From contig NC_014829.1 in NCBI RefSeq assembly GCF_000177235.2, positions 2,976,001-3,040,000 on the forward strand: 64,000 bases of DNA, written 5' to 3'. The stretch's first letter is position 1. The number at the start of each line of letters is the position of its first letter. Below the pieces are notes generated by a model, which saw only the letters and a list, made by a program, of their open reading frames with translations, made no database searches and was not told the DNA's origin. Positions 1-64,000 of this stretch are shown here, one piece after another. This DNA is from Evansella cellulosilytica DSM 2522. GTDB taxonomy: Bacteria; Bacillota; Bacilli; Bacillales; Salisediminibacteriaceae. A program made the position numbers and the translations under genes.

Positions 1-225
1 AAAGTGCTGATAGAACAGCGTCGAGACAACTCGATGCTTCATCAAAGAAACGTCGCTCGTTCCTGTGGAAAAATAAGTCACGGTGAGACACTGCAGAGCA
101 AGGCTAAAAGTGGCTTGCCGACTCTCCATGGAAAGCGAGTTTGCGCAGGTCTCATCAACTTCTATATTCAAGTGACCTTATCTTTATTAGCCACCCCTTT
201 CAATCTAAGGACTTTTTCAGTGCCC
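1..225 (+). repeat. Partial copy of the ~345-bp dispersed TIR element (copy C)
   Basis: This stretch is a diverged copy of the element found intact at 62268-62612 and, inverted, at 20978-21324. Shared blocks include the GTCGAGACAACTCGA region, a GTCGCTCGTTCCTGTGG block, a GGAAAGCGAG block and the right terminal motif ACTTTTTCAGTGCCC at about 211-225. The left end lies outside the window. Spurious reading frames cross it, but none has a ribosome-binding site or a recognisable product. Confidence 0.75.
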
Positions 226-265
226 TTATAATCAGTGGTTTCTTTTTTTATAAAAATATTGTTAA

Positions 266-306
266 GGGAGACTCAATAGGTAAAAAATCAACCTTTTAAG
301 TCTCCC
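266..306 (-). terminator. Terminator of the lytic transglycosylase gene
   Basis: A stem of GGGAGACT pairs with AGTCTCCC, with an inner AGGT/ACCT stem. It lies 6 bases past the stop codon of the minus-strand gene ending at 312. The minus strand continues into a T-rich stretch. A near-copy of this hairpin occurs at 40992-41030. Confidence 0.7.
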
Positions 307-311
307 TCAAA

Positions 312-1103
312 TTATTCAATATTCATTGCAACGGCTTTACTTTCTGCTGCCGCCTCTTGGATCTCAACAGCATACCAGCTCCTAGCATGCCCATTTCGCT
401 CAATATAATTTTGCATGCCTCCTATTCCTCTATGATACGCAGTGAGCGCATGATCCCAATCGCCATATTGGCTATATAGAAAATCTAAATAAGTAACTGC
501 TAATTCAATTGAATATAATGGGTCATATAGCATATCGTGATTGTACGGTAAGTTAGCCATATCTGCTATCCATGGACTTGTATTTTTCATAAACTGTGCT
601 AATCCATGTGCCCTACCATATCGCGTTTGTGGTCCAATAGTTTCTGGATTAAACGTACCGCCAGTCTCGACCCGAAGGAGCTCGTATATAATAAGTGGAT
701 CAATATCCTTTTCTGATGCCGCAAGTGCTAAAAACTTTCCCCAATCTTTTTTAAAGAGGCCACCACTATCTTCATAAAAGTAGTCTGCAAATTCGTTTGC
801 CATTTCCCAAGAAATATAATGAGCAACATCATCGTACTCACTTCCTTCTTCACTTTCAACGTATGCAATGATTCGTTCTAGTTGGAGTGCTTCTTCAAAC
901 TTCTCCTTCTCTGTATCACGCTTCCTATTTAAATCTTCTGTCAGCGACAGCAACGTTTCATTTTCTGTTTTCATTAGTCTATTTTCTGCTTCTGCCAAAT
1001 CAATGCTATCTTTCATCTTCTTAAACTCAACACTAATAATAATGATGATGCTTACAATCATAAATAAAGATGAAAGAATAATCCCTATACTTTTCATCCT
1101 CAT
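312..1103 (-). CDS. Membrane-anchored lytic transglycosylase (SLT domain)
   Basis: A 263-residue protein with a short basic N-terminus, one membrane segment (about residues 5-25), a charged coiled-coil stretch (about 26-75) and a soluble-lytic-transglycosylase (goose-lysozyme-like) domain from about 115 to 240. The likely catalytic glutamate is in LLRVETGG (about E146), followed by the family motif AHGLAQFM. Such enzymes cleave the MurNAc-GlcNAc bond of peptidoglycan and release anhydro-muropeptides at the outer face of the membrane. The ATG at 1103 is chosen because a strong AAAGGAGG lies 8 bases upstream. The longer frame upstream runs into the group II intron and is not coding for this protein. 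The intron ends only 37 bases before the start codon, so the native promoter may have been separated from the gene. Confidence 0.85.
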   Translation of the reverse strand: MRMKSIGIILSSLFMIVSIIIIISVEFKKMKDSIDLAEAENRLMKTENETLLSLTEDLNRKRDTEKEKFEEALQLERIIAYVESEEGSEYDDVAHYISWEMANEFADYFYEDSGGLFKKDWGKFLALAASEKDIDPLIIYELLRVETGGTFNPETIGPQTRYGRAHGLAQFMKNTSPWIADMANLPYNHDMLYDPLYSIELAVTYLDFLYSQYGDWDHALTAYHRGIGGMQNYIERNGHARSWYAVEIQEAAAESKAVAMNIE

Positions 1104-1139
1104 TTTTATTCCTCCTTTGCAACTACCTGCAAATTTTAA

Positions 1140-3189
1140 ATAGAGTAGGCGCATGAAATTATTCATGCGCCTCTCACAGATCCGTACGTGCGGGTCATCG
1201 CATACGGCTCCTCCATGATTATCCCCGTTGGGGATGATGATCATTGTAAAGTTTTACAAGTGAGACAAGACCGATTTCTACGAACCATTCTTTAGGTAAA
1301 GCAGTATGTACTGGGGTAGACAAAGAGCTTCTCCATCTATTCATACGCAATCTAGGGAGATCTCCTTTCCATTTTCTTTTCCTCAGTTCCCTGTGCAATT
1401 TCCTAATATTTCTCCAACTTCTTAATTGAACTGATCTTAATCTTCTACGTATCCATCCATCAAATATAGTGAATATAGTCTTCCCATAAAAGTGACCAAA
1501 GTAGTTACCCCAACCTCTTAGGTATGGATTAAGTTTTTCTTTAATCAATGTCTCGATGTTTACGGTTTGGTTTCGCCTAGTGATCTCCTTAACCTTTTCT
1601 TTAAATTTCTTTAAAGCTTTAGGAGATGCAGAAACATAATAACCACCCTTGAATTCGTGACCCAAAAATAGAAATGGTTCTTCTAGGTTATTAACAACCT
1701 TAGTCTTTTCAGGGTGAACCGTTAAACCTAGTTCCTCGTTTAAGAAGCGAGTTACTGATTTAAGGACTCTTTCAGCCCCTTTTTGTGATTTACAACATAT
1801 AACAAAGTCATCAGCGTACCTTGTGATTCGATGCCCCCGTTTTGTCATCAGTTCATCGAGTGGGTGTAAATAGATATTTGCAAGTAATGGACTAATAACC
1901 CCACCTTGAGGTGTTCCTTTTTCAGTAAGGTGGAAGCTTCCTCCATCCATAACCCCTGCTTGTAAAAAACTCTGAATCAACCGAATAACACTACCGTCTA
2001 CTACTTCTTCCCTTACAGCTTGAATGAGTTTATCCTGTGGGATTGTATCAAAGTAGGCTTTTAGATCAGCGTCAATTACGTACACATACCCATCCATTAA
2101 ATCCTTTCGGATTTTCTCTAATGCCATATGTGCACTTTTATTCGGTCTGAATCCGAAACTACAATCCAAAAATTTGTCTTCGAAAATTGGCTCTATAATG
2201 CGACGTACAGCCGCTTGAACAACACGGTCTCTCACAGTAGGAATTCCTAAAGGTCTTTTCGTCCCATCCGTTTTTGGAATAAATACACGCTTCACGGGTC
2301 TCGGTCTATAGGCCTTTTCTTTTAATTCACGTTGAAGAACTTGTACATTGTCCTCCACCCCGTGTTCAAAAGTACGGATAGAAACTCCATCTACTCCTGC
2401 AGACCCTCGATTTCGTTTTACCTCTTTGAATGCTTCCTCCATGTTGGACATAGCCCATACCTTATCCATTAAGCTATACCATTTTCTCTTTTGTGTAGAC
2501 TTTACTCCATCACGAAAACTCTTCTGATTTAATCTCTCGCTCATGTTCGTATCCTTCCCTTGGCTCTCTCGGATGACTAGCACACGGCATTTTCCGAGTT
2601 TTACCTAAAGTACTCCGTCCCAAACGGTCTACTTACTATTCGACCCCAGTTCTTAGGCTCCACCTCACTGGCTTCTGCTTGGCACATGACGGCTTTCTAA
2701 ATTGAATTGCTTTTCTTCCATGGACAGACGGGCTTCGCATCAAGTCCCTTCCTTTTGGGTAAGGGCTCGCCTTAGCAACGCCATGCTAAGTCACTCGCCA
2801 TTACGACTTTTCCGACGAGCTTATTCACTAATATCCCCTGCTCTGACTTCTCACCACCCATAATCCCAACTCGCCCCTCACGGACTTGTTTGAGAGTTAC
2901 CACTGCATAGCGGAGATGATGAGATCTCCTTGGGTCACGTCATCAAACTTTCCCTCGAACCCAGTCCTCATAACTTACAGAACCCTCTTGTGGCACTGGA
3001 CTTCCCCATCTTTCGCAAGGTTATCCGATTCTGTCAGCCAACATGGTGGTTAGTCGTCTGTTCCGAGATTCGCCTTCAGGTCCTCCACACATTTCCTCGC
3101 GGACATGCACTACCTGTCAGCTATACACTTCCGCCACTTCGGCGTGTTAGGGACTTCCACCCATTAGTTCGATGCGCTGCCAAGCGCAC
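1140..3189 (-). mobile_element. Group IIC intron (ribozyme plus maturase)
   Basis: About 2.05 kb on the minus strand. It begins GTGCGC at 3189 and ends CTACTCTAT at about 1140. Near the 3' end lies a domain V-like hairpin (about 1178-1210, GAGCCGTATGC pairing with a GTACGG arm), then a domain VI hairpin (GGCGCATGA...TCATGCGCC, about 1148-1171) with a candidate branch-point A in the CTACTC tail. Immediately upstream of the 5' boundary is a Rho-independent terminator ending in TTTT. Insertion just behind terminator hairpins is the known habit of subgroup IIC. The stretch from 2584 to 3189 holds no gene and should be ribozyme domains I-III. The 3' boundary could be off by a few bases. Confidence 0.9.
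1219..2544 (-). CDS. ltrA: Group II intron reverse transcriptase/maturase
   Basis: A 441-residue intron-encoded protein. Reverse-transcriptase blocks are clear: a KRPLGIPTVRDR block near residue 97, TPQGGVISPLLANIYL at about 211-226, and the catalytic YADD at about 243-246. The C-terminal third (GWGNYFGHFYGK and beyond) is the maturase/X domain. The protein stops after domain X without an HNH endonuclease domain, as is usual for subgroup IIC, which targets terminator hairpins. The ATG at 2544 (MSERLNQ) follows AAGGGAAGG. An upstream in-frame start at 2583 has no ribosome-binding site. The protein is needed for splicing and for target-primed reverse transcription. The frame is intact, so the element could be active. 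Confidence 0.95.
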   Translation of the reverse strand: MSERLNQKSFRDGVKSTQKRKWYSLMDKVWAMSNMEEAFKEVKRNRGSAGVDGVSIRTFEHGVEDNVQVLQRELKEKAYRPRPVKRVFIPKTDGTKRPLGIPTVRDRVVQAAVRRIIEPIFEDKFLDCSFGFRPNKSAHMALEKIRKDLMDGYVYVIDADLKAYFDTIPQDKLIQAVREEVVDGSVIRLIQSFLQAGVMDGGSFHLTEKGTPQGGVISPLLANIYLHPLDELMTKRGHRITRYADDFVICCKSQKGAERVLKSVTRFLNEELGLTVHPEKTKVVNNLEEPFLFLGHEFKGGYYVSASPKALKKFKEKVKEITRRNQTVNIETLIKEKLNPYLRGWGNYFGHFYGKTIFTIFDGWIRRRLRSVQLRSWRNIRKLHRELRKRKWKGDLPRLRMNRWRSSLSTPVHTALPKEWFVEIGLVSLVKLYNDHHPQRG

Positions 3190-3193
3190 AAAA

Positions 3194-3221
3194 GGTAATC
3201 GCTTAATCATAAGCAATTACC
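3194..3221 (-). terminator. Terminator of the feo operon and target of the group II intron
   Basis: On the minus strand a GGTAATTGCTTA stem pairs with TAAGCGATTACC and is followed directly by TTTT and then the intron's first base. It lies about 100 bases past the stop of the flippase-like gene (3322). It could also have acted as an attenuator ahead of the transglycosylase gene. Confidence 0.85.
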
Positions 3222-3321
3222 AGTTTCATAGAGGTTTATACTATTTTCTCAGATTTTTTATAGATCTACTATTTTTTCAATGATACATACCATAATTATT
3301 ACTGCGTCTAGAGTGATATTT

Positions 3322-4278
3322 TCATACTCGTTCGTAAATGAAAAATTGCTTACGTTGTTTAAACATATTGATGATTCGTTGATAACTATATATAAAGCTG
3401 ATCAATATAACAAACCAATAAGTAATAAACCTTAAGATAACAGCAAAAATAAGCGCCTCTTCTATTCCAATATGAAATTCTTGCAACAGTACAATGACTG
3501 CCCCTTCAAACGTCCCTATCCCCCCAGGTGTTAATGGCAATAAAGCAATTAAATAGGCTACAAATGTAACTGCTGATATTGTTAATAAATTCACATTCAT
3601 TTGCAAAGCCATGCTAATAAAATAGGCCTTCACTGGAAATAAAGCCCATACTATCAATGAAAGCAATAGCTGTTTTGCACAATTTCTTCTATGATTGGTT
3701 ATTTTCTTCACTTGCTCTTTAAAACCGCTCATTAGTTCTTTTATTTTCGCTACTCTATCTTTTAACTTATATACGATATACATGAATAGGCTAGTAGTAA
3801 CAATGATAATAATATAAAATTGGAACTGATTTACACTAATCGTTGCTATGCTCATGTTGCGCCACATGAATATGAATGAGATTGTTGCAATTGGGAAAAA
3901 CGCCAACATACTTATCAGTTTTTGAACTGATACTAGAGCAATCGCCTCTCCATAATTACTTCGAAATGTCTTTCTAAGTAATATCACTTTCACCGCTTCT
4001 CCGCCAGTTTTGGCTGCTGGCGTTATACTTTCAGCAAACGTCCCGATCATTTGAATCGTTAACATTTCTTTAAAACGAATTGTAGGGAAAACTCGCTTCG
4101 CCAATTCCACCCATTGATAATTTATCAACAAAATAGTGAAAATCTGTAAAATAATGAGGAAAACAAAGTGTTTGGCCCCTAATAATAGAAAGCTTTCATA
4201 CATCATTGACGTATCACTTTTTAATACTAGTACCGTTATAATAAGAAAACCTATACTATAGAGCACTAGCCTTTTCAC
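3322..4278 (-). CDS. Flippase-like membrane protein (LPG synthase TM region / UPF0104 family)
   Basis: A 318-residue polytopic protein with about eight hydrophobic segments. It matches the lysylphosphatidylglycerol-synthetase transmembrane-region family, in which MprF uses a similar domain to flip lysyl-lipids. Recognisable family stretches are AESITPAAKTGGEAVKV at about 80-96 and ALLPLTPGGIGTFEGAVIVL at about 245-265. No MprF-type aminoacyl-transferase domain is present, so only a lipid or small-molecule transport role can be suggested. Its ATG overlaps the stop of the preceding gene (ATGA), which implies translational coupling in the feoA-feoB-NAS-like operon. The actual substrate is unknown. 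Confidence 0.8.
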   Translation of the reverse strand: MKRLVLYSIGFLIITVLVLKSDTSMMYESFLLLGAKHFVFLIILQIFTILLINYQWVELAKRVFPTIRFKEMLTIQMIGTFAESITPAAKTGGEAVKVILLRKTFRSNYGEAIALVSVQKLISMLAFFPIATISFIFMWRNMSIATISVNQFQFYIIIIVTTSLFMYIVYKLKDRVAKIKELMSGFKEQVKKITNHRRNCAKQLLLSLIVWALFPVKAYFISMALQMNVNLLTISAVTFVAYLIALLPLTPGGIGTFEGAVIVLLQEFHIGIEEALIFAVILRFITYWFVILISFIYSYQRIINMFKQRKQFFIYERV

Positions 4279-4856
4279 ATTATTTCACCAGCTTTTTCTT
4301 TATGTGGATTAACGTAAAGTAACGTTTTGTTTGCCGTTCGGCATGTTTGTGACGAACGATAAAAGCACTCATCGTTTATGGAACAGCTAGCACTATAAAA
4401 ACATGTAAGCAGTTTTTTAGGACATCTTACAAGTATTCGCAAATTTGATCGCCCATGGTTAGTTAAGTGACGAAGTATTTTCTCTTTAGGAAATGCTTGC
4501 TGGGCAATATGAACAACAGTAAAGTTTTTAAGAGTTGTATTCACGCCATCTGCATGACTTACTGTAACGTTCTTTTCTATATGTAATAATTTCAGAGTTT
4601 TTTTTGCTAACCAAACAGCGTTGATATCGCAGTCAATCACATGAACACTCGCACCAGTCTGTTTATAAATTTCTATTGCTGTAAAAGGAAGTGCGCCTCC
4701 TCCTATAAAAAGAACCCGGTCGTGTTGTTCTATCTTTCCTAGCCTTATCTCTCGTTTAACAATTGGCTTATAATATAGACTTAACAGTTTAGCTAACGGC
4801 AAGCAATAGGTGACCGTTTTTTCGAAAATTCGTGTGACCAATGGAATAAATTTCAT
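4275..4856 (-). CDS. Nicotianamine-synthase-like SAM-binding protein
   Basis: A 193-residue protein with a class I SAM-binding fold. The glycine-rich motif I reads VLFIGGGALPFTAI (about residues 48-61) and the acidic motif II VHVIDCD (about 71-77). The GGGALPFTAI form and the preceding YYKP...RLGKIE block resemble the catalytic half of archaeal and bacterial nicotianamine synthases (including the staphylopine enzyme CntL), as recalled from the family. The helical N-terminal domain of full-length synthases is absent. Those enzymes transfer the aminobutyrate group of SAM to build metallophores. It sits 15 bases after feoB in a Fur-box operon, which supports a metal-related role. Its substrate, and whether it is catalytically complete, are unknown. 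The last ~50 residues are Cys- and basic-rich with no clear family signature. Confidence 0.65.
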   Translation of the reverse strand: MKFIPLVTRIFEKTVTYCLPLAKLLSLYYKPIVKREIRLGKIEQHDRVLFIGGGALPFTAIEIYKQTGASVHVIDCDINAVWLAKKTLKLLHIEKNVTVSHADGVNTTLKNFTVVHIAQQAFPKEKILRHLTNHGRSNLRILVRCPKKLLTCFYSASCSINDECFYRSSQTCRTANKTLLYVNPHKEKAGEIM

Positions 4857-4871
4857 TCATTTCACTCTCCA

Positions 4872-6632
4872 CTATAGTAAACTAGCAAACATTTTTGCTG
4901 CTTGATTAATAAGGCCACCAATGATAAAGGCAAAAAAGATTGTTGATAGCGTGACAAGTATTGCCACTTTCGTTTTAAACTCCTTCATGAGAACTGCAAA
5001 TACGGAAAGACAAGGTAAGTAGAGAAGGGCAACTACGGATCCAACAAACATTTGAAGTAGAGTTAAATCAAGCTCTAATAGAGGCAAAACACCTAATTCA
5101 CGACGAATAATACCAAGCACGAGTGCAATGCTTGCTTCTTCTGGTAACCCTAGCCAATCAACGACAATTGGTTTTACATATTCACCTGTAGCATTCAACA
5201 ATCCCGTTTCAATAACAACAGCCGCAATAACAATACCGATAATCATTGGTATCTCAGCTTCCATCATGAAATGCTTTGTCCTTAAGCTAATTTTTCGAAA
5301 TAATGACTTACCATTAGGAATAAGTATATTTGGCACTTCTATTAAAAGTGGATCTACTTGCCCTTTTATGCACTTATTTAAGATAAAACCTCCTACTATA
5401 ATGACAAAGAAAGAAACGAAGAACACTAGTAATAGTAGGATCATAGAGTGGTCTCCTAGTAAAGCAATAAAAGCGCCCGTCTGAGCTGTACAAGGTATAG
5501 CTAAAGTTACTAGAGTAGCAACAACTAATCTTTCCTTTTTCGTTGTAGCTGCCCTTGTACTGATAATTGCTGGGACTGCACAGCCATACCCCATGATAAA
5601 TGGAATAATTGTGCCACCTTGAACACCTATCTTTCTTAGCAATCCGTCCATAAGTACGCCAAGTCTCGGTAAATAGCCGCTATCCTCTAAAGTGGATAAA
5701 ATAATATAGAAAAGGAAGACGTATGGTAAAATGAGTGCGATAGGCCACTCAAAAGCTTTAATTAACACACCAAATTCTCCAACTAATAGGCTATATATAA
5801 TTCCTTCTGAAACAAATCTCTGTACGATCCATTCCATTATGGGAATATAAATTTCATTTAAAAATGGTAAAAAGATCGTTGCTCTTAACGCTTTCCCTCC
5901 CCCTACGACGATTGCTAAAGAAAGTATTAATACTAATAAAGCTATTGGAATACCTGGAAAAGGGACCATCGTCCAATCACCAAGCTTTTCAAGCATAGTT
6001 GGCTTTCTATTCTCTATCTTTTCAACCTTCATCGTAATATCCTGCGCGATCTGCTGGTGACTATCTTCCGTCACTATAAACCTATAACCTTCGTACGTTG
6101 GATTACTTATCTCCGCTTTACAAGCAGCGATCAACTTATATAAACCGATATTACGGACTGCTACCGTTGGGATAACTCGGGCACCTAATTTTTCTTCAAG
6201 TAGTTGTACATCGATCGTTATCCCTTGACGCTCTGCTACATCCATTAAGTTTAAAGCGAAAATAATCGGAGTTTCTTTTTTTAACAAGTCAAGAGAAAGT
6301 AATAAATTCCGTTCCAAATTTGTAGCATCTAGCACACATATAATGGCATCAACATGTTCATTTAATAATTGAATCGCTACATTTTCTGCCTCAGATGTGG
6401 CATTTAGGGAATACGTTCCTGGAACATCAATCAAACTCACTTTCTCTTTTGTCTCAATTAAGTCACCTTTTGTAAACGATACAGTCGTTCCCGCGTAGTT
6501 AGCCGTAAGCACTTGCCTTCCAGTTAGTTTAGAAAAAATAACACTTTTTCCTACATTAGGGTTCCCCATCAGTAAAATAGTTTTTTCATCACGACAAATA
6601 TGCTGTGATGATTCTTCATGACAGCACTCCAA
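4872..6632 (-). CDS. feoB: Ferrous iron transporter FeoB
   Basis: A 586-residue FeoB. The N-terminal G domain has G1 GNPNVGKS (about 23-30), G2 as AGTTVSF, G3 DVPGTYS and G4 NLMD. A GDI-like spacer and the polytopic membrane region follow, including the gate motifs YGCAVPAIISTRAATTKKER and ELGVLPLLELDL. FeoB imports Fe(II) across the cytoplasmic membrane in a GTPase-dependent way. At 586 residues it is shorter than E. coli FeoB (773), mainly at the C-terminus. The start is TTG at 6632, with AGAGGTGG six bases upstream. Four N-terminal Cys/His-rich residues (CCHEESSQH) precede the G domain. It forms an operon with feoA one base upstream and with the NAS-like gene downstream, probably repressed by Fur. 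Confidence 0.93.
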   Translation of the reverse strand: MECCHEESSQHICRDEKTILLMGNPNVGKSVIFSKLTGRQVLTANYAGTTVSFTKGDLIETKEKVSLIDVPGTYSLNATSEAENVAIQLLNEHVDAIICVLDATNLERNLLLSLDLLKKETPIIFALNLMDVAERQGITIDVQLLEEKLGARVIPTVAVRNIGLYKLIAACKAEISNPTYEGYRFIVTEDSHQQIAQDITMKVEKIENRKPTMLEKLGDWTMVPFPGIPIALLVLILSLAIVVGGGKALRATIFLPFLNEIYIPIMEWIVQRFVSEGIIYSLLVGEFGVLIKAFEWPIALILPYVFLFYIILSTLEDSGYLPRLGVLMDGLLRKIGVQGGTIIPFIMGYGCAVPAIISTRAATTKKERLVVATLVTLAIPCTAQTGAFIALLGDHSMILLLLVFFVSFFVIIVGGFILNKCIKGQVDPLLIEVPNILIPNGKSLFRKISLRTKHFMMEAEIPMIIGIVIAAVVIETGLLNATGEYVKPIVVDWLGLPEEASIALVLGIIRRELGVLPLLELDLTLLQMFVGSVVALLYLPCLSVFAVLMKEFKTKVAILVTLSTIFFAFIIGGLINQAAKMFASLL

Positions 6633-6633
6633 C

Positions 6634-6846
6634 TTAAACCACCTCTACCATAATATTATTCGCTACTTCTTTCCCTAAAGCCACCTTTCGTCTACCAGCT
6701 TGTATAAGAACTGGTCCACCAAATGGCGCCTTCGAGTAAACAGATATGTTCAATCCTTCACATATACCAAGAGACTGAAGTATACATGCTTTAGGTAGCT
6801 TTTTTATAATACACTTTGTACTTCCTTTACATTGGTAAAGCTGCAA
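6634..6846 (-). CDS. feoA: Ferrous iron transport accessory protein FeoA
   Basis: A 70-residue SH3-like FeoA, which binds FeoB and supports Fe(II) uptake. The family pattern is visible: a first strand, GICEGLNISVYSKAPFGGP in the centre and GRRKVALGKEVANNIMVEVV at the end. I start it at TTG 6846, which has GGGAGGG a short distance upstream. An ATG at 6891 in the same frame lacks a ribosome-binding site and would place the Fur box inside the coding region. It lies directly ahead of feoB and is the first gene of the iron operon. Confidence 0.85.
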   Translation of the reverse strand: MQLYQCKGSTKCIIKKLPKACILQSLGICEGLNISVYSKAPFGGPVLIQAGRRKVALGKEVANNIMVEVV

Positions 6847-6863
6847 AGTAAACCCTCCCAAAT

Positions 6864-6882
6864 GATAATGATTTTCAATATC
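6864..6882 (-). promoter_or_regulatory. Fur box of the feo operon
   Basis: The minus strand reads GATATTGAAAATCATTATC, matching 17 of 19 positions of the classical Fur box GATAATGATAATCATTATC. It lies 18 bases upstream of the feoA TTG start, where bound Fur with Fe(II) would block transcription or elongation. Confidence 0.85.
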
Positions 6883-7159
6883 ATACTGCAAATATTACCA
6901 CATTTTTCTACTTTTATATTTTTCACTTGTTACAAAAATTTGACGATTTATTATACTGTGATTCGTTGTTTTTTAAAGTAGCTTATATTATCATTAATAT
7001 CGAAAATCGATATCGGAAGATGATTTTAATTGCTATTATGCTAGTTTCATTGACTGTAATCATGTTTGTTCAATAGGTTATCAAACTTTTTTTCCTAATA
7101 AAGCACAATTTCTTTTGAAATAAGAATAACAAAATAATAGCTTTAATGTTATTAACGTC

Positions 7160-7270
7160 TTTTCTTTAAAGCGGTGGAATTTCGATGTTTCTCTTTATTT
7201 ACTAGTGAGGGGGATTCACGATAGTACGTACCGCGAAAAATTCCATTGCCAAGTTTTATCTTTCTTATCT
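7160..7270 (+). repeat. Degenerate solo copy of the GCGGTG palindrome family
   Basis: In the 460-base gene-free stretch between feoA and padR, the block from AAAGCGGTGG (7168) to CCATTGCCAAGTTTTATC resembles one unit of the arrays at 20.2 and 47.3 kb. It has the same GCGGTG left end, an internal TAGTG...CACTA-like core and a TTCCA.TGC right end followed by a TTTTATC.TTCTTA tail. It lacks the attached terminator. The rest of the 6892-7355 stretch shows only AT-rich DNA with a small ATCGATAT palindrome near 7003-7012. Confidence 0.45.
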
Positions 7271-7355
7271 TAAAAAAAAATTTAATATCATTTAATATAA
7301 AATTAATAAAATAACTCTTTTCTTTTATTAGAATAAGAAAGATGAGGTGAAAAAG

Positions 7356-7661
7356 ATGGATAATAAAATACTGCGTAAATTATTCCTCGGTTTTATACAT
7401 ATTCATATTTTACACCATGCAAAGCAAGAGTCGATTTATGGTTCATGGATGCTAGAAGAATTGCGTGAACACGGCTATAAATTAAGCCCAGGGAGCTTAT
7501 ATCCCATTCTTCACAAGATGGAAGAGGATCAATTACTTGAAAAAGAAGAAAAACTAGTAGATGGTAAAATTAGGAAGTATTATCATACCACTGTCAAAGG
7601 TAATGAAATATTGCAAGAAGCAAGAGAAAAGGCGTATGAGTTATTCAAAGAAATCAAATAA
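7356..7661 (+). CDS. PadR-family transcriptional regulator
   Basis: A 101-residue winged-helix protein of the short PadR type. The family core is present: ILHHAKQESIYGSWMLEEL at about 20-38, then SPGSLYPILHKMEEDQLLE (about 49-67) as recognition helix and wing, and a charged dimerisation helix at the end. PadR proteins are usually repressors of a neighbouring transporter or enzyme gene. It lies 20 bases upstream of a chrA homologue in the same direction, so chromate or another oxyanion may be the cue. The ATG at 7356 is preferred (GAGGTG six bases upstream) over the GTG at 7347, which overlaps the ribosome-binding site. Confidence 0.85.
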   Translation: MDNKILRKLFLGFIHIHILHHAKQESIYGSWMLEELREHGYKLSPGSLYPILHKMEEDQLLEKEEKLVDGKIRKYYHTTVKGNEILQEAREKAYELFKEIK

Positions 7662-7681
7662 AGGATACTGGAGTGAAATAA

Positions 7682-8872
7682 ATGGAAACAAAAAAAGGAT
7701 ATAAAAAAGCATCCTTATTAGAAGTGTTATGGGTGTCGTTGCGTTTAGGCTTAACTTCCTTTGGAGGACCTATCGCTCACTTAGGATATTTTCATAATGA
7801 GTATGTTCGTCGTAGAAAATGGTTAGACGAGCAAGGGTATGCTGACTTAGTTGCACTCTGTCAATTCTTACCTGGTCCTGCTAGTAGCCAAGTAGGTATC
7901 GGCATAGGAGTAATGAGAAAAGGGTTATTAGGTGGACTGATGGCTTTTATTGGATTTACACTTCCATCAGTCATTGCACTCGTCATCTTTGCATTATTTG
8001 TACAAGGCTTTGATATCAGTAATGCAGGTTGGATTCAAGGCCTAAAGATTGTCGCTGTCGCTGTCGTTGCTCATGCAATACTTGGAATGGCACAAAAGCT
8101 GACTCCTGATGTCAAAAGACGTACAATTGCTCTCTTTGCTGTTATTGTCACCCTTTTATGGCAAACGGTAGTCACACAAGTGGTTATTATCGTTGTTGCA
8201 GCATTGATTGGTTATTGGCTTTATCGAGAGCAAAAGGCTCCATCGACATCACGTTTTGAAGTTCCTATTAGTAAAAAGTTTGCAACTTCATGTTTAATTA
8301 TATTTTTTGGTCTTCTCATATTACTCCCTTTTTTGAGAGAGATTACTTCCATTCATTGGATTGCAATGTTTGATAGCTTTTATCGTGCCGGTTCACTCGT
8401 GTTTGGTGGTGGTCACGTTGTTTTACCTCTTATTGAGCGAGAGCTAGTCCCAGTCGGTTGGATAACAGAGGAGGCATTTTTAGCTGGATATGGTGCTACC
8501 CAAGCTGTTCCGGGCCCATTATTTACATTTGCTGCTTATTTAGGAGCAATCATGGACGGCTGGTTTGGCGCGTTCATTGCTACTATAGCGATTTTTCTAC
8601 CTGCATTCCTGCTTATTTTAGGAACGCTGCCATTTTGGGGTATGTTAAGAAATAATCCTAAAATTCAAGGTGCACTTTTTGGTGTAAATGCAGCTGTAGT
8701 CGGGATTTTAATTGCAGCTTTATATCATCCAATATGGACGAGTTCCATACTCTCCCCTATTGATTTTGCTTTAGCAGCAGTGCTGTTTAGTATGCTTGTA
8801 TTTTGGAAGTTACCGCCTTGGATCGTCGTGCTCGCTGGGGCAATTGGTGGAACGGTTATCAATATATTATAG
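7682..8872 (+). CDS. chrA: Chromate efflux transporter (CHR family, two-domain)
   Basis: A 396-residue inner-membrane protein with two homologous CHR domains. The N-terminal half has GLTSFGGPIAHLGYFHNEY (about 22-40) and CQFLPGPASSQVGIGIG. The C-terminal half repeats the pattern with GSLVFGGGHVVLPLIE and ATQAVPGPLFTFAAYLG. Long-chain CHR proteins export chromate using the proton motive force. The start at 7682 has TGGAGTG ten bases upstream. It is the second gene of a padR-chrA operon and is followed by a terminator. Some CHR proteins have other or unknown anionic substrates, so the specificity is inferred from family membership. Confidence 0.9.
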   Translation: METKKGYKKASLLEVLWVSLRLGLTSFGGPIAHLGYFHNEYVRRRKWLDEQGYADLVALCQFLPGPASSQVGIGIGVMRKGLLGGLMAFIGFTLPSVIALVIFALFVQGFDISNAGWIQGLKIVAVAVVAHAILGMAQKLTPDVKRRTIALFAVIVTLLWQTVVTQVVIIVVAALIGYWLYREQKAPSTSRFEVPISKKFATSCLIIFFGLLILLPFLREITSIHWIAMFDSFYRAGSLVFGGGHVVLPLIERELVPVGWITEEAFLAGYGATQAVPGPLFTFAAYLGAIMDGWFGAFIATIAIFLPAFLLILGTLPFWGMLRNNPKIQGALFGVNAAVVGILIAALYHPIWTSSILSPIDFALAAVLFSMLVFWKLPPWIVVLAGAIGGTVINIL

Positions 8873-8911
8873 TTACCAATCAGATCATGTTGTTTATCTA
8901 AGAAAGTCGGT

Positions 8912-8945
8912 TGACACAAAAGGTTACTATTTTCCTTTTGTGTCA
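8912..8945 (+). terminator. Terminator between chrA and the RNase H-like gene
   Basis: TGACACAAAAGG pairs perfectly with CCTTTTGTGTCA across a 10-base AT loop, and a short T stretch follows. It can serve chrA and possibly the convergent minus-strand gene. Confidence 0.75.
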
Positions 8946-8995
8946 TCATTTAAGCAACACGAGTTGCCTCCACAGTCACTTTTAGTGGCCCCTCG

Positions 8996-9652
8996 TCAAG
9001 TGATCTCCATCGTACTCTCAATTTCTATTTCACTTAAAGCCTGCGTGGCGAGGTGATCTGCTTCCTTGTTCTCTTTTCTTGAAACGAGTGTAAATGTTGG
9101 TCTAATACCTAATTGCTTTAACTTGCTTTCGATTCGGTCGGCCCAATTATTTAATACATCCTCCATACACGGCCACTCCCCAATCAGTTGATTAATGACG
9201 ACTTGGGAATCTCCAATGATTGTCACTGGCAGGTGATGAACACCTAACTCTTCTAACTGCTGGATAGAAAAGTAAAGTGCTGCATATTCAGCTTCATTAT
9301 TTGAATCAAGTACATCTACTAATTCATTTTTTCTTAGTCGGTAAGTCTTTTTATTCTTTTCATAATAAATCGCACATCCTAACCCAGAAATCTTCTCTTC
9401 CAAATTAAAGCCACCATCGAAGTAAATGGTTACATTGTGTGGTTCAGTCTCAATTTCCTTCGTATACTTTTTTACTTCTTTTAACGTCCATGAATTTTCT
9501 TCATTGTCTATAAAAAGTAAATTTTTTATCCTACCTGTGTTTTGTAAGTCTTCTGCTATTAATATAGCTTGTTCGACATTCATGTTTTCTGATGAAAATG
9601 TTGTTATTTGACCTTTTACAGTTTTATATGTAACTTCTATCCTCACATTCAA
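8996..9652 (-). CDS. RNase H-like (RNase HI fold) protein
   Basis: A 218-residue protein. The N-terminal ~70 residues form a small domain (KGQITTFSSENMNVEQA...). A type-1 RNase H domain follows with the acidic residues expected for catalysis: D in IYFDGGF (about 79), E in NNEAEYAAL (about 119), D in IIGDSQVV (about 146) and a final D in ENKEADHLAT (about 200). It is similar in plan to B. subtilis YpeP/YpdQ, for which RNase H activity was reported weak or absent, so its substrate is uncertain. The TTG start at 9652 has AAGGGGAG eight bases upstream. It is a monocistronic gene between two terminators. Confidence 0.85.
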   Translation of the reverse strand: MNVRIEVTYKTVKGQITTFSSENMNVEQAILIAEDLQNTGRIKNLLFIDNEENSWTLKEVKKYTKEIETEPHNVTIYFDGGFNLEEKISGLGCAIYYEKNKKTYRLRKNELVDVLDSNNEAEYAALYFSIQQLEELGVHHLPVTIIGDSQVVINQLIGEWPCMEDVLNNWADRIESKLKQLGIRPTFTLVSRKENKEADHLATQALSEIEIESTMEIT

Positions 9653-9730
9653 AAGAAAGTCTCCCCTTGTTGTTCATTCTATTTACCTTAATATCACCTA
9701 AAGTGCCCTTATTTATCAAGTTCGATGAGT

Positions 9731-9761
9731 AAAAAAGAGAATGACTTTGCGTCACCCTCTC
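9731..9761 (-). terminator. Terminator of the nitronate monooxygenase gene
   Basis: On the minus strand GAGAGGGTGAC pairs with GTCATTCTC and is followed by six T residues. It lies just past the stop at 9777. Confidence 0.8.
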
Positions 9762-9776
9762 ATACATCATTTATCT

Positions 9777-10736
9777 TTAACTATTAACGATTTGTGTCTC
9801 AAGTAACTCACGAACAATACGATCAATAATCTGCTTCACTGGTAAAATATCATTGATTTCATGAACGCGAGAACCACTAAAAACAAGTCCTTCTTCCGCA
9901 TCACCGTCTTTCGCCTTTAAAAGAGAATCATAAATACAAAATCTATGTGAGCATTTCTTTAAGCAAGATACACACTTCTCAATTTTCACTTTTTTATCGT
10001 CACTAATTTTTTCAGTAAAATTATTTTTGATTGCTCTTCCCGGTAATCCGACTACAGATTGAATAATCGTAGTGTCTTGACTTTTAATATATTTTTCCTT
10101 AAACGACAGAGGCGCATCACATTCAACACTTGCAACAAACCTTGACCCCATTTGGACAGCTGCCGCTCCCATATCAAGTGCCTTTCTCACGTCTTCCCCA
10201 TTCACTATACCTCCAGCAGCAATGACGGGAATCTCTACTGCTTCGATGACTTCCGGTAATATATCAAATAAAGGTCGATCAGTTCCAAGATGTCCGCCAG
10301 CTTCACACCCCTCAACAACAACGGCTGCTGCTCCTAGCCTTTGCGACATTTTTGCCAACTTGCTTGACGAAACAATAGATATAACTGGTATGTTGTATTG
10401 CTTCCCCCACGCATACATATCTCTCGAAATACCAGCACCTGATATGATAAAATCAACCTTTTCTTCCATAGCGACCTTTATCTTTTCTGCAAAGTCTGTC
10501 ATCGCATATAATACGTTGACACCAATATACCCTGCTCCATTCGTTAATTGTCTCGCTTTTTTAATATGATCTCTTAATTCTGCAATAGAAATTCCAGTTC
10601 CTGAAATGATACCAATTCCTCCTGCATTCGCAACGGCAGAGGCTAATCCACTTAAAGATATACCTACTCCCATTCCCCCCTGAATGATCGGAAACTTTGG
10701 CTTCATATGCCCGATTGTTAATTGTGGAATACGCAT
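9777..10736 (-). CDS. Nitronate monooxygenase / FabK-like FMN enzyme
   Basis: A 319-residue TIM-barrel flavoprotein of the 2-nitropropane dioxygenase family. FMN-site motifs are clear: IQGGMGVGISLSGLASAVANAGG near the start, AGGHLGTD at about 145-152, IAAGGIVNGEDVRKALDMGA at about 172-191 and QMGSRFVAS. The family includes nitronate monooxygenases, which detoxify alkyl nitronates, and the enoyl-ACP reductase FabK. I cannot separate the two from sequence alone. A cysteine-rich segment near residues 251-262 (CVSCLKKCSHRFC) could bind a metal or Fe-S cluster, and a comparable insert occurs in some clostridial members. The start at 10736 has GGGAGG seven bases upstream. Confidence 0.85.
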   Translation of the reverse strand: MRIPQLTIGHMKPKFPIIQGGMGVGISLSGLASAVANAGGIGIISGTGISIAELRDHIKKARQLTNGAGYIGVNVLYAMTDFAEKIKVAMEEKVDFIISGAGISRDMYAWGKQYNIPVISIVSSSKLAKMSQRLGAAAVVVEGCEAGGHLGTDRPLFDILPEVIEAVEIPVIAAGGIVNGEDVRKALDMGAAAVQMGSRFVASVECDAPLSFKEKYIKSQDTTIIQSVVGLPGRAIKNNFTEKISDDKKVKIEKCVSCLKKCSHRFCIYDSLLKAKDGDAEEGLVFSGSRVHEINDILPVKQIIDRIVRELLETQIVNS

Positions 10737-10897
10737 TACGTTCCTCCCTCATTTCATTAATATTGTACTTGAAAAACTACCCAAACATATCGTAGCAATT
10801 GGGGTATACGTTTACAATTGACATTTGTCACTAGGTACTAATATTTGGTTATAAAAGTTTGCTTTCAAATACAAAATTCAAACTTTTCAAAATAATA

Positions 10898-10914
10898 TGT
10901 TAGATTTTCTAACG
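10898..10914 (+). promoter_or_regulatory. GlnR/TnrA operator 1 of glnA
   Basis: TGTTAGATTTTCTAACG fits the GlnR/TnrA consensus TGTNA-N7-TNACA at all but the last base and is a good inverted repeat. It lies 69 bases upstream of a second, perfect site, as in the double-operator layout of the B. subtilis glnRA promoter. Confidence 0.7.
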
Positions 10915-10966
10915 AATATCATTACAAACCTTCAAAGTTATTTTAAAGTATAAACATAACAAAGGA

Positions 10967-10983
10967 TGTTAACTACGTTCACA
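10967..10983 (+). promoter_or_regulatory. GlnR/TnrA operator 2 of glnA
   Basis: TGTTAACTACGTTCACA matches TGTNA-N7-TNACA at every defined position. It ends three bases before the GAAGGGG ribosome-binding site, so it probably lies at or beyond the transcription start, where a bound regulator would act as a block. Confidence 0.75.
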
Positions 10984-11003
10984 CAGAAGGGGATGTTTTT
11001 AAA

Positions 11004-12371
11004 ATGACAGTAGCAACAGGTAATTCTTTAACAAAAGCTAATCGTGTCGCGGAGATTGAGGAAGTAATTAAGGAGAAAAATGTTGAGCTTTTACACTTAC
11101 AATTTGTAGATATTGAGGGAATTTTAAAACATGTAACTGTAACAGCTGAGCAGCTAGATTCCGTTGTAGATGGTAAAATCATGTTTGACGGATCTTCTAT
11201 TCAAGGCTTCTCACCAATCAATAAATCTGATTTATATTTACAGCCAGATTTAAGAAGCTTTGCGGTACTACCTTGGTCGGTCGAAGAAGGTTATTCTGAA
11301 GCTAGGTTCATATGTAGCGTAAAAAATCCAGACGGAACGGACTTTGATGGTGACCCTCGTAACGTACTGAAAAGAACAGTGGAAAGAGCCGAAGAACAGG
11401 GTTATGCCATTAATGTCGGACCTGAACTTGAATTTTTCTTATTCGAAACAGATGAAACAGGTCGTCCAACACAGCAAACACAAGATTTCGCGGGTTATTT
11501 CGAGCCATCACCACACGATAACGGTGAAAAAGTTAGACTTGAGATTTACCGTGCATTAAAGGCAATGGGCTTTACAATTGAAGCTTCTCACCATGAGGTA
11601 GCTCGTGGCCAGCACGAAATAAACTTTAAATACTCTGATGCGCTAACTACTGCAGATAACGCAATCACATACAAATGGGTAGTAAAAACAGTTGCGAAAA
11701 AGTTCGGACTACACGCAACATTTATGCCAAAACCAATTGCAGGGGAAAATGGGAGTGGGATGCATACGAACATTTCATTATTCGATATTAAAAAAGGGGA
11801 AAATGCCTTTTATGATACGAATGACGAAAAGGAGCTTTCAGCAACAGCTTATCAATTTATTGCCGGATTATTAACTAACGTGAAAGGATTTGCAGCTGTA
11901 ACAAATCCCCTAGTTAATTCTTATAAGCGTTTAGTTCCTGGATACGAGGCACCTTGTTATATCGCTTGGTCTGCTTCTAATCGTTCAGCTCTTATTCGTA
12001 TCCCTGCTATGCGTGGACCTGCAACGAGAGTAGAAATTCGTTGCCCAGACCCTACTGCTAATCCATATTTAGCATTTGCTATTATTGCATCCGCTGGATT
12101 AGACGGTGTAGAAAAAGGATTAGAAGCTCCAGACTCATTTGATGAAGATATTTTCAGTATGAGTGCAGAAGAGTTATTCCTTCAAGAGATTGACAATTTA
12201 CCAACTAGCTTAGAATTTGCTGTAGCTGAATTTGAAAAAGGTGAAATTGGTAGAAAAACATTTGGTGACCACGTATTTAGTGAATATATAGATTTAAAAC
12301 GTGAAGAGCTAGATAGCTTCCGTACTACTGTTCATGGTTGGGAACTAGAAAACTATCAAACTAAATTTTAA
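11004..12371 (+). CDS. glnA: Glutamine synthetase, type I
   Basis: A 455-residue GSI that forms glutamine from glutamate, ammonia and ATP, normally as a cytoplasmic dodecamer. Recognisable blocks are IMFDGSSIQGF (about 54-64), VGPELEFFLFE (about 140), HHEVARGQHEINFKY (about 196-210), KPIAGENGSGMHTN (about 246-259) and NRSALIRIPAMRGPATRVEIRCPDPTANPYLAFA (about 327-360). It has an N-terminal extension of about 11 residues relative to the 444-residue B. subtilis enzyme, and the substrate-loop sequence (PAMRGPATR) differs from the B. subtilis form. No glnR lies beside it, although two GlnR/TnrA operators precede it. It may therefore be an extra GS paralogue, or glnA separated from glnR. The start at 11004 has GAAGGGG 11 bases upstream. 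Confidence 0.93.
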   Translation: MTVATGNSLTKANRVAEIEEVIKEKNVELLHLQFVDIEGILKHVTVTAEQLDSVVDGKIMFDGSSIQGFSPINKSDLYLQPDLRSFAVLPWSVEEGYSEARFICSVKNPDGTDFDGDPRNVLKRTVERAEEQGYAINVGPELEFFLFETDETGRPTQQTQDFAGYFEPSPHDNGEKVRLEIYRALKAMGFTIEASHHEVARGQHEINFKYSDALTTADNAITYKWVVKTVAKKFGLHATFMPKPIAGENGSGMHTNISLFDIKKGENAFYDTNDEKELSATAYQFIAGLLTNVKGFAAVTNPLVNSYKRLVPGYEAPCYIAWSASNRSALIRIPAMRGPATRVEIRCPDPTANPYLAFAIIASAGLDGVEKGLEAPDSFDEDIFSMSAEELFLQEIDNLPTSLEFAVAEFEKGEIGRKTFGDHVFSEYIDLKREELDSFRTTVHGWELENYQTKF

Positions 12372-12393
12372 TATTATAAGAAAAGGGTGATTC

Positions 12394-12418
12394 AAAGGGT
12401 GATTTTGAGTCACCCTTT
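12394..12418. terminator. Bidirectional terminator behind glnA
   Basis: AAAGGGTGA pairs perfectly with TCACCCTTT around a 7-base loop between the convergent glnA and the minus-strand membrane protein gene. The T tract is short on both strands. Confidence 0.6.
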
Positions 12419-12846
12419 CAGTAGTTCAGCGCTTCTAGAAGTTCCTTTTTCTTTTTCGTTAATATGGTAGTAGTTAACCAATAAATGCAGCCACCAAACA
12501 TATAAGCGACGATATCCCAAGGGTCAGTGACACTATTAGATAGATACATCGGTGTCACGTACTCCCAAAAAATTCCTACAACGAACGTAAACGACGACAC
12601 CTTTAAGAAGCTATTTATGTATAAATGATTTTGTTTTCCAATAAGTATGATTGTATTTGCAATAGCAACTATCATTACACCGCCAAAGATATCATTAAAG
12701 TACGAATGGATGAAAAAGTGATCTGTCATCTTTTTAATATAATATGTATTAAAAGCATAAATAAGAGCACATAGAATAATAATCGTTACGTTTAAAATAG
12801 AGACAAAATAAGTACTGCTACAATAATTGCACCGACTACTCCCCAA
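12418..12846 (-). CDS. Small integral membrane protein of unknown function
   Basis: A protein of up to 142 residues with four hydrophobic segments and the conserved-looking stretch WEYVTPMYLSNSVTDPWDIVAYMFGG near the C-terminus, ending in a lysine-rich tail (TKKKKE). I do not recognise a characterised family. The WE...DxWD...G pattern resembles that of small uncharacterised membrane proteins. The start is uncertain: the TTG at 12846 has no good ribosome-binding site and lies inside the preceding gene, overlapping it by 55 bases. The next candidate, an ATG about 40 codons on, would remove the first membrane segment. Translational coupling to the zinc-ribbon gene is likely. Confidence 0.55.
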   Translation of the reverse strand: MGSSRCNYCSSTYFVSILNVTIIILCALIYAFNTYYIKKMTDHFFIHSYFNDIFGGVMIVAIANTIILIGKQNHLYINSFLKVSSFTFVVGIFWEYVTPMYLSNSVTDPWDIVAYMFGGCIYWLTTTILTKKKKELLEALNY

Positions 12847-12977
12847 AAAGATAAGCCATTCCCTCCTTGTTGTGGTTGTTCTTGGATTAACCTTTCAAAT
12901 GGAAAACCACAATTCGGACAACTTCCTGCTCTTGTTGAAACGTTATGTCCGCATTCAGGACAAGGTCTTAACGCCAT
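12792..12977 (-). CDS. Zinc-ribbon single-pass membrane protein
   Basis: A 61-residue protein. An N-terminal zinc ribbon has two CxxC pairs (CPECGHNVSTRAGSCPNCG, residues 6-24). A Gln/Gly-rich linker and one C-terminal membrane helix (about 42-61) follow. The layout fits small zinc-ribbon-domain proteins that expose the metal-binding head to the cytoplasm. No specific function can be given. The ATG at 12977 has GGAGG seven bases upstream. The stop lies inside the following membrane-protein gene, so the two probably form one unit. Confidence 0.75.
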   Translation of the reverse strand: MALRPCPECGHNVSTRAGSCPNCGFPFERLIQEQPQQGGNGLSFWGVVGAIIVAVLILSLF

Positions 12978-13089
12978 ATTAATACCTCCGTATAATAAAA
13001 TAGAAATTTTCTAAATACTTAATATAATGATAAACTTTGCTCTTCTAAGTATCAATCCTTTTACAAATTTATCAGTAGCAGTTTGATAT

Positions 13090-13101
13090 TTGTTATAACA
13101 A
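13090..13101. promoter_or_regulatory. Operator palindrome shared by the GntR gene and the kinase/GH4 operon
   Basis: TTGTTATAACAA is a perfect 12-base palindrome 110 bases upstream of the GntR-family start. The same palindrome, within an identical 14-base TTTGTTATAACAAC, stands upstream of the kinase gene at 16492-16503. This suggests autoregulation plus control of that operon. Confidence 0.7.
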
Positions 13102-13211
13102 CGATTAAGCACTTTCACCAAATTAGCTTTTCTTTTATATTGTATTTTAGTAAACTTCTAATTAATTACAACGAAATATCTCTCAACGCTATCCAAATGA
13201 GGTGATGGACA

Positions 13212-13949
13212 ATGGCTAAAGAAAAGTTGGAATCTTTACATCACAAACTAAAGAAACAAATCATTCAAAACATCCAAAATGGAACATATAAATCTGAGGA
13301 CAAACTACCTACTGAAATGCAACTGTGTAACGAATATAATGTTAGTCGAACAACAGTAAGGATTGCTTTACAGCAATTAGTAGCTGAAGGTCGCATTTAT
13401 AAAATTCAAGGAAAAGGTACTTTTGTATCAAGCTCAAAAATACATCAATCGCTTACTACTGCGAAAAAAGGATTTACTAAACAAATGATCGAGCAAGGAT
13501 ACGAACCAAGCACTAAAGTACTTGTACTTGATGTCATTCCTGCAGATGAAACAGTAGCAGGTCCGCTACAAATAAAAGAAAACGATCCAGTGACAAAACT
13601 TGTAAGAATTCGTTATGCTAACGAAGATCCGTTACAATATGAAATAGCCTATATTCCTTGGGGGGTAGCTCCTGGTTTAAGTCATGATAAAAAGGAATGC
13701 GAAAATTCCCTTTTTCAATTATTAGAAAAAAAATACGATGTAAAAATTGAACGAACTGTAGAAGCAATAGAACCAATTTTAAGCAACAAAGAAATCAGTA
13801 ACTACTTAAATATTAAAGAGGGTTCACCAATTTTTTCATTAGAAACAACTACATATAATACGAAACAGCAAGTAATCGAATATTCTAAGGCATACTTTCG
13901 TGGGGACCGTTCAAAGTTTGTTATAGAGAGATTATACAACGAAAATTAA
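13212..13949 (+). CDS. GntR-family (HutC/UTRA) transcriptional regulator
   Basis: A 245-residue regulator. The N-terminal winged helix spans about 5-72, with KLPTEMQLCNEYNVSRTTVRIALQQLVAEGRIYKIQGKGTFV as the classic GntR pattern. The C-terminal UTRA ligand-binding domain runs from about 90 to 240. UTRA regulators commonly sense phosphosugars and repress sugar-catabolic operons. It converges on a GH4/kinase operon and shares a perfect operator palindrome with that operon's promoter, so it is probably its repressor and autoregulated. The start at 13212 follows GAGGTGATGGACA. No sugar transporter gene lies nearby. Confidence 0.9.
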   Translation: MAKEKLESLHHKLKKQIIQNIQNGTYKSEDKLPTEMQLCNEYNVSRTTVRIALQQLVAEGRIYKIQGKGTFVSSSKIHQSLTTAKKGFTKQMIEQGYEPSTKVLVLDVIPADETVAGPLQIKENDPVTKLVRIRYANEDPLQYEIAYIPWGVAPGLSHDKKECENSLFQLLEKKYDVKIERTVEAIEPILSNKEISNYLNIKEGSPIFSLETTTYNTKQQVIEYSKAYFRGDRSKFVIERLYNEN

Positions 13950-14062
13950 ATAGTGGTTTTGAAAAGGGATAAAGTAGTTTTATGTTTGTCTATTTGGATA
14001 CTTTTTTATTTCTTTAAAATTGTGCTAGTAGACGTACTTCACACGCTATTTCTTTTGCTCAA

Positions 14063-14090
14063 GGGCAAATGGCTACTCGCCATCTGCCCC
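14063..14090. terminator. Hairpin between convergent gntR-type and GH4 genes
   Basis: GGGCAAATGGC pairs with GCCATCTGCCC (one mismatch) around TACTC. It has no long T tract on either strand, so termination is likely but not certain. Confidence 0.45.
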
Positions 14091-14145
14091 CTTACTACCC
14101 ATGACCGGTAAGCCCACATTTCAGCCTATCATCGCCATAACGCTA

Positions 14146-15456
14146 TTATACAAATTGAGGTAAATAATGACGGTTTTCACGAAGAATGTCATCTAGTATT
14201 TTTTTAGCAACGTCTGAATCTGCTACTAATGGGTGTGTTATTAAAGCTTGTAAGGCAATGCCATAATCTCCTTTAACTGCAGCAGTAACCGTTAATTCCT
14301 CATAAGCCTTCACAACTTGTAATAAGCCTCGTATATGCGGAGATAATTCGGTTTCAATTTGGATAGGATGTGCTCCGTTACGATCTATCACACAATTCAC
14401 TTCAATGGAAACATCATCTGGCAACTGTTTGATCAATCCATTATTTCGAACATTAACTATTTGAGTATCTTTTTTATTATTGTAAATAGAGCAAATAAGC
14501 TGAACTGCTGCCTCAGAGTAATATGCTCCGCCTCGTTTCTCCAATTCCTTTGGTTTCACTTTTAAATTTGGATCTTTATATTTTTCAAATAAATCATTCT
14601 CGACCTCTTTTACAACGTCTGCTCTCGTGCCCTCTGTTTTAGATTTTTCTATTTGCTCCTTTAACATTTGCTCTGGCATGTAATAATAGCGGTGATAGGC
14701 ACAAGGTAAAGCGTTTATAGACTTTAATAATTGTGGTTCCCACCCTAAATCAGGAATATTCTTTACATGAAGGCCACTATTATTCGCTCTTGTCAGTACA
14801 TCATGCGTGACATTGACACCATTCACTTCTACCTTTGTCGTCCAATTTAGATGATTGATTCCTACCATTTCTAATGACACGTCTGATGGCTTTACATCGA
14901 ACCAGCTTGCTACTTGCATTTGAGTGCCAATAGGTAAGTTGCAAAGCCCTATCGTTTTTACGTTAGAGTGTTTTAACACTGCCTCCGTAACAATGCCAGC
15001 CGGATTCGTAAAGTTTAGCAAAAATGCATCAGGTGCTAATTCCTCGATTTCCTTGCAAATGTCTAATATTACTGGAATCGTTCTAATTGCTTTAGCGAAG
15101 CCACCAGCACCAGTTGTTTCTTGTCCTATACGGTTGTATTTTAAAGGTATTTGTTCATCACGTGCTCTAGCATCTAACATACCGACACGAATTTGTGTGG
15201 TTACGAAGTCTGCACCTTTTATTGCCTTTTTACGATCTGTAGTTAAATGGAGTTCAATCGGTACGTCTGCTTCCTCCAGCATTCTTTTAGCTAAACTGCC
15301 GACGATGTTTAATTTCTCTTCTCCTTCGGGAATGTCTACTAAGTACAATTCTTTCACTGGTAGCTCATTATAGTTCTTTATAAACCCTTCGATTAACTCT
15401 GGTGTATAAGAAGAACCTCCTCCTATAACGGCAATCTTTAAACTATTTCCCTTCAT
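14146..15456 (-). CDS. GH4 6-phospho-beta-glucosidase-type hydrolase
   Basis: A 436-residue NAD- and Mn-dependent glycosidase of family GH4. A Rossmann start reads IAVIGGGSSYTPELIEG. NFTNPAGIVTEAVL lies at about 142-155, the metal-binding Cys is in CNLPIG (about 166-171) and the metal-binding His in GINHLNW (about 194-200). The CNxP form of the motif is typical of the beta-specific 6-phosphoglucosidases (LicH/CelF/BglT) rather than the alpha-specific branch. These enzymes work by NAD-mediated oxidation and elimination on 6-phospho-disaccharides. The ATG at 15456 has GGGGGA upstream, and its first 14 bases overlap the stop of the kinase gene. The disaccharide would need to be phosphorylated, presumably by that kinase or by a PTS elsewhere. 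Confidence 0.87.
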   Translation of the reverse strand: MKGNSLKIAVIGGGSSYTPELIEGFIKNYNELPVKELYLVDIPEGEEKLNIVGSLAKRMLEEADVPIELHLTTDRKKAIKGADFVTTQIRVGMLDARARDEQIPLKYNRIGQETTGAGGFAKAIRTIPVILDICKEIEELAPDAFLLNFTNPAGIVTEAVLKHSNVKTIGLCNLPIGTQMQVASWFDVKPSDVSLEMVGINHLNWTTKVEVNGVNVTHDVLTRANNSGLHVKNIPDLGWEPQLLKSINALPCAYHRYYYMPEQMLKEQIEKSKTEGTRADVVKEVENDLFEKYKDPNLKVKPKELEKRGGAYYSEAAVQLICSIYNNKKDTQIVNVRNNGLIKQLPDDVSIEVNCVIDRNGAHPIQIETELSPHIRGLLQVVKAYEELTVTAAVKGDYGIALQALITHPLVADSDVAKKILDDILRENRHYLPQFV

Positions 15457-16435
15457 GTGAATATCCCCCATATTTTTCAAATTTCTGTTTCATTTCTTCA
15501 GTAACAGGAATACGTAAATGATCCATCGCAAGCATAATCGCTCCATATACAGGCTCAATGTTTGGTATAACAATATTGTAATTAGTAAGTTCTGTTTCTA
15601 ACGTTTCTTTTAATGAACGTAATAGCGTGTTGTTCCTCCCTTTTTGAACAATACTTCCTACAAGCACGATCGGGATATTACCATTTTCTTTAACCATTTG
15701 TAATCGCTTTATTACGGATAATGCGGCAATTCCTAATTCTTTTCCTGATTCGGCTAAAATATCATTTGCCAATGCGTCTCCTTCTTCGGCAACTTCATGG
15801 ACAATTTTTGCAAGTCCAGCAGGGACATGATATATGTCATCGTCTAAATAGCTGTGAAACAACTCTTCCACTGATTCAAAGCCCAAGTATTGCGGTACTT
15901 TATTAGTTAGCACAGATGGTTGCTCTCGAAGCTCCCAAGAACGAATTGTTCTTCTAAATGCTTCTGTTGCAATTTGCCCACCACCAGAGAAGTCTCCGAA
16001 AAAATAGCCAAACCCTCCAGTTTGAATAGTCTCACCCTTCTTATTTCTCCCTGCAGCATTTGTCCCCGTTCCACATACTAAAACGACACCTGTGTAGTCG
16101 TCACTTCCTATACGAAGTCCCTCCATCGTGTCACAAACAACATCCCACTCTTTAAAAGGAAGACGCTTTAAAGCCGGGAGAATAATGTCAAAATCCTTTT
16201 GTCGATCAGCACCAGATAATCCATACTGGACAAATGTAATATCACTGTATTTAAGCTTTGCATTATTTAAGGCCATTTCAATAGCTTTTCTTATTTCTGT
16301 TAAAGCTTTATCCATTCCAACACTTTGATGATTACCACCTCCAGCTATGCCTTCTGCTATGAAGGTACCAGATTGGTCAGTGATTACCGCGTACGTTTTC
16401 GTGCCTCCACCATCAATCCCCATTACATACATCAT
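15443..16435 (-). CDS. BadF/BadG-type sugar kinase (N-acetylglucosamine-kinase-like)
   Basis: A 330-residue ASKHA-fold kinase. Phosphate-1 motif GIDGGGTKTYAVI lies at about 5-17, phosphate-2 VLVCGTGTNAAG at about 122-133, the GGFGYFFGDFSGGGQIA block follows, and the adenosine motif PIVLVGSIVQKGRNN is near 265-279. The family includes GlcNAc and glucosamine kinases that act on the free sugar in the cytoplasm. It is the first gene of a two-gene operon with the GH4 hydrolase. A promoter-like TTGTTA / TATATT pair, 18 bases apart, lies upstream, with the shared palindrome covering the -35. The ATG at 16435 follows AGAAGGAGAAG. The substrate is inferred only. Confidence 0.82.
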   Translation of the reverse strand: MMYVMGIDGGGTKTYAVITDQSGTFIAEGIAGGGNHQSVGMDKALTEIRKAIEMALNNAKLKYSDITFVQYGLSGADRQKDFDIILPALKRLPFKEWDVVCDTMEGLRIGSDDYTGVVLVCGTGTNAAGRNKKGETIQTGGFGYFFGDFSGGGQIATEAFRRTIRSWELREQPSVLTNKVPQYLGFESVEELFHSYLDDDIYHVPAGLAKIVHEVAEEGDALANDILAESGKELGIAALSVIKRLQMVKENGNIPIVLVGSIVQKGRNNTLLRSLKETLETELTNYNIVIPNIEPVYGAIMLAMDHLRIPVTEEMKQKFEKYGGYSHEGK

Positions 16436-16491
16436 TACTCTTCTCCTTCTACACAGATATTTGTAATAAAAATAATATAACAATTTGTCTG

Positions 16492-16503
16492 TTGTTATAA
16501 CAA
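16492..16503. promoter_or_regulatory. Operator palindrome of the kinase/GH4 operon
   Basis: A second perfect TTGTTATAACAA, identical to 13090-13101. It overlaps the -35 box of the best candidate promoter of the kinase gene on the minus strand (TTGTTA, 18 bases, TATATT), a position that fits repression. Confidence 0.7.
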
Positions 16504-16663
16504 ATTTTATCAGTATTTATCTAAGCTGTAAATAATGCAATTAATATTATAGACTTTTCTTTTATGTTAACTTTGTAGATGATGTGGAACATGTAACTTC
16601 GATTACTGCTGACTTAACTTTTTTCTACGAAACTTCAAGAAAAGAACATTATTTAAAAAATGT

Positions 16664-16692
16664 TTAACATACTAATGAAAATAGTGTACAAT
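16664..16692 (+). promoter_or_regulatory. Sigma-A promoter of guaC
   Basis: TTAACA and TACAAT are separated by exactly 17 bases. They lie 63 bases upstream of the guaC ATG, giving a leader of about 55 bases that contains the inverted repeat CGAATGTTATTCG. Confidence 0.65.
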
Positions 16693-16754
16693 ACACAAGG
16701 GCGAATGTTATTCGTCACAATTAACTTTAATATTCGTATTTAGGAGTGTTATTT

Positions 16755-17738
16755 ATGGACAACGTGTTCGATTACGAAGATATTCAATTAATTCCTGCTA
16801 AAAGTGTTGTAAATAGTAGATCAGAGTGTGATACAACGGTCACTTTTGGAGGGCATACTTTCCAATTGCCTGTTGTGCCTGCTAATATGCAGACAATTAT
16901 AGATGAAAAAATTGCAATTTACCTTGCTGAAAACGGTTATTTTTATATCATGCACCGTTTTCAACCTGAGAAACGTGTTTCCTTTATTAAGGATATGAAA
17001 GAACGTGGCCTTATCGCTTCAATTAGTGTTGGAGTAAAAGAAGAAGAATATGATTTCATTGCGCAATTAGCATCAGAAAATTTAATCCCTGAATTCATCA
17101 CTATTGATATTGCTCACGGACATTCTAATGCAGTAATCGAGATGATTCAGCATATAAAAAAACATATTCCTAAAAGCTTTGTCATTGCTGGGAACGTCGG
17201 TACACCAGAAGCTGTAAGAGAATTAGAAAATGCTGGAGCTGATGCTACTAAAGTTGGAATTGGACCAGGTAAAGTATGTATTACGAAAATTAAAACTGGT
17301 TTCGGAACAGGTGGCTGGCAATTAGCTGCCCTTCGTTGGTGTGCAAAAGCTGCTAGTAAGCCAATTATTGCTGACGGCGGTATTCGTACTCACGGTGATA
17401 TTGCAAAGTCCGTTCGTTTTGGTGCATCGATGGTTATGATTGGCTCTCTATTTGCTGGTCACGAAGAATCACCAGGTGAAACCGTCGAAAAAGACGGTAA
17501 GCTTTGTAAAGAATATTTCGGCTCAGCCTCTGAGTTTCAAAAAGGCGAGAAGAAAAATGTAGAAGGTAAAAAAATGTATGTTGAGCATAAAGGCTCACTA
17601 AAAGATACGTTAGAAGAAATGAAGCAAGACCTACAATCCTCTATCTCTTATGCAGGTGGAAGAAAATTAGATGCAATTCGTAATGTCGATTATGTTATAG
17701 TTAAAAACTCTATCTTTAATGGTGATAAAGTTTATTAA
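16755..17738 (+). CDS. guaC: GMP reductase
   Basis: A 327-residue TIM-barrel enzyme of the IMPDH/GMPR family without CBS domains. It reductively deaminates GMP to IMP with NADPH and so links guanine to adenine nucleotide salvage. The catalytic-cysteine loop is [19 protein letters not shown] (about 173-191). Phosphate-binding motifs follow as [21 protein letters not shown] and [14 protein letters not shown]. The length matches the 326-residue B. subtilis GuaC. The ATG at 16755 has TTAGGAGTG upstream, and the GTG at 16746 would lie within that site. A strong promoter and a downstream terminator make it monocistronic. Confidence 0.95.
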
Positions 17739-17747
17739 AGAAAAATG

Positions 17748-17789
17748 AGGGTGATTTTAAAGGTTGCTTCCAACCTTTGGAATCACCCT
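17748..17789. terminator. Terminator behind guaC
   Basis: AGGGTGATT pairs with AATCACCCT, and an inner AAAGGTTG/CAACCTTT stem closes on CTTC. A T-rich stretch follows on the plus strand. Confidence 0.85.
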
Positions 17790-17958
17790 TCAGTATTTTT
17801 TATTACTTATGAATTATCCTGCTTTGCCTTATAACGAATGATAACTGTACGAGCATAGTACTTGTTCGTATTTTTCATTTCACTATCATGCCCTAAATGA
17901 TGTTTAACAGCAATTATGATATATTTAATATAATTGTGTTCTGAAAGGATGTTTTTTA

Positions 17959-20160
17959 ATGAAAAAAAGTGTAGTGATTGCTGAAAAGCCTTCTGTTGCT
18001 CGTGATATCGCACGCGTATTGAAGTGTAATAAAAAAGGAAATGGTTTTATAGAAGGAGATAAATATATTATTACTTGGGCACTCGGACATTTAGTAACAT
18101 TAGCTGATCCAGAGGCGTATGATCAAAAATACAAGTCATGGAAGATTGAAGACTTACCGATGATTCCGAACCATTTAAAGCTAGTCGTTATAAAAAAAAC
18201 GAGCAAACAATTCCATGCAGTAAAGAGTCAATTGCACCGCTCAGATGTTGGTGACATCATTATTGCTACAGACGCTGGGCGTGAAGGTGAGTTAGTTGCT
18301 AGATGGATTATCGAAAAGGCAAAGATTAGTAAGCCGACAAAACGTCTTTGGATTTCGTCGGTAACAGATAAAGCGATTAAAGAAGGATTTCAACAATTGA
18401 AAAATGCGAAGGCGTACGAAAACCTTTACGAATCTGCCGTTGCTCGTTCCGAGGCAGATTGGTATATCGGATTGAATGCAACGAGAGCATTGACGTGTAA
18501 GTATAATGCTCAGCTATCTAGTGGACGTGTTCAAACACCAACTTTAGCCATAATTTCTCAACGTGAAGAGGAGATTAGAAGCTTTCGGCCAAAAGCTTTT
18601 TATGGAATAACAGCAAAAACTGAAGAAAACTTAAGTCTCTCTTGGCAAGATAAACGTTCGAAAGACTTCCGTTCTTTTTCAAAGGACAATATCACTAACA
18701 TACTATCAAATATAAAGGGAAATAATGCAACAGTAGTGGAAGTATCGAAAAAAAATAAGAAAAACTTCGCACCGCAACTATATGATCTTACTGAATTACA
18801 ACGCGATGCAAATAAAGCATTTCATTATTCTGCAAAGGAAACGTTATCGATTATGCAAAGGCTGTACGAGCAGCATAAGGTGCTAACATATCCACGAACC
18901 GATTCACGATATATATCTGATGATATTGTTGACACATTGAAAGACAGAGTAATTGCTTGTGGCAAGAGCTATAGTGAATACTCAAAGTTAGCAAATAAAA
19001 TCGTTCAAAAGCCATTGCAAGCGAACAAGTCTTTTGTTGATAACACGAAAGTATCCGATCACCATGCGATTATCCCTACTGAAGAAGTCGCGAACATCGC
19101 GATGTTTTCAGATAAAGAAAGAAAAATTTACGATTTAGTTGTGAAACGCTTTTTAGCTGTTCTCTCTCCTCCGTTTGAGTACGAGCAAACAACGATAGTT
19201 GCTGAAATTGCTAGTGAAACATTTATTGCCCGCGGTAAAAAAGTAAATTCACTCGGTTGGAAAGAAGTTTACGGAAATGTGATTGAAGATGAGGAAAGTG
19301 ATGATGTAAAAGAACAGGTGATACCTCAGATTGTAAAGGGCGATACACTTACGATTACAAAAGTCTCCCAAACAGAGGGCGAAACGAAACCACCTGCCCG
19401 CTTTAATGAAGCAACTTTGCTTTCAGCAATGGAAAATCCTGCGAAATATATCGTTGGTGAAACGAAGGAACTAGCAAAAACGTTAGAAAAAACAGGAGGA
19501 TTAGGTACAGTAGCCACACGTGCTGATATTATCGAAAAGCTGTTTAATAGCTTTCTTATAGAAAAAAAAGAGAAAGATATCCACCTCACTTCTAAAGGGA
19601 AACAATTGCTTGATTTAGTGCCATCTGATTTGAAATCACCTGCATTAACAGGGGAATGGGAACAAAAGCTAGAAGCCATTGCAAAAGGTAATCTAAAAAA
19701 GAACGACTTTATTAATGACATGAAAGAATACGCTAAAACTGTAGTTCATGAAATAAAAAATAGTGATAAAAAGTTCAAGCATAATAACATGACTGGTACG
19801 AAATGTCCTGAGTGCGGAAAGAATATGCTTGAGGTGAACAGTAAAAAAGGAAAAATGCACATCTGTCAAGACCGTGAGTGTGGTCACCGTAAAAACATAT
19901 CTAAAGTGACAAATGCCCGTTGTCCGAAATGTAAGAAAAAATTAGAGCTTCGTGGTCAAGGGGAAGGGCAAGTATTTGCTTGTAAATGTGGTCATAAAGA
20001 AAAGCTTGCTACATTTAATGAACGGAAGAAAAAAGAAAAAAATACGAAGCTATCAAAACGAGAAGTAAATAACTTTATGAAGAAACAAAATAAGCAACAA
20101 GATGATGAGCCGTTTAACCCCGCACTGGCAGATGCATTAGCAAAATTAAAACTAAAATAA
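17959..20160 (+). CDS. topB: DNA topoisomerase III
   Basis: A 733-residue type IA topoisomerase (B. subtilis TopB is 727). The Toprim domain at about 3-135 contains AEKPSVARDIA and the metal-binding TDAGREGE (about 104-111). SSGRVQTPTLA is at about 187-197, and the active-site tyrosine is in LTYPRTDSRY (about Y311). The C-terminal region carries two zinc-ribbon-like elements (CPEC...CQDRECGH from about 615 and CPKCKKK...CKCGH from about 653) and a lysine-rich tail. It relaxes negative supercoils and decatenates replication and recombination intermediates. The start at 17959 has AAAGGATG upstream. Its terminator is the first hairpin of the tandem array that follows. Confidence 0.96.
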   Translation: MKKSVVIAEKPSVARDIARVLKCNKKGNGFIEGDKYIITWALGHLVTLADPEAYDQKYKSWKIEDLPMIPNHLKLVVIKKTSKQFHAVKSQLHRSDVGDIIIATDAGREGELVARWIIEKAKISKPTKRLWISSVTDKAIKEGFQQLKNAKAYENLYESAVARSEADWYIGLNATRALTCKYNAQLSSGRVQTPTLAIISQREEEIRSFRPKAFYGITAKTEENLSLSWQDKRSKDFRSFSKDNITNILSNIKGNNATVVEVSKKNKKNFAPQLYDLTELQRDANKAFHYSAKETLSIMQRLYEQHKVLTYPRTDSRYISDDIVDTLKDRVIACGKSYSEYSKLANKIVQKPLQANKSFVDNTKVSDHHAIIPTEEVANIAMFSDKERKIYDLVVKRFLAVLSPPFEYEQTTIVAEIASETFIARGKKVNSLGWKEVYGNVIEDEESDDVKEQVIPQIVKGDTLTITKVSQTEGETKPPARFNEATLLSAMENPAKYIVGETKELAKTLEKTGGLGTVATRADIIEKLFNSFLIEKKEKDIHLTSKGKQLLDLVPSDLKSPALTGEWEQKLEAIAKGNLKKNDFINDMKEYAKTVVHEIKNSDKKFKHNNMTGTKCPECGKNMLEVNSKKGKMHICQDRECGHRKNISKVTNARCPKCKKKLELRGQGEGQVFACKCGHKEKLATFNERKKKEKNTKLSKREVNNFMKKQNKQQDDEPFNPALADALAKLKLK

Positions 20161-20161
20161 G

Positions 20162-20840
20162 AAAACCTAAAAACGAGCTTAGTGAAGCTCGTTTTTAGGT
20201 TTTCTTAGAAGCGGTGAAGAAGTGATGCCACATGTCTTTAAAGTAGTAGTGAGTGCTCTTCTCTCTACTACGCGTGGCATCACTTCCACCGCCTTTTTAG
20301 CACTTCTTATGAATAGACTAAAAACGAGCTTAGTGAAGCTCGTTTTTAGGTTTTCTTAGAAGCGGTGAAGAAGTGATGCCACATGTCTTTAAAGTAGTAG
20401 TGAGTGCTCTTCTCTCTACTACGCGTGGCATCACTTCCACCGCCTTTTTAGCACTTCTTATGAATAGACTAAAAACGAGCTTAGTGAAGCTCCTTTTTAG
20501 GTTTTCTTAGAAGCGGTAAAGAAGTGATGCCACATGTCTTTAAAGTAGTAGTGAGTGCTCTTCTCTCTACTACGCGTGGCATCACTTCCACCGCCTTTTT
20601 AGCACTTCTTATGAATAGACTAAAAACGAGCTTAGTGAAGCTCGTTTTTAGGTTTTCTTAGAAGCGGTGAAGAAGTGGTGCCACATGTCTTTAAAGTAGT
20701 AGTGAGTGCTCTTCTCTCTACTACGCGTGGCATCACTTCCACCGCCTTTTTAGCACTTCTTATGAATAGACTAAAAACGAGCTTAGTGAAGCTCGTTTTT
20801 AGGTTTTCTTAGAAGCGGTAAAGAAGTGATGCCACATGTC
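20162..20840 (+). repeat. Tandem array of 151-bp terminator-plus-palindrome units
   Basis: Four complete units and a truncated fifth begin at 20167, 20318, 20469, 20620 and 20771, with a constant spacing of 151 bases. Each unit has a terminator hairpin (ACGAGC...GCTCGT within CCTAAAAA/TTTTTAGG). A long palindrome follows, with arms GCGGTGAAGAAGTGATGCC and GGCATCACTTCCACCGC around a TAGTAG/CTACTA inner stem, and then a spacer TTTTTAGCACTTCTTATGAA. Units differ by only a few bases. The first hairpin is the topB terminator. The fifth unit is broken at 20840 by other repeats, and its second half reappears at 21325-21367. Confidence 0.95.
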
Positions 20841-20863
20841 CCCATAAATTGTAGAAAGTATTG

Positions 20864-20948
20864 GCAATAGCTTCGTTCGTTGCGCGACTACTATGAGAAA
20901 CCCACTCATAGTAGAGTTTCAAAAGATTGCAACGACTACGCTCATTGC
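20864..20948 (+). repeat. GCAAT...ATTGC multi-hairpin repeat, copy 1
   Basis: An 85-base palindrome-rich block bounded by GCAAT and ATTGC, with an internal stem ACTATGAG/CTCATAGT. It shares its plan (GCAAT outer arms, CGT/ACG middle arms, a variable inner stem around GAAAC..A.TC) with 50499-50584. It lies between the truncated fifth array unit and the TIR element. Confidence 0.6.
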
Positions 20949-20977
20949 TTCGAGGGACTGAAAAAGTGAAGGAACAC

Positions 20978-21324
20978 GAGGCCGCTGAAAAAGTACTTAA
21001 ATTCAAAGGGTGGACTAATAAATATAAGGTTGTTTGAATATAGAAGTTGATGAGACCTGTGCAAACTCGCTTTCCGTGGGCGGCTGGTGAGCCTCCTTGA
21101 CCTGTGGTCTGCGGTGTCTCACCCCTGCCTTCGATCCCACAGGAACGAGCGACTCTTCTTCGCTAATGCTTCGAGTTGTCTCGACGGATACGCTCCGTAG
21201 CATATGCTCGTAGAGGAAGAGACAGTAACCTCGCTTGCTCCGGTCTCATCAACTTTCCCTATAATGAGGTATATTGAATATTAATGCAACGAAACAGCAA
21301 GTTTTTCACTTTTTCAGTACCCTC
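20978..21324 (-). mobile_element. MITE-like TIR element (copy B) inserted in the tandem array
   Basis: About 347 bases, nearly identical in reverse complement to 62268-62612. Both ends carry the terminal motif RCTGAAAAAGT (GAGGCCGCTGAAAAAGT at left; CTTTTTCAGTACCCTC at right). It has no transposase. It lies, together with the GCAAT repeat, inside the fifth palindrome unit. The downstream remnant of that unit is at 21325-21367 (TGCTCTTCTCGCTACTACG onward). Confidence 0.85.
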
Positions 21325-21367
21325 TGCTCTTCTCGCTACTACGCGTGGCATCACTTCCTCTGCCAGT
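21325..21367 (+). repeat. Orphan right half of the fifth palindrome unit
   Basis: The block from TGCTCTTCTC through ACGCGTGGCATCACTTCC matches the right half of the array unit, with changes near its end (CTCTGCC for CACCGCC). Together with the left half ending at 20840 it shows that about 480 bases were inserted into one unit. Confidence 0.75.
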
Positions 21368-21386
21368 TTTCATCATGTTCGTAAGA

Positions 21387-22121
21387 TTAGCTAGAAAAAA
21401 TCAAATTAATAGCCGCAATCGCGACGAGCACTATCGCAAATCTTTTAATTAAGCTGCTAGGAAGTTTTTCGAACCACCTAAGCCCAACCATTGTACCGAT
21501 GTAAACTGCGATAGTCCCAATAAAAAAGTATATTGCCATCGCTGAATGAAAGTCACCATTCATGCCATGTAATACTAATGTTAAAAGGCTCGTTACAACG
21601 ACAGTTGCTTGCATATTGGCATTATATTTGTGTTTTTCTTTATAGCGTAGTAAAAAATAAAAAACAAAGAAAGGACCTCCTACAGCAAAAACGCCTCCAA
21701 TAAATCCACCGAGCAACCCTAAAACTACCGGAACATACGGCTTCATTGGAGTAGTAGGTGCCGCTTTTCGGCTATTTAATAGTAAATAAAAAACCATTCC
21801 AATTAGAAACAACCCTAAATATGTTTTTAATATATCCATTTCCCCATATGTACTTAAAACAAAAAAAGCGGCGATTCTTCCGAAAATAGCCGGTATCAAA
21901 ATAACGAGTAAACCTTTTCCATCAATATATTGATATATTTTAAAAATAATACTTAACGCAGAAATTAATAGGAGAGTAATCACTATTAAAGTACTATCCT
22001 TTAACGTAAGAATAAGTGGCAAAAAGCCCATTGCTACTAGTCCAAAGCCAAAGCCACTAGCCCCCTGTACAAATCCTCCGATTAAAATGATGATAAATAT
22101 AAAGCCCCATTCTACTATCAT
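21387..22121 (-). CDS. TauE/SafE-family membrane transporter
   Basis: A 244-residue protein with about seven to eight hydrophobic segments. Family hallmarks are GGFVQGASGFGFGLVAMGFLPLI near the N-terminus and the internally repeated LLGGFIGGVFAVGGPFFVFYFL at about 134-155. TauE/SafE proteins are proposed to move sulfite, sulfoacetate or other small organic anions across the cytoplasmic membrane. The start at 22121 has GAGGTAATG upstream. No sulfur-metabolism gene is adjacent, so the substrate is open. Confidence 0.87.
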   Translation of the reverse strand: MIVEWGFIFIIILIGGFVQGASGFGFGLVAMGFLPLILTLKDSTLIVITLLLISALSIIFKIYQYIDGKGLLVILIPAIFGRIAAFFVLSTYGEMDILKTYLGLFLIGMVFYLLLNSRKAAPTTPMKPYVPVVLGLLGGFIGGVFAVGGPFFVFYFLLRYKEKHKYNANMQATVVVTSLLTLVLHGMNGDFHSAMAIYFFIGTIAVYIGTMVGLRWFEKLPSSLIKRFAIVLVAIAAINLIFSS

Positions 22122-22173
22122 GTCAACATTACCTCGTTCAGTTTTATTTACTTAAGTTAGCTGGAATCAAAAA

Positions 22174-22204
22174 GGTGACATAAAGTATCCCCCTTTACAT
22201 CACC
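22174..22204 (-). terminator. Terminator of the RNase J gene
   Basis: The minus strand forms GGTGATGTAAAG/CTTTATGTCACC with G-T wobbles and then TTTTT, 17 bases after the stop codon at 22222. Confidence 0.75.
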
Positions 22205-22221
22205 CTACTTGTACTTGATTA

Positions 22222-23895
22222 TTAAATCTCAATGATAATTGGAAGAATCATCGGCTTCTTTCTCGTATGCGAAAATAAATATTGACCAATAGATTTTTTT
22301 ACGTGCTGTTTAATAACTCCCCACTCATTTTTATTTGATTCTGGAACTTCATTGACCGTTTTTTCTATTAGCTTATTCACGTCCTTTAACAGTTCCTCTG
22401 ATTCACGCATATACACAAACCCTCTAGAAATTGTATCAGGACTAGTTACGAGTTTTTTCTCTGATTTACTCATCGTTAAAACGACGATTAGCATTCCGTC
22501 CTCGGAGAGTTGTTTTCTGTCTCTTAATACGATATCTCCAACATCTCCAACCCCGACACCATCTACATACGTATTACCAGCAGTCACTTTCCGTGTATGC
22601 CTCGCTATGCCTGATTTGATATCAACGACATCGCCGTTATTAATAATAAAAGTGTTTCCTTCTTCTACACCAATAGACTCTGCTAATAGTCGATGCTTTT
22701 GAAGCATTCTCATTTCTCCGTGTATCGGGATAAAATATTTAGGTTTCATGAGCGTAAGCATGAGCTTTAAATCTTCCTGATATCCGTGACCAGAAACATG
22801 CATACCTGAACTACTTCCTGAACCATATATCACGTTGGCCCCTATCGTAAACAAGTTATCGACGATACGTGTAACATTCCGCTCGTTACCTGGAATAGGG
22901 CCAGCTGCTAATATGACTGTATCCCCTGGCAGTACCTCTACTCCACGAAAATTACCAGTAGAAAGACGTGATAATGCTGCCATTGGTTCTCCTTGACTAC
23001 CAGTACACAATATCGCTACCCTCTCAGGAGGAAGGTCATTTATTTGATTTTGGTCAATGATCATTCCTTCTGGAACTTGCAAATACCCTCGCTCCATTGC
23101 AACCTCGACAACATTTACCATACTACGACCAAGTAATGCAAGCTTACGATTTGTCTTTCTTGCTGCATCAACTACTTGCTGAACCCGGCTCACATTTGAT
23201 GCAAATGTGGAGAGGATTACCTTTTGCTGTGCCTTCATAAATGCTTCATCTACATGCTCTCCAACCATCTGTTCTGACGGTGTTGCTCCTGGTCGTTCAG
23301 CGTTTGTACTTTCAGATAATAAAAGTAAAACACCTTCCTTCCCTATTTCGGCTAGCTTATGAATATCTGCGTGCTCGTTTTTCGCAGGTGTGTAGTCAAA
23401 TTTAAAGTCACCAGTATGGACGACATTTCCTTCTGGTGTACGAAATACCATCCCTAAACAATCTGGAATACTATGTGTTACTTTAAAAAAGTCGACGCTT
23501 ACTTTTCCAAAGGTAAGTTCTGATGCACTCGTTATTTCCTTCAGCTCAGATTCACGCAAAATTTTATGTTCTCTTAGCTTTAACTCTATTAAACCGAGTG
23601 TAAACCTTGTCGCAAATACAGGAACATTTAATTTTTTTAAGAAAAATGGTATACCACCTATATGATCCTCATGTCCGTGAGTGACAATTAATGCTCGTAC
23701 TTTTTCTTTATTTTCCTGCAAGTAACTCATGTCAGGAATAATAAGATCAATGCCTAACAAACTTTCATCAGGAAATTTATTCCCACAATCAATAATAATA
23801 ATGTCATCTTCATATTGAATTGCATACATGTTTTTTCCGATTTCGTTTAAGCCACCTAAGGCAAAAATGGACAATGTGTTTTCTTGTTTACTCAC
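22222..23895 (-). CDS. Ribonuclease J
   Basis: A 557-residue metallo-beta-lactamase/beta-CASP ribonuclease. The full zinc motif HGHEDH is at 73-78, with H141 in THSIPD, D163 in HTGDFKFD, and CTGSQGEPMAALSRL and HVSGHGYQEDLKLML in the beta-CASP half. A C-terminal RNase J domain ends MILPIIIEI. RNase J enzymes act as 5'-to-3' exonucleases and endonucleases in mRNA decay and rRNA maturation. It keeps the complete catalytic HxHxDH motif, which B. subtilis J2 lacks, yet other stretches (TNAERPGATPSE, KPKYFIPIHGEMRM) are J2-like. It could be J1, J2 or a third paralogue. The GTG at 23895 has GGAGG eight bases upstream. Confidence 0.92.
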   Translation of the reverse strand: MSKQENTLSIFALGGLNEIGKNMYAIQYEDDIIIIDCGNKFPDESLLGIDLIIPDMSYLQENKEKVRALIVTHGHEDHIGGIPFFLKKLNVPVFATRFTLGLIELKLREHKILRESELKEITSASELTFGKVSVDFFKVTHSIPDCLGMVFRTPEGNVVHTGDFKFDYTPAKNEHADIHKLAEIGKEGVLLLLSESTNAERPGATPSEQMVGEHVDEAFMKAQQKVILSTFASNVSRVQQVVDAARKTNRKLALLGRSMVNVVEVAMERGYLQVPEGMIIDQNQINDLPPERVAILCTGSQGEPMAALSRLSTGNFRGVEVLPGDTVILAAGPIPGNERNVTRIVDNLFTIGANVIYGSGSSSGMHVSGHGYQEDLKLMLTLMKPKYFIPIHGEMRMLQKHRLLAESIGVEEGNTFIINNGDVVDIKSGIARHTRKVTAGNTYVDGVGVGDVGDIVLRDRKQLSEDGMLIVVLTMSKSEKKLVTSPDTISRGFVYMRESEELLKDVNKLIEKTVNEVPESNKNEWGVIKQHVKKSIGQYLFSHTRKKPMILPIIIEI

Positions 23896-23974
23896 ATGGA
23901 TAACCTCCACCTTGGATTAGTAGTGATAGTATATCCAACACACATATAATTATTAGGGAAGGGAAATAAGAAAA

Positions 23975-24017
23975 GAGGCCGGGACAAAAGGTTGTTTTTT
24001 CCTTTTGTTCCGGCCTC
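23975..24017 (-). terminator. Terminator of the TPR/carboxypeptidase-regulatory-like gene
   Basis: GAGGCCGGGACAAAAGG pairs with CCTTTTGTTCCGGCCTC, a 17-bp stem with one mismatch. On the minus strand TTTTCTT follows. Confidence 0.85.
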
Positions 24018-24130
24018 CTTTTCTTAGAAGCGGTGAGGAAATGATGGACACATGTCACTATTTCTCGCTATTACTCACGGATGAAAAATTCCACTGCAAG
24101 TTATATACTCCCTACCTTTTCAAAGAAAGT
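24018..24130 (+). repeat. Degenerate solo palindrome unit next to a terminator
   Basis: After the terminator comes TTTTCTTAGAAGCGGTGAGG, as in the array units. A decayed palindrome (ATGATGGACACATGTC, then a CGCTATTACTCACGG core and TTCCACTGCAAG) and a tail resembling TTATACTCTCTGGTCTTTT follow. It shows the same order, terminator then palindrome, in single copy. Confidence 0.6.
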
Positions 24131-24157
24131 GTTTCAAAGGGGGGGGGAGTTTCACCG

Positions 24158-26362
24158 CTAAAAACTTTTTAAACTATCAATAAAAGGTTTTAAGCTTTCT
24201 TTTTCATCAATCAGTTTATGAAGGCGATCTTTGTCATTAGTAAAGAAAAGGTATATCGCTTCTTTTAATTGTTCGTTATTAATTCCGTCTTCCTTCATTT
24301 CCTTTAGTATGTTTGCCCACTCTGGTGCTTCATGCCCTCTTTGGGGATTACTATCTGCAATTCTCACAACATTTTCAAAACTATTGTCATGATATAGCTC
24401 TAAAGCAATCAAATAACCAACATAACTGTTTAAAGTGTCTTTTTCAACGGTGTCTCGGAAAAGTTGCCTTGCCTCCTCATATTCTTCGTCCATGATCAAT
24501 GCTTTCCCATACATAGCATCAGCAGAAATGCTTCTATTGCTCTCATCTCCTACCATTTTTTCGTACCACTTCCTTACCTCTACCCAAGAGCCTTTGTTTG
24601 AATAATGCTGCATAATATCTACCACGATATCAGGGATTGGGTTCACATTCCCTAATGCTAACAAATACGCTAATGCTTCTTCGTGCTCTTCATCACTTAC
24701 TGCCTTTATTCTATTTAGCATACGTAAGCTATGAACATCATCACTATTGTTTTTTACGTCTTTTTTATATGTTGCATATGCTTTTTCAATTTTACCTTCG
24801 AGCAAAAGGTTATCTGCCTCTGTCATCTTTCTCTCATTTAAATGAAAGAAAGGAATGTCTCCCATCGTTTCTTCTTGTAAGCGATACCCATTGCTTTGGC
24901 CAATGAGTTCTCCTGCTTCATTAAATGCTGATACCGACCAAAAAAATGTTCCTTCTGTATTCGTAAAAGCGAGTAAACTTTCTCCTTGCACGTTATCCCA
25001 CTCCCCTTCACCAAACATCACACCGACTCTTTGATTGTATAAGTCATCTACTGAAACTGTAATAGATGATTCTTTAATGCTTTCTTTAAAAGGACTAGAC
25101 AGCGCCGAACCATCTACTTGAATACCAACAAAAAGCGAATAGCTATGTGCACCGTCATAATTTTCCCATGAAAAAGTGATCTCATTTTCTTCAATCACTT
25201 CATATTTTGTTGGAGTATGTGTGTCTATTAATGGGGTTAGGACAATATTATACGGTTCTGCCCCTATACCTCCAACCTCAATCGTTTCGTACATATCTAC
25301 CGGCCATACCCAACCATCTACTTGCTCAAATGATAGACCAATATATGCCTGATAGCTGCCTGGCGCAACATGATTAAATTGGAAGCTTCCATCGGCATTT
25401 GTCACCGTATAGTGGCGTTCATTTTCCAAACTACTAGAATAAAAGTCGTCTGCCGCATCCCTTAATACGACAACCACATTTGACAGGGGTTCTCCATTTG
25501 ATTTCATGACTTTTCCTTCTAAATTGTGAAAATCACCATCACCATTTACATTTAATAACTCCTCTTGTAGATCAATTAGATTATTGTAATAAGGACTTCC
25601 TAACCATCGATTTGTATAACCTTCGTCATCATTAAATTCGTCAAGCAAACTATCATGCCAGTCAGAAAACTGATCGATCGCATCCTCTAAATGAAGAACA
25701 GCCTTCTCTTTTTGACCTTGATTTACATATAACTTTGCTTGCAAATACGCTAATTGCATTTTTTGATCTTGAAAATGGTCCGTCACTTCGTGCTCATATT
25801 CGTCTATTTTTTCTTGTGCAATGATAAGTTCCTTTACGTCTAAAGCTTCTTCAATAGCTAGTATGTTTAGATGGTGATAAATATAATCGTCGTCAGAAAA
25901 TTGAGAGACTACTTCCTCAATTACAGAAGAAACCTTCTCATATTCTCCATTTTCTTTATAAAAAAGTGTAACGATTTCTACTGCTCGAAGGGTATAGTCG
26001 TTTGCAGGCGCTTCCTCCAAATATTCTTCAATATAAGGAACTGTCTCCTCGATGTTAAAAATCCGATTCGTATTAACGTCAAGCGAATGGCTACTACCTC
26101 CTGGCCCAATGAATACATCGTAACCATCAGTGTGAACTGGTTCAATCATGTAATCTATTATTAGGTTTGTGCGATTGCGAGAATTATCTTCTATACTTGC
26201 TACTATTTGTTCCTTTGCACCATCGATATTTCCATTAGCAATTTGTCTATTAATACTCCAGCTTTCTAGCTTAGGTTGAAAAAAGAGAATAAATAATAAC
26301 AGTAACACGATAACTCCGCTGAAGCATGCGACTAGATGTTTAACCTTCAATTGAACCTTCAT
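24158..26362 (-). CDS. Membrane-anchored TPR and carboxypeptidase-regulatory-like protein
   Basis: A 734-residue protein. A short basic N-terminus and one membrane helix (about 10-28) anchor a large extracytoplasmic region. Residues ~45-260 are helical, TPR-like. A carboxypeptidase-regulatory-like beta-sandwich lies at about 283-375 (GKVMKSNGEPLSNVVVVLRD, then NADGSFQFNHVAPGSYQAYI). Next is a second beta domain (about 390-500, with SYSLFVGIQVDG), and a TPR-rich C-terminal third from about 515. The protein would sense or bind something at the cell surface. It is the third gene of an ECF-sigma unit, with its ATG overlapping the previous stop (ATGA). The ligand and exact role are unknown. The composition is acidic throughout. 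Confidence 0.7.
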   Translation of the reverse strand: MKVQLKVKHLVACFSGVIVLLLLFILFFQPKLESWSINRQIANGNIDGAKEQIVASIEDNSRNRTNLIIDYMIEPVHTDGYDVFIGPGGSSHSLDVNTNRIFNIEETVPYIEEYLEEAPANDYTLRAVEIVTLFYKENGEYEKVSSVIEEVVSQFSDDDYIYHHLNILAIEEALDVKELIIAQEKIDEYEHEVTDHFQDQKMQLAYLQAKLYVNQGQKEKAVLHLEDAIDQFSDWHDSLLDEFNDDEGYTNRWLGSPYYNNLIDLQEELLNVNGDGDFHNLEGKVMKSNGEPLSNVVVVLRDAADDFYSSSLENERHYTVTNADGSFQFNHVAPGSYQAYIGLSFEQVDGWVWPVDMYETIEVGGIGAEPYNIVLTPLIDTHTPTKYEVIEENEITFSWENYDGAHSYSLFVGIQVDGSALSSPFKESIKESSITVSVDDLYNQRVGVMFGEGEWDNVQGESLLAFTNTEGTFFWSVSAFNEAGELIGQSNGYRLQEETMGDIPFFHLNERKMTEADNLLLEGKIEKAYATYKKDVKNNSDDVHSLRMLNRIKAVSDEEHEEALAYLLALGNVNPIPDIVVDIMQHYSNKGSWVEVRKWYEKMVGDESNRSISADAMYGKALIMDEEYEEARQLFRDTVEKDTLNSYVGYLIALELYHDNSFENVVRIADSNPQRGHEAPEWANILKEMKEDGINNEQLKEAIYLFFTNDKDRLHKLIDEKESLKPFIDSLKSF

Positions 26363-26676
26363 TGTCCATCTCTCCCTTTTTCCAATAAATCATTCCAGTA
26401 AAAGCTTCCGCCACTTTCCACAATTTGTCTATTAATTTCCATATCTCCGTTTAAAGTTGAGAACACTGTTCCGACAGTGATTACAAAAAATAAAACAGCG
26501 CTAATTGGTACTAGAGGGATGGTAATTTCTTTATTCCAGAAGCACAACAGCTTTCCCTGAAATGTTTTAGGATGCGTGTGCTTAATTACTTCTTCATGAT
26601 GAGTAAATGAGTATGATGAAAGTTCTTTTTTTAACTGGTCATTCACCCTAATTTGTTCTTCGCTATTATTCATCAT
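26359..26676 (-). CDS. Putative anti-sigma factor (single membrane segment)
   Basis: A 105-residue protein with a soluble N-terminal ~50 residues, one membrane helix (about 52-73, IPLVPISAVLFFVITVGTV) and a short outer tail. No zinc-binding ZAS motif (HxxxCxxC) is present, so assignment as an anti-sigma factor rests on size, topology and position. It lies directly after an ECF sigma gene, overlapping its end by 11 bases, and its stop overlaps the next start. It has a strong AAAGGAG upstream of the ATG at 26676. Confidence 0.55.
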   Translation of the reverse strand: MMNNSEEQIRVNDQLKKELSSYSFTHHEEVIKHTHPKTFQGKLLCFWNKEITIPLVPISAVLFFVITVGTVFSTLNGDMEINRQIVESGGSFYWNDLLEKGRDGQ

Positions 26677-27214
26677 GCAACGCTCCTTTCGTTAATACCT
26701 CTTTTAATTGTCCTCTCGCACGAGCTAACCTTGTTTTCACAGTGTTTTCCTTTTCTTTTATATAGAATGAAATTTCTTTAATTGATAGCTCTTGGAAATA
26801 AAATAGCGTAATGGCTTCTCTGTAAGGATACGAAAGTGATTGTATTGCCTTATGTAAGCTGCCATCATTTAACGATTGTATGAGTAACTGTTCCGGTATC
26901 TTCTTTGAGTCTTCTATATTTGTAAATTCTTCTCCACGCTTGGAAAGGAAAATGTTTTTCCAGCTCCAGCTTCTCATCCTTGCTTTACAACCATTTAATG
27001 TAATGATAAATAACCAGCTTTTTAGCTTTTCTTTTTTTTCTAACGTATGGATTTTTTTAAAGGCTGTTATAAACGTATCTTGAACAATTTCCTGTGCTAG
27101 AAATTCATCTTTCACAAGGAGAATAGCAGTACGAATTAATTCGTTTCCATAGCTATCCATCAGCTCTCTTAAAGCTTCTTCATCTTTATTTCGTAAACGG
27201 TCAACAACATCCAC
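26666..27214 (-). CDS. ECF-type RNA polymerase sigma factor
   Basis: A 182-residue sigma-70 family protein of the extracytoplasmic-function group. Region 2 spans about 10-80 with FLAQEIVQDTFITAFKKIHTLEKKEKLKSWLFIITLN. Region 4 spans about 125-175, with YREAITLFYFQELSIKEISFYIKEKENTVKTRLARARGQLKE as the -35-binding helix-turn-helix. It directs transcription in response to a surface signal passed through the downstream membrane proteins. The GTG at 27214 is preferred over the GTG at 27220, which would abut the AAGGGGGA ribosome-binding site. An ECF-like promoter lies just upstream, suggesting autoregulation. Confidence 0.9.
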   Translation of the reverse strand: MDVVDRLRNKDEEALRELMDSYGNELIRTAILLVKDEFLAQEIVQDTFITAFKKIHTLEKKEKLKSWLFIITLNGCKARMRSWSWKNIFLSKRGEEFTNIEDSKKIPEQLLIQSLNDGSLHKAIQSLSYPYREAITLFYFQELSIKEISFYIKEKENTVKTRLARARGQLKEVLTKGALHDE

Positions 27215-27238
27215 ACTCACTCCCCCTTCACATATGGA

Positions 27239-27265
27239 GATGTTAGATCATAAAAAAAGGTTTCA
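27239..27265 (-). promoter_or_regulatory. Candidate autoregulated ECF promoter
   Basis: The minus strand has TGAAACC followed after 16 bases by CATC, close to the TGAAAC...CGTC/CGTA pattern of Bacillus ECF sigma factors. It lies 25 bases upstream of the sigma gene start. Confidence 0.5.
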
Positions 27266-27356
27266 AATATTGCAAACTTTTTATTTTTATTTTAGCACGT
27301 CTCATCTATTCAGATTTCTTAGTCTTAAACAATACAAAGGCTGGTGACTTTTATCA

Positions 27357-27386
27357 TTGAATCGATGTAAGAAATGCATATATAAT
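27357..27386 (+). promoter_or_regulatory. Sigma-A promoter of modABC
   Basis: TTGAAT and a perfect TATAAT are 18 bases apart, 38 bases upstream of the modA start. Confidence 0.7.
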
Positions 27387-27423
27387 AAAAGTCTATATGA
27401 CGACCGCTGAGGAGAGACTAAAA

Positions 27424-28194
27424 TTGAAGATGTATATGTTATCTATCACTATTTTCCTATTATTTATAAGTTGCAGTTCCCCTCACAATTCACAATCTCC
27501 AAATAATGAATTAACGATAGCTGCTGCAGCCAATAAGCAGCTAGCATTCACAGAAATTGGAAGGCGATTTGAAGAAGAAACTGGGACAAACGTTACTTTT
27601 TCCTTTGGCTCTTCGGGGCAATTGGCGGAGCAAATAGAAAATGGAGCCCCGTTTGATATTTTTGCTGCAGCAAACATTGATTTTGTTGACCGATTACGAG
27701 AGCAAGACCTTCTCATCCAAGAAACAGAGACTACATATGCATATGGAAGAATTGGAGTGGCTACTCTCCCCAACACTTCCTTCTCTATTAATCATCTTGA
27801 CGATTTACTACAAGATGATATAAAACGAATTGCTATTGCTAACCCTGATCATGCTCCGTATGGATTAGCAGCTAAAGAAACGCTCGTTGCAACTGGATTA
27901 TGGGAAGATGTAGAATCGAAATTAGTATATGGGAGAAACATCAACGACACGTTAACGTTTATCGAGACAGGAAATGCTGAAGCTGGTATTATTGCATTAT
28001 CTTTATATAAGGAGGAGAAGATGGACTTCTTCCTCATTGATGATCAGTTACATGAACCGTTAGAACACGTCATTGCCGTTATAAATCGTACAAATGCAGA
28101 GGAATTAGCTCGTGAGTTTATTTCATTTATTAAAGGACCTATCGGTAAACCGATCATGGAAAGTTATGGTTTCGTAGTTCCGGAGGGAAAATAG
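27424..28194 (+). CDS. modA: Molybdate ABC transporter substrate-binding lipoprotein
   Basis: A 256-residue periplasmic-binding-type protein. The N-terminus is a lipoprotein signal peptide ending LFISC. The mature domain starts ELTIAAAANKQLAFTEIGRRFEEETG and contains FGSSGQLAEQIENGAPFDIFAAAN and IANPDHAPYGLAAKETL, which match ModA. It captures molybdate (or tungstate) outside the membrane and passes it to ModB. The TTG at 27424 has GAGGAG nine bases upstream. The in-frame ATG at 27397 lies ahead of that site and is unlikely, while the ATG at 27430 is an alternative. It is the first gene of modABC. Confidence 0.93.
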   Translation: MKMYMLSITIFLLFISCSSPHNSQSPNNELTIAAAANKQLAFTEIGRRFEEETGTNVTFSFGSSGQLAEQIENGAPFDIFAAANIDFVDRLREQDLLIQETETTYAYGRIGVATLPNTSFSINHLDDLLQDDIKRIAIANPDHAPYGLAAKETLVATGLWEDVESKLVYGRNINDTLTFIETGNAEAGIIALSLYKEEKMDFFLIDDQLHEPLEHVIAVINRTNAEELAREFISFIKGPIGKPIMESYGFVVPEGK

Positions 28195-28875
28195 ATGTTT
28201 GATGATATTAATTTATTTCCACTTTTTTTATCCTTAAGGGTTGCCTTTACTGCAACGCTTTTTGCACTCATTATCGGTCTCCCAATAGCTTATTATATAA
28301 GTCGCTCCAAAGGGCGATTCGCAGATATGATTGATACAATCATTACATTACCAATTGTATTGCCTCCAACTGTGCTAGGATACTACTTACTTGTTTTATT
28401 TGGCAGACAAAGTCCAATAGGAGGATTTCTTGAAGGTCACTTTAATATTACGATTGTTTTCACACCAACTGGAGCCGTTATTGCGGCGTTAATCGTTTCT
28501 ATTCCGTTTTTAATTAAATCTGCTCGCACAGCATTTTCAAGCATTGATTCGTCTTATATTCAAGCGGCCAGAGTGTTAGGACACTCAGAATTAAATATAT
28601 TTTTTACAATTATCTTCCCATTAGCCTGGCGTGGCATTGCAGCAGGCATTACATTAGGATTTGCACGAGCATTAGGTGATTTTGGTGCAACATTGATGAT
28701 AGCTGGAAGCATTCCAAACGAAACGATGACAATGCCAATTGCAATTTATGATGCATTGCTTGCCGGAAATCGAGAGCTTGCTAATGTTTTAGTGATGATC
28801 ATGACTATCGTCTCCATTATCGTTCTTTATGCTATCAACCGATTAGAAAAAAGACTAATAAGGACAAAAGAATGA
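28195..28875 (+). CDS. modB: Molybdate ABC transporter permease
   Basis: A 226-residue permease with five to six membrane helices. The EAA loop is present as AARVLGHSELNIFFTIIFPLAWRGIAAGITLGFARALGDFGAT (about 120-165), the coupling segment to ModC. It directly follows modA with no gap, and a GGAGGGAAA ribosome-binding site lies in the end of modA. The motif TLPIVLPPTVLGYYLLVLFG is typical of ModB/CysU-type permeases. Confidence 0.94.
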   Translation: MFDDINLFPLFLSLRVAFTATLFALIIGLPIAYYISRSKGRFADMIDTIITLPIVLPPTVLGYYLLVLFGRQSPIGGFLEGHFNITIVFTPTGAVIAALIVSIPFLIKSARTAFSSIDSSYIQAARVLGHSELNIFFTIIFPLAWRGIAAGITLGFARALGDFGATLMIAGSIPNETMTMPIAIYDALLAGNRELANVLVMIMTIVSIIVLYAINRLEKRLIRTKE

Positions 28876-28876
28876 G

Positions 28877-29935
28877 GTGGTTACCATACTGAAAGTTGCT
28901 ATTCAAAAATCACTGCAGCATTTTAAACTTAATACAACATTTGAGGTTCATGCGGGGATAACAGGCATTATTGGTCCATCGGGTAGTGGTAAAAGTATTA
29001 CGTTACAATGTATTGCTGGGTTACAAAAACCGGATAGTGGATCAATCAATTTAAATGGCGTCACCCTTTTCGATAAAAATAATCGTATTTTTGTAAAACC
29101 TAAGGATAGAAAAATAGGCTATGTCTTTCAAAATTATGCTTTATTTCCTCATTTAACTGTTGAACAAAATATTGCATATGGTCTAAAGTCTGAACGAAAA
29201 AATGACATTAAAAGTAAAGTAAAGACTATGATTCATACAGTTCAACTTACAGGCTACGAAAAGTATTACCCTCACCAGCTATCTGGAGGACAACAGCAAA
29301 GAGTCGCTTTAGCGAGAACATTGATCACAGATCCTGAAGTACTATTACTAGATGAGCCATTCTCTGCACTCGATCACCAAGTGAAACAAATAATGGAGCA
29401 GGAAGTAATACGTATCATTAAAGAGAATTTTCAAGGCATTGTACTTCTAGTTACCCATAATATGGAGGAAGCCTATAGGCTTTGTGATACGTTCATGCTA
29501 TACCATGAGGGAACTATCGTACAAAGTGGACATAAAGATCATGTCTTTAAACAGCCAAGAAATGTGATCGCGGCTAACATTGTTGGTTGTCAAAACATTC
29601 TCAAAGTTGATTCTGTTAATCATTTACAAAACAATGTCGACTGTACCGTTTCTGGTGTAAAAATACGTATTGCAAAACCAAAAGCATATAACGCAAAGTA
29701 CATTGGGATATATGCTGAGGATGTTCTGTTTGTAAATAGTGACGACCATGATGATAATGTTTTTTCCTATCAATTACTTGAAACAATAAAAGGCATCCAC
29801 CACGCAAATATTATAGTAGTAGTGGAGGATTCCTTTAAAATACAGGCAACTATTCCTAATGAGAAGGTTGCTTTCCTAAATGACAATAACCGAGTTAAGC
29901 TCCCTTCACATCAATTATTTTTATTAGAAGAATGA
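28877..29935 (+). CDS. modC: Molybdate ABC transporter ATPase
   Basis: An ABC ATPase of about 350 residues. Walker A is GPSGSGKS (about 34-41), the Q-loop VFQNYALFPHLT, the signature LSGGQQQRVALARTL (about 134-148), Walker B VLLLDEPFSAL and the switch His in VTHN. The C-terminal ~110 residues form a TOBE-like regulatory domain. ModC energises molybdate import. The start is unusual. The GTG at 28877 overlaps the GAGGTG ribosome-binding site, and family members start with a Met-Leu-Lys-Val-type sequence. That would make ATA 28886 or CTG 28889 the initiation codon here. Confidence 0.92.
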   Translation: MVTILKVAIQKSLQHFKLNTTFEVHAGITGIIGPSGSGKSITLQCIAGLQKPDSGSINLNGVTLFDKNNRIFVKPKDRKIGYVFQNYALFPHLTVEQNIAYGLKSERKNDIKSKVKTMIHTVQLTGYEKYYPHQLSGGQQQRVALARTLITDPEVLLLDEPFSALDHQVKQIMEQEVIRIIKENFQGIVLLVTHNMEEAYRLCDTFMLYHEGTIVQSGHKDHVFKQPRNVIAANIVGCQNILKVDSVNHLQNNVDCTVSGVKIRIAKPKAYNAKYIGIYAEDVLFVNSDDHDDNVFSYQLLETIKGIHHANIIVVVEDSFKIQATIPNEKVAFLNDNNRVKLPSHQLFLLEE

Positions 29936-29966
29936 TTATAACTGCAGCTAAAGGTAAGTAGTAAAG

Positions 29967-29999
29967 CGCCTCTTGACAAATTTTCTAAGTCAAGAGGCG
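29967..29999. terminator. Bidirectional terminator between modC and the ABC permease gene
   Basis: CGCCTCTTGAC pairs perfectly with GTCAAGAGGCG around an AT-rich loop between convergent genes. Confidence 0.85.
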
Positions 30000-30007
30000 T
30001 TCTATTG

Positions 30008-31612
30008 TTAACTAGTTTCAATATCTCTCCTGTTAAAGCCGATAAACCCTACTACCATTAATAGAACTGCGATTAACGACAAGATAATTAAAGGTAAAAA
30101 CGTAACTTCCTCAACTGGTGCTTGAGGTATATGTCCGAAAGGCGACAATTTCCCTACCCAATCGGAAAGCTGGAACATATTGCCTAAATATAAAGTCATA
30201 AAGGAATATAGGAAATATAACCAAATAAGAGACGTAAGCCTTGGCAAAAAGCCAATAAAAAATACGCAAATCGCAACCATGACTAACATTGCCGGGAAGT
30301 AGCTCATCATTGTACCATATATCATACTAAAGCTAAGTCCTTCCTCCATTACAGCATCTCCAGCTGACCAAAGCCCTAGAGCAGCTAGTGAAAACATCAG
30401 GAATCCGTTTATAACTGCAATAACGATATAGCTTCCCATCAAATGATTTCTCGAAATTGCTCTGCCTAATATATGGTCTATACGATCTTTTTTCTCCTCA
30501 CCACGAAGTTTATTCATCGCCATAATTGGAGGAACAGTAGCTAATAACGTAATCACAATCATTAACATTGGCAAGAACTGCTCAACAATAGATGCACCTT
30601 CTATGTCTGCAAGTATTTGTTTCATCATTTCATTATCGCCAAAGAATGCTTCTAAATCGCCTAATACAGACCCATAAGATGCTCCAAGTACAAACATCCC
30701 AACAGCCCAGGCGATAATACCTGTTCGTTGAAGACGGATTGCAAGTCCAAGTGGGCTTAGTAAAAGCTTTGATGCGAAACGCTTCCCTCCCTTAGTAGGT
30801 AAAAATCCTCTCTCTAAATCTCGAATCGCATTTAAATAGTTTGCCAGAATAAATAACAGTATTGCCCCGCCAATCATGAGTGCTAGTGGCCACCAATTAT
30901 TTTCTCCATATACTTCCATTTTCGTTACCCAACCTAGTGGTGCTAACCAAGATAACGTGTCATTGCTTACGTCCGTAATCGCACGGAATAAATATGATAT
31001 AAGCAAAACAGCAATAGACAAACCTATTGTCCCACGCGAGCTATCTGATATTTGCGCAAAAACAGCCGTGACTCCCCCAAAGAACAGACACGTTCCTCCG
31101 AGAGCAGCGCCATACAGTAACGACCCTTGAAGATCCAACGTTTCAATTCCAAGTGCATAAAGTCCAAAACCAATAATAAATGTCAACAAAACACTTGTAA
31201 TGACTAACACTATTAATGTGGCATTTAAGTAAGAAAGTCTCCCTACAGGTAGTGAGCGTATTAGTTCAATGCGTCCATCCTCTTCGTCTGCTCTAGTATG
31301 ACGTGTCACGATTAAAATCGCCATCAAACCTACAACGACTGCTGTCATTAACAGCATCGCATGTGCAGTCATGACGCCAACAGTATAATTCTCTAAATCA
31401 GCTGGACCTGTCATCGCGGTCATCGCTGGATTTGCCATCGTCTCCGCTATTCCAGCTCTCTCTTGATCATTTCCATATAAATCATCATAGGCAATCGGAA
31501 CAATTAATGTAAAAAGTGTAAGTCCTAATAACCATAGTGGGATTCTAATTCGATCAAGCTTTAAAATAAATGTAGATAGGTGGCTTGTTTTTGTGACTAA
31601 ACTTTTAGCCAT
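30008..31612 (-). CDS. ABC-2 type exporter permease
   Basis: A 534-residue membrane protein with about twelve hydrophobic segments, longer than simple six-helix ABC-2 permeases. It belongs to the two-half permease type found with drug and antibiotic exporters. A large soluble stretch (ANPAMTAMTGPADLENYTVG) follows the first helix. It overlaps the ATPase gene by one base (TAATG), so the pair is translationally coupled. With the divergent TetR gene this is a typical inducible efflux system. The substrate is unknown. Confidence 0.85.
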   Translation of the reverse strand: MAKSLVTKTSHLSTFILKLDRIRIPLWLLGLTLFTLIVPIAYDDLYGNDQERAGIAETMANPAMTAMTGPADLENYTVGVMTAHAMLLMTAVVVGLMAILIVTRHTRADEEDGRIELIRSLPVGRLSYLNATLIVLVITSVLLTFIIGFGLYALGIETLDLQGSLLYGAALGGTCLFFGGVTAVFAQISDSSRGTIGLSIAVLLISYLFRAITDVSNDTLSWLAPLGWVTKMEVYGENNWWPLALMIGGAILLFILANYLNAIRDLERGFLPTKGGKRFASKLLLSPLGLAIRLQRTGIIAWAVGMFVLGASYGSVLGDLEAFFGDNEMMKQILADIEGASIVEQFLPMLMIVITLLATVPPIMAMNKLRGEEKKDRIDHILGRAISRNHLMGSYIVIAVINGFLMFSLAALGLWSAGDAVMEEGLSFSMIYGTMMSYFPAMLVMVAICVFFIGFLPRLTSLIWLYFLYSFMTLYLGNMFQLSDWVGKLSPFGHIPQAPVEEVTFLPLIILSLIAVLLMVVGFIGFNRRDIETS

Positions 31613-32523
31613 TATTTTTCACCTCCAGCTCCTGTACTTTTATTCGAGCCTTCATAGTGGCGCATAAATAAATCCTCAAGCGTTGGAGGTGCACTTTCTA
31701 GCTTCAAAATGCCAAATTGACTCACATGTTTCATGACATGGTCCATTTGCTCACTATCTACCTGGAATGAAAGTCCATTCTCTTTTTCTTCAAGTTCGTG
31801 AACTCCTAACATATTAGCTAGTTCGTTAACAGGCTCTTTCGTTTCCACATACATTTGTGTTCTAGTGAGGTGACGCAATTCACTTAGGGAGCCTGTTTCT
31901 ATTATTCTACCTTCGCGAATAATCCCAACTCGATCACATAGCTTCTCTACCTCTGATAATATATGGCTAGACAATAGTACACTTTTCCCTTGCTGTTTAA
32001 CTTCCATGACACATTCTTGGAATACATTTTCCATTAACGGGTCAAGTCCTGAAGTCGGTTCGTCTAAAATATATAAATCAGCATCTGAAGAAAATGCTGC
32101 TATTAAAGCAACCTTTTGCCGATTCCCTTTTGAATATGTTCTACATTTCTTAGTGGGGTCTAAATTAAACCTTTTTATCAGTTCCTCTCGCGTATTTGTG
32201 TTATTTCCTCCACGAAGCTTTACAAATAAGTCAATAACTTCGCCTCCTGTTAAATTAGGCCATAAATTGACATCTCCTGGAACGTATGCAACCCGCTTAT
32301 GAATGTCTACAGCGTCATTCCAAGCATCCATATCAAAAATCTGCACTTCTCCTTTTGTAGCTTTTAATATTCCGAGAAGAACACGTATCGTAGTAGATTT
32401 CCCAGCCCCATTAGGCCCAATAAAGCCAAAAACCTCGCCTCTGTTTACCTCTAAATTAACGCCGTCTAAAGCCCTGAACTTACCGAACTCCTTTGTCAAA
32501 TTTGTTACTTTTAAAAAAGCCAT
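31612..32523 (-). CDS. ABC exporter ATP-binding protein
   Basis: A 303-residue ATPase. Walker A is GPNGAGKST (about 37-45), the signature YSKGNRQKVALIAAF (about 132-146), Walker B LYILDEPTSGLDPL and the switch His in SSHILSEVE. The C-terminal ~80 residues are the regulatory tail typical of drug exporter (DrrA-like) subunits. The signature reads YSKGN in place of LSGGQ, as in several such exporters. The ATG at 32523 has AAAGGAGG eight bases upstream. Confidence 0.92.
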   Translation of the reverse strand: MAFLKVTNLTKEFGKFRALDGVNLEVNRGEVFGFIGPNGAGKSTTIRVLLGILKATKGEVQIFDMDAWNDAVDIHKRVAYVPGDVNLWPNLTGGEVIDLFVKLRGGNNTNTREELIKRFNLDPTKKCRTYSKGNRQKVALIAAFSSDADLYILDEPTSGLDPLMENVFQECVMEVKQQGKSVLLSSHILSEVEKLCDRVGIIREGRIIETGSLSELRHLTRTQMYVETKEPVNELANMLGVHELEEKENGLSFQVDSEQMDHVMKHVSQFGILKLESAPPTLEDLFMRHYEGSNKSTGAGGEK

Positions 32524-32553
32524 GTTCAATCCTCCTTTTAGGATTTATAAAAA

Positions 32554-32581
32554 ATGAAATATTTTAACTTATATATTTCAT
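32554..32581. promoter_or_regulatory. Candidate TetR operator
   Basis: ATGAAATAT and ATATTTCAT form a perfect 9-base inverted repeat separated by 10 bases in the 156-base gap between the divergent ABC exporter and TetR genes. Confidence 0.5.
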
Positions 32582-32679
32582 AATATACACAGTTCTAACT
32601 TTATGCAATATATTTTGAAATAGATTATTTGTTTTATTTCATAAATTTTATTAAACTAAAGAAAGAGGTGATAGATATT

Positions 32680-33294
32680 ATGGACGGATTTGAGCGTCGT
32701 AGACAACGAAAAAAAACAGAAATATTAGAGGCTTCATTAGAGCTATTTATGAATTACGGTGTACAAAAAGTTTCTATCACCGAAATTGCTACAAAGGCAA
32801 ATGTATCTCAAGTAACCATTTATAATTACTTTCAAAGTAAGGATAATTTAGCTCATGAAACAATCATTTACTATGTGGATAAAGCTTGGGAAGAAGGCCT
32901 GAAGATACTAGAAAGTGATTTGTCATTTCCTGAAAAAGTGAAGTTTCTTATTTTCAATAAAAAGCAAGCAGCAGATAAGATACATGAGGACTTTTACCTC
33001 TTTATGATGAAGGAATACTCGGGTGGCCTTAGCTATATTGAAGATTTTTATCAAAAAAGGGCCATCCCACGTCTCATTGAATTGTTTAATGAAGGAAGAA
33101 AGGAAGGATTTGTTGATCCTGAAATATCGAATGAGGCTATCCTCTTTTTTATTCATATGATAAAAGAATATTCTCAACGTGAGGATGTTTACACGAAAAT
33201 ACTACCGCTGACTGAAGATATTATGAAGCTTTTGTTTTATGGGATTGCAGGGAAAGAAAAGAATGAAAAAAGACATACAGATTTACCTGATTAG
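32680..33294 (+). CDS. TetR-family transcriptional regulator
   Basis: A 204-residue regulator with an N-terminal helix-turn-helix (about 8-55: ILEASLELFMNYGVQKVSITEIATKANVSQVTIYNYFQSKDNL) and a divergent helical ligand domain. It is transcribed away from a drug-type ABC exporter and probably represses it until an inducer binds. The ATG at 32680 has GAGGTGA eight bases upstream. The gene ends inside its own terminator hairpin. Confidence 0.9.
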   Translation: MDGFERRRQRKKTEILEASLELFMNYGVQKVSITEIATKANVSQVTIYNYFQSKDNLAHETIIYYVDKAWEEGLKILESDLSFPEKVKFLIFNKKQAADKIHEDFYLFMMKEYSGGLSYIEDFYQKRAIPRLIELFNEGRKEGFVDPEISNEAILFFIHMIKEYSQREDVYTKILPLTEDIMKLLFYGIAGKEKNEKRHTDLPD

Positions 33295-33313
33295 GTATTC
33301 TGTATGTCTTTTT
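33271..33313 (+). terminator. Terminator of the TetR gene
   Basis: AGACATACAG pairs perfectly with CTGTATGTCT, with an inner ACCT/AGGT stem, followed by six T residues. The left arm overlaps the last codons of the gene. Confidence 0.9.
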
Positions 33314-33347
33314 TAGAAATAAAAGGATTATAATCATAAATCAGAAA

Positions 33348-33632
33348 TTAATTATTCCCCTTTTTTATTCTGAAACTCTTAAACCCTTCTAATTTACTTT
33401 TCTCTTCAATATAAACCGATTTTATTTCTGAAGACTTCGGTCCTACCCTCAATTTATTAATAAAACTATTGACTCCATCTTCACCACCTTCTACATGAAT
33501 TTCAACACTTCCATCTTTGTTATTTTTCACCCACCCTAACACATTGAATTGCATCGCTTTCTTTTTTGTATACCTTCTAAATCCAACACCTTGAACTTTA
33601 CCTTTAACAATGATAATGAAAGCCCTCTTCAT
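33348..33632 (-). CDS. acyP: Acylphosphatase
   Basis: A 94-residue acylphosphatase. The catalytic arginine is in VQGVGFRRY (about 13-21) and the catalytic asparagine in GWVKNNKDGSVEIHVEG (about 33-49). It hydrolyses carboxyl-phosphate bonds of small metabolites in the cytoplasm. The ATG at 33632 has GAGGTGA upstream. It is monocistronic beside the spore-type cluster, with no evident functional tie. Confidence 0.93.
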   Translation of the reverse strand: MKRAFIIIVKGKVQGVGFRRYTKKKAMQFNVLGWVKNNKDGSVEIHVEGGEDGVNSFINKLRVGPKSSEIKSVYIEEKSKLEGFKSFRIKKGNN

Positions 33633-33790
33633 TATGTCACCTCATTTTTGTTCTTCTATTTCTCAAAGAAGAGTTTTGTTAATAATAATACTCCAATGAA
33701 AAGTGATTTGACTCGGTGATTAGTACTAATATAAAAAAATATATTATTGTCTCAATCATAATTAGATGTTTGCATTGCACGAATAGCCGT

Positions 33791-33818
33791 ACCCTCATGA
33801 AATCTAATGCATAGTCTA
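33791..33818 (+). promoter_or_regulatory. Sigma-K-type promoter of the ATP-grasp/racemase operon
   Basis: AC at 33791-33792 and CATAGTCTA at 33810-33818 are separated by 17 bases. This fits the sigma-K consensus AC-N16/17-CATANNNTA at every fixed base, 56 bases upstream of the first ATP-grasp gene. Confidence 0.6.
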
Positions 33819-33873
33819 AAGAAGACAAGATTTGCTTAAGGTTGTTTGATTATCTTGTAAAGGTGTGACTTCA

Positions 33874-34995
33874 TTGAATATTAATCCTTACATCGGTGTT
33901 TTACTAAATCAGAAAACAATTAACAGACTTCTAAAAAAACAAAAATTACTAAAAAAAAATTTAAAAATATACTATTTAGTAGAGCGGAATAAAAATATGA
34001 ATACAAAGCTTTACTTTTTTTCATTAAAAAATATCGATTATTTACAATTAAGAATAAAGGGGACTTTCTACAATTGGAAAAAAGAACGATGGGAACAAAG
34101 GCATTTTCCATTTCCAGATGTTTTTTACAATCGCGTTGCTAAAGGATTAGAGAGTAAGACAACTCATATTATAGTATTTAAAAGAAAGCTGAATGAATTA
34201 AATGTAAAGCAAATAAATCCAAAACATGACTTTAATAAATGGGAATTATATGAAAAACTCTCAAAAGGTAGAAGAGGAAAAATTAAGTTACCAAAAACTG
34301 TTTTATTTCAAGAAAAAGAGAGCCTTAATAACATGCTTAAAAAATATACTTCTGTATACGTAAAAGACGTTAAAGGTAGACGTGGAAAGAGTGTGCTAAA
34401 AATAACAAAGCTTAATAATGGTCAGTTTGAGTGTAAACAATTCACATCTAGAGTCAAAACCATTACGCTGGGTAATTTAGACGAAACACTGCAATATATA
34501 AAAACAATTTTTACAAAGAAAAATTTCATTATTCAGCAAGCAATTCAGTTAGAAACATATAAAGACGCCATTTTTGACATGCGTGCGGAAGTTCAACGAA
34601 ACGGAAAAGGAAAATTGGTTGTTGCCGGCATACCTGTAAGAGTTGCTCATAGCAATTCACCTGTAACAAGCTCTAGAACGAAAACAAATATTTTCCCTTT
34701 CAAACAATTTTTCGTTAATAAACTTGGTTACTCAACAAAACAATACCTCGATTTCAATGAAAAAGTGACGACTTTTCTTGAAAATGTCTATAGGAGCGTA
34801 GAGAAAAAATATGGTAGGTTTGGTGAACTAGGTATTGATTTCGCTTTAGATAAGAAAGGAAACTTATGGTTAATTGAATGTAATGCAACATCCGGTAAAA
34901 GAGCCTTCATACAAGCATATGATGATCAATCGATTCAAAACCTACAAGGTAATGTACTATCTTATGCTAAATGGTTAGTACGCACAAACCATTAA
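33874..34995 (+). CDS. YheC/YheD-type ATP-grasp protein 1
   Basis: A 373-residue protein of the endospore-coat-associated YheC/YheD family. The N-terminal ~100 residues hold the family's FPFPDVFYNR motif. The ATP-grasp region includes FNKWELYEKL (about 128-137), the nucleotide-binding VYVKDVKGRRGKSVLKI (about 165-181), FIIQQAI (about 220), DMRAEVQRNG (about 236) and the metal-binding GIDFALDKKGNLWLIECNA (about 323-341). ATP-grasp enzymes join a carboxylate to an amine or thiol through an acyl phosphate. The natural substrate of this family is not known. TTG 33874 has AAAGGTG eight bases upstream, and GTG 33865 abuts that site. It lies behind a sigma-K-type promoter and heads an operon with a racemase and two relatives. 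Confidence 0.82.
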   Translation: MNINPYIGVLLNQKTINRLLKKQKLLKKNLKIYYLVERNKNMNTKLYFFSLKNIDYLQLRIKGTFYNWKKERWEQRHFPFPDVFYNRVAKGLESKTTHIIVFKRKLNELNVKQINPKHDFNKWELYEKLSKGRRGKIKLPKTVLFQEKESLNNMLKKYTSVYVKDVKGRRGKSVLKITKLNNGQFECKQFTSRVKTITLGNLDETLQYIKTIFTKKNFIIQQAIQLETYKDAIFDMRAEVQRNGKGKLVVAGIPVRVAHSNSPVTSSRTKTNIFPFKQFFVNKLGYSTKQYLDFNEKVTTFLENVYRSVEKKYGRFGELGIDFALDKKGNLWLIECNATSGKRAFIQAYDDQSIQNLQGNVLSYAKWLVRTNH

Positions 34996-35024
34996 TTTAA
35001 GTTAGGAAAATGGAGTTGTTAATA

Positions 35025-35735
35025 ATGAACAAAAACAGCAGAACAATTGGTATATTAGGTGGGATGGGACCAATGGCAACTGTTGATTTATTCAAAAAGA
35101 TAGTAAATGAATCAGGGGCAGAAAGGGATCAAGATCACCATAAAATTATTATATTTAATAATCCTAAAATCCCATCAAGGAGTGAAGCAATATTAAAGGG
35201 GATGAATACCGCTTTTCCACAATTGTTAAAATCAGCTAAAACATTGGAAGCTGCTGGTGCTGATTTTATCATCATCCCATGTCATACTGCCCATTATTGG
35301 TTCAGAGAACTACAAGACCAACTAAATATCCCTATTATTAATATGATAGATAATACTGTAAATTATATAAATAGCTTAACAAAAAATGAATCTCAGAAAG
35401 TTCTTATATTGGCTACTAGAGGAACTATCTATTCAAAAATATTTCAAAATGAATTCATGATAAAAAGAATTCCTTACGTTGTACCGAATAGTGAAGAACA
35501 AGAGATTGTTTCAAAAGCAATTGATTTTACTAAGTCAAACTTAGTTGAAACGAACCCGTATATCAGTAAGTTAAATAACATGATAGATAACTATATCACA
35601 GGTAACCATATAACTTGTATTCTAGCTGGATGTACAGAGATCTCCTTATTACTTCCCTATTTAACTCATAAATGTTCAAAAATAGACTCATCCTTACTAC
35701 TGGCAAAAAGAGCCATAAATGAAGCAAATCAGTGA
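35025..35735 (+). CDS. Aspartate/glutamate racemase family protein
   Basis: A 236-residue PLP-independent racemase. The N-terminal signature is IGILGGMGPMATVDLFKKIV. The two catalytic cysteines are in FIIIPCHTAHYW (about C84) and ILAGCTEISLL (about C203), both preserved. Such enzymes interconvert L- and D-aspartate or glutamate (some act on other amino acids). The ATG at 35025 has GGAG nine bases upstream, and the in-frame ATG at 35010 lies too close to its AGGA. It is placed between two ATP-grasp genes in one operon, which suggests it supplies a D-amino acid to the ligases. That link is inference. Confidence 0.88.
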   Translation: MNKNSRTIGILGGMGPMATVDLFKKIVNESGAERDQDHHKIIIFNNPKIPSRSEAILKGMNTAFPQLLKSAKTLEAAGADFIIIPCHTAHYWFRELQDQLNIPIINMIDNTVNYINSLTKNESQKVLILATRGTIYSKIFQNEFMIKRIPYVVPNSEEQEIVSKAIDFTKSNLVETNPYISKLNNMIDNYITGNHITCILAGCTEISLLLPYLTHKCSKIDSSLLLAKRAINEANQ

Positions 35736-35776
35736 AAATTTCTATTGTATCTATTATATAAAGGAAGGGGATTCAA

Positions 35777-36874
35777 ATGAGCATGGTACAGGCAAGTACG
35801 AAGGAAAATTTCACGAATATTGGCGTATTGGTTAGAAAAAGTGTAAGAAAGAAATTATTAAAGCAAACCCCAACACCAATATTCCATATTATTCAAGAAA
35901 CATCACAAAAAGTAAGAAATATTAATTTGTATATGTTTTCAAAATCTAATATTGACTTTGATAACTCTTCTATTATAGGAGTAGCTTACAATCCATTAAA
36001 AAAAGAATATGAAGAAAAAAAATTCCCTATACCACATGTAATGTATAGAAGAACAAGTGAATTATCAGATTCATTTATTGAAAAGGTTAGAAATAATGGG
36101 ACTAAATTTATAAATTCTCCAAAGGGGTTTAATAATTGGGTAGCATATAATCATTTAAATCAATCCCCAGACTTACAAAAACATTTACCCTTCACTAAAA
36201 TATGCAAAGATGTTGATGAAATTAAAACGATTTTCAACTTTACAAATAAAATCTATGTTAAATCTCTCGTAGGTGGTCGCGGAAAACATGTAATGAAAAT
36301 TAAAAAGATCCCCTTCGAAGGTTATTTTTGTAGTTACTTTAATAGAAAGTTATTTCAATTCCACTATAAACACTACTCTTCTTTAAAAAAACACCTCCTA
36401 TCATTTTATAATGATCATTTTATCATACAGGAAGCTATAGATTTACTCAGTACAGATGATAGACCTATCGATTTACGCGCTGAACTACAAAGAAACGGAA
36501 ATGGCATTGTCACAATAACTGGTATCTCGGCCAGAAGGGGAGAGCAATATTCTCCTATTACAACCCACTCCGATAGCTATTCGTTAGAGGAGTTTTGCAG
36601 AAATAAACTTAACTACTCTGATGACAAACTTATCTCTTTTCACACAAAGGTTTCTAGCTTTTTAAAAGAAATATATGAAGAAATGGAAAAAATTTATGGT
36701 CAATGTGGTGAAATGGGAATTGACTTTGCTCTTGATAGACATGAAAATCTCTTCTTTATAGAATGTAACTCCAGAAGTACAAAGGTTTCATTAAAGAAAG
36801 CATACGGTGAAGAAGTTATAAAGCAGTCTTTTGTTGATTTGTGGAAATATGCTAAATACATTTCCACCAAATAA
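35777..36874 (+). CDS. YheC/YheD-type ATP-grasp protein 2
   Basis: A 365-residue paralogue of the protein encoded at 33874. It shares FPIPHVMYRR in the N-terminal part, FNNWVAYNHL (about 118), KIYVKSLVGGRGKHVMKI (about 158-175), FIIQEAI, DLRAELQRNG (about 232) and the metal-binding GIDFALDRHENLFFIECNS (about 313-331). The ATP-grasp residues look complete. The start at 35777 has AAGGAAGGGG upstream. The 41-base gap after the racemase holds no terminator, so it is co-transcribed. Its substrates are unknown. Confidence 0.82.
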   Translation: MSMVQASTKENFTNIGVLVRKSVRKKLLKQTPTPIFHIIQETSQKVRNINLYMFSKSNIDFDNSSIIGVAYNPLKKEYEEKKFPIPHVMYRRTSELSDSFIEKVRNNGTKFINSPKGFNNWVAYNHLNQSPDLQKHLPFTKICKDVDEIKTIFNFTNKIYVKSLVGGRGKHVMKIKKIPFEGYFCSYFNRKLFQFHYKHYSSLKKHLLSFYNDHFIIQEAIDLLSTDDRPIDLRAELQRNGNGIVTITGISARRGEQYSPITTHSDSYSLEEFCRNKLNYSDDKLISFHTKVSSFLKEIYEEMEKIYGQCGEMGIDFALDRHENLFFIECNSRSTKVSLKKAYGEEVIKQSFVDLWKYAKYISTK

Positions 36875-36908
36875 AGTTATTTTAGGTATTGAAAGGTGTC
36901 GATTTAAT

Positions 36909-38198
36909 ATGTGTAAATTAACTTTAGATAATAATATAAGTAAAAATAACATACACATGAATGGTACTACAAAGCAAAAAATAAGTAGTTCCAAAGTAAC
37001 TCTAAAATATGGAAACTTTTCAAAGGTTTATAAAGTGATAGAAGATAATGCACTTTCAACGGACGAGATAAAAATGAATGGTCAAATTACTAAGCGGCTT
37101 ACGTTCCCCACTATTCCTCTAACTATCATGATTAGAGAAAATTCCATCAATATCGGTCCTGTTATTGGATACTTGACAACAAAGCAGTATTGCAAAGATC
37201 CATCCCTTTTAATTTCCCGTTTTTCTGGTGCTTCAATAGATGGATTAGTTTATATTTTTCACAAAAATTCTGTCAATAAAAAAGAGAAAACAATAAAAGG
37301 TCTATACTTCGATAAAGAAACAAAAACATTTAAAAAAGGGGTTTTTCCATACCCTAGTGTAGTTTACAATCGTTCAAATAGAATTAGAAGCTTATATAGG
37401 CACTTTAAGAAGGAGATTGGAGATAATTTTTTTAACTATCCCTTCCGAATAAACAAATGGAGATTATGGAGGTATATGGAAAACCATACTAGTATAGTCA
37501 AACATTTACCTTATACAGAAAAATACAACAGCTCAGAGCAACTAGATATTTTACTAAATAAGTATAAAAATCTTTATTTAAAACCTACAAACCTATCTAA
37601 GGGAAGAGGGATTTTATATATTCAAAAAAACAAAAGTGGCTATACTGTTACAAATCGTTTTAATAAAACAATTAATATAAAAAATAAATTGGAGTTAGAG
37701 AAATACTTGAACAAGAATATTAAGAGAAAATATATTATACAGGAGGAAATCCCTTTTCAATATAAGGATAATAAAATGGATTTTCGCATTTACATTCAAA
37801 AGGATGAATCGAAAAACTGGAGGTACACTGGTGGTGAAGCAAAAGTTGGTAAAAAAGGAACCATTGTTACAAACTCAAGGTACAGAGAAAAAATATTAAC
37901 AGCGAAGGAAGCTTTGACCAATGTATTCAAAATGAGTGACAATAAAGCAAATAAAAAGTTAAAAGAAATATCAAAACTCTGTATTAGTATGTTAAAGGTA
38001 ATTGAGAATAAAGGTTATACAATAGGGGATTCTGCTATTGACTTAATAATAGACAATAACCAAAATGTGAAAATATTAGAGGTTCAATTAAATTATCGAG
38101 CAGATGCTAAAGCACTCAGAACAGAGGATGAACAAAGAGTATTACCATTTATACTCCCTACTCCATTAAAATACGCAAAAAAGTTAGCAGGTTTTTAG
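36909..38198 (+). CDS. YheC/YheD-type ATP-grasp protein 3, with N-terminal domain
   Basis: A 429-residue member with a longer N-terminal half (about 1-130) before the family motif FPYPSVVYNR. The ATP-grasp part has INKWRLWRYM, LYLKPTNLSKGRGILYI, YIIQEEIPF and DFRIYIQKDE. The metal-binding end differs from its relatives: it reads LEVQLNY where the others have IECNA, IECNS or IEANI, so the usual Asn of the ExN pair is Gln. It may bind metal differently or be catalytically altered. The ATG at 36909 follows AAAGGTG. An earlier in-frame ATG at 36831 lies inside gene 2 and is disfavoured. It is the last gene of the operon before a strong terminator. Confidence 0.8.
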   Translation: MCKLTLDNNISKNNIHMNGTTKQKISSSKVTLKYGNFSKVYKVIEDNALSTDEIKMNGQITKRLTFPTIPLTIMIRENSINIGPVIGYLTTKQYCKDPSLLISRFSGASIDGLVYIFHKNSVNKKEKTIKGLYFDKETKTFKKGVFPYPSVVYNRSNRIRSLYRHFKKEIGDNFFNYPFRINKWRLWRYMENHTSIVKHLPYTEKYNSSEQLDILLNKYKNLYLKPTNLSKGRGILYIQKNKSGYTVTNRFNKTINIKNKLELEKYLNKNIKRKYIIQEEIPFQYKDNKMDFRIYIQKDESKNWRYTGGEAKVGKKGTIVTNSRYREKILTAKEALTNVFKMSDNKANKKLKEISKLCISMLKVIENKGYTIGDSAIDLIIDNNQNVKILEVQLNYRADAKALRTEDEQRVLPFILPTPLKYAKKLAGF

Positions 38199-38210
38199 TA
38201 AGCATCCGAG

Positions 38211-38254
38211 GTTGACTCAAAAGGTGGATTTTAACATTTTGAGTCAACTTTTTT
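38211..38254 (+). terminator. Terminator of the ATP-grasp operon
   Basis: GTTGACTCAAAA pairs perfectly with TTTTGAGTCAAC and is followed by six T residues. The remaining gene-free DNA to 38541 is AT-rich. I see no gene, RNA or clear promoter in it. Confidence 0.92.
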
Positions 38255-38541
38255 GCAATACACAGCTAATGTAACCATTTCAAACTTTCAAGCGTATTCT
38301 CGTGTAGAGATATTCTCATATTTTTCTTCTTGTTCCTGCTTGCTTTCGTATGTACATTACATTCATTTAATCTAGCTGTACGTAAGAAAACATCTTAACA
38401 TTATTGTAAAAATGATCAGGTCCTATAGATATTATCTACTAGGTGTTTAGCACTTTAAACTTATACATAAAATACTATAAAAATATAAGCAGGACCAGAG
38501 TATTCATTTCCCTGATCCATTAATTTAATAATGCTATCATG

Positions 38542-39629
38542 TTATAAGTTTTTCTTCAGACGCTGCTCCTGTTTATGGCTTTCAATAGCAAGCGCAATCA
38601 TTTTATTCACAAGATCCTTATATGGTAAACCACTTACTTCCCATAATTTAGGGTACATACTTAGTTTAGTGAAGCCCGGCAGTGTATTTATTTCGTTAAC
38701 AAAAAGGTTCCCTTCTTTCGTCAAAAAGAAATCAACTCTGGCTACACCATTACATTGTAAGGCTTTAAATGCTTTTATTGCCTCTTTTTTTACTTTCTCT
38801 ACATCATCTCCGTCTAATTCTGCAGGGACTTTTAATTGAACACCACCGGAATTTATATACTTTGCATCATAGGAGTAAAAGGAATCAGTGAACAAAACTT
38901 CACCTGGTAAAGAGGCAATAGGATCTTCATTACCTAATACTGCACATTCTATTTCTCTACCTTTTATTTCTTCCTCAATCACAATTTTATTATCGTAACG
39001 AAAAGCTTCATCGACAGCCATATAAAACTTTTTCTTCTCATAAACTTTACTAATCCCTACAGAAGAACCTTGATTAGCGGGTTTAACAAAAACTGGTGTA
39101 CCCAAGTTCTCTTTCACTTTTTCATAATCTATATTTCCCTTCCTATCTTTTGTATAAGCAAAATATTTACCTATAAATAGTCCCGCTTCACTTAACAACT
39201 TTTTTGAAACTTCTTTATCCATGCTTACAGCAGAACCTAACACACTAGGACCAATAAAAGGTTTTCCCATTAAACGGAGTAAGCCTTGAATGCTCCCATC
39301 CTCGCCATAGGAACCATGTAAAATCGGAAAAATGACATCAATGTTTCCAAGACTTCTTCCATCTGGAGTTGTAAAAAAGCAGTCATGTTCACCAAGTACA
39401 ATATTTACCCTTTGGTCTGAAGGAATCATTTCAATTAGTTTAGGATTGTCCATATTTCGTAGATAATTATTTGGATCTAGTAAATACCACTTCCCATTTT
39501 TGTCTATCCCTATTAAAACCAATTCATATTTATTTTTATCAATCGCTTCTATGATACTTTTTGCTGATTGAAGCGAGATTTGATGTTCAGAAGATTTCCC
39601 ACCAAAAATTATGCCTACTTTTTTTTCAT
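38542..39629 (-). CDS. ddl: D-alanine-D-alanine ligase paralogue, frameshifted near its start
   Basis: About 362 codons if the frame is restored. The body has Ddl motifs: ILHGSYGEDGSIQGLL, the ATP loop KPANQGSSVGISKV, the tyrosine-bearing loop FYSYDAKY and NEINTLPGFTKLSMYP. This fits a D-Ala-D-Ala rather than a VanA-type D-Ala-D-Lac enzyme. A strong GAGGAGAGG leads to ATG 39629. The reading then runs through eight A residues into a TAG, while the expected N-terminus (VGIIFGGKSSEHQISLQ) continues in the -1 frame. The junction A-AAA-AAG is a classical -1 slippery site. The next in-frame codon that could start is TTG 39522. The gene may be made by frameshifting or slippage, be a pseudogene, or reflect a homopolymer sequencing error. 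It pairs with the upstream MurF-like gene. Confidence 0.75.
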
Positions 39630-39658
39630 CGAACCTCTCCTCGTAATATCGTACTATT

Positions 39659-40768
39659 TTATTTTTTCAGACTGTTCCTTGCTATATATTCAGCAGTTCT
39701 ACTCATTTTCATTTTATGTGAACCTTTTATTAAAACAACACAACCTTCATTTAATACTCTTAAAATACCGTAATGTAATTTATCACGATTGGTAGTATGC
39801 AAGATGTTTTTCTCTGGGATACCATTTTCTATAGCTGCAGTTTTCACATAGGATGCATTTTTTCCATATAAAAAAACATGTTTAATTCCCTTCTTGGCTA
39901 AATATGCACCTACCTCTTGGTGCCCTTTCTTTGAGTAATCCCCAAGTTCTAGCATACTTCCTAATACTGCTATTTTTTTCTTTTTATTGCCTAATTCTGC
40001 TAGAACATCTACCGCAGCCTTAACAGATTGCGGGTTTGCATTAAATGTATCATCAATTAATAGTGCACCCTTTGGCTTTGATAGTTTTATAACATTAACT
40101 CTCCTACTAGGAGACTTACAGCTCCTTAATCCTAATTTCATTTCATTAATAGAAAAATTAAGTCTGTCAGCTATTGCAATAGCAAATAAAGCATTTATTA
40201 CATTATGCATACCAAACGCTGGAATAAAGAAGTATACTTTCTTTCCTCTTAAAGTTACTCCAAATATCATTCCATAACTTGTATACTTAATATTAGTAGC
40301 CTGATATTCAGATTTTGATGTAATACCAACTCTAATTAAGTCTCCTTTAAAATTTTTATAATCAAGCAACTTTGAATTTGTGTCATCATTGTTTAACAAG
40401 AGTATTCCTCTAGGATGTATATTTCTTATCATCGCAGATTTTGCTTTTGCAGTTTCTTTAATGCTATTACCTAATTTCCCATAATGTGCGGTACCGACAT
40501 TAGTGATAACCCCAATGTTTGGTTGAATATAATTGAAATGATTACTGGCTCTCCCTAAGCCCATTTCAAGTACAATGGCTTTATGATTACGGTTGAATTG
40601 ACTAACTGCTTGTTTCGTATGCTTTGGTAAATTCATATTCCCCTTTGTTGTCAGTACGTTTTTCCACCTAGTATTGAAGATTGCATTTATAAAACTAGTT
40701 GTAGAAGATTTTCCTGCACTACCTGTAACCCCTACTGCTGGTACCCTTGGTATAATAGGTTTCATCAT
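39659..40768 (-). CDS. MurF-like ligase lacking the N-terminal domain
   Basis: A 369-residue Mur-ligase-family protein. The ATP loop is GVTGSAGKSSTTSF (about 13-26). Central-domain motifs LEMGLGR and NVGTAHYGKLGN follow, then DDTFNANPQSVKAAVDVL (about 230-247) and VLGSMLELGDYSKKGH, both MurF-like. MurF (about 455 residues) adds D-Ala-D-Ala to UDP-MurNAc-tripeptide. Here the N-terminal ~80-residue UDP-substrate domain is missing, so the acceptor is probably not the normal precursor, or is held differently. The ATG at 40768 has GAAGGAGG upstream, so the short form is the real one. It lies 29 bases before the Ddl paralogue and probably uses its dipeptide product. Confidence 0.82.
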   Translation of the reverse strand: MMKPIIPRVPAVGVTGSAGKSSTTSFINAIFNTRWKNVLTTKGNMNLPKHTKQAVSQFNRNHKAIVLEMGLGRASNHFNYIQPNIGVITNVGTAHYGKLGNSIKETAKAKSAMIRNIHPRGILLLNNDDTNSKLLDYKNFKGDLIRVGITSKSEYQATNIKYTSYGMIFGVTLRGKKVYFFIPAFGMHNVINALFAIAIADRLNFSINEMKLGLRSCKSPSRRVNVIKLSKPKGALLIDDTFNANPQSVKAAVDVLAELGNKKKKIAVLGSMLELGDYSKKGHQEVGAYLAKKGIKHVFLYGKNASYVKTAAIENGIPEKNILHTTNRDKLHYGILRVLNEGCVVLIKGSHKMKMSRTAEYIARNSLKK

Positions 40769-40991
40769 GAATCCTCCTTCAATAGTTTATAATTTATTTT
40801 ATTTTTAATTCGAAAGCTTGTGCATTATAAATCCCCTACATATGGAAGAAACAGGCTAACAACTGATGATATTGTTGAAATAAAACGCTCGTTACTTTAC
40901 TCCTGTATCATGTCCTGTTGCCTTTTCCGAAAGGAGTTCAGTATCACTAGCTTCCATTAGCTATGTATATGTTCTTAAAGCTATTATTAAA

Positions 40992-41030
40992 GGGAGACTC
41001 AATAGGTAAAAATCTACCTTTGGGTCTCCC
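40992..41030 (-). terminator. Terminator downstream of the 41-residue peptide gene
   Basis: GGGAGACTC pairs with GGGTCTCCC through wobble, with an inner AGGTA/TACCT stem. It closely resembles the hairpin at 266-306. T residues follow on both strands. Confidence 0.65.
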
Positions 41031-41045
41031 TTTTCTTTCATTTCA

Positions 41046-41171
41046 CTATATACTTTTCTTCTTTTTTACATTCTGGCCGCACCCACAACCACGAATTCGT
41101 TGTTTTTGTTGTGTAGCTGAAGGGCGTAAAATTCTCTTTTTCGTAGATGAACTTCGAATCTTTTTATACAC
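41046..41171 (-). CDS. 41-residue basic peptide with a CGCG motif, candidate sporulation gene
   Basis: A short frame of 41 residues. It is rich in Lys/Arg/Ser, with GCGCGQN at about 28-34 and a KKKKSI end. Support comes from GTG 41171, which has GGGGTG six bases upstream, a sigma-K-like promoter at 41207-41233 giving a leader of about 28 bases, and a terminator behind the stop. I know no family. The composition recalls small basic cysteine-containing spore proteins. It could be a coat component, or conceivably a substrate of the nearby ATP-grasp enzymes, but nothing shows this directly. An ATG seven codons upstream is possible but lacks a ribosome-binding site. Confidence 0.55.
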   Translation of the reverse strand: MYKKIRSSSTKKRILRPSATQQKQRIRGCGCGQNVKKKKSI

Positions 41172-41206
41172 TTTTAACACCCCAAATTTCATATTAATAT
41201 AGTATC

Positions 41207-41233
41207 TAGTTTATGATAGGGGTGTGAAATGGT
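41207..41233 (-). promoter_or_regulatory. Sigma-K-type promoter of the 41-residue peptide gene
   Basis: On the minus strand AC (41233-41232), 16 bases, then CATAAACTA (41215-41207), a full match to AC-N16-CATANNNTA. Confidence 0.5.
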
Positions 41234-41243
41234 TCATCCCATT

Positions 41244-41786
41244 CTATTCTTTATTCTTGATGTTCTTCCCTCTAGCTCTTCTTCTTCTCTTTTGTATTAC
41301 AAAGGAATCATGAAAGATGTTATTCTTAAAATTAACCTCGGAAACGTCTTTTTTAGGTATATGCTTTAAATTATTTCGGAACCATCCGTCATCATCCTCA
41401 TTAATCTTATTCTCTCTTAACGTATCCCTGTTTTCATTTAAAGAATGCGATTGTACGAGTTCTTTTATTTTATGATCCTTATCCTTAACTTCTTCTAAGA
41501 GCATCATTAATTTTTCATCCTTCTCAAATAGTTCTCTTTTTAGTAACTCATACTCCATTCTCAATGACTCCAAATCCGAGTAATACTTTTCATTTAGCTT
41601 TTTACTTTTCTCGAATTGTTTCTGTAGTTCCTTATGTCTAATATTCAATTCTGTTAGCAATACGTGATGATAATTGCCCTCATACTCCTTTACCTTTTGT
41701 TTATATTTTGACATCTCCGACTCCAAATGTAACACACGCTGCTTTAACTGAATAAGTGTGTCTCTCAATTTCCTCTCCACCCCCAT
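41244..41786 (-). CDS. Coiled-coil protein with basic tail, candidate coat protein
   Basis: A 180-residue protein whose first ~115 residues are a long heptad-rich coiled coil (LIQLKQRVLHLESEMSKYKQ to EVKDKDHKIKELVQ). An acidic linker NEDDDGW and a basic C-terminus with KRRRRARGKN follow. I recognise no family. Coiled coils with Arg/Lys-rich tails are common among coat morphogenetic proteins, and the neighbours fit that, but function is unproven. The ATG at 41786 has AGAGG eleven bases upstream. The sigma-K-like promoter of the next small gene begins just past its stop. Confidence 0.7.
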   Translation of the reverse strand: MGVERKLRDTLIQLKQRVLHLESEMSKYKQKVKEYEGNYHHVLLTELNIRHKELQKQFEKSKKLNEKYYSDLESLRMEYELLKRELFEKDEKLMMLLEEVKDKDHKIKELVQSHSLNENRDTLRENKINEDDDGWFRNNLKHIPKKDVSEVNFKNNIFHDSFVIQKRRRRARGKNIKNKE

Positions 41787-41903
41787 GTAAATAATATCCT
41801 CTTACATAAATATGCTTATTTGGAAGTATCATGAGTTTAATTGGTAGTAAGCCTAATTAGCAAAATCTAGAATTATTATGTAATTTCTGGGTAATAAGAC
41901 TAC

Positions 41904-41930
41904 ACAAGCATGATGAGTGTACATAAGATG
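41904..41930 (+). promoter_or_regulatory. Sigma-K-type promoter of the 232-residue protein gene
   Basis: AC (41904-41905), 16 bases, then CATAAGATG (41922-41930), one base away from CATANNNTA. It lies 47 bases upstream of the start codon. Confidence 0.5.
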
Positions 41931-41976
41931 AAGTAGTTCAGTAGAACAACCTAGATTTAAAGAGAGGATGAAAACG

Positions 41977-42675
41977 ATGAGTAAATTTGAACGTATGTGT
42001 ATTAAAGTTCCAAAGGTATACGACTGGATTACTCACCAGGCAGAAAAACAATTCCAATTTGATCAAGATGATCTTGATTTTTTTACAGTTGAAGATCCTG
42101 CATTACAAACGACAGACACATTAGTGGACGATGTTTGTGCATACTTCCTTCCAGAAACAGTAAAGGTCGATGCACAGCTGTTAATTCCAGAACCGAAAAA
42201 GTGGATGAAGCATGACGGTGATGATATTTGTCAGGAGGTTGGAGAAAGAGAAGATTTCTTTTACGATGAGTTAGATGCAAACCTTCAAATCGTCAAGCTT
42301 CAAAAGCAAGGCGAGTTTCAAATCATCTTAAGTGCAGATAAACTTCCTCCACTTTACTCTGAGCCAATTCCGTTTTTCAAACTCGAAAAAGTAGTGCTTT
42401 GTGCACCTGAAGGAACGGATGTTGTCTGCGATGTGTATGATATCGTTGCTGATGGTTCATTCGTGTGTAACGGTGATGGCACGGAATGGACAATCGACTT
42501 ATCCCTATTAATCTGCCAATCTATACAAGCAGAGGCGATAGTAAAGGTGGAAGTAGAAGGCAAGCATTGTAAACCAAGAGAGGAAATTCCGCTACCAATA
42601 GTGACAAAAGAATGCCCAGATTTTGAATTTCCACCACAATGTCCAACAGTTTTTCCTCGACCTCATAAAAAATAA
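41977..42675 (+). CDS. Unrecognised acidic protein, candidate spore outer-layer component
   Basis: A 232-residue protein without signal peptide or membrane segment. It begins MSKFERMCIKVPKVYDWITH and is acidic in its first half (FDQDDLDFFTVEDP, KHDGDDICQEVGEREDFF). It has about eight cysteines, a beta-rich middle (QIILSADKLPPLYSEPIPFFKLEKV) and a proline-rich end (PPQCPTVFPRPHKK). I do not recognise a named family. Cys-bearing, Pro-terminated proteins of this size occur in spore coats and exosporia. It has its own sigma-K-like promoter and a strong terminator, so it is a single-gene unit. The ATG at 41977 has GAGAGG nine bases upstream. Confidence 0.75.
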   Translation: MSKFERMCIKVPKVYDWITHQAEKQFQFDQDDLDFFTVEDPALQTTDTLVDDVCAYFLPETVKVDAQLLIPEPKKWMKHDGDDICQEVGEREDFFYDELDANLQIVKLQKQGEFQIILSADKLPPLYSEPIPFFKLEKVVLCAPEGTDVVCDVYDIVADGSFVCNGDGTEWTIDLSLLICQSIQAEAIVKVEVEGKHCKPREEIPLPIVTKECPDFEFPPQCPTVFPRPHKK

Positions 42676-42722
42676 TAAATATGATAAGGTTGGATTAATC
42701 AGAAGGACATGATAGCAATACA

Positions 42723-42776
42723 AATGAGAATACCTATTAAGAATCCCTATTCTTATAGTTATTCTCATTTTTTTTT
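42723..42776 (+). terminator. Strong terminator after the 232-residue protein gene
   Basis: AATGAGAATA...ATTAAGAAT pairs with ATTCTTATAG...ATTCTCATT, about 20 bp with few mismatches, ending in eight to nine T residues. Confidence 0.93.
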
Positions 42777-42839
42777 AACGCTTATTAGCTCCTTGAAATA
42801 TATTAATACATAAATGGAGATAAGTAGGTGACAAAAGAA

Positions 42840-43508
42840 ATGAGTAAAAGAAATAATCAGCTTGAAAACAAAAGAAAAAAAATAATGGCAAATTATGAAA
42901 GCGAAATTAAACGATTATATAAGCTACTACAACAATCACAAAAAATATGGACGAATGTCGATCCAATTAAGGAAGCGAATCCGAATCAATTATTATTTAG
43001 ATCAAACGAATATAACAACGGCTCATCACTGAATATAGACGTAGAAAAAAACATATCGATTTTGCCATACTTTCATTTTGTAACTTTTTTACCTGAACAA
43101 GGTGAAGAAGAAACATTAGTCCTCGGGAATTTTTCAATAAAAAATGAAGGGAACTCCCCCCTCAAGCAACCTATCATTTGTATACGGATTTCTCCGCCAA
43201 AAGCTGCACACCTTAGTGGAAAAATTTTAATGATGCATCGTAATGACCAAGTCATAACCGACGCAGAGGAGGAGTGGACACATGTCTACCGTGATTGGAA
43301 AAAAAGAATCCAACATCATGGTGAGTATTGGCTTCAACCATTACATTGCAATGAGATCAATCCAAACGAAACGCTAACATTTTCAAACTTTGAAATAAGA
43401 ATACGAAAAAAAAATAATATAAGTAACATAAACATTGATGGCTATGTTTTCAGTGAAGCCTCTTCCGAAGGATTCCCGGCTTTAAACAACATATCATTTC
43501 GTCTGTAA
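42840..43508 (+). CDS. Unrecognised protein, first gene of the cotS-type operon
   Basis: A 222-residue soluble protein. A basic, helical N-terminus (SKRNNQLENKRKKIMANYESEIKRLYKLLQQ) precedes a beta-rich domain from about 65, with FHFVTFLPEQGEEETLVLGNFSIKNEG (about 77-103), a pattern like a small immunoglobulin-type or fibronectin-like sandwich. I know no family. It starts an operon with an ATP-grasp protein, a CotS-like kinase and glycosyltransferases, the next gene lying two bases on. A sporulation-surface role is therefore likely but inferred. ATG 42840 has AGGTGA eight bases upstream, and the in-frame GTG at 42828 overlaps that site. Confidence 0.7.
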   Translation: MSKRNNQLENKRKKIMANYESEIKRLYKLLQQSQKIWTNVDPIKEANPNQLLFRSNEYNNGSSLNIDVEKNISILPYFHFVTFLPEQGEEETLVLGNFSIKNEGNSPLKQPIICIRISPPKAAHLSGKILMMHRNDQVITDAEEEWTHVYRDWKKRIQHHGEYWLQPLHCNEINPNETLTFSNFEIRIRKKNNISNINIDGYVFSEASSEGFPALNNISFRL

Positions 43509-43510
43509 TC

Positions 43511-44305
43511 ATGTACTCGAGAGGAGGGATTCCTATTTATCACTGTAAGAATAAACAACACCAATATCATGTATTAGGATCAAATGAAGTCATTAAACCG
43601 TTCTTACCAGAAACGAAACCCTACTCTAAAATAGCTTTGCGAACTATTTTATTCAAATATAATGAAGCTATGATTAAGCCGACAATCGGATCAAGTGGAT
43701 CTGGCATCATAAAAGTACGCATGAGTAACAATGAAAGGTATGACGTTTTTTTCAAAGATTCACAACAATCTTTTTCTAGGTTATTGTCTGTTCATGCATA
43801 TATTAAAAGTCAGATAAAAAAATATGCTCGAAAGAAATCTTCGAGCTCGTTTATTATTCAACAGGTAATCCCACTAATAGAAATTGACGGTGACCCTGTA
43901 GATATACGTGTCATTGTTCAACGCACGAAAGAAAACCAATGGCAAGTATCTGGTAAGTATGCAAGAAAAGCGCGGAATCAGTTATTTACTACAAATTTAA
44001 AACAAGGTGGTACAGCCTTTAACTTGAAGGACGCTCTACACTTCGCTTATCTTCCCACTCGAGAGATACAAGTATTGGAAAAGAAAATCGATGATCTTTC
44101 GCTCACCGTTGTCGGTCATCTTTCTCATATTTGGAAGGTGGAGCACGTTTGGGGTATCGATTTAGGGTTAGATAAGAAAGGGCATTTATGGATTATTGAA
44201 GCTAATATTCGTCCAAGGTTTCGAGGCTTTAAAGAGGTTGATCGTCACACTTATGAAAAAATAGATGCCCTTATGACATGGCATAATAACAAACATGACG
44301 ACTAA
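43511..44305 (+). CDS. YheC/YheD-type ATP-grasp protein 4, short form
   Basis: A 264-residue protein that is essentially the ATP-grasp domain alone. The nucleotide loop is MIKPTIGSSGSGIIKVRM (about 54-71). FIIQQVIPL (about 116), DIRVIVQRTKENQWQVSGKYAR (about 131-152) and the metal-binding WGIDLGLDKKGHLWIIEANIRPR (about 216-238) follow. The N-terminal domain of the three other members is absent. ATG 43511 is two bases after the previous stop but lacks a ribosome-binding site. A strong GAGGAGGG lies inside the first codons and would suit the rare ATT at 43535. Translational coupling is the simpler reading. Confidence 0.8.
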   Translation: MYSRGGIPIYHCKNKQHQYHVLGSNEVIKPFLPETKPYSKIALRTILFKYNEAMIKPTIGSSGSGIIKVRMSNNERYDVFFKDSQQSFSRLLSVHAYIKSQIKKYARKKSSSSFIIQQVIPLIEIDGDPVDIRVIVQRTKENQWQVSGKYARKARNQLFTTNLKQGGTAFNLKDALHFAYLPTREIQVLEKKIDDLSLTVVGHLSHIWKVEHVWGIDLGLDKKGHLWIIEANIRPRFRGFKEVDRHTYEKIDALMTWHNNKHDD

Positions 44306-44323
44306 TTGGTGGTGATACCAGAA

Positions 44324-45376
44324 ATGAACAAAAGTACGCTAAATATACAAGATGTCGAAAAATTACTTGAATTAGTAGAACGGTTATATACATTTAACAT
44401 ACACTCCTATAAAATCTTAAAAGTCGCAACAAAGCGATTTATCATTAAGCTGCATACATCCCATGGCACGTTTATTTTAAAGAAACCTAGACTCCCAGAA
44501 AGAAGGTTTCTATTCTTCATTGAAGCGCAAGCGTATTTAAGTAAAAATCAAGTGGATATACCGTCAATCATAAAAACTAGAGACAATAGTTTGTATTTTC
44601 AGTATAAAGATGAAAAAATGGTCATTTACAAATATATTGAGCACGTTACTAATACTAATCTCACCAATAAACAATTGATTACCGGAATACAAGCATTAGC
44701 CTCTTTCCATAAAGCATCACTTACCTTTAAACCGATTGATCAAAATTACAAAGCATATTCGATCTACGATTGGATTACGGAGTATAACAGTAAAATAATA
44801 AATATAGAACGATTTCCTCGCGATATACCGAAAGAGAATAGGCAGTCTAAATCCGTCAAATGTATAAACAAATATACAGCACAGTTTTCGACTTATGGAA
44901 AGAAGGTAATGCAATTAACTCATGATCTTTCCTATTCACATGATGACCCTAAAAACCATTTCCCTTATTTAGGACACGGCGATTTTACAATAGACAACTT
45001 ATTATGGACGAAGGACAATACGTTTATTATTGACTTAGATAATATGAGCTACCATTTTCCATCTAGAGATTTTAGCCGTTACTTGTTTACGTACTATAAA
45101 CGCTACCAAACTTTCGATACCGACCTTCTCCATCAATTACTATCATGCTATAAACAAATAAATAACCTCTCCACAGTAGAAGAACAATTATTTTTACTGG
45201 ATCTCATATTTCCGCATCAATTTGAACGCATTATGAGAAAGCGTTTATACAAAAAAATGACATTAATAGAATTAGAAAGATTAATATTTTGTGAAATGAA
45301 GAAAACGAAGTACTTATTACATTTATATACAAAAACATTTGGAAGTGAGAATCGTGAAAAAAATCGCTTTTATTAG
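44324..45376 (+). CDS. CotS-family spore coat kinase-like protein
   Basis: A 350-residue protein of the aminoglycoside-phosphotransferase/choline-kinase fold used by the CotS, CotI and YtaA coat family. An N-lobe with FIIKLHTSHGTFILKKP (about 42-58) is followed by the catalytic loop YLGHGDFTIDNLLW (about 217-230) and the metal-binding IIDLDNMSYHFPSRDF (about 237-252). CotS proteins are deposited in the coat, and the substrate of their kinase fold is not established. The next gene is a GT4 glycosyltransferase like CotSA, matching the B. subtilis cotSA-cotS pairing. ATG 44324 has GGTGGTG nine bases upstream. Upstream in-frame TTG and GTG codons overlap that site. Confidence 0.85.
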   Translation: MNKSTLNIQDVEKLLELVERLYTFNIHSYKILKVATKRFIIKLHTSHGTFILKKPRLPERRFLFFIEAQAYLSKNQVDIPSIIKTRDNSLYFQYKDEKMVIYKYIEHVTNTNLTNKQLITGIQALASFHKASLTFKPIDQNYKAYSIYDWITEYNSKIINIERFPRDIPKENRQSKSVKCINKYTAQFSTYGKKVMQLTHDLSYSHDDPKNHFPYLGHGDFTIDNLLWTKDNTFIIDLDNMSYHFPSRDFSRYLFTYYKRYQTFDTDLLHQLLSCYKQINNLSTVEEQLFLLDLIFPHQFERIMRKRLYKKMTLIELERLIFCEMKKTKYLLHLYTKTFGSENREKNRFY

Positions 45377-46421
45377 AACACAATTTCTTCCTATAACAGA
45401 AACGTTTATTTACGAAGAATTAATTAATATCAAACAGTTTAGCCCTATCGTCATTACAGAAAAAGAATTGAATGCTCATTTATTTCCGTATAAGCACATC
45501 ATAAAAGTGAGTCACTTAGAAGATGAATTACCTTCTATTTTACAAAAAGAAAATATAAAGCTTCTTCATGTTAGATTTGGAACGACAGCAATAAGGTTGA
45601 TTAAATTATTGAAGGAAATAAACATTCCTACCATCACCTCTTTTCATGGCTATGACGTACCTGATCCAGAAAAGAAAACGCCCTACCACGTACAATTAAA
45701 ATCGTTGTTCCAGGTTGGAGATTGTTTTACAGCTACTTCATGCTATATGAAGAACAAGTTGATCGCTCTAGGCTGTCCACCTAATAAAATTCATGTACAA
45801 AAAAGCGGAATTGATTTAAATAAATTTCAATATCGAAAGCCACGTATTCCTCTTGAAGGTGAAAAGGTTCAAATACTTTCTGTTGGGCGTTTTGTTGAAA
45901 AGAAGGGATTTCAATACTTGCTTAAAGCATTTTCAAAAGTCCAAAAAAAGTATCCAGTAAAACTAACACTTATCGGTGATGGACCAAGAAGGAAGGAGAT
46001 TATTCGTATCGTAAAAAAACACAAAATGAAAAAGTCTGTGCAAATCAAAGATCCGCTTCCTCATAAAGAAATAGTAAAAGAAATGGCACGTGCTCATATT
46101 TTTTGTTTACCTAGTGTAACCGAAAAGAATGGTAATCAGGAGGGAATTCCGAACGTGCTAAAGGAAGCAATGGCAATAGGAGTTCCCATCGTGACAACAG
46201 AACATGCTGGTATCCCAGAACTTATTGAGCACAAAGTGCATGGCTATTTAGTTCACGAAAGGGATGTAAGAGGATTAGTTCATGGATTAGTAAGGATTAT
46301 AGATGACAGTCATTCATGGGAAAAAATGACGCTGAGAGCACGTAAAAAAATAGAAAAGAGCTACAATTCTACGATACAAGTAAAACAACTCGAGAATTTA
46401 TATACTAGTTTAATAGATTAG
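45354..46421 (+). CDS. GT4 glycosyltransferase, CotSA-like
   Basis: A 355-residue GT-B enzyme. The N-terminal domain contains TRTQFLPITETFIYEEL-type start residues and LLHVRFGTTAIRLI. The C-terminal donor domain has ILSVGRFVEKKGFQYLLKAF (about 168-187), LIGDGPRRKEI and the E-x7-E region PNVLKEAMAIGVPIVTTEHAGIPELIEH (about 275-302). It would transfer a sugar from a nucleotide donor with retention, probably onto a spore-surface acceptor. GTG 45354 has GGAAGTGAG upstream and overlaps the end of the CotS-like gene by 23 bases, indicating coupling. Confidence 0.87.
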   Translation: MKKIAFIRTQFLPITETFIYEELINIKQFSPIVITEKELNAHLFPYKHIIKVSHLEDELPSILQKENIKLLHVRFGTTAIRLIKLLKEINIPTITSFHGYDVPDPEKKTPYHVQLKSLFQVGDCFTATSCYMKNKLIALGCPPNKIHVQKSGIDLNKFQYRKPRIPLEGEKVQILSVGRFVEKKGFQYLLKAFSKVQKKYPVKLTLIGDGPRRKEIIRIVKKHKMKKSVQIKDPLPHKEIVKEMARAHIFCLPSVTEKNGNQEGIPNVLKEAMAIGVPIVTTEHAGIPELIEHKVHGYLVHERDVRGLVHGLVRIIDDSHSWEKMTLRARKKIEKSYNSTIQVKQLENLYTSLID

Positions 46422-46452
46422 TATAACCGACTATGTATGTTTTAGGAGGACG

Positions 46453-47250
46453 ATGATGATGAAAACACCCTTAGTAACAGTAGTCATTCCTTCATATAAT
46501 AAAGCAAAGTTTATTATAAAAGCGATCAAAAGTGTTCAAAATCAAAGTTTAAAGCATTGGAAGGCTTTGATCATTGATGATGCATCCACAGATGCTACGG
46601 AAAATATTGTATTACCAATCATAAAGGATGACCGAAGATTCAACTATATCAAATTAGAAAAAAACATCGGAATATCTGCAGTATTACAATACGCTTTGAA
46701 TAAGATAGATACAAAATACTTCGTACAGCTCGATGGAGATGATTGGTTAGAGAAGGATGCATTACAGCTATTAGTTCATAAAATGGAAACGTCTAGCGAA
46801 AATGCAGCTGTTGCGTACGGAAATCTCGTTCGCTGGCAACAGTTAAAAAAGAAAAAGCGCAAAAAATTGATTACCCATAAACAGCTACAGGATAAGTACG
46901 ACTTTATTACTTATCATCCAATGTTTTACCCTCGTTTTTATAAAACAGATGCTGTCAAAGCAGTTGGTGGATGGTCGACAAATGTACCACATGGTGGCAG
47001 GTATTCTGAGGACCGACAAATCTTATTAAAGCTTATCCCTCACTTTTCCTTTTTACATGTCAATGAACACTTATATAATCATCGCATACACGACACGAAC
47101 AATAGCGGTAAAGAAAACCTAGATAAATATGCTCAAGTCAATCGCTATCTTTATGAAAAAGCACTAAAAGATTGGGGTAATGAATATGAGCCAGTTTTCA
47201 CGTGGATAAACGGACGCTTGAAAGTAAAGAAACTAAATAAGAAAACATAA
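46453..47250 (+). CDS. GT2 family glycosyltransferase
   Basis: A 265-residue GT-A enzyme. The nucleotide-binding start is VTVVIPSYNKAKFIIKAIKSVQNQSLKHWKALIIDDASTD (about 7-46) and the metal-binding LDGDDWLEKDAL at about 92-103. A GGWSTNVPHGGRYSEDRQI stretch holds the acceptor and catalytic-base region. It is the last gene of the operon that begins at 42840, with AGGAGG upstream of a run of three ATG codons (46453, 46456 and 46459 are all possible starts). Its terminator is the first hairpin of the following tandem array. Donor and acceptor are unknown. Confidence 0.88.
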   Translation: MMMKTPLVTVVIPSYNKAKFIIKAIKSVQNQSLKHWKALIIDDASTDATENIVLPIIKDDRRFNYIKLEKNIGISAVLQYALNKIDTKYFVQLDGDDWLEKDALQLLVHKMETSSENAAVAYGNLVRWQQLKKKKRKKLITHKQLQDKYDFITYHPMFYPRFYKTDAVKAVGGWSTNVPHGGRYSEDRQILLKLIPHFSFLHVNEHLYNHRIHDTNNSGKENLDKYAQVNRYLYEKALKDWGNEYEPVFTWINGRLKVKKLNKKT

Positions 47251-47853
47251 AACCGAGCTTGGTAAAGCTCGGTTTTATGTTTTCTTATAAGCGGTGTAGA
47301 AATGATGCCACATGTTTTTAAAGTAGTAGTGAGTGCTCTTCTCACTACTACGCGTGGCATCATTTCCACCGCAAATTTTATACTCTCTGGTCTTTTAAGA
47401 AAAACTAAAACCGAGCTTGGTAAAGCTCGGTTTTATGTTTTCTTATATGCGGTGTAGAAATGATGCCACATGTTTTTAAAGTAGTAGTGATGCTCTTCTC
47501 ACTACTACGCGTGGCATCATTTCCACCGCAAATTTTATACTCTCTGGTCTTTTAAGAAAAACTAAAACCGAGCTTGGTAAAGCTCGGTTTTATGTTTTCT
47601 TATATGCGGTGTAGAAATGATGCCACATGTTTTTAAAGTAGTAGTGAGTGCTCTTCTCACTACTACGCGTGGCATCATTTCCACCGCAAATTTTATACTC
47701 TCTGGTCTTTTAAGAAAAACTAAAACCGAGCTTGGTAAAGCTCGGTTTTATGTTTTCTTATAAGCGGTGTAGAAATGATGCCACATGTTTTTAAAGTAGT
47801 AGTGAGTGCTCTTCTCACTACTACGCGTGGCATCATTTCCACCGCAAAATTTA
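47243..47853 (+). repeat. Tandem array of four ~158-bp terminator-plus-palindrome units
   Basis: Units are marked by CCGAGC at 47253, 47411, 47568 and 47726 (spacing 158, 157 and 158). Each has a terminator hairpin (CCGAGC...GCTCGG within ATAAAA/TTTTAT). A palindrome with arms GCGGTGTAGAAATGATGCC and GGCATCATTTCCACCGC around GTAGTAGTGAG/CTCACTACTAC follows, and then a TTTTATACTCTCTGG spacer. The palindrome is the one found at 20.2 kb, but the terminator and spacer are specific to this locus. The gap between the two flanking genes (47251-47917) contains only this array. Confidence 0.95.
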
Positions 47854-47917
47854 TATTCTCCAGTCTTCCTCTTCATCATCTGATACAACTTCAACAATGA
47901 GTACATTAAGTTTTGAG

Positions 47918-48604
47918 TTATTTATACCTTGATGTCACGATTGATTCATAATCATCAGTATATTGGATATTCTTTTTTTTCAAAAACTTAGCATTTTCTA
48001 TTTTCCACGTATGCTCCTCTTCGTTTTTTCTAATAAGTATATAGTTATTTTTAGAAGTGGAATAAATCTTAAAACGTTCTTTTCTGCAATCGTATTGAAA
48101 TTGCATATCTGATCCTGCTTTTTGACTACTGAACTTTATCTTATTTGCGACACATTTTTTAAATGTCAACGTTCCTCCAGAAACAAATCGAACATACTCA
48201 TTTTCCTTACCATCATGAAACGTTGTCAACGCCTTGTCATGGTAAATATAAACGTAAATTGAAGCCTTGCCAACAATCATTGCATTTGTCTGTTTAAAGG
48301 CATTCATCGCCTCTGCCAAATAATACGGGGAATAGTAATCATCATCATCAAACTTAGCAATATAATCATACGAAGCTTTTGTTATACCAAAATTCAAACA
48401 TTCTCCTAAAGAATAGTACTCTGGCAATTGAAATATGGTTACTCTGTTATCCAGTGCAGCCTTTTTTTTCCATAAATCAATATTCATCTCATCTTTGTTC
48501 AATATGACGATTAATTCCTTTTCAAGCCATGTTTGATGTTCAAACTGTTTAAAAACACTTTCCATTTGCTCTTGACGTATTGTACATGTGATGATAGATA
48601 CCAA
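47918..48604 (-). CDS. GT2-type glycosyltransferase, paralogue a
   Basis: A 228-residue short GT-A protein. It starts MVSIITCTIRQEQMESVFKQFEHQTW, and the metal-binding acidic cluster FDDDDYYSPYYLAEAM lies at about 92-107. It is a clear paralogue of the next minus-strand protein (same length, shared CT.R, HQTW..KELI.ILN and FDDDD.YSP.YL.EAM.AF). Sugar donor and acceptor are unknown. TTG 48604 has GGAGGG eight bases upstream. The acidic cluster has four consecutive Asp, longer than the usual DxD. Confidence 0.82.
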   Translation of the reverse strand: MVSIITCTIRQEQMESVFKQFEHQTWLEKELIVILNKDEMNIDLWKKKAALDNRVTIFQLPEYYSLGECLNFGITKASYDYIAKFDDDDYYSPYYLAEAMNAFKQTNAMIVGKASIYVYIYHDKALTTFHDGKENEYVRFVSGGTLTFKKCVANKIKFSSQKAGSDMQFQYDCRKERFKIYSTSKNNYILIRKNEEEHTWKIENAKFLKKKNIQYTDDYESIVTSRYK

Positions 48605-48645
48605 TATGATTGCCCTCCAAATCTAGCTTGCTACGATTATGAATT

Positions 48646-49332
48646 TTATTTAGTGGAAGTAACTAACTTCTCGTAATTTTTTGTTTTGATGATAGAAATA
48701 CAACCTTCCTTTAGACGATCATTTTTTTCCGTCTGCTTACTAATATCGTTTCTCAAGCAAACAAAATTTTCTTTGTTTGTCGAAAATATTTTATAGCCAT
48801 GTTTTTGACACTGTAAAAAAAATCCTCCATCCTCCCCTCTATTTAAATCTGGAAATTGTATATTTTTATAAATACGTTTATTAAACACAATTGTTGCTCC
48901 TCTCACAGAATGAACATACTTACCTTCAAATCCAGGATGATGGATTCCTAATTCCTGACTATTGATAAAATACGTATAAACGGTCCTTTTCCCGACTACC
49001 AGCGCTTCTGTTGTACGAAAAGCATGCATTGCTTCATCTAAATAAAAGGGAGAATAGAAGTCATCATCGTCAAATTTCGCTATATAATTGTACCTCGCCT
49101 TTGAAACGGCAAAATTAATACATGAACCTAACGTTGTTTTTTCTGGGAGCTGATACACCTTAATCTTTTCTTGATATTGGCTAACGTACTTCAAGCATTG
49201 TTCTAAGTTCATTTTGTCATTATTTAATATAATGATGAGCTCTTTTTTCTGCCACGTTTGATGAAGAAAATTCCGAATCATATTTTCCATACAATCTTCT
49301 CTCATCGTGCAAGTAATAACAGAGACGTTCAT
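48646..49332 (-). CDS. GT2-type glycosyltransferase, paralogue b
   Basis: A 228-residue protein that is a tandem duplicate of the one at 47918. MNVSVITCTMREDCMENMIRNFLHQTW is at the start and FDDDDFYSPFYLDEAMHAF at about 92-110. A PDLNRGEDGGFFLQCQKHGYKIF region probably supplies the acceptor site. It is the first gene of a two-gene minus-strand unit, transcribed away from the epimerase. ATG 49332 has AGAGAGGG upstream. Two closely related short transferases may add successive sugars to the same acceptor. Confidence 0.82.
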   Translation of the reverse strand: MNVSVITCTMREDCMENMIRNFLHQTWQKKELIIILNNDKMNLEQCLKYVSQYQEKIKVYQLPEKTTLGSCINFAVSKARYNYIAKFDDDDFYSPFYLDEAMHAFRTTEALVVGKRTVYTYFINSQELGIHHPGFEGKYVHSVRGATIVFNKRIYKNIQFPDLNRGEDGGFFLQCQKHGYKIFSTNKENFVCLRNDISKQTEKNDRLKEGCISIIKTKNYEKLVTSTK

Positions 49333-49460
49333 ATTTTATCCCTCTCTTGTCGTAGTTAAATGAACCATTTTTTAATTGATTTCCTATACAACTCACCACC
49401 ATTGAAATCGTCAATATGATGTAAAAGATACTAATTTTAGTTTTTGGCGGTGATGATGAC

Positions 49461-50408
49461 ATGAAAATCTTAGTGACAGGGGCAGCTGGTTTTATCGGAT
49501 CCCACTTATGCGAAACCCTCCTCATAAATAAAAACTATCATGTAGTCGGGATAGATGGATATATCAACAATTCTCTTGACGAAGAGAAAAGAGGGTTAAT
49601 AAATCGTTTATTGAAAAATGAGCGCTTTACATTTTATGAAGAAAACATGTTAAATATTTCATGGGACAATGTAATTAGTGAGATAGATGTGATTTATCAT
49701 TTAGCTGGCATACCTGGAGTAAGAGCAAGCTGGGGAGAAAATTTCAACGATTATGTGATTCATAATATTCAAGCTACACAAAGACTTCTAGAAGCATGTA
49801 TAGACAAGCCACGTTTACAAAGGTTTATATATGCCTCTACCTCATCTGTTTATGGGGAAAAACATGGAAAAGTTTCTGAAGATGCAACACCTCGTCCACT
49901 TTCTCCTTATGGCGTAACGAAGTTAACATGTGAAAACTTATTCCGTATATATTATCAAACATATCGTCTACCAATAGTTATATTAAGGTACTTCACTGTA
50001 TTTGGACCGAGACAACGGGACGATATGGCTTTCCATATTTTTATTAAAAAAATGCTCTCTGAAGAAACAATTCCGGTATTTGGTGATGGACTTCAAACGA
50101 GAGATTTCACTTATATTCGAGATTGTATCGCTGCAACGATTTCTGCCCTTCATTCAGATAACGTGATAGGTGAAACAATAAATATTGGAGGAAAGGAACG
50201 AGCATCGATGATAGAAATCATCGAAATGCTTGAAGAAATCATTGGTAAAAGTGCAAAAGTTAATTTTCTAAAAAAAATACACGGCGAACCGAAGCATACT
50301 TGGGCAAACATAAATAAGGCGCAACGTTTATTAAACTACAATCCGACTACGAAATTAAAGGAAGGGATAGAAAATGAAGTAAAATATATTCGAGAACTAT
50401 ATAGGTAA
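49461..50408 (+). CDS. NAD-dependent sugar-nucleotide epimerase (GalE-like)
   Basis: A 315-residue extended-SDR enzyme. The NAD-binding start is ILVTGAAGFIGSHLCETLL (about 3-21), with YHLAGIPGVRASW at about 79-91. The catalytic Ser is in YASTSSVYGE, and the YxxxK pair is in SPYGVTKLTCENL (about 149-161). DFTYIRDC and GETINIGG follow in the substrate domain. It would make UDP-galactose, UDP-galacturonate or a similar sugar for the neighbouring glycosyltransferases. The start at 49461 follows GGCGGTGATGATG. The exact sugar is not determinable from sequence alone. Confidence 0.87.
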   Translation: MKILVTGAAGFIGSHLCETLLINKNYHVVGIDGYINNSLDEEKRGLINRLLKNERFTFYEENMLNISWDNVISEIDVIYHLAGIPGVRASWGENFNDYVIHNIQATQRLLEACIDKPRLQRFIYASTSSVYGEKHGKVSEDATPRPLSPYGVTKLTCENLFRIYYQTYRLPIVILRYFTVFGPRQRDDMAFHIFIKKMLSEETIPVFGDGLQTRDFTYIRDCIAATISALHSDNVIGETINIGGKERASMIEIIEMLEEIIGKSAKVNFLKKIHGEPKHTWANINKAQRLLNYNPTTKLKEGIENEVKYIRELYR

Positions 50409-50432
50409 AAAAGAGAGACTGTCTCATAAAGA

Positions 50433-50488
50433 GAAGTTGATGAGACGAGGCCACTGAAAAAGTACATAGCAACTTTTTCAGTGCCTTC
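50433..50488 (+). repeat. Collapsed remnant of the TIR element
   Basis: GAAGTTGATGAGAC, an internal piece of the 345-bp element, is followed by both terminal motifs close together (GAGGCCACTGAAAAAGT...ACTTTTTCAGTGCCTTC, 50447-50488). This looks like an internally deleted or rearranged copy. Confidence 0.65.
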
Positions 50489-50498
50489 TATTTGTATT

Positions 50499-50584
50499 GC
50501 AATGGCTATGTGTCGTCGCTCACCTGATAGGAGAAACTCAATCCTATCAGGCTTTTTACCGATTGTGACGGCAACGCACATTGC
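50499..50584 (+). repeat. GCAAT...ATTGC multi-hairpin repeat, copy 2
   Basis: An 86-base block with outer arms GCAATG/CATTGC and an inner perfect stem CCTGATAGGA/TCCTATCAGG around GAAACTCAA. The plan is the same as at 20864-20948, with compensating changes in the inner stem, and it again lies next to a TIR element. No gene lies between 50409 and 50637. Confidence 0.6.
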
Positions 50585-50637
50585 TTAGTGAAAGAACACC
50601 ACTTGTTTAATCTCCCAATACTAGTAACAGACATTGT

Positions 50638-51336
50638 TTAAGACGAACTATTTCTATCTGAAATCGTTTCCTCTACCGATTGCACAATGACAAACCCTTC
50701 ACCGGAAAATTCCATTTGAAATGATTCACCACTCGCTCGACCAATGAATGTTCTAAAGCTAATATCTGTTCGTATTTCTGGTTTTAGATGTCCAGACCAT
50801 GCTACAGTTGCTTGTGGATCTGTCATTACAGGAATACCAGGACGTACAAGAAGTGTTAACGGTTCAAAATGAGACGTGATCGCAACCATTCCTCTTCCTT
50901 TTAAAGTAACGTTAAATAAACCACCAGACATTACACCTGCTATTTTTTTCATCAGCTTGATATCCCATTCAATCCCAGGTTCAAATGCAAGGAGGTCATT
51001 CCCATTTACCGTAATTTCATCATTGTCTAGCTCTAAAAGCGTGATTCTTTTCCCAGCATCCGCTAAAAAAAGTTGTCCATTACCTTGCGCCTTCATTAAG
51101 GAGCTTCCCTCACCAGTAAATGCTTTTTTAAACATTCGACCAACACCGTGTTCTAACACTCGCTCCCTTTCAAACTTTATTTTTCCATTATACGAGATCA
51201 TCGATCCCATTTTTGCCCATACTTTATCTCTCAAATTCACTTCCAGTATACGAGGAGTCTCTAGTTGAAAAAAGTCTTGACCAGCTTTGTCCTGCACAGT
51301 TTGTTGAATAAATTGATTTATAGAATATTTACTCAT
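50638..51336 (-). CDS. AIM24/TIGR00266 family protein
   Basis: A 232-residue beta-rich protein of the AIM24 family (tryptophan RNA-binding attenuator-like fold). Family stretches include FQLETPRILEVNL at the start, GSMISYNGKIKFERE, GNGQLFLADAGKRITLLEL and GLFNVTLKGRGMVAITSH. No enzymatic motif is known for these small single-domain proteins, and the bacterial function is unclear. The ATG at 51336 has AGGAG eight bases upstream. An upstream hydrophobic in-frame extension has no ribosome-binding site and is not counted. Confidence 0.85.
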   Translation of the reverse strand: MSKYSINQFIQQTVQDKAGQDFFQLETPRILEVNLRDKVWAKMGSMISYNGKIKFERERVLEHGVGRMFKKAFTGEGSSLMKAQGNGQLFLADAGKRITLLELDNDEITVNGNDLLAFEPGIEWDIKLMKKIAGVMSGGLFNVTLKGRGMVAITSHFEPLTLLVRPGIPVMTDPQATVAWSGHLKPEIRTDISFRTFIGRASGESFQMEFSGEGFVIVQSVEETISDRNSSS

Positions 51337-51454
51337 AAAAGAATCTCCTCTCATCATTAAATTCATTAGCCTGGATTTACCTATTTCTATCATACTAAAA
51401 TATTTATGTAAATATATTGTAAAATAAAATACACCTGATTCCGTAATAAAAATT

Positions 51455-51477
51455 AGCAGGAGCATTAAGCCCCTGCT
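51455..51477 (-). terminator. Terminator of the prenyltransferase operon
   Basis: On the minus strand AGCAGGGGC pairs with GCTCCTGCT (one G-T) around TTAAT and is followed by AATTTTTATT, seven bases past the stop at 51484. Confidence 0.85.
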
Positions 51478-51483
51478 TTCAAC

Positions 51484-52377
51484 CTATAATAACGCTGCAA
51501 TCGTTCCAAATACTAAAAAGACAATACTTACAATCTGATTAATTCCATAGGAAGCTATTTTTACGTTCGCTAAATTTGTTGGTGAGACAATCCAGTGTTC
51601 TACAATAAATAAAACGGCGATGATGCTAACTCCAACATAATAGATTGTTCCTAGTTGAGTACTTAAAAGACCAACTACTACTAGGAAGAAAATTGTTGCT
51701 GCATGGAATAATGCTGCGATATAAAGTCCGTATTTCACACCAAACTTAGTAGGGATCGATTTCAAACCGTTTTTTCTATCGAAATCATAGTCTTGTGATC
51801 CATATATAATATCAAAGCCTGCTACCCACGCTGTATTGGCAGCCCCCATAAATAACGGTAGCCACGAAATCGTTCCGGTTACCGCAATCCAAGCACCTAC
51901 GGGAGCAGACGCCGAAGTGATCCCTAAAACGACATGACATAACCAAGTGTATCGTTTCATATACGGATATATCACCATCAGCACGAGTGCAATAGGTGAA
52001 AGGAGTAAGCATAATGGGTTAAGCATAGCAGCACCTATTAACATGACTAAAAAGCATAGGATCGAAAATATAATAACCTCTTTCTTCTTCATCAAACCTT
52101 GAGGAATTTGACGTGTTGCTGTTCTCGGATTTTTTGCATCAATCTCCGCATCTATCACTCTATTAATAGCATTTGCCCCTGTCCTAGCCCCTATAAAAGC
52201 TACGAAAATCCAAAACATCACATTTAGGTCAGGAAGGCCACCACTAGCCAATAACATGGAAATAAGCGCAAAGGATAATGAAAAAATCGTGTGAGAGAAC
52301 ATGACAAGTACGCCGTAATCTTGCACCTTCTTAACTGCTTTATTCATGATAAAGCCAACGGATGCATGTTGCTCCAT
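51484..52377 (-). CDS. UbiA-family prenyltransferase
   Basis: A 297-residue membrane protein with eight to nine helices. The two Asp-rich motifs are NRVIDAEIDAKNPRTATRQIP (about 75-95) and the YDFDRKNGLKSIP segment (about 200-212). They bind Mg and the prenyl diphosphate. The pattern fits the 4-hydroxybenzoate-polyprenyltransferase-like branch that includes MqnP of the futalosine menaquinone route rather than MenA. I rate that as likely but not proven. ATG 52377 has AAAGGAGG six bases upstream, and the gene directly follows the aminotransferase gene in the same operon. Confidence 0.82.
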   Translation of the reverse strand: MEQHASVGFIMNKAVKKVQDYGVLVMFSHTIFSLSFALISMLLASGGLPDLNVMFWIFVAFIGARTGANAINRVIDAEIDAKNPRTATRQIPQGLMKKKEVIIFSILCFLVMLIGAAMLNPLCLLLSPIALVLMVIYPYMKRYTWLCHVVLGITSASAPVGAWIAVTGTISWLPLFMGAANTAWVAGFDIIYGSQDYDFDRKNGLKSIPTKFGVKYGLYIAALFHAATIFFLVVVGLLSTQLGTIYYVGVSIIAVLFIVEHWIVSPTNLANVKIASYGINQIVSIVFLVFGTIAALL

Positions 52378-52378
52378 A

Positions 52379-53665
52379 CTATCCCTCCTTTCGTATTAAC
52401 TCTGTAAACACATCTTCTAAATGGATGATTAATTCATCAATATTTTCCTTCGTAATGACTAGTGGAGGTTGAAAGGCAATCACATCTCGATTAAGTCCAT
52501 TTTTACCTATCAGAAATCCTCTTTCCTTCATTTTTTCTAAAATATAATCGGTAACATTTGCAGATGTTAGCTCCACACCAGTGTTTGACTGGATTTGCAT
52601 GCCAAGCATTAGTCCTATCCCACGTATTTCTTGGATAAAAGGAGATTCAAGCTTTAATAGCTTCTCCTTTAAATACGCCCCTAATTGAGCTGCACGCTCG
52701 ACTAAGCTTTGATCATGAATATACTTCAACACACTTAGTGCTGTTTGGGAAGCAAGTGCATTTCCACCAAAAGTTGATGCTGATGGCTTATTAAATGATT
52801 TTGCTATTTCATCTGTTGTGGAGAAAGTTGAAATTGGAAAACCATTCCCTAATGCCTTCGCAGTCACAATGATGTCTGGCACAATATCGTAGTGCTCGAT
52901 CGCAAACATTTTTCCCGTACGCCCATATCCAGTTTGCACTTCATCGACAATAAGAAGTACACCATATTGCTTTAATAGCTGTTTTACTTCCTTCAAAAAT
53001 GTTGATGGGTACATGACGATGCCACCATTTCCTTGAATGGGCTCTATGATTAACGCCCCAATATCGCTACCGTGCTTTTGTAAAATCGTTGAAAGCTGCT
53101 GTAACGATCTCTCCATCGAGATTTCACTCGTTTCATTTTCAGCGTATGGACGGTCAATGAAAAATATATTTTCCTTTACTAATTCATCATCAAGTCGCCA
53201 CATCGGAATACCTGTAACACTTAAAGTCAAGTGTGTTCTACCGTGTAATCCACCTTGTAAAGCGATAATCCCACTTTTATTCGTATGCATTCTTGCTAGC
53301 GCCAAAGCCCCTTCGTTTGCCTCAGAGCCAGTCACACAGAAAAATGTTCTAGTAATATTTCCAGGCAGTATTTCAGATAGCTTTTCAGCTAAATGAACGA
53401 TCGGCTCTGTCAAATAGATGGTAGTAGTATGCTGAAGTTTCGTAAGTTGTTCTATTGTGTCTTTCATGATCTCAGCATTAGAATGTCCACAGTTCATAAC
53501 TGATACCCCAGCAAAAAAATCGAGATACCTTTTCCCTGTGTGGTCCTCCAAGTATTGCATAGAACCACTTACTAATTGCGGTGGGTCCTCATAAAAATTC
53601 GCTATCGCAGGGAAAAAATAGTCTTTTCTTTTTTTTACAATATTATCTGGTCCTATATAGCTCAC
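52379..53665 (-). CDS. Class III aminotransferase
   Basis: A 428-residue fold-type I PLP enzyme. Recognisable motifs are FFAGVSVMNCGHSN (about 50-63), FFCVTGSEANEGALALAR (about 108-125), GGLHGRTH, IEPIQGNGGIV, LLIVDEVQTGYGRTGKMFA (about 236-254) and the PLP lysine in VTAKALGNGFP (about K270). It resembles alanine-glyoxylate and related omega- or alpha-aminotransferases. Substrates cannot be fixed from sequence alone. It lies 17 bases after the U32 gene and one base ahead of the prenyltransferase gene, with no terminators between. Confidence 0.88.
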   Translation of the reverse strand: MSYIGPDNIVKKRKDYFFPAIANFYEDPPQLVSGSMQYLEDHTGKRYLDFFAGVSVMNCGHSNAEIMKDTIEQLTKLQHTTTIYLTEPIVHLAEKLSEILPGNITRTFFCVTGSEANEGALALARMHTNKSGIIALQGGLHGRTHLTLSVTGIPMWRLDDELVKENIFFIDRPYAENETSEISMERSLQQLSTILQKHGSDIGALIIEPIQGNGGIVMYPSTFLKEVKQLLKQYGVLLIVDEVQTGYGRTGKMFAIEHYDIVPDIIVTAKALGNGFPISTFSTTDEIAKSFNKPSASTFGGNALASQTALSVLKYIHDQSLVERAAQLGAYLKEKLLKLESPFIQEIRGIGLMLGMQIQSNTGVELTSANVTDYILEKMKERGFLIGKNGLNRDVIAFQPPLVITKENIDELIIHLEDVFTELIRKEG

Positions 53666-53682
53666 TAATGTCCCCTCCTATT

Positions 53683-55602
53683 TTAAAAAGATAATGCCCC
53701 TAAAGTAAATCCTGCTCTAGTTGTTGCAAACTGCTCAAAGAGCTTCTTCGTTTTCGTTTTATCATTTAAAGCTTTCTTATATATCTGAATGACTACACGT
53801 AATTCGTCCAAAGAATATGTCTGTCCTTCAATTCTGTAGCTTTTTAATGACTCAAACTGAATGTCTTGAAGAACTGGCAATAAACAGAGCTCCTTTGCTG
53901 TAAAGAGGTGGTTCTTTTTGTTTTGATCAATATATACTGGACTTTCCCCTTTATCCGATTTAAGTACTAGTACTTCGTTATTAACAAACTGATTATCCTC
54001 GTGTTCCACTGGATCTAGCACTCTCGTATTCTCATATAAATCCAAGTCCAAATACATTACTCTTAACGGGCCATGTACAATTAACTCTACCGGGTTAGTG
54101 GCATACTTCATAAATGTCGGTAGCTCACAGCCTTTCATCTCAATAGAAACTGTTGACTCTTTTACTCCTAACTTCTTATAGTAGTCCATCGCTTTTCGGT
54201 TATAAATGTTGACATTATAATCGGTAATGACATTGTATTTTTTCGCGTACTTTTTTATTGACCCTAGATTCGTTGCTAATATTCCATCAAATAAATGCCC
54301 CTGCTTCTCTAGATATTGATCTATTAATTCACATTGAAGCTCATCCATCATTTGAGGTAAGCTAAGATATATTTCTGTATTCTTCTTTGTTTCTATTAAG
54401 CTTCTTAGTTGTTCTACCGTCATAAACGTATCTGGTAAAAATACTTCTGTAGCCAAATAAATTCTCTTTACACCAAGTTCTATACAAAGCTGTGCCTGCT
54501 CCAAATTATTTACTTTCACCGATAAAAGGTCCGTTTTTGTTGTTGAACTTTCTACTCCTACTTTTTCATGCACTTTATTCAATGCTTTTTCAGATATTTC
54601 AGGCTCCTCCGTTGGTGTTGAAAACACCTTCCCGGTAGAGTAAAATTTCCCCGTCCCTTCATATCTCGTATTAATAAAGTCAAGTCCTGGATTAGAAAAT
54701 GCATAAGCAGTAGAAAAATCACGCTTTCGATTTTCATACAGCTCCTCTGCATGTTTTTTCCTATCGTAGCTTAGAGGATCTTCAATATAACGATCAATGG
54801 CGTCACCGTACGTATTTACGAGATCGACGATAAAGCCCGGCTCTCTCATTCTACCTTCGATTTTAAATGACGTGACATTCGCTTCAATTAACTCCGGAAT
54901 ATGTTCATACATGTACATATCTTTCGCTGCAAGTGGATATTCGGTTGGATACACATTGCCGTCCTTTTTTACACGGTAAGACCAACGACACGGTTTAAAA
55001 CAGCGCCCACGATTAGAACTATTTCCCATTGCAATCGAACTGAAATAACAGTTTGCACCATTGACGGAACACATGTCTCCATGCATAAAATATTCTGTTT
55101 CTACTCCTGTTTCTGTTTGTAAAAGCTTTGCAGTCTTTAAATCCATTTCTCTTGAAAGCACGACTCTTGTTAAGCCATCCTCCTTCAAAGCCTTTACAAA
55201 GTCCATGTTATGTACATTCATCATGACAGAAGAATGTATCTCAATTTTCTTTATATTTTGTTCTTTACAAAGTTGTACAACACCAAGATCCTGGACGATA
55301 ATCCCATCAACATTGACACTCTCCAAATAATGTAAATACTCGGCTGCTTCATCAATTTCCGAATCATTTAACATATTATTGACAGTGACATATACTTTTT
55401 TATCGCTGTCATGGGCCATGTTTACTGCTTCTTTAATTTCTTCGTTTGAAAAATTATAGCCCTTTCTAATCATTCTCATATTTAACGATTTTCCGCCTAA
55501 ATAAATAGCATCGCAGTTTGCCTTCACTATTTGCTTAAAGGTGTCCATATTCCCTGATGGAGCGAGCAACTCAATTTTTTTATGATTAAAGTACTTAGCC
55601 AT
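53683..55602 (-). CDS. U32 family peptidase-like protein (long form)
   Basis: A 639-residue member of the U32 family. The N-terminal TIM-barrel part begins KIELLAPSGNMDTFKQIVKANCDAIYLGG. The family core at about 165-215 contains HGDMCSVNGANCYFSS and GNSSNRGRCFKPCRWSY, with four cysteines placed to bind an Fe-S cluster, followed by AKDMYM. Relatives (TrhP, RlhA, UbiU/V) hydroxylate RNA or ubiquinone precursors, and true peptidase activity is doubtful for most. The C-terminal ~250 residues form an extra domain typical of the long U32 variants. ATG 55602 has GGAGG eight bases upstream. Confidence 0.87.
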   Translation of the reverse strand: MAKYFNHKKIELLAPSGNMDTFKQIVKANCDAIYLGGKSLNMRMIRKGYNFSNEEIKEAVNMAHDSDKKVYVTVNNMLNDSEIDEAAEYLHYLESVNVDGIIVQDLGVVQLCKEQNIKKIEIHSSVMMNVHNMDFVKALKEDGLTRVVLSREMDLKTAKLLQTETGVETEYFMHGDMCSVNGANCYFSSIAMGNSSNRGRCFKPCRWSYRVKKDGNVYPTEYPLAAKDMYMYEHIPELIEANVTSFKIEGRMREPGFIVDLVNTYGDAIDRYIEDPLSYDRKKHAEELYENRKRDFSTAYAFSNPGLDFINTRYEGTGKFYSTGKVFSTPTEEPEISEKALNKVHEKVGVESSTTKTDLLSVKVNNLEQAQLCIELGVKRIYLATEVFLPDTFMTVEQLRSLIETKKNTEIYLSLPQMMDELQCELIDQYLEKQGHLFDGILATNLGSIKKYAKKYNVITDYNVNIYNRKAMDYYKKLGVKESTVSIEMKGCELPTFMKYATNPVELIVHGPLRVMYLDLDLYENTRVLDPVEHEDNQFVNNEVLVLKSDKGESPVYIDQNKKNHLFTAKELCLLPVLQDIQFESLKSYRIEGQTYSLDELRVVIQIYKKALNDKTKTKKLFEQFATTRAGFTLGALSF

Positions 55603-55748
55603 ATGTGTTTCCTCCCGTTCGTTCATCGATGTATGAATCATACATTGTGAAATAATTAACAATTTCATTATATCGATAATCCTTTACTTGTGACGGTTGA
55701 AAAAACAACAGATTTTTGACAGTTTTTTGCATTAAAACTATCTGTAGT

Positions 55749-55763
55749 TTGAAAACGTTTTTA
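55749..55763 (+). promoter_or_regulatory. Possible CcpA cre site upstream of the erythromycin-esterase-family gene
   Basis: TTGAAAACGTTTTTA matches the cre consensus WTGNAANCGNWWNCW at all but one position and is close to palindromic. It lies about 105 bases upstream of the start. The target could be either flanking gene. Confidence 0.3.
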
Positions 55764-55866
55764 TAAGAAGTTGCCCGAAAAGGTATTTTCTTTTGAGGCA
55801 ACTTTTAATCATTTTTTAAATCATGATCTATTTGTTTTTGCTCATACTAAGCACGGAGGTGAATAT

Positions 55867-57120
55867 ATGATTAAAGAGAAAGAGCTTATTAAAAATATTG
55901 AAAAATATGCAGAACCCTTTTCACATACAGAAGGGTTACAGCCACTCATAGAAAATGCTTCTCATGCAAAATTTGTGCTATTAGGAGAAGCGAGTCATGG
56001 CACAAGTGAGTTTTATAAAATCCGATCAGACATAACAAAACAGCTCATTCAACACCATCAGTACTCATTTATCGCTGTAGAAGGCGATTGGCCCTCGTGT
56101 TACGAGATAAACAGATACATAAAAGGAATAGCCACAGAGTACAAAAATGGAGAAGATGTATTGAAGAAGTCTTTCACACGTTGGCCAGCATGGATGTGGG
56201 CTAACTACGAAATGGTGGAACTAATAGAATGGCTTCGCAATTATAATCAAACTAGAAATGAAGAAGACAAAATAGGCTTTTATGGCGTAGATGTTTATAG
56301 CTTATGGGAGTCTATCGAAGCCATCGTAAAATATTTAAAGAAAACGAATTCCCCCATTTTACAAAAAGCAATAAATGCACTAGAGTGCTTGGATCCATTT
56401 GAAAAAAAGCCAGAAAAATATGGAATTTCATCCGCTTTTTACGGTGAGAACTGTGTCTCTGAAATCATCGAGCTACTTCATAACATACAGAATGACAAAC
56501 AAAGATTTAAAGATGACTCAGAGGCTAGACTTAATATGACTATCAATGCGCTAGTTGCTAAAAATGCCGAACATTATTACTATACGATGATGACGAATGA
56601 CAACGAATCTTGGAATATACGTGACCGTCATATGGTAGAAGCACTGCGACATATTGCTAGCTTTTATGGTACAAGCACAAAAGGGATAGTATGGGAGCAT
56701 AACACCCATATTGGAGACGCAAGAGCGACAGATATGGCTAGTGAAGGAATGGTGAATGTTGGACAGATAACTCGTGAACAATATAGCGAAGCAAATATAT
56801 ATGCCATTGGTTTCGGAACATTTGAAGGTACTGTCATTGCCGGACATAAATGGGGAGAGAAACCTGAAGTAATGGTTGTTCCTAAGGGAACGCCTTGCAG
56901 CTGGGAGGAAGCACTACATCAATCTTCTCCTGGAAATAAATATATCATTTTTAATGAAGAAAACAGAAAAGAATTCTCGAATATTATTGGACATCGCGCG
57001 ATTGGCGTAGTATATAACCCTAACTTTGAGCACCACGGAAATTACGTACCTAGCCGGATATCAGAAAGGTATGACGCCTTTATTCATGTAGATAAAACAA
57101 ATGCACTAAAACCTTTATAA
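55867..57120 (+). CDS. Erythromycin-esterase-family protein
   Basis: A 417-residue protein with the EreA/EreB fold. GEASHGTSEFYKIRSDITKQLI is at about 38-59, AVEGDWPSCYEINRYIKG at about 71-88, FYGVDVYSLWESIEAI near 140, and the metal/active-site region WEHNTHIGDARATDMASEGMVNVGQ at about 275-299. Members include macrolide esterases, but most chromosomal Bacillus relatives (such as YbfO) have no proven role, so resistance should not be assumed. ATG 55867 has GGAGGTG upstream. The gene is alone between divergent and convergent neighbours. Confidence 0.87.
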   Translation: MIKEKELIKNIEKYAEPFSHTEGLQPLIENASHAKFVLLGEASHGTSEFYKIRSDITKQLIQHHQYSFIAVEGDWPSCYEINRYIKGIATEYKNGEDVLKKSFTRWPAWMWANYEMVELIEWLRNYNQTRNEEDKIGFYGVDVYSLWESIEAIVKYLKKTNSPILQKAINALECLDPFEKKPEKYGISSAFYGENCVSEIIELLHNIQNDKQRFKDDSEARLNMTINALVAKNAEHYYYTMMTNDNESWNIRDRHMVEALRHIASFYGTSTKGIVWEHNTHIGDARATDMASEGMVNVGQITREQYSEANIYAIGFGTFEGTVIAGHKWGEKPEVMVVPKGTPCSWEEALHQSSPGNKYIIFNEENRKEFSNIIGHRAIGVVYNPNFEHHGNYVPSRISERYDAFIHVDKTNALKPL

Positions 57121-57154
57121 CTTATTAGAAGAGTCTCCAAATACTTACGCGCGG

Positions 57155-57198
57155 ACAGTGCAAAAGGTCATTTTTCATCTCTTTTAGCACTGTTTTTT
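57155..57198 (+). terminator. Terminator of the erythromycin-esterase-family gene
   Basis: ACAGTGCAAAAG pairs with CTTTTAGCACTGT (one bulge), followed by a run of T. The rest of the gap to 57372 shows nothing recognisable. Confidence 0.85.
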
Positions 57199-57372
57199 CT
57201 ATTTCCAAATCAACTCGAGCGACGAAACGATAATTCTTTTTATTTTGAGTAGTAAATATCGTTAGGAATCATTATTGTGCATCATATCAAATGTAGCGAA
57301 TAATTGAGCACTATTAATTTTTTCTCAGGAGTATGCATCCCATCATGATACCTGCTTTAACTTTACTTGCAC

Positions 57373-58053
57373 TTATTTTCCCATAATAATTATGGGCTCT
57401 AATTCAGTTAGACGATTTATTACAGTTACTTCATGAGCTTTTTGGTTATACTTTCTATTAAGCCACACACCATGCATTCCAGCATTTTTACTCCCTAAAG
57501 CATCTGTTTCCAGTATGTCTCCAATATAAGTACATTCACTTAATTTAACATTTGCTTTATGACATGCTTCTTGAAAAATAACAGAACTTGGTTTTGGTTC
57601 TTTCACTTCACTAGATGTTACCACACAGTCAAAATACGGGAGGATACCCGTTCTTTCTAACTTTTCTATTTGCTGATTATATTGTCCATTACTTATTATC
57701 CCAAGTCGAAAACCTAATTTTTTTAATGAAGTTAAGGACGGAATTACATCATCATAAACTAGCCAATATTTTTTGTACAAATGTAAGAAGAAAGCAAATT
57801 TTGTATCCGCTTCTTCATCATTAAGAGGCGTTTGAATCATTTCTTTTATCCTCATTCTTCTTTGTTGTTGGAAGGAGATTTGATTTTTTAAATATAGATC
57901 AAAGTATTTTTTTGAAAGAAACTTCCAATGATCAAGAAATTGTGATTGCCTCATTGCTATTGTATTTACGTGTTCCAAATAAAACTCAACTGCAGCCATT
58001 TCCTCTGCTTTTTCGTGATCTAAAAGCGTACCGTCAATGTCAAAGAAAATCAT
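57373..58053 (-). CDS. HAD-family phosphatase (YjjG-like)
   Basis: A 226-residue haloacid-dehalogenase-type hydrolase. Motif I is FFDIDGTLLDH (nucleophile D5, acid D7), motif II LGIISNGQ (about 115-122), motif III has Lys in KEPKPS (about 149-154), and motif IV is CTYIGDILETDALGSKNAG (about 171-189). The helical cap is inserted after motif I, and WLNRKYN near the end is typical of the YjjG/YfnB nucleotidase group. It probably dephosphorylates nucleotides or sugar phosphates in the cytoplasm. ATG 58053 has AAAAGGAGAG upstream. It lies 11 bases after the preceding membrane-protein gene in the same direction. Confidence 0.88.
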   Translation of the reverse strand: MIFFDIDGTLLDHEKAEEMAAVEFYLEHVNTIAMRQSQFLDHWKFLSKKYFDLYLKNQISFQQQRRMRIKEMIQTPLNDEEADTKFAFFLHLYKKYWLVYDDVIPSLTSLKKLGFRLGIISNGQYNQQIEKLERTGILPYFDCVVTSSEVKEPKPSSVIFQEACHKANVKLSECTYIGDILETDALGSKNAGMHGVWLNRKYNQKAHEVTVINRLTELEPIIIMGK

Positions 58054-58064
58054 ATACTCTCCTT

Positions 58065-58889
58065 TTACCGAAAATGTAATTGCACAATAACAGGAGCTAG
58101 CACAAATTTTTGCATTTCTTCATCAGTCAAGACATCCCGATTAAAGTCTACAATGTCACCATTCGTCCCTGAAAAAAGCTCCATCGCTTCTAAAGGAACT
58201 CCCTGATATTTTAGCTCAATGAGTTTTTCTTCATTGTTATTTTTTATTTTAAATTGGATTGCTGAAAAACCACCGTCATTTTTTCCAATGATGTTGCCAT
58301 TTTCATCATAAATCGTCGCATACTGGCTTATAGGGTTAAATAAATTCATCTTATATGAGGCAATGAGTTCCTTATTTTCATTATAAACACGATAGCGTTG
58401 ACGGAAGCCCCAATCCTTCTTCAAATAAAAAAGTACCTTTTCCCCATTTTCAACTATGATCGACTTCTTTAAGTACGGCCTTAATTTTATTAAATGGAGA
58501 AAAAAAGTAACGACCCTTTTCCATCCTTCCACCTCTTCTCTAATACGAGCAACTGACTTTCCGTTTAGTGCGTAATACTCATATTCTCGTAGCCAGTGAA
58601 CATGTGGTACAAGCATTAGTCGATTTGCTTGAAACAGATCTTCCTCGCGGCGACTTATATTCGGTGTGTTATATTTTCTATGCGAACGTTTTTGTTTTAC
58701 TATTGCTGTTATAAGCAGTGCAATACTTCCTCCAAATAGGAAAATCATTGGATAAATTAACTGAATAGAAATTTCTACGTTATCGATAGTAATAACTAAG
58801 TAAAGTAATATCAGTGCACCAATAAACTGTAGAAAACTTAAAATAAAATATGCTTTGGATGCCTTTTTATAATGCGAATGCATACTCAT
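58065..58889 (-). CDS. Membrane protein with C-terminal beta-barrel-like domain
   Basis: A 274-residue protein with two membrane helices at about 12-32 and 40-60 and a basic loop KQKRSHRKY. A soluble C-terminal ~200 residues contains RQRYRVYNENKELIASYKMNLFNPISQYATIYDENGNIIGK. That stretch resembles the Tubby/LURP-one-like fold in its alternating strand pattern, but I would not assign a family on this. The ATG at 58889 has AGGGG nine bases upstream, and ATG 58898 overlaps that site. It is flanked by a coiled-coil gene and a HAD gene in the same direction. Confidence 0.7.
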   Translation of the reverse strand: MSMHSHYKKASKAYFILSFLQFIGALILLYLVITIDNVEISIQLIYPMIFLFGGSIALLITAIVKQKRSHRKYNTPNISRREEDLFQANRLMLVPHVHWLREYEYYALNGKSVARIREEVEGWKRVVTFFLHLIKLRPYLKKSIIVENGEKVLFYLKKDWGFRQRYRVYNENKELIASYKMNLFNPISQYATIYDENGNIIGKNDGGFSAIQFKIKNNNEEKLIELKYQGVPLEAMELFSGTNGDIVDFNRDVLTDEEMQKFVLAPVIVQLHFR

Positions 58890-58907
58890 ATGTTCCATCC
58901 CCTAAGC

Positions 58908-59846
58908 TTAGGCATTTTCTAGTAACGCCATTCTTTTGTTTGAAACATTTACTAGTCTCTTTTGAATATCCTTATAATCGATATCAAGTTTATTTAGCAT
59001 TTCTATCACTTGTCTTTGTGTGCTTTCCGTTTGTTTATATGAATCTGCTATTTTACCGTGAACCATCCAATCAACGATAAGTCCATCAAAAAAGTAGTCG
59101 GCAAATGTTAGCATATTCCCAATCTCTAAATCTACATGGAAATGATTTTTAATATCTAGGAGTTCATCTTGAAAATGTCTTAATTGACTTTGAACGCGGT
59201 GCATGTCATCCTTTGCAGAATTGATGTGACTATGCTTCACAGCCGTTGTAATCATACCGCCTCCTAACATATCAAATGTAGACCAACCCTTCGCTTTATT
59301 CAAGGAGTCGATTACTTCTAACAATCCTTCTTCTACTATTCTCCCAGCTGAAATAGCCTCTTCATACTCCTTTAACATTGATTGGAGCTCTGTTTCTTCA
59401 TCAACTAAAGCAAATAATTCATCGCTCCATACAGTAGAAGTATCCTTTATTAGCCTTTCTTTCTCACATATTATTTCTCTATATAGTTTCTCACTATTTT
59501 GCAAAGGCTCTATTAACTTTTCGTATTCTACAATCTCTTTTTCTAAGTCCTCTACAGTTCTGACCGCTTCCTCATATTTAAATTGTGCAGCAACAACATG
59601 CTGTTTTTCCTTTTCTACCTTTTCTAATTTTTTGCCGCTCAATGAATATAACAAATTTGTGATTGAAAAGCTTTCTAACCTCTCAACATCCGCTTGCTCC
59701 TTTTGTAATAGACGATGAAGTTCACTCTTCTTTTGCCTTTCTTCTTGCAACTGGAATTGAGCACGTTGAAGATGATCTTTCCATTTATACTTTTTTCTTC
59801 TTTGTTCTTTTACATATTTTAATTTTTCATTTAGTTCTGTAAACAT
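58908..59846 (-). CDS. Coiled-coil protein of unknown function
   Basis: A 312-residue soluble protein with long coiled coils at about 2-175 and 200-300, broken by a glycine-rich hydrophobic patch STFDMLGGGMITTAVKHSHI (about 190-209). No signal peptide or membrane helix is evident. Similar proteins with this central patch are annotated only as hypothetical, and I know no function. ATG 59846 has GGAGGTG six bases upstream. It may form a unit with the following membrane protein. Confidence 0.75.
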   Translation of the reverse strand: MFTELNEKLKYVKEQRRKKYKWKDHLQRAQFQLQEERQKKSELHRLLQKEQADVERLESFSITNLLYSLSGKKLEKVEKEKQHVVAAQFKYEEAVRTVEDLEKEIVEYEKLIEPLQNSEKLYREIICEKERLIKDTSTVWSDELFALVDEETELQSMLKEYEEAISAGRIVEEGLLEVIDSLNKAKGWSTFDMLGGGMITTAVKHSHINSAKDDMHRVQSQLRHFQDELLDIKNHFHVDLEIGNMLTFADYFFDGLIVDWMVHGKIADSYKQTESTQRQVIEMLNKLDIDYKDIQKRLVNVSNKRMALLENA

Positions 59847-59922
59847 ACACAACACCTCCAACCATATTTACGTATAATGGCCTACAATTGTTTCATCTTT
59901 TGTTACATTTGAGCCAGTTCTA

Positions 59923-60468
59923 CTACGGTCGCTTATCCCAAGGCTCAAGTGAACCGATAACACTACACTTCTCTCGCCCCTTTATCGCATCAATGACCCC
60001 TTTCGATATTTCTTCGTGAGTAAGCCACCTTGATCTATCATTTTCAATTACAAATCCAAGTTGTACTTGATAATAGCTACAATACTCAGGTAGACTTACC
60101 ATCATTTCTATTTTCTTTAAATCAGAACTACTCCCTAAAACATGATACAAACTCCACCTTTGATTAAGAGCAGAGACTTCCTCATTCACAATGTTAAATG
60201 CATTTTTTCCATCAGCATGTATCCAAGAAACAACTAGATCAATATGTCCCCCCTCTTGCATGAGCTGTTTTAATACCTTCCTTAAATTTTCATTATCACG
60301 GTAGTCAACATATAATGGTGAGATAATAGCAGTATCATGTACTTTATATATGAGATTTTTCATCTTTTTCTTATTACGAGCAATCACATGAACGTGATAA
60401 CCTTGCCGACATAGCCAAAGTGTAGCTTCAGACAGCATTCCAGTTCCACCTATTACTAATGCTTGCAT
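59923..60468 (-). CDS. Short-chain dehydrogenase-like protein
   Basis: A 181-residue Rossmann-fold protein. It starts MQALVIGGTGMLSEATLWLCRQGYHVHVIARN, a typical nucleotide-binding TGxxGxxG-like region read here as GGTGMLSEA. The usual SDR catalytic YxxxK is not evident (only QRWSLYHVLGSSSDLKK lies near), so it may be a binding protein or an atypical reductase. At 181 residues it is short for the family. ATG 60468 has GAGGG six bases upstream. Confidence 0.75.
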   Translation of the reverse strand: MQALVIGGTGMLSEATLWLCRQGYHVHVIARNKKKMKNLIYKVHDTAIISPLYVDYRDNENLRKVLKQLMQEGGHIDLVVSWIHADGKNAFNIVNEEVSALNQRWSLYHVLGSSSDLKKIEMMVSLPEYCSYYQVQLGFVIENDRSRWLTHEEISKGVIDAIKGREKCSVIGSLEPWDKRP

Positions 60469-60533
60469 CATCATCCCTCACATACATTCCAATTTTTTCC
60501 TTGCAGATATATTTTATCACCTTTTTATTACAA

Positions 60534-60567
60534 TTGACTAATTAATCGATCATGGTAAACTGTTACC
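60534..60567 (+). promoter_or_regulatory. Promoter and overlapping inverted repeat of gntK
   Basis: TTGACT, 16 bases, then TAAACT (60556-60561). An inverted repeat GGTAA...TTACC (60554-60567) covers the -10 box and could be an operator. Confidence 0.45.
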
Positions 60568-60618
60568 GAATAGGTTATAGTTCAATAGCAAAATGTATGT
60601 GATGAAGATTAAAATAAA

Positions 60619-60643
60619 GGTTGTCCCCAATAATAAGACAACC
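60619..60643 (+). terminator. Hairpin in the gntK leader
   Basis: GGTTGTC pairs with GACAACC around an 11-base loop, followed by TCTCCTCTTCT. It lies between the promoter and the gene, so it may be a weak attenuator. Confidence 0.4.
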
Positions 60644-60681
60644 TCTCCTCTTCTACTATTTTCGAAAGAAAGGGGTTTACA

Positions 60682-62214
60682 ATGATAAGTAAATACGTAA
60701 TTGGTTTAGATATCGGAACTACTTCTGCAAAAGCTGTCACCTTTACTACAGGTGGAGAAGTAATAGGGGAACACGAGGAAGATTATTCTATTATCCAACC
60801 GTTTCCAGAGTGGGTGGAGCAAGACCCGTATGCAATTGAAACAGCTGCCTTATCAGCAATTAAGCTCTCGATAGAAAAGGCAGGTATCAATAGTGCTCAA
60901 ATCGTTTCAATAGGTATTTCAGCTGCCATGCACTCGTTGATTTGTATGTCTAAAGATGGTGATGCACTTACTAATTCCATTACATGGGCCGACAGGAGAA
61001 GTGTAAAGCAATCTACTGAAGTAAAAGCAAGTGATCTTGGAAATAAAATATACCTCCACACAGGAACACCAATCCATCCAATGTCTCCACTATCCAAACT
61101 ATTATGGATGAAAGAAAATGATTTTGAACCGTTTAAAAAAGCTTGGAAATTCGTGTCTATTAAAGAATTTCTTACATATCGCTGGTTTAACGAAGCTGTT
61201 GTCGATTATTCCATCGCTGCAGCGACTGGCATGTTTAATATCCACAAACTAGATTGGGATAGCGAAACCCTTGAATTTGTTGGGCTACACAAGGAACAGC
61301 TCTCTACACCTGTACCTCCAACGTATGTATTTGAAACTTTACGAAAAGACATCGCAAATAAAATGGGAGTACGAGAAAACCTTCCCATTGTTATTGGAGC
61401 GAGTGACGGCCCATTAGCTAATTTAGGAATTGGTGCGATCGATGCAGGAGATACCGCTATCACAATTGGTACGAGTGGTGCAATTAGACAAATGGCTTCT
61501 GCACCAAAAACGGATAGTAAGCAAGAGGTTTTTTGTTACTCATTTACAGAAGACTTATGGATATTTGGTGGACCAACGAATAATGGTGGAAACGTCCTAC
61601 ATTGGATGAAACAAGTGCTTGGAGAAAGAGAAGTAGCTTTATCTACTGAATCAGGTGAGGATCCATATGAATTATTAACAGCAACAGCGAGTACTGTTGC
61701 ACCAGGATCGGACGGTCTTATATTTCTTCCCTTCTTATATGGTGAGCGCGCACCTCACTGGGATGCAAATGCACATTCTAGCTATGTTGGGCTCTCTTCT
61801 CAGCACGGTAAAGCTCACTTATTGAGAGCAGGCTTAGAAGGAGTCATGTATAACATTTATCAAATTAACGAAGCACTTCACCAGCTTGCAGGTACTACAA
61901 AAACGCTTTATGCTAGCGGAGGCTTCTCTCGATCACCATTATGGCTTCAAATTTTAGCAGATATATTTGGCCAAGAGGTCCACATACCTGAGAGTCACCA
62001 AAGCTCAGCTTGGGGAGCTGCGTGGGTTAGTTTAAAGGCAGTAAACGAAGTTTCTAGCTTTTCTGATATTAAACGAGCCATTCCTATGAAGGATGTTATT
62101 AAACCTAATATGGCAAACAATGAAACATATAAAAATTATTATTCCATTTATAATAGCTTGTATCAATCTTTAAAGCCTACTTTTGAAAAAATTGCTGTAC
62201 TTAAAACCAATTAA
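60682..62214 (+). CDS. gntK: Gluconokinase (FGGY family)
   Basis: A 510-residue sugar kinase. The N-terminal phosphate motif is YVIGLDIGTTSAKAVTF (about 5-21), with GISAAMHSLI and ITWADRRS (about 99-106). TGTPIHPMSPLSKLLWMK (about 131-148) and WIFGGPTNNGGNVLHWMKQ (about 293-311) follow, both close to B. subtilis GntK. The C-terminal adenosine site is YASGGFSRSPLWLQILADIFG (about 410-430). It phosphorylates gluconate to 6-phosphogluconate. Xylulokinase is the main alternative, but these motifs and the length favour gluconokinase. It is alone here, without gntR or gntP. The ATG at 60682 has AAAGGGG six bases upstream. Its terminator has been split by a mobile element. Confidence 0.87.
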   Translation: MISKYVIGLDIGTTSAKAVTFTTGGEVIGEHEEDYSIIQPFPEWVEQDPYAIETAALSAIKLSIEKAGINSAQIVSIGISAAMHSLICMSKDGDALTNSITWADRRSVKQSTEVKASDLGNKIYLHTGTPIHPMSPLSKLLWMKENDFEPFKKAWKFVSIKEFLTYRWFNEAVVDYSIAAATGMFNIHKLDWDSETLEFVGLHKEQLSTPVPPTYVFETLRKDIANKMGVRENLPIVIGASDGPLANLGIGAIDAGDTAITIGTSGAIRQMASAPKTDSKQEVFCYSFTEDLWIFGGPTNNGGNVLHWMKQVLGEREVALSTESGEDPYELLTATASTVAPGSDGLIFLPFLYGERAPHWDANAHSSYVGLSSQHGKAHLLRAGLEGVMYNIYQINEALHQLAGTTKTLYASGGFSRSPLWLQILADIFGQEVHIPESHQSSAWGAAWVSLKAVNEVSSFSDIKRAIPMKDVIKPNMANNETYKNYYSIYNSLYQSLKPTFEKIAVLKTN

Positions 62215-62241
62215 GTAAGAGAAGAACTTTGTAATTAAGAA

Positions 62242-62640
62242 GAGGTCTACTCAAAAGGTAAAAATTCAGGGCCACTGAAAAAGTGAAAAACTTGCTGTTT
62301 CGTTGCATTAATATTCATTATACCTCATTATAGGGAAAGTTGATGAGACCGGAGCAAGCGAGGTTACTGTCTCTTCCTCTACGAGCATATGCTACGGAGC
62401 GTATCCGTCGAGACAACTCGAAGCATTAGCGAAGAAGAGTCGCTCGTTCCTGTGGGATCGAAGGCAGGGGTGAGACCCTCAGACCGCAGGTCAGGAGGCT
62501 CACCAGCCGCCCACGGAAAGCGAGCTTGCGCAGGGATCATCAATTCACTATATACAGAGTAACTTATAATAATAGCTGATAATTATAGAATAAGTACTTT
62601 TTCAGTGTCCTCAAAAATTCGACCTTTTAGAGTAAACCTC
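62242..62640 (+). terminator. gntK terminator, split by an insertion in its loop
   Basis: Left arm GAGGTCTACTCAAAAGGT (62242-62259) and right arm GACCTTTTAGAGTAAACCTC (62621-62640) are complementary with one bulge and one mismatch, and TTTT follows the right arm. Between them lie an AAAAATTC loop, the 345-bp element, and a second AAAAATTC. Confidence 0.85.
62268..62612 (+). mobile_element. MITE-like TIR element (copy A), inserted in a terminator loop
   Basis: 345 bases with imperfect terminal inverted repeats (AGGGCCACTGAAAAAGT at left; reverse complement of the right end GAGGACACTGAAAAAGT). It is flanked by an 8-base direct repeat AAAAATTC, as expected for a target-site duplication. It is almost identical over its first ~270 bases to the inverted copy at 20978-21324. 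It carries no transposase gene and no credible coding frame. Internal parts are rich in short inverted repeats (CGAGACAACTCG, GGAAAGCGAG). Confidence 0.88.
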
Positions 62641-62709
62641 TTTTCATGATAGCGTTCTTATTTAACGAGATTCTGTTCGTTTGTGCCTTTATTGGTCAGC
62701 TTTTTTCTA

Positions 62710-63501
62710 TTAAACTATTTCAAATAATTGGCTTGTTGAAAAAAAGTGAGTACGTATGTTGGGGTACGCTTCCTTTACTAATTCAGCTAAATAGCTCATA
62801 CCTGGTTCTTCACTTTCGGCGTGTCCAATAATCATTAGTGCTTTTTTCTTTCCTAAACTCAAAGCATCACGCACATATTCGGGTGTCTCCCACTCCGGAC
62901 CCTCACCATATATAACTAAATCGACATTCTCCTTTTCAAAGAGTGGTATAGATAAATGACCACCACCACGGTATCCTACTAAAATTGCTATTTTGTTACA
63001 TACCATTTCTTTTTCTCCTACAAAGCGAATAAAAGAAATTCCTAATTTCCCCTTCACATCATGAGCGATTTCTTCTGCAGTACGTGTCGGTACGTTTAAA
63101 ATCGTAGCAATAGGATCATGCCTAGTTACATACTGCTCCCACTGTAATGCTTGTACAAGCCCCTTCATAACCCCATCAGGTTCATAGCGGTGCCAATAAT
63201 CATGAAAGCGAAAAATGGTTATATTCGATTGTTTGATCAATTCCAGCTTTTTATTTACTACATCATTCTTTTCTATTGTATTCGTATCCGAATGACTATA
63301 AAAGATGCCTTCATGTGTAATGAGTAAATTTGCTTCCAGTTCAATCGCCTTTTTAATAGCATCGTATGTAGGCATAAATGAAACCACAATTCCTGTGACA
63401 ACCTGGCTAGAGCACCCAAATTTTAACGTATCTACTGTATTATCTATTTTTACAATTGGTTTTGTTAATTGATCGATGACATCTTGTATTGTTGTCTTCA
63501 T
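62710..63501 (-). CDS. NIF3-family dinuclear metal-site protein
   Basis: A 263-residue protein of the NIF3/YqfO (GTP cyclohydrolase I type 2-like) family. Metal-ligand motifs are present: LLITHEGIFYS (about 59-69), FRFHDYWHRYEPDGVMKGL (about 95-113) and a C-terminal LMIIGHAESEEPGMSYLAELV (about 226-246). The reaction carried out by most members is not settled. ATG 63501 has GGAGG nine bases upstream. It ends 70 bases from the split gntK terminator, and the genes are convergent. Confidence 0.85.
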   Translation of the reverse strand: MKTTIQDVIDQLTKPIVKIDNTVDTLKFGCSSQVVTGIVVSFMPTYDAIKKAIELEANLLITHEGIFYSHSDTNTIEKNDVVNKKLELIKQSNITIFRFHDYWHRYEPDGVMKGLVQALQWEQYVTRHDPIATILNVPTRTAEEIAHDVKGKLGISFIRFVGEKEMVCNKIAILVGYRGGGHLSIPLFEKENVDLVIYGEGPEWETPEYVRDALSLGKKKALMIIGHAESEEPGMSYLAELVKEAYPNIRTHFFSTSQLFEIV

Positions 63502-63599
63502 CTTTTGCGACCTCCATTCTATGCAGCTCATTTCCAACATATGTTAAGACTACAATTTCATTTTATATGAATATTAGTGATTATTGTTGATAAAAATGT

Positions 63600-63720
63600 C
63601 CCTCATGAGGTAGTAACCGCGACACCGAGCATTTACTTCCTGAATACGCTCCGAGTGCAGCTTCAGTTCTAAACTAGAAGAGGAAGAGACAAGTGCACGT
63701 CCAGTAGCGAAATCAACAGC
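63600..63720 (+). repeat. Decayed fragment related to the TIR element
   Basis: TAGTAACC, ATACGCTCCG and AGAGGAAGAGACA occur in the order expected for the inverted middle part of the 345-bp element, with gaps and substitutions. It lies in the otherwise gene-free stretch 63502-63874. Confidence 0.4.
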
Positions 63721-63773
63721 AAAGTTTAACATACCTTTTTAAAAATAAAACAATGATTAACTTACTATATTTT

Positions 63774-63803
63774 TTGCCACAAAAAGTATATTTAGGTTAA
63801 AAT
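63774..63803 (+). promoter_or_regulatory. Candidate promoter of the isocitrate-dehydrogenase-type gene
   Basis: TTGCCA, 18 bases, then TAAAAT, 72 bases upstream of the ATG at 63875. Confidence 0.45.
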
Positions 63804-63874
63804 ATAACATGTTGGCTTAATATTCCTATAGGAATATAGCATTTCAGAACATAATGGAAAGGGAGATGTTACAT

Positions 63875-64000
63875 ATGACAAAGAAACGCCCAATCACCAT
63901 CGCTCGCGGAGACGGAATAGGCCCAGAAATTATGGAAGCGACCTTAAATATATTAGATAAGGCAGGCGCAATGATTGAACCTGAATTTATTGATATAGGT
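63875..64000 (+). CDS. Isocitrate/isopropylmalate dehydrogenase family protein, 5' part
   Basis: Only the first 42 codons lie in the window. ITIARGDGIGPEIMEATLNIL is the signature N-terminus of the beta-decarboxylating dehydrogenases. It matches the NADP-isocitrate dehydrogenase type seen in Thermus and Rickettsia more than the B. subtilis Icd, whose N-terminus is longer. The ATG has AAAGGGAG upstream. Whether it acts on isocitrate or on isopropylmalate, and whether it is a second Icd, cannot be judged from this piece. Confidence 0.8.
   Translation, partial: MTKKRPITIARGDGIGPEIMEATLNILDKAGAMIEPEFIDIG

Follow-up and report, generated by a model that had tools for sequence, protein, structure and literature searches.

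Four YheC/YheD-type (YheC/D) ATP-grasp proteins lie within 17 kb of the Evansella cellulosilytica DSM 2522 genome, together with an amino-acid racemase, a paralogue of D-Ala-D-Ala ligase and a shortened MurF-type ligase, and this raises the question of whether these genes form one pathway and what they might build on a spore. An earlier note had tentatively placed the whole set, including neighbouring CotS-like, glycosyltransferase and epimerase genes, in a single pathway for a peptide or glycopeptide containing D-amino acids. The window analysed here is the whole 64,000-nucleotide stretch that contains the locus. We lean towards regarding the left half of the locus (33.3–40.8 kb), which carries the racemase, YheC/D-type ATP-grasps and murF2, as belonging, in unfused form, to a conserved peptide-ligase module linked to sporulation, which would work by the mechanism proposed below.

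Gene content of the locus

Pfam and NCBIfam models bore out the gene content given in the earlier note (Table 1). All four YheC/D-type proteins pass PF14398 (cut-off 26.8 bits), a family found at nine places in the genome, and the racemase gene sits between two of them with spacings of 14 and 41 nt. Also present are one GT4 and three GT2 glycosyltransferases, one epimerase, and a CotS/CotI-type kinase, although the kinase scores under the CotS cut-off. Judged by sequence, ddl2 is a paralogue of the Ddl encoded elsewhere in the genome, since the two are 37% identical. Its called ORF is without the N-terminal Gly-rich region, which can be read in frame upstream but without an ATG, GTG or TTG start. 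Full-length relatives exist, and against NF002525 (D-Ala-D-Ala ligase, cut-off 457) the called ORF, lacking that region, scores 442.5 bits and a full-length relative 530.1. Two genes missing from the earlier note are those for an acylphosphatase and a BMQ_0737-family coat protein.

Table 1. Features of the locus, with positions in the window.
Feature	Position	Strand	Evidence
Acylphosphatase, probable module member in the window's family	33348..33632	-	PF00708, 92.2 bits
Sigma-K-type promoter match 5' of yheA1	33791..33818	+	Strict AC-N17-CATANNNTA, 74 nt before start codon
yheA1, YheC/D-type ATP-grasp	33865..34995	+	PF14398, 257 bits; 49% to L011/L156 counterpart
Amino-acid racemase, aspartate-racemase type	35010..35735	+	PF01177, TIGR00035; aligns with 1JFL; clade of YheC/D-linked racemases
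yheA2, YheC/D-type ATP-grasp	35777..36874	+	PF14398, 225 bits
yheA3, YheC/D-type ATP-grasp, likely start 36909	36831..38198	+	PF14398, 182 bits; tree; model
ddl2, D-Ala-D-Ala ligase paralogue	38542..39522	-	PF07478/PF01820; adjoins murF2 in 5 genomes
murF2, MurF-type ligase without N-terminal UDP-precursor domain	39659..40768	-	PF08245 from residue 14, PF02875; tree; core residues
Basic 48-aa ORF containing GCGCG, tentative candidate for a coat peptide or acceptor	41046..41192	-	Strict sigma-K-type match at 41233(-)
Coiled-coil protein, probable coat neighbour	41244..41786	-	No Pfam family; 32% relative in L254
BMQ_0737-family morphogenetic spore coat protein	41968..42675	+	NF052457, 180.9 bits, cut-off 71
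orf226, neighbour recurring with BMQ_0737	42828..43508	+	No Pfam or NCBIfam family
yheA4, short YheC/D-type ATP-grasp (264 aa), head of CotS/GT operon	43511..44305	+	PF14398, 181 bits
CotS/CotI-type kinase	44306-45376		TIGR02906, 148.2 bits, cut-off 172.7

Racemase and YheC/D-type ligases

The racemase passes TIGR00035 (173.1 bits, cut-off 93.1), and alignment with 1JFL shows C91, C208, R57 and K175 to be present at the catalytic positions of that structure, two Cys, an Arg and a Lys. All 16 YheC/D-linked racemases fall in one clade with the window racemase (support 98), in which both Cys and the Lys are found in 19 of 19 members and the Arg in 17; three members have no YheC/D linkage. Counted by rows, linkage is seen in 16 of 20 inside the clade and in 0 of 63 outside it, 30 of the latter having 3 kb on both sides. 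The tree leaves out 13 of 80 loci, for which the racemase profile gave no match, as well as L036, whose record is identical with that of L158; a single gene stands behind the two rows L014 and L241, and the linked racemases L204, L205 and L210 entered solely through the MurF2 search. The window racemase also exceeds the cut-off of NF052483, the model for cysteate racemase CuyB (204.5 bits, cut-off 190), as do all 10 other racemases scanned, the Thermococcus racemase included, and cysteate was rejected as a substrate read from the model's name. A literature search found nothing on cysteate racemase with spores, nor on gargaphycin. The 209 records matched in a plasmid search with the racemase were all below 60% identity and were set aside.

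Of the YheC/D-type proteins, yheA3 was modelled, and its true start is probably 36909 because residues 1–25 of the called ORF have pLDDT below 50. In structure comparison the model came closest to LysX, RimK, ArgX, glutathione synthetase and TTLL, which in the rows listed share 8–18% identity with yheA3, the comparison bearing mainly on the part after its first 106 residues. For yheA1, phmmer against PDB sequences gave no match at E <= 1.

Truncated MurF and its fusions

The product of murF2 scores 249.9 bits against TIGR01143 (MurF), under the cut-off of 288.6, with a match that begins at model position 75, and was rejected as a full MurF. As had been described, the N-terminal UDP-precursor domain is absent and the protein opens directly with the ATP-binding Mur middle domain; the catalytic core and the C-terminal domain are kept. 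Sixteen chosen positions of the catalytic core are invariant in 13 of 13 sequences.

In eight other loci the yheA3- and murF2-type parts form a single protein, and in seven of these a racemase gene lies 0–134 nt away; the exception, L206, has the fusion with no racemase nearby. The window murF2 and all eight fusions share one clade (SH-aLRT 99), and yheA3 groups in one clade with the YheC/D halves of the same eight (SH-aLRT 100), with yheA4 outside the clades of yheA1–3. A second fusion type with reversed domain order makes up a separate clade of 20 rows and apparently had a separate origin. From these fusions, the MurF2-type and YheC/D ligases probably act on one substrate. A MurF2-YheC/D fusion and its racemase are present in Paenibacillus daejeonensis (L038) and in Siminovitchia terrae (L037). 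An AlphaFold model of one whole fusion (L038), built from a two-row alignment, reached a pLDDT of 45.9 and was set aside.

Conservation of the neighbourhood had been named beforehand as a test, and the racemase, the truncated MurF and YheC/D do recur together in several families, with two of them often fused. Across 397 genomes, 22 of 24 strong murF2 matches are fused to a YheC/D protein or lie within 1.5 kb of one. The gene set is not invariant across relatives: two Salipaludibacillus genomes have the racemase and yheA3 without murF2, and five genomes of the window's family have murF2 without the racemase. Among 93 murF2-type rows, 28 adjoin CapA without YheC/D and 11 are near none of the scored genes. 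In five genomes of the window's family ddl2 adjoins murF2, 56–137 nt apart, and an acylphosphatase gene is near the module in four of these; it was seen near the module in L252 and L254, while L156 carries it as a racemase fusion, as found with a profile built from three of the copies that it later recovered. Both ddl2 and the acylphosphatase were seen with the module solely in the window's family.

The recurrence does not extend to the remaining genes that the earlier note had drawn into the pathway. No relative of CotS, the GT4 or the epimerase was found within 3 kb of any of the 93 murF2-type genes (single-sequence profiles, E <= 1e-8, with GT2 outside the profile set), and weak relatives lie farther away in L032, L038, L137 and L150. 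The glycopeptide pathway was rejected on this count, and the genes for the CotS-type kinase, the glycosyltransferases and the epimerase resemble a usual coat-glycan set; the D-amino-acid peptide stands as a reasonable suggestion.

Probable link to sporulation

The sigma-K promoter consensus is AC-N16/17-CATANNNTA. Three such promoters had been claimed for the locus, but only the one at yheA1 is strict, those at BMQ0737 and orf226 each being one change off, and the window total of five strict sites equals chance expectation (4.75 +/- 2.4); the claim was dropped. The site at yheA1 is the one strict match before module genes in the window. Across the loci of relatives, sites of this type are enriched 5' of module genes, at 22 of 98 vs 14 of 455. 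SpoIVA occurs in 55 of 55 murF2-type genomes of the class sample, and three genomes, including G014 and G108, have a BMQ_0737-family coat protein gene no more than 6 kb from the module. The small GCGCG peptide was seen, by eye, in 2 of 22 loci. A sporulation timing for the module has indirect support from the site enrichment and the SpoIVA count.

Discussion

The reactions, substrates and acceptor that we infer for the module, and the timing and place of its product, would be as follows. The racemase would supply a D-acidic amino acid, probably D-Asp, and yheA3, with its RimK/LysX-like fold, would join amino acids to a carrier without a UDP link, which may be a peptide or protein of the coat. 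D-Ala-D-Ala would be made by ddl2 and added to the yheA3 product by murF2, which retains the catalytic and C-terminal domains of MurF but not the one responsible for recognising the UDP-linked wall precursor. The acylphosphatase may clear stalled acyl-phosphate intermediates. The peptide would be produced by the mother cell late in sporulation and would end on the spore surface. The best reading of the module product is, then, a mother-cell spore-surface peptide that contains D-Ala-D-Ala and an acidic residue in racemised form, its substrates, acceptor and place being part of the proposal. A wider proposal, which we doubt slightly more than we believe, is that of a new spore-specific non-ribosomal pathway, in which YheC/D enzymes were joined, on what look like two occasions and with opposite domain orders, to a MurF that had lost its nucleotide-precursor domain; together with a dedicated racemase, Ddl and acylphosphatase, this pair would build, on a carrier of the coat, a peptide or polymer containing D-amino acids.

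The same enzymes could instead modify peptidoglycan, with ddl2-murF2 and the racemase contributing to an altered stem peptide or cross-bridge in the cortex or germ-cell wall and the YheC/D proteins acting as branch ligases. D-Ala-D-Ala type enzymes are present, S11 carboxypeptidase or NlpC/P60 genes adjoin murF2 in some relatives, and the D-Asp branch of lactic acid bacteria is made by a racemase and an ATP-grasp ligase of one operon, according to the accessible text of PMC4155827. We nonetheless think this unlikely: murF2 is without the N-terminal domain through which Mur ligases bind their precursor (a role given in the accessible part of PMC11915815), both the gene fusions and the neighbouring BMQ_0737 coat-protein gene favour the coat, and B. 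subtilis YheD encases the spore, its function being given as unknown in the portion of PMC7911427 available.

RacD/AslA of lactic acid bacteria resemble the window in having an aspartate-type racemase and an ATP-grasp amino-acid ligase in one operon, but their acceptor is a peptidoglycan precursor (both from the same part of PMC4155827), whereas the window combines a link to sporulation with a Mur ligase that has no precursor domain. MurF and Ddl are likewise matched by murF2 and ddl2, clear and adjacent relatives, but these are paralogous to the genome's other MurF-type ligases and Ddl, murF2 is truncated, and the two recur with YheC/D; the accessible parts of PMC2922099 and PMC3533761 do not describe the pairing.

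A storage or matrix polymer akin to cyanophycin, branched through alternate action of an ATP-grasp and a Mur ligase as in CphA1, is a still less probable product. CphA1 pairs an ATP-grasp with a Mur-type domain (PMC9262961, in the text available), the two being one chain in module relatives as well, and a spore role of cyanophycin has been proposed for Clostridium perfringens (cited in the accessible part of PMC5532821). In the window, however, the two parts are separate genes, and the module has a different ATP-grasp family (PF14398), a Mur part closer to MurF, and an Asp-type racemase and a Ddl that would be unexpected. The domain order is reversed in one of the fusion types, a Pfam scan of five fusions revealed no third domain, and the proteins scanned reach 32–82 bits against TIGR02068 (murF2 52.2, best relative 81.5), so far below its cut-off of 850 that CphA1 identity was rejected.

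Synthesis of a poly-gamma-glutamate-like polymer, with murF2 as a PgsB/CapB-like ligase, seems very improbable. In other members of the class murF2-type genes do adjoin CapA (PF09587) and NlpC/P60 genes, but the CapA-linked genes fall outside the clade of the window murF2, no CapA lies within 3 kb of the latter, and its score of 30.7 bits against the PgsB model TIGR04012 (cut-off 222.7) led to rejection of that identity. That a catabolic racemase for aspartate or cysteate lies by chance beside unrelated coat genes is barely credible, for although YheC/D genes are numerous and the racemase exceeds the cysteate-racemase cut-off, that label is non-discriminating, YheC/D linkage is limited to one racemase clade, and module members are joined by gene fusions.

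A literature search found nothing joining YheC/YheD, ATP-grasp and spores. YheC/YheD of B. subtilis belong to the same Pfam family, but the window has several paralogues, and the available portion of PMC7911427 describes no racemase or Mur partner for them. The fusion partners of YheC/D suggest, from sequence, that peptide-bond formation with D-residues is the chemistry of the family. If the pathway reading is true, an orphan coat family gains a chemistry, and the fusions offer one- or two-gene systems open to purification and assay. Few peptide synthetases are known in which a Mur ligase and an ATP-grasp enzyme are paired, and a spore-specific ligase of this kind would add to them. Spores that carry a D-amino-acid peptide could differ in their resistance to proteases, their permeability or their germination.

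Gene Content of the Locus

The window covers bases 2976001–3040000 of a single-contig genome of 4.68 Mb. Pfam and NCBIfam bore out the gene set claimed for the spore-surface locus in the earlier note: four YheC/D-type ATP-grasp genes (yheA1–yheA4), an Asp/Glu-type racemase gene (race), a Ddl paralogue (ddl2) and a Mur ligase lacking the N-terminal domain (murF2), together with a CotS-related kinase, one GT4, three GT2 enzymes and one epimerase. Two genes had been overlooked, for an acylphosphatase and a BMQ_0737-family coat protein (table). The genes yheA1, race, yheA2 and yheA3 are co-oriented, the first three separated by 14 and 41 nt and the last pair overlapping; murF2 and ddl2 lie on the opposite strand, convergent to this run and 343 nt downstream. 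As called, the ddl2 ORF starts past its N-terminal Gly-rich stretch, which is found in frame upstream, where it contains no ATG, GTG or TTG. Since Ddl2 is full-length (356–366 aa) in four relatives, the window gene may have another start, a sequence error or damage.

Features of the window and of compared loci
Feature	Location	Strand	Remark
Group II intron RNA matches	window 1140-3106	-	Rfam RF02001 and RF00029
Acylphosphatase	window 33348-33632		
48-aa basic ORF, GCGCG near C end	window 41046-41192	-	strict sigma-K-type site just before
BMQ_0737-family morphogenetic coat protein	window 41968-42675		
158-bp unit, four tandem copies, 97% matching	window 47238-47867		between two glycosyltransferase genes; terminator-like inverted repeats, judged by eye
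MurF-like ORF, 319 aa	L261:3214-4173	-	window's genome, outside window; between murE and mraY; P-loop degenerate-looking
MurF-type ligase, hydrophobic membrane-like N-terminal part	L262:3124-4704	-	window's genome, outside window; adjoins the genome's other Ddl
Second murF2-type gene	G027:C1:2039143-2040228 (L250, L252)		in-frame stop; beside Ddl2-murF2 pair
41-aa basic peptide, GCGCG near C end	L254:7107-7232	-	
Glycosyltransferase, DUF3880 + LysM domains	L215:8228-9430	-	adjoins murF2-type gene; presumably resembles spore protein CgeB

MurF2 Fusions and the Racemase Clade

Against 397 genomes, murF2 gave 24 strong matches (E <= 1e-75, the window among them) spread over 21 genomes; 15 are fused to YheC/D, another seven have one no more than 1.5 kb away, and the remaining two show neither arrangement. 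Two fusion types occur. The MurF2-YheC/D form (about 800 aa) was seen at eight loci, including Siminovitchia terrae and Paenibacillus daejeonensis, and in seven of them the racemase lies 0–134 nt away, the eighth genome carrying a racemase relative at another place. The reverse form, YheC/D-MurF2 (about 730 aa, 20 rows), has an L-amino-acid-ligase-type ATP-grasp gene within 3 kb in 19 rows. In quick maximum-likelihood trees made without bootstrap, the window murF2 groups with the MurF2-YheC/D type (13-row clade, SH-aLRT 99; this tree gave a warning of two long outgroup branches) and yheA3 with the YheC/D parts of these fusions (15-row clade, SH-aLRT 100). Clusters that combine YheC/D-MurF fusions with several Mur ligases of full length and L-amino-acid-ligase-type ATP-grasp genes are found at L149, L153, L212, L213 and comparable loci, and L151 has a CotZ-like ORF scoring just below the Pfam cut-off.

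A profile scan of the genome collection kept 80 racemase loci, with flanks of up to 9 kb and in many cases shorter; five have a YheC/D relative in those flanks, and these are among the seven best-matching. Close racemases occur in nine of the 397 genomes of the order, and all except that of G009 adjoin YheC/D or a MurF-YheC/D fusion. All 16 linked racemases fall into one clade of a tree of 83 sequences (20 rows representing 19 genes, as one gene stands twice; SH-aLRT 98), in which those of Cytobacillus depressus, Pelosinus and G009 are without linkage. None of the 63 rows outside the clade is linked, 30 of them having at least 3 kb on each side. The rate of 16 in 20 is biased, because three linked rows came in through MurF2 searches alone.

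The Module in the Window's Family

The family also includes Salipaludibacillus (Salipaludibacillus sp. CUR1, locus L036). Of its 34 other genomes, eight gave murF2-type matches, that in G019 being weak at 280 bits. Ddl2 lies 56–137 nt from murF2 in the window, G021, G027, G015 and G014; in the latter four it is 57–59% identical to the window's ddl2 and 35–37% to the other Ddl of the window's genome. Four of these five loci, the exception being G015, have the acylphosphatase, which in G021 is fused to the racemase (Pfam), and a profile built from three of these four copies recovered it at only those four distinct places among 165 loci (2.34 Mb). The composition of the module is not fixed: in G024 and G028 the racemase is present with yheA3 and no murF2 was found, and in G011, G014, G015, G027 and G034 murF2 is present with no racemase at E <= 1e-20.

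BMQ_0737 and its neighbour orf226 are also present in G014, and relatives of both occur near the racemase and fusion of G108, from another family. BMQ_0737 is the sole match of its protein family in each of the window's genome, G014 and G108, and in all three it is no further than 6 kb from the module; it is 20 kb away in G021, at other places in G015, G027 and G216, and none was found in five of 12 genomes searched. The GCGCG basic peptides (two of 22 loci), each close to murF2-ddl2 and on the same strand, could possibly be acceptor or coat peptides.

The Wider MurF2 Family and Sporulation

In a class sample of 398 genomes, 86 have a murF2 match at E <= 1e-90, of which 55 (counted from the match list) are murF2-type, with at least 379 bits, the limit below which full-length Mur ligases start. 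The 93 distinct murF2-type rows comprise 28 fused to YheC/D, 17 more with YheC/D within 3 kb, 28 with a CapA neighbour and no YheC/D, six with S11 carboxypeptidase, two with Ddl alone, one with NlpC/P60 alone and 11 with none of these nearby, the flanks of L166–L190 being about 1.5 kb or less. A phylum sample of 299 genomes, partly of the same class, added three matches besides the window at E <= 1e-110, all in other classes. Stand-alone murF2-type genes with CapA, frequently also with an NlpC/P60 gene, occur at L211, L217, L220 and L222–L240; sigma-K-type sites precede many CapA-paired genes, and these loci may possibly represent a separate sporulation polymer system.

SpoIVA is present in all 55 murF2-type genomes and in 268 of the 398 overall (lists compared by eye), a co-occurrence that in part follows lineage. 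A strict motif, AC-N16/17-CATANNNTA, which we take to be the sigma-K consensus, was sought within 200 nt of the first genes of operons. It precedes 22 of 98 module genes versus 14 of 455 others (58 loci; p 1.7e-9), 11 of 78 versus 3 of 253 when CapA-type loci are left out (p 1.3e-5), and 4 of 31 versus 0 of 128 for racemase loci alone (p 0.001), upstream regions of relatives not being independent; the opposite-strand counts are 6 of 98 and 20 of 455. The three sigma-K promoters proposed for the window are not supported as a set, with a strict site at yheA1 and none at the other eight of nine genes tested. According to an excerpt of PMC517825, the B. subtilis genes yheC and yheD belong to sigma-E and are raised by SpoIIID, a timing earlier than sigma-K; a passage of PMC7911427 describes YheD as encasing the spore, with function unknown.

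Known Systems and Significance

No description of a YheC/D-MurF fusion or of this racemase linkage appeared among the papers listed by searches of the open-licence PubMed Central literature. An earlier genomic survey of ATP-grasp amidoligases by Iyer and colleagues may have noted YheC/D neighbourhoods. The module resembles CphA1 in pairing an ATP-grasp with a Mur-type ligase (in the portion of PMC9262961 describing it); the module proteins scanned fall short in the CphA1 score test, and identity with CphA1 was rejected. A racemase combined with an ATP-grasp ligase also characterises RacD/AslA, the comparison covering this combination (from an extract of PMC4155827). For Bacillus horikoshii, tandem putative cyanophycin synthetases without Arg-adding residues are described, with a suggested spore role (part of PMC5532821).

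As a whole, the earlier observation stands with corrections. For the glycan half of the locus the proposed D-amino-acid peptide or glycopeptide is unsupported; for the left half (33.3–40.8 kb) the idea of a peptide gains strength.
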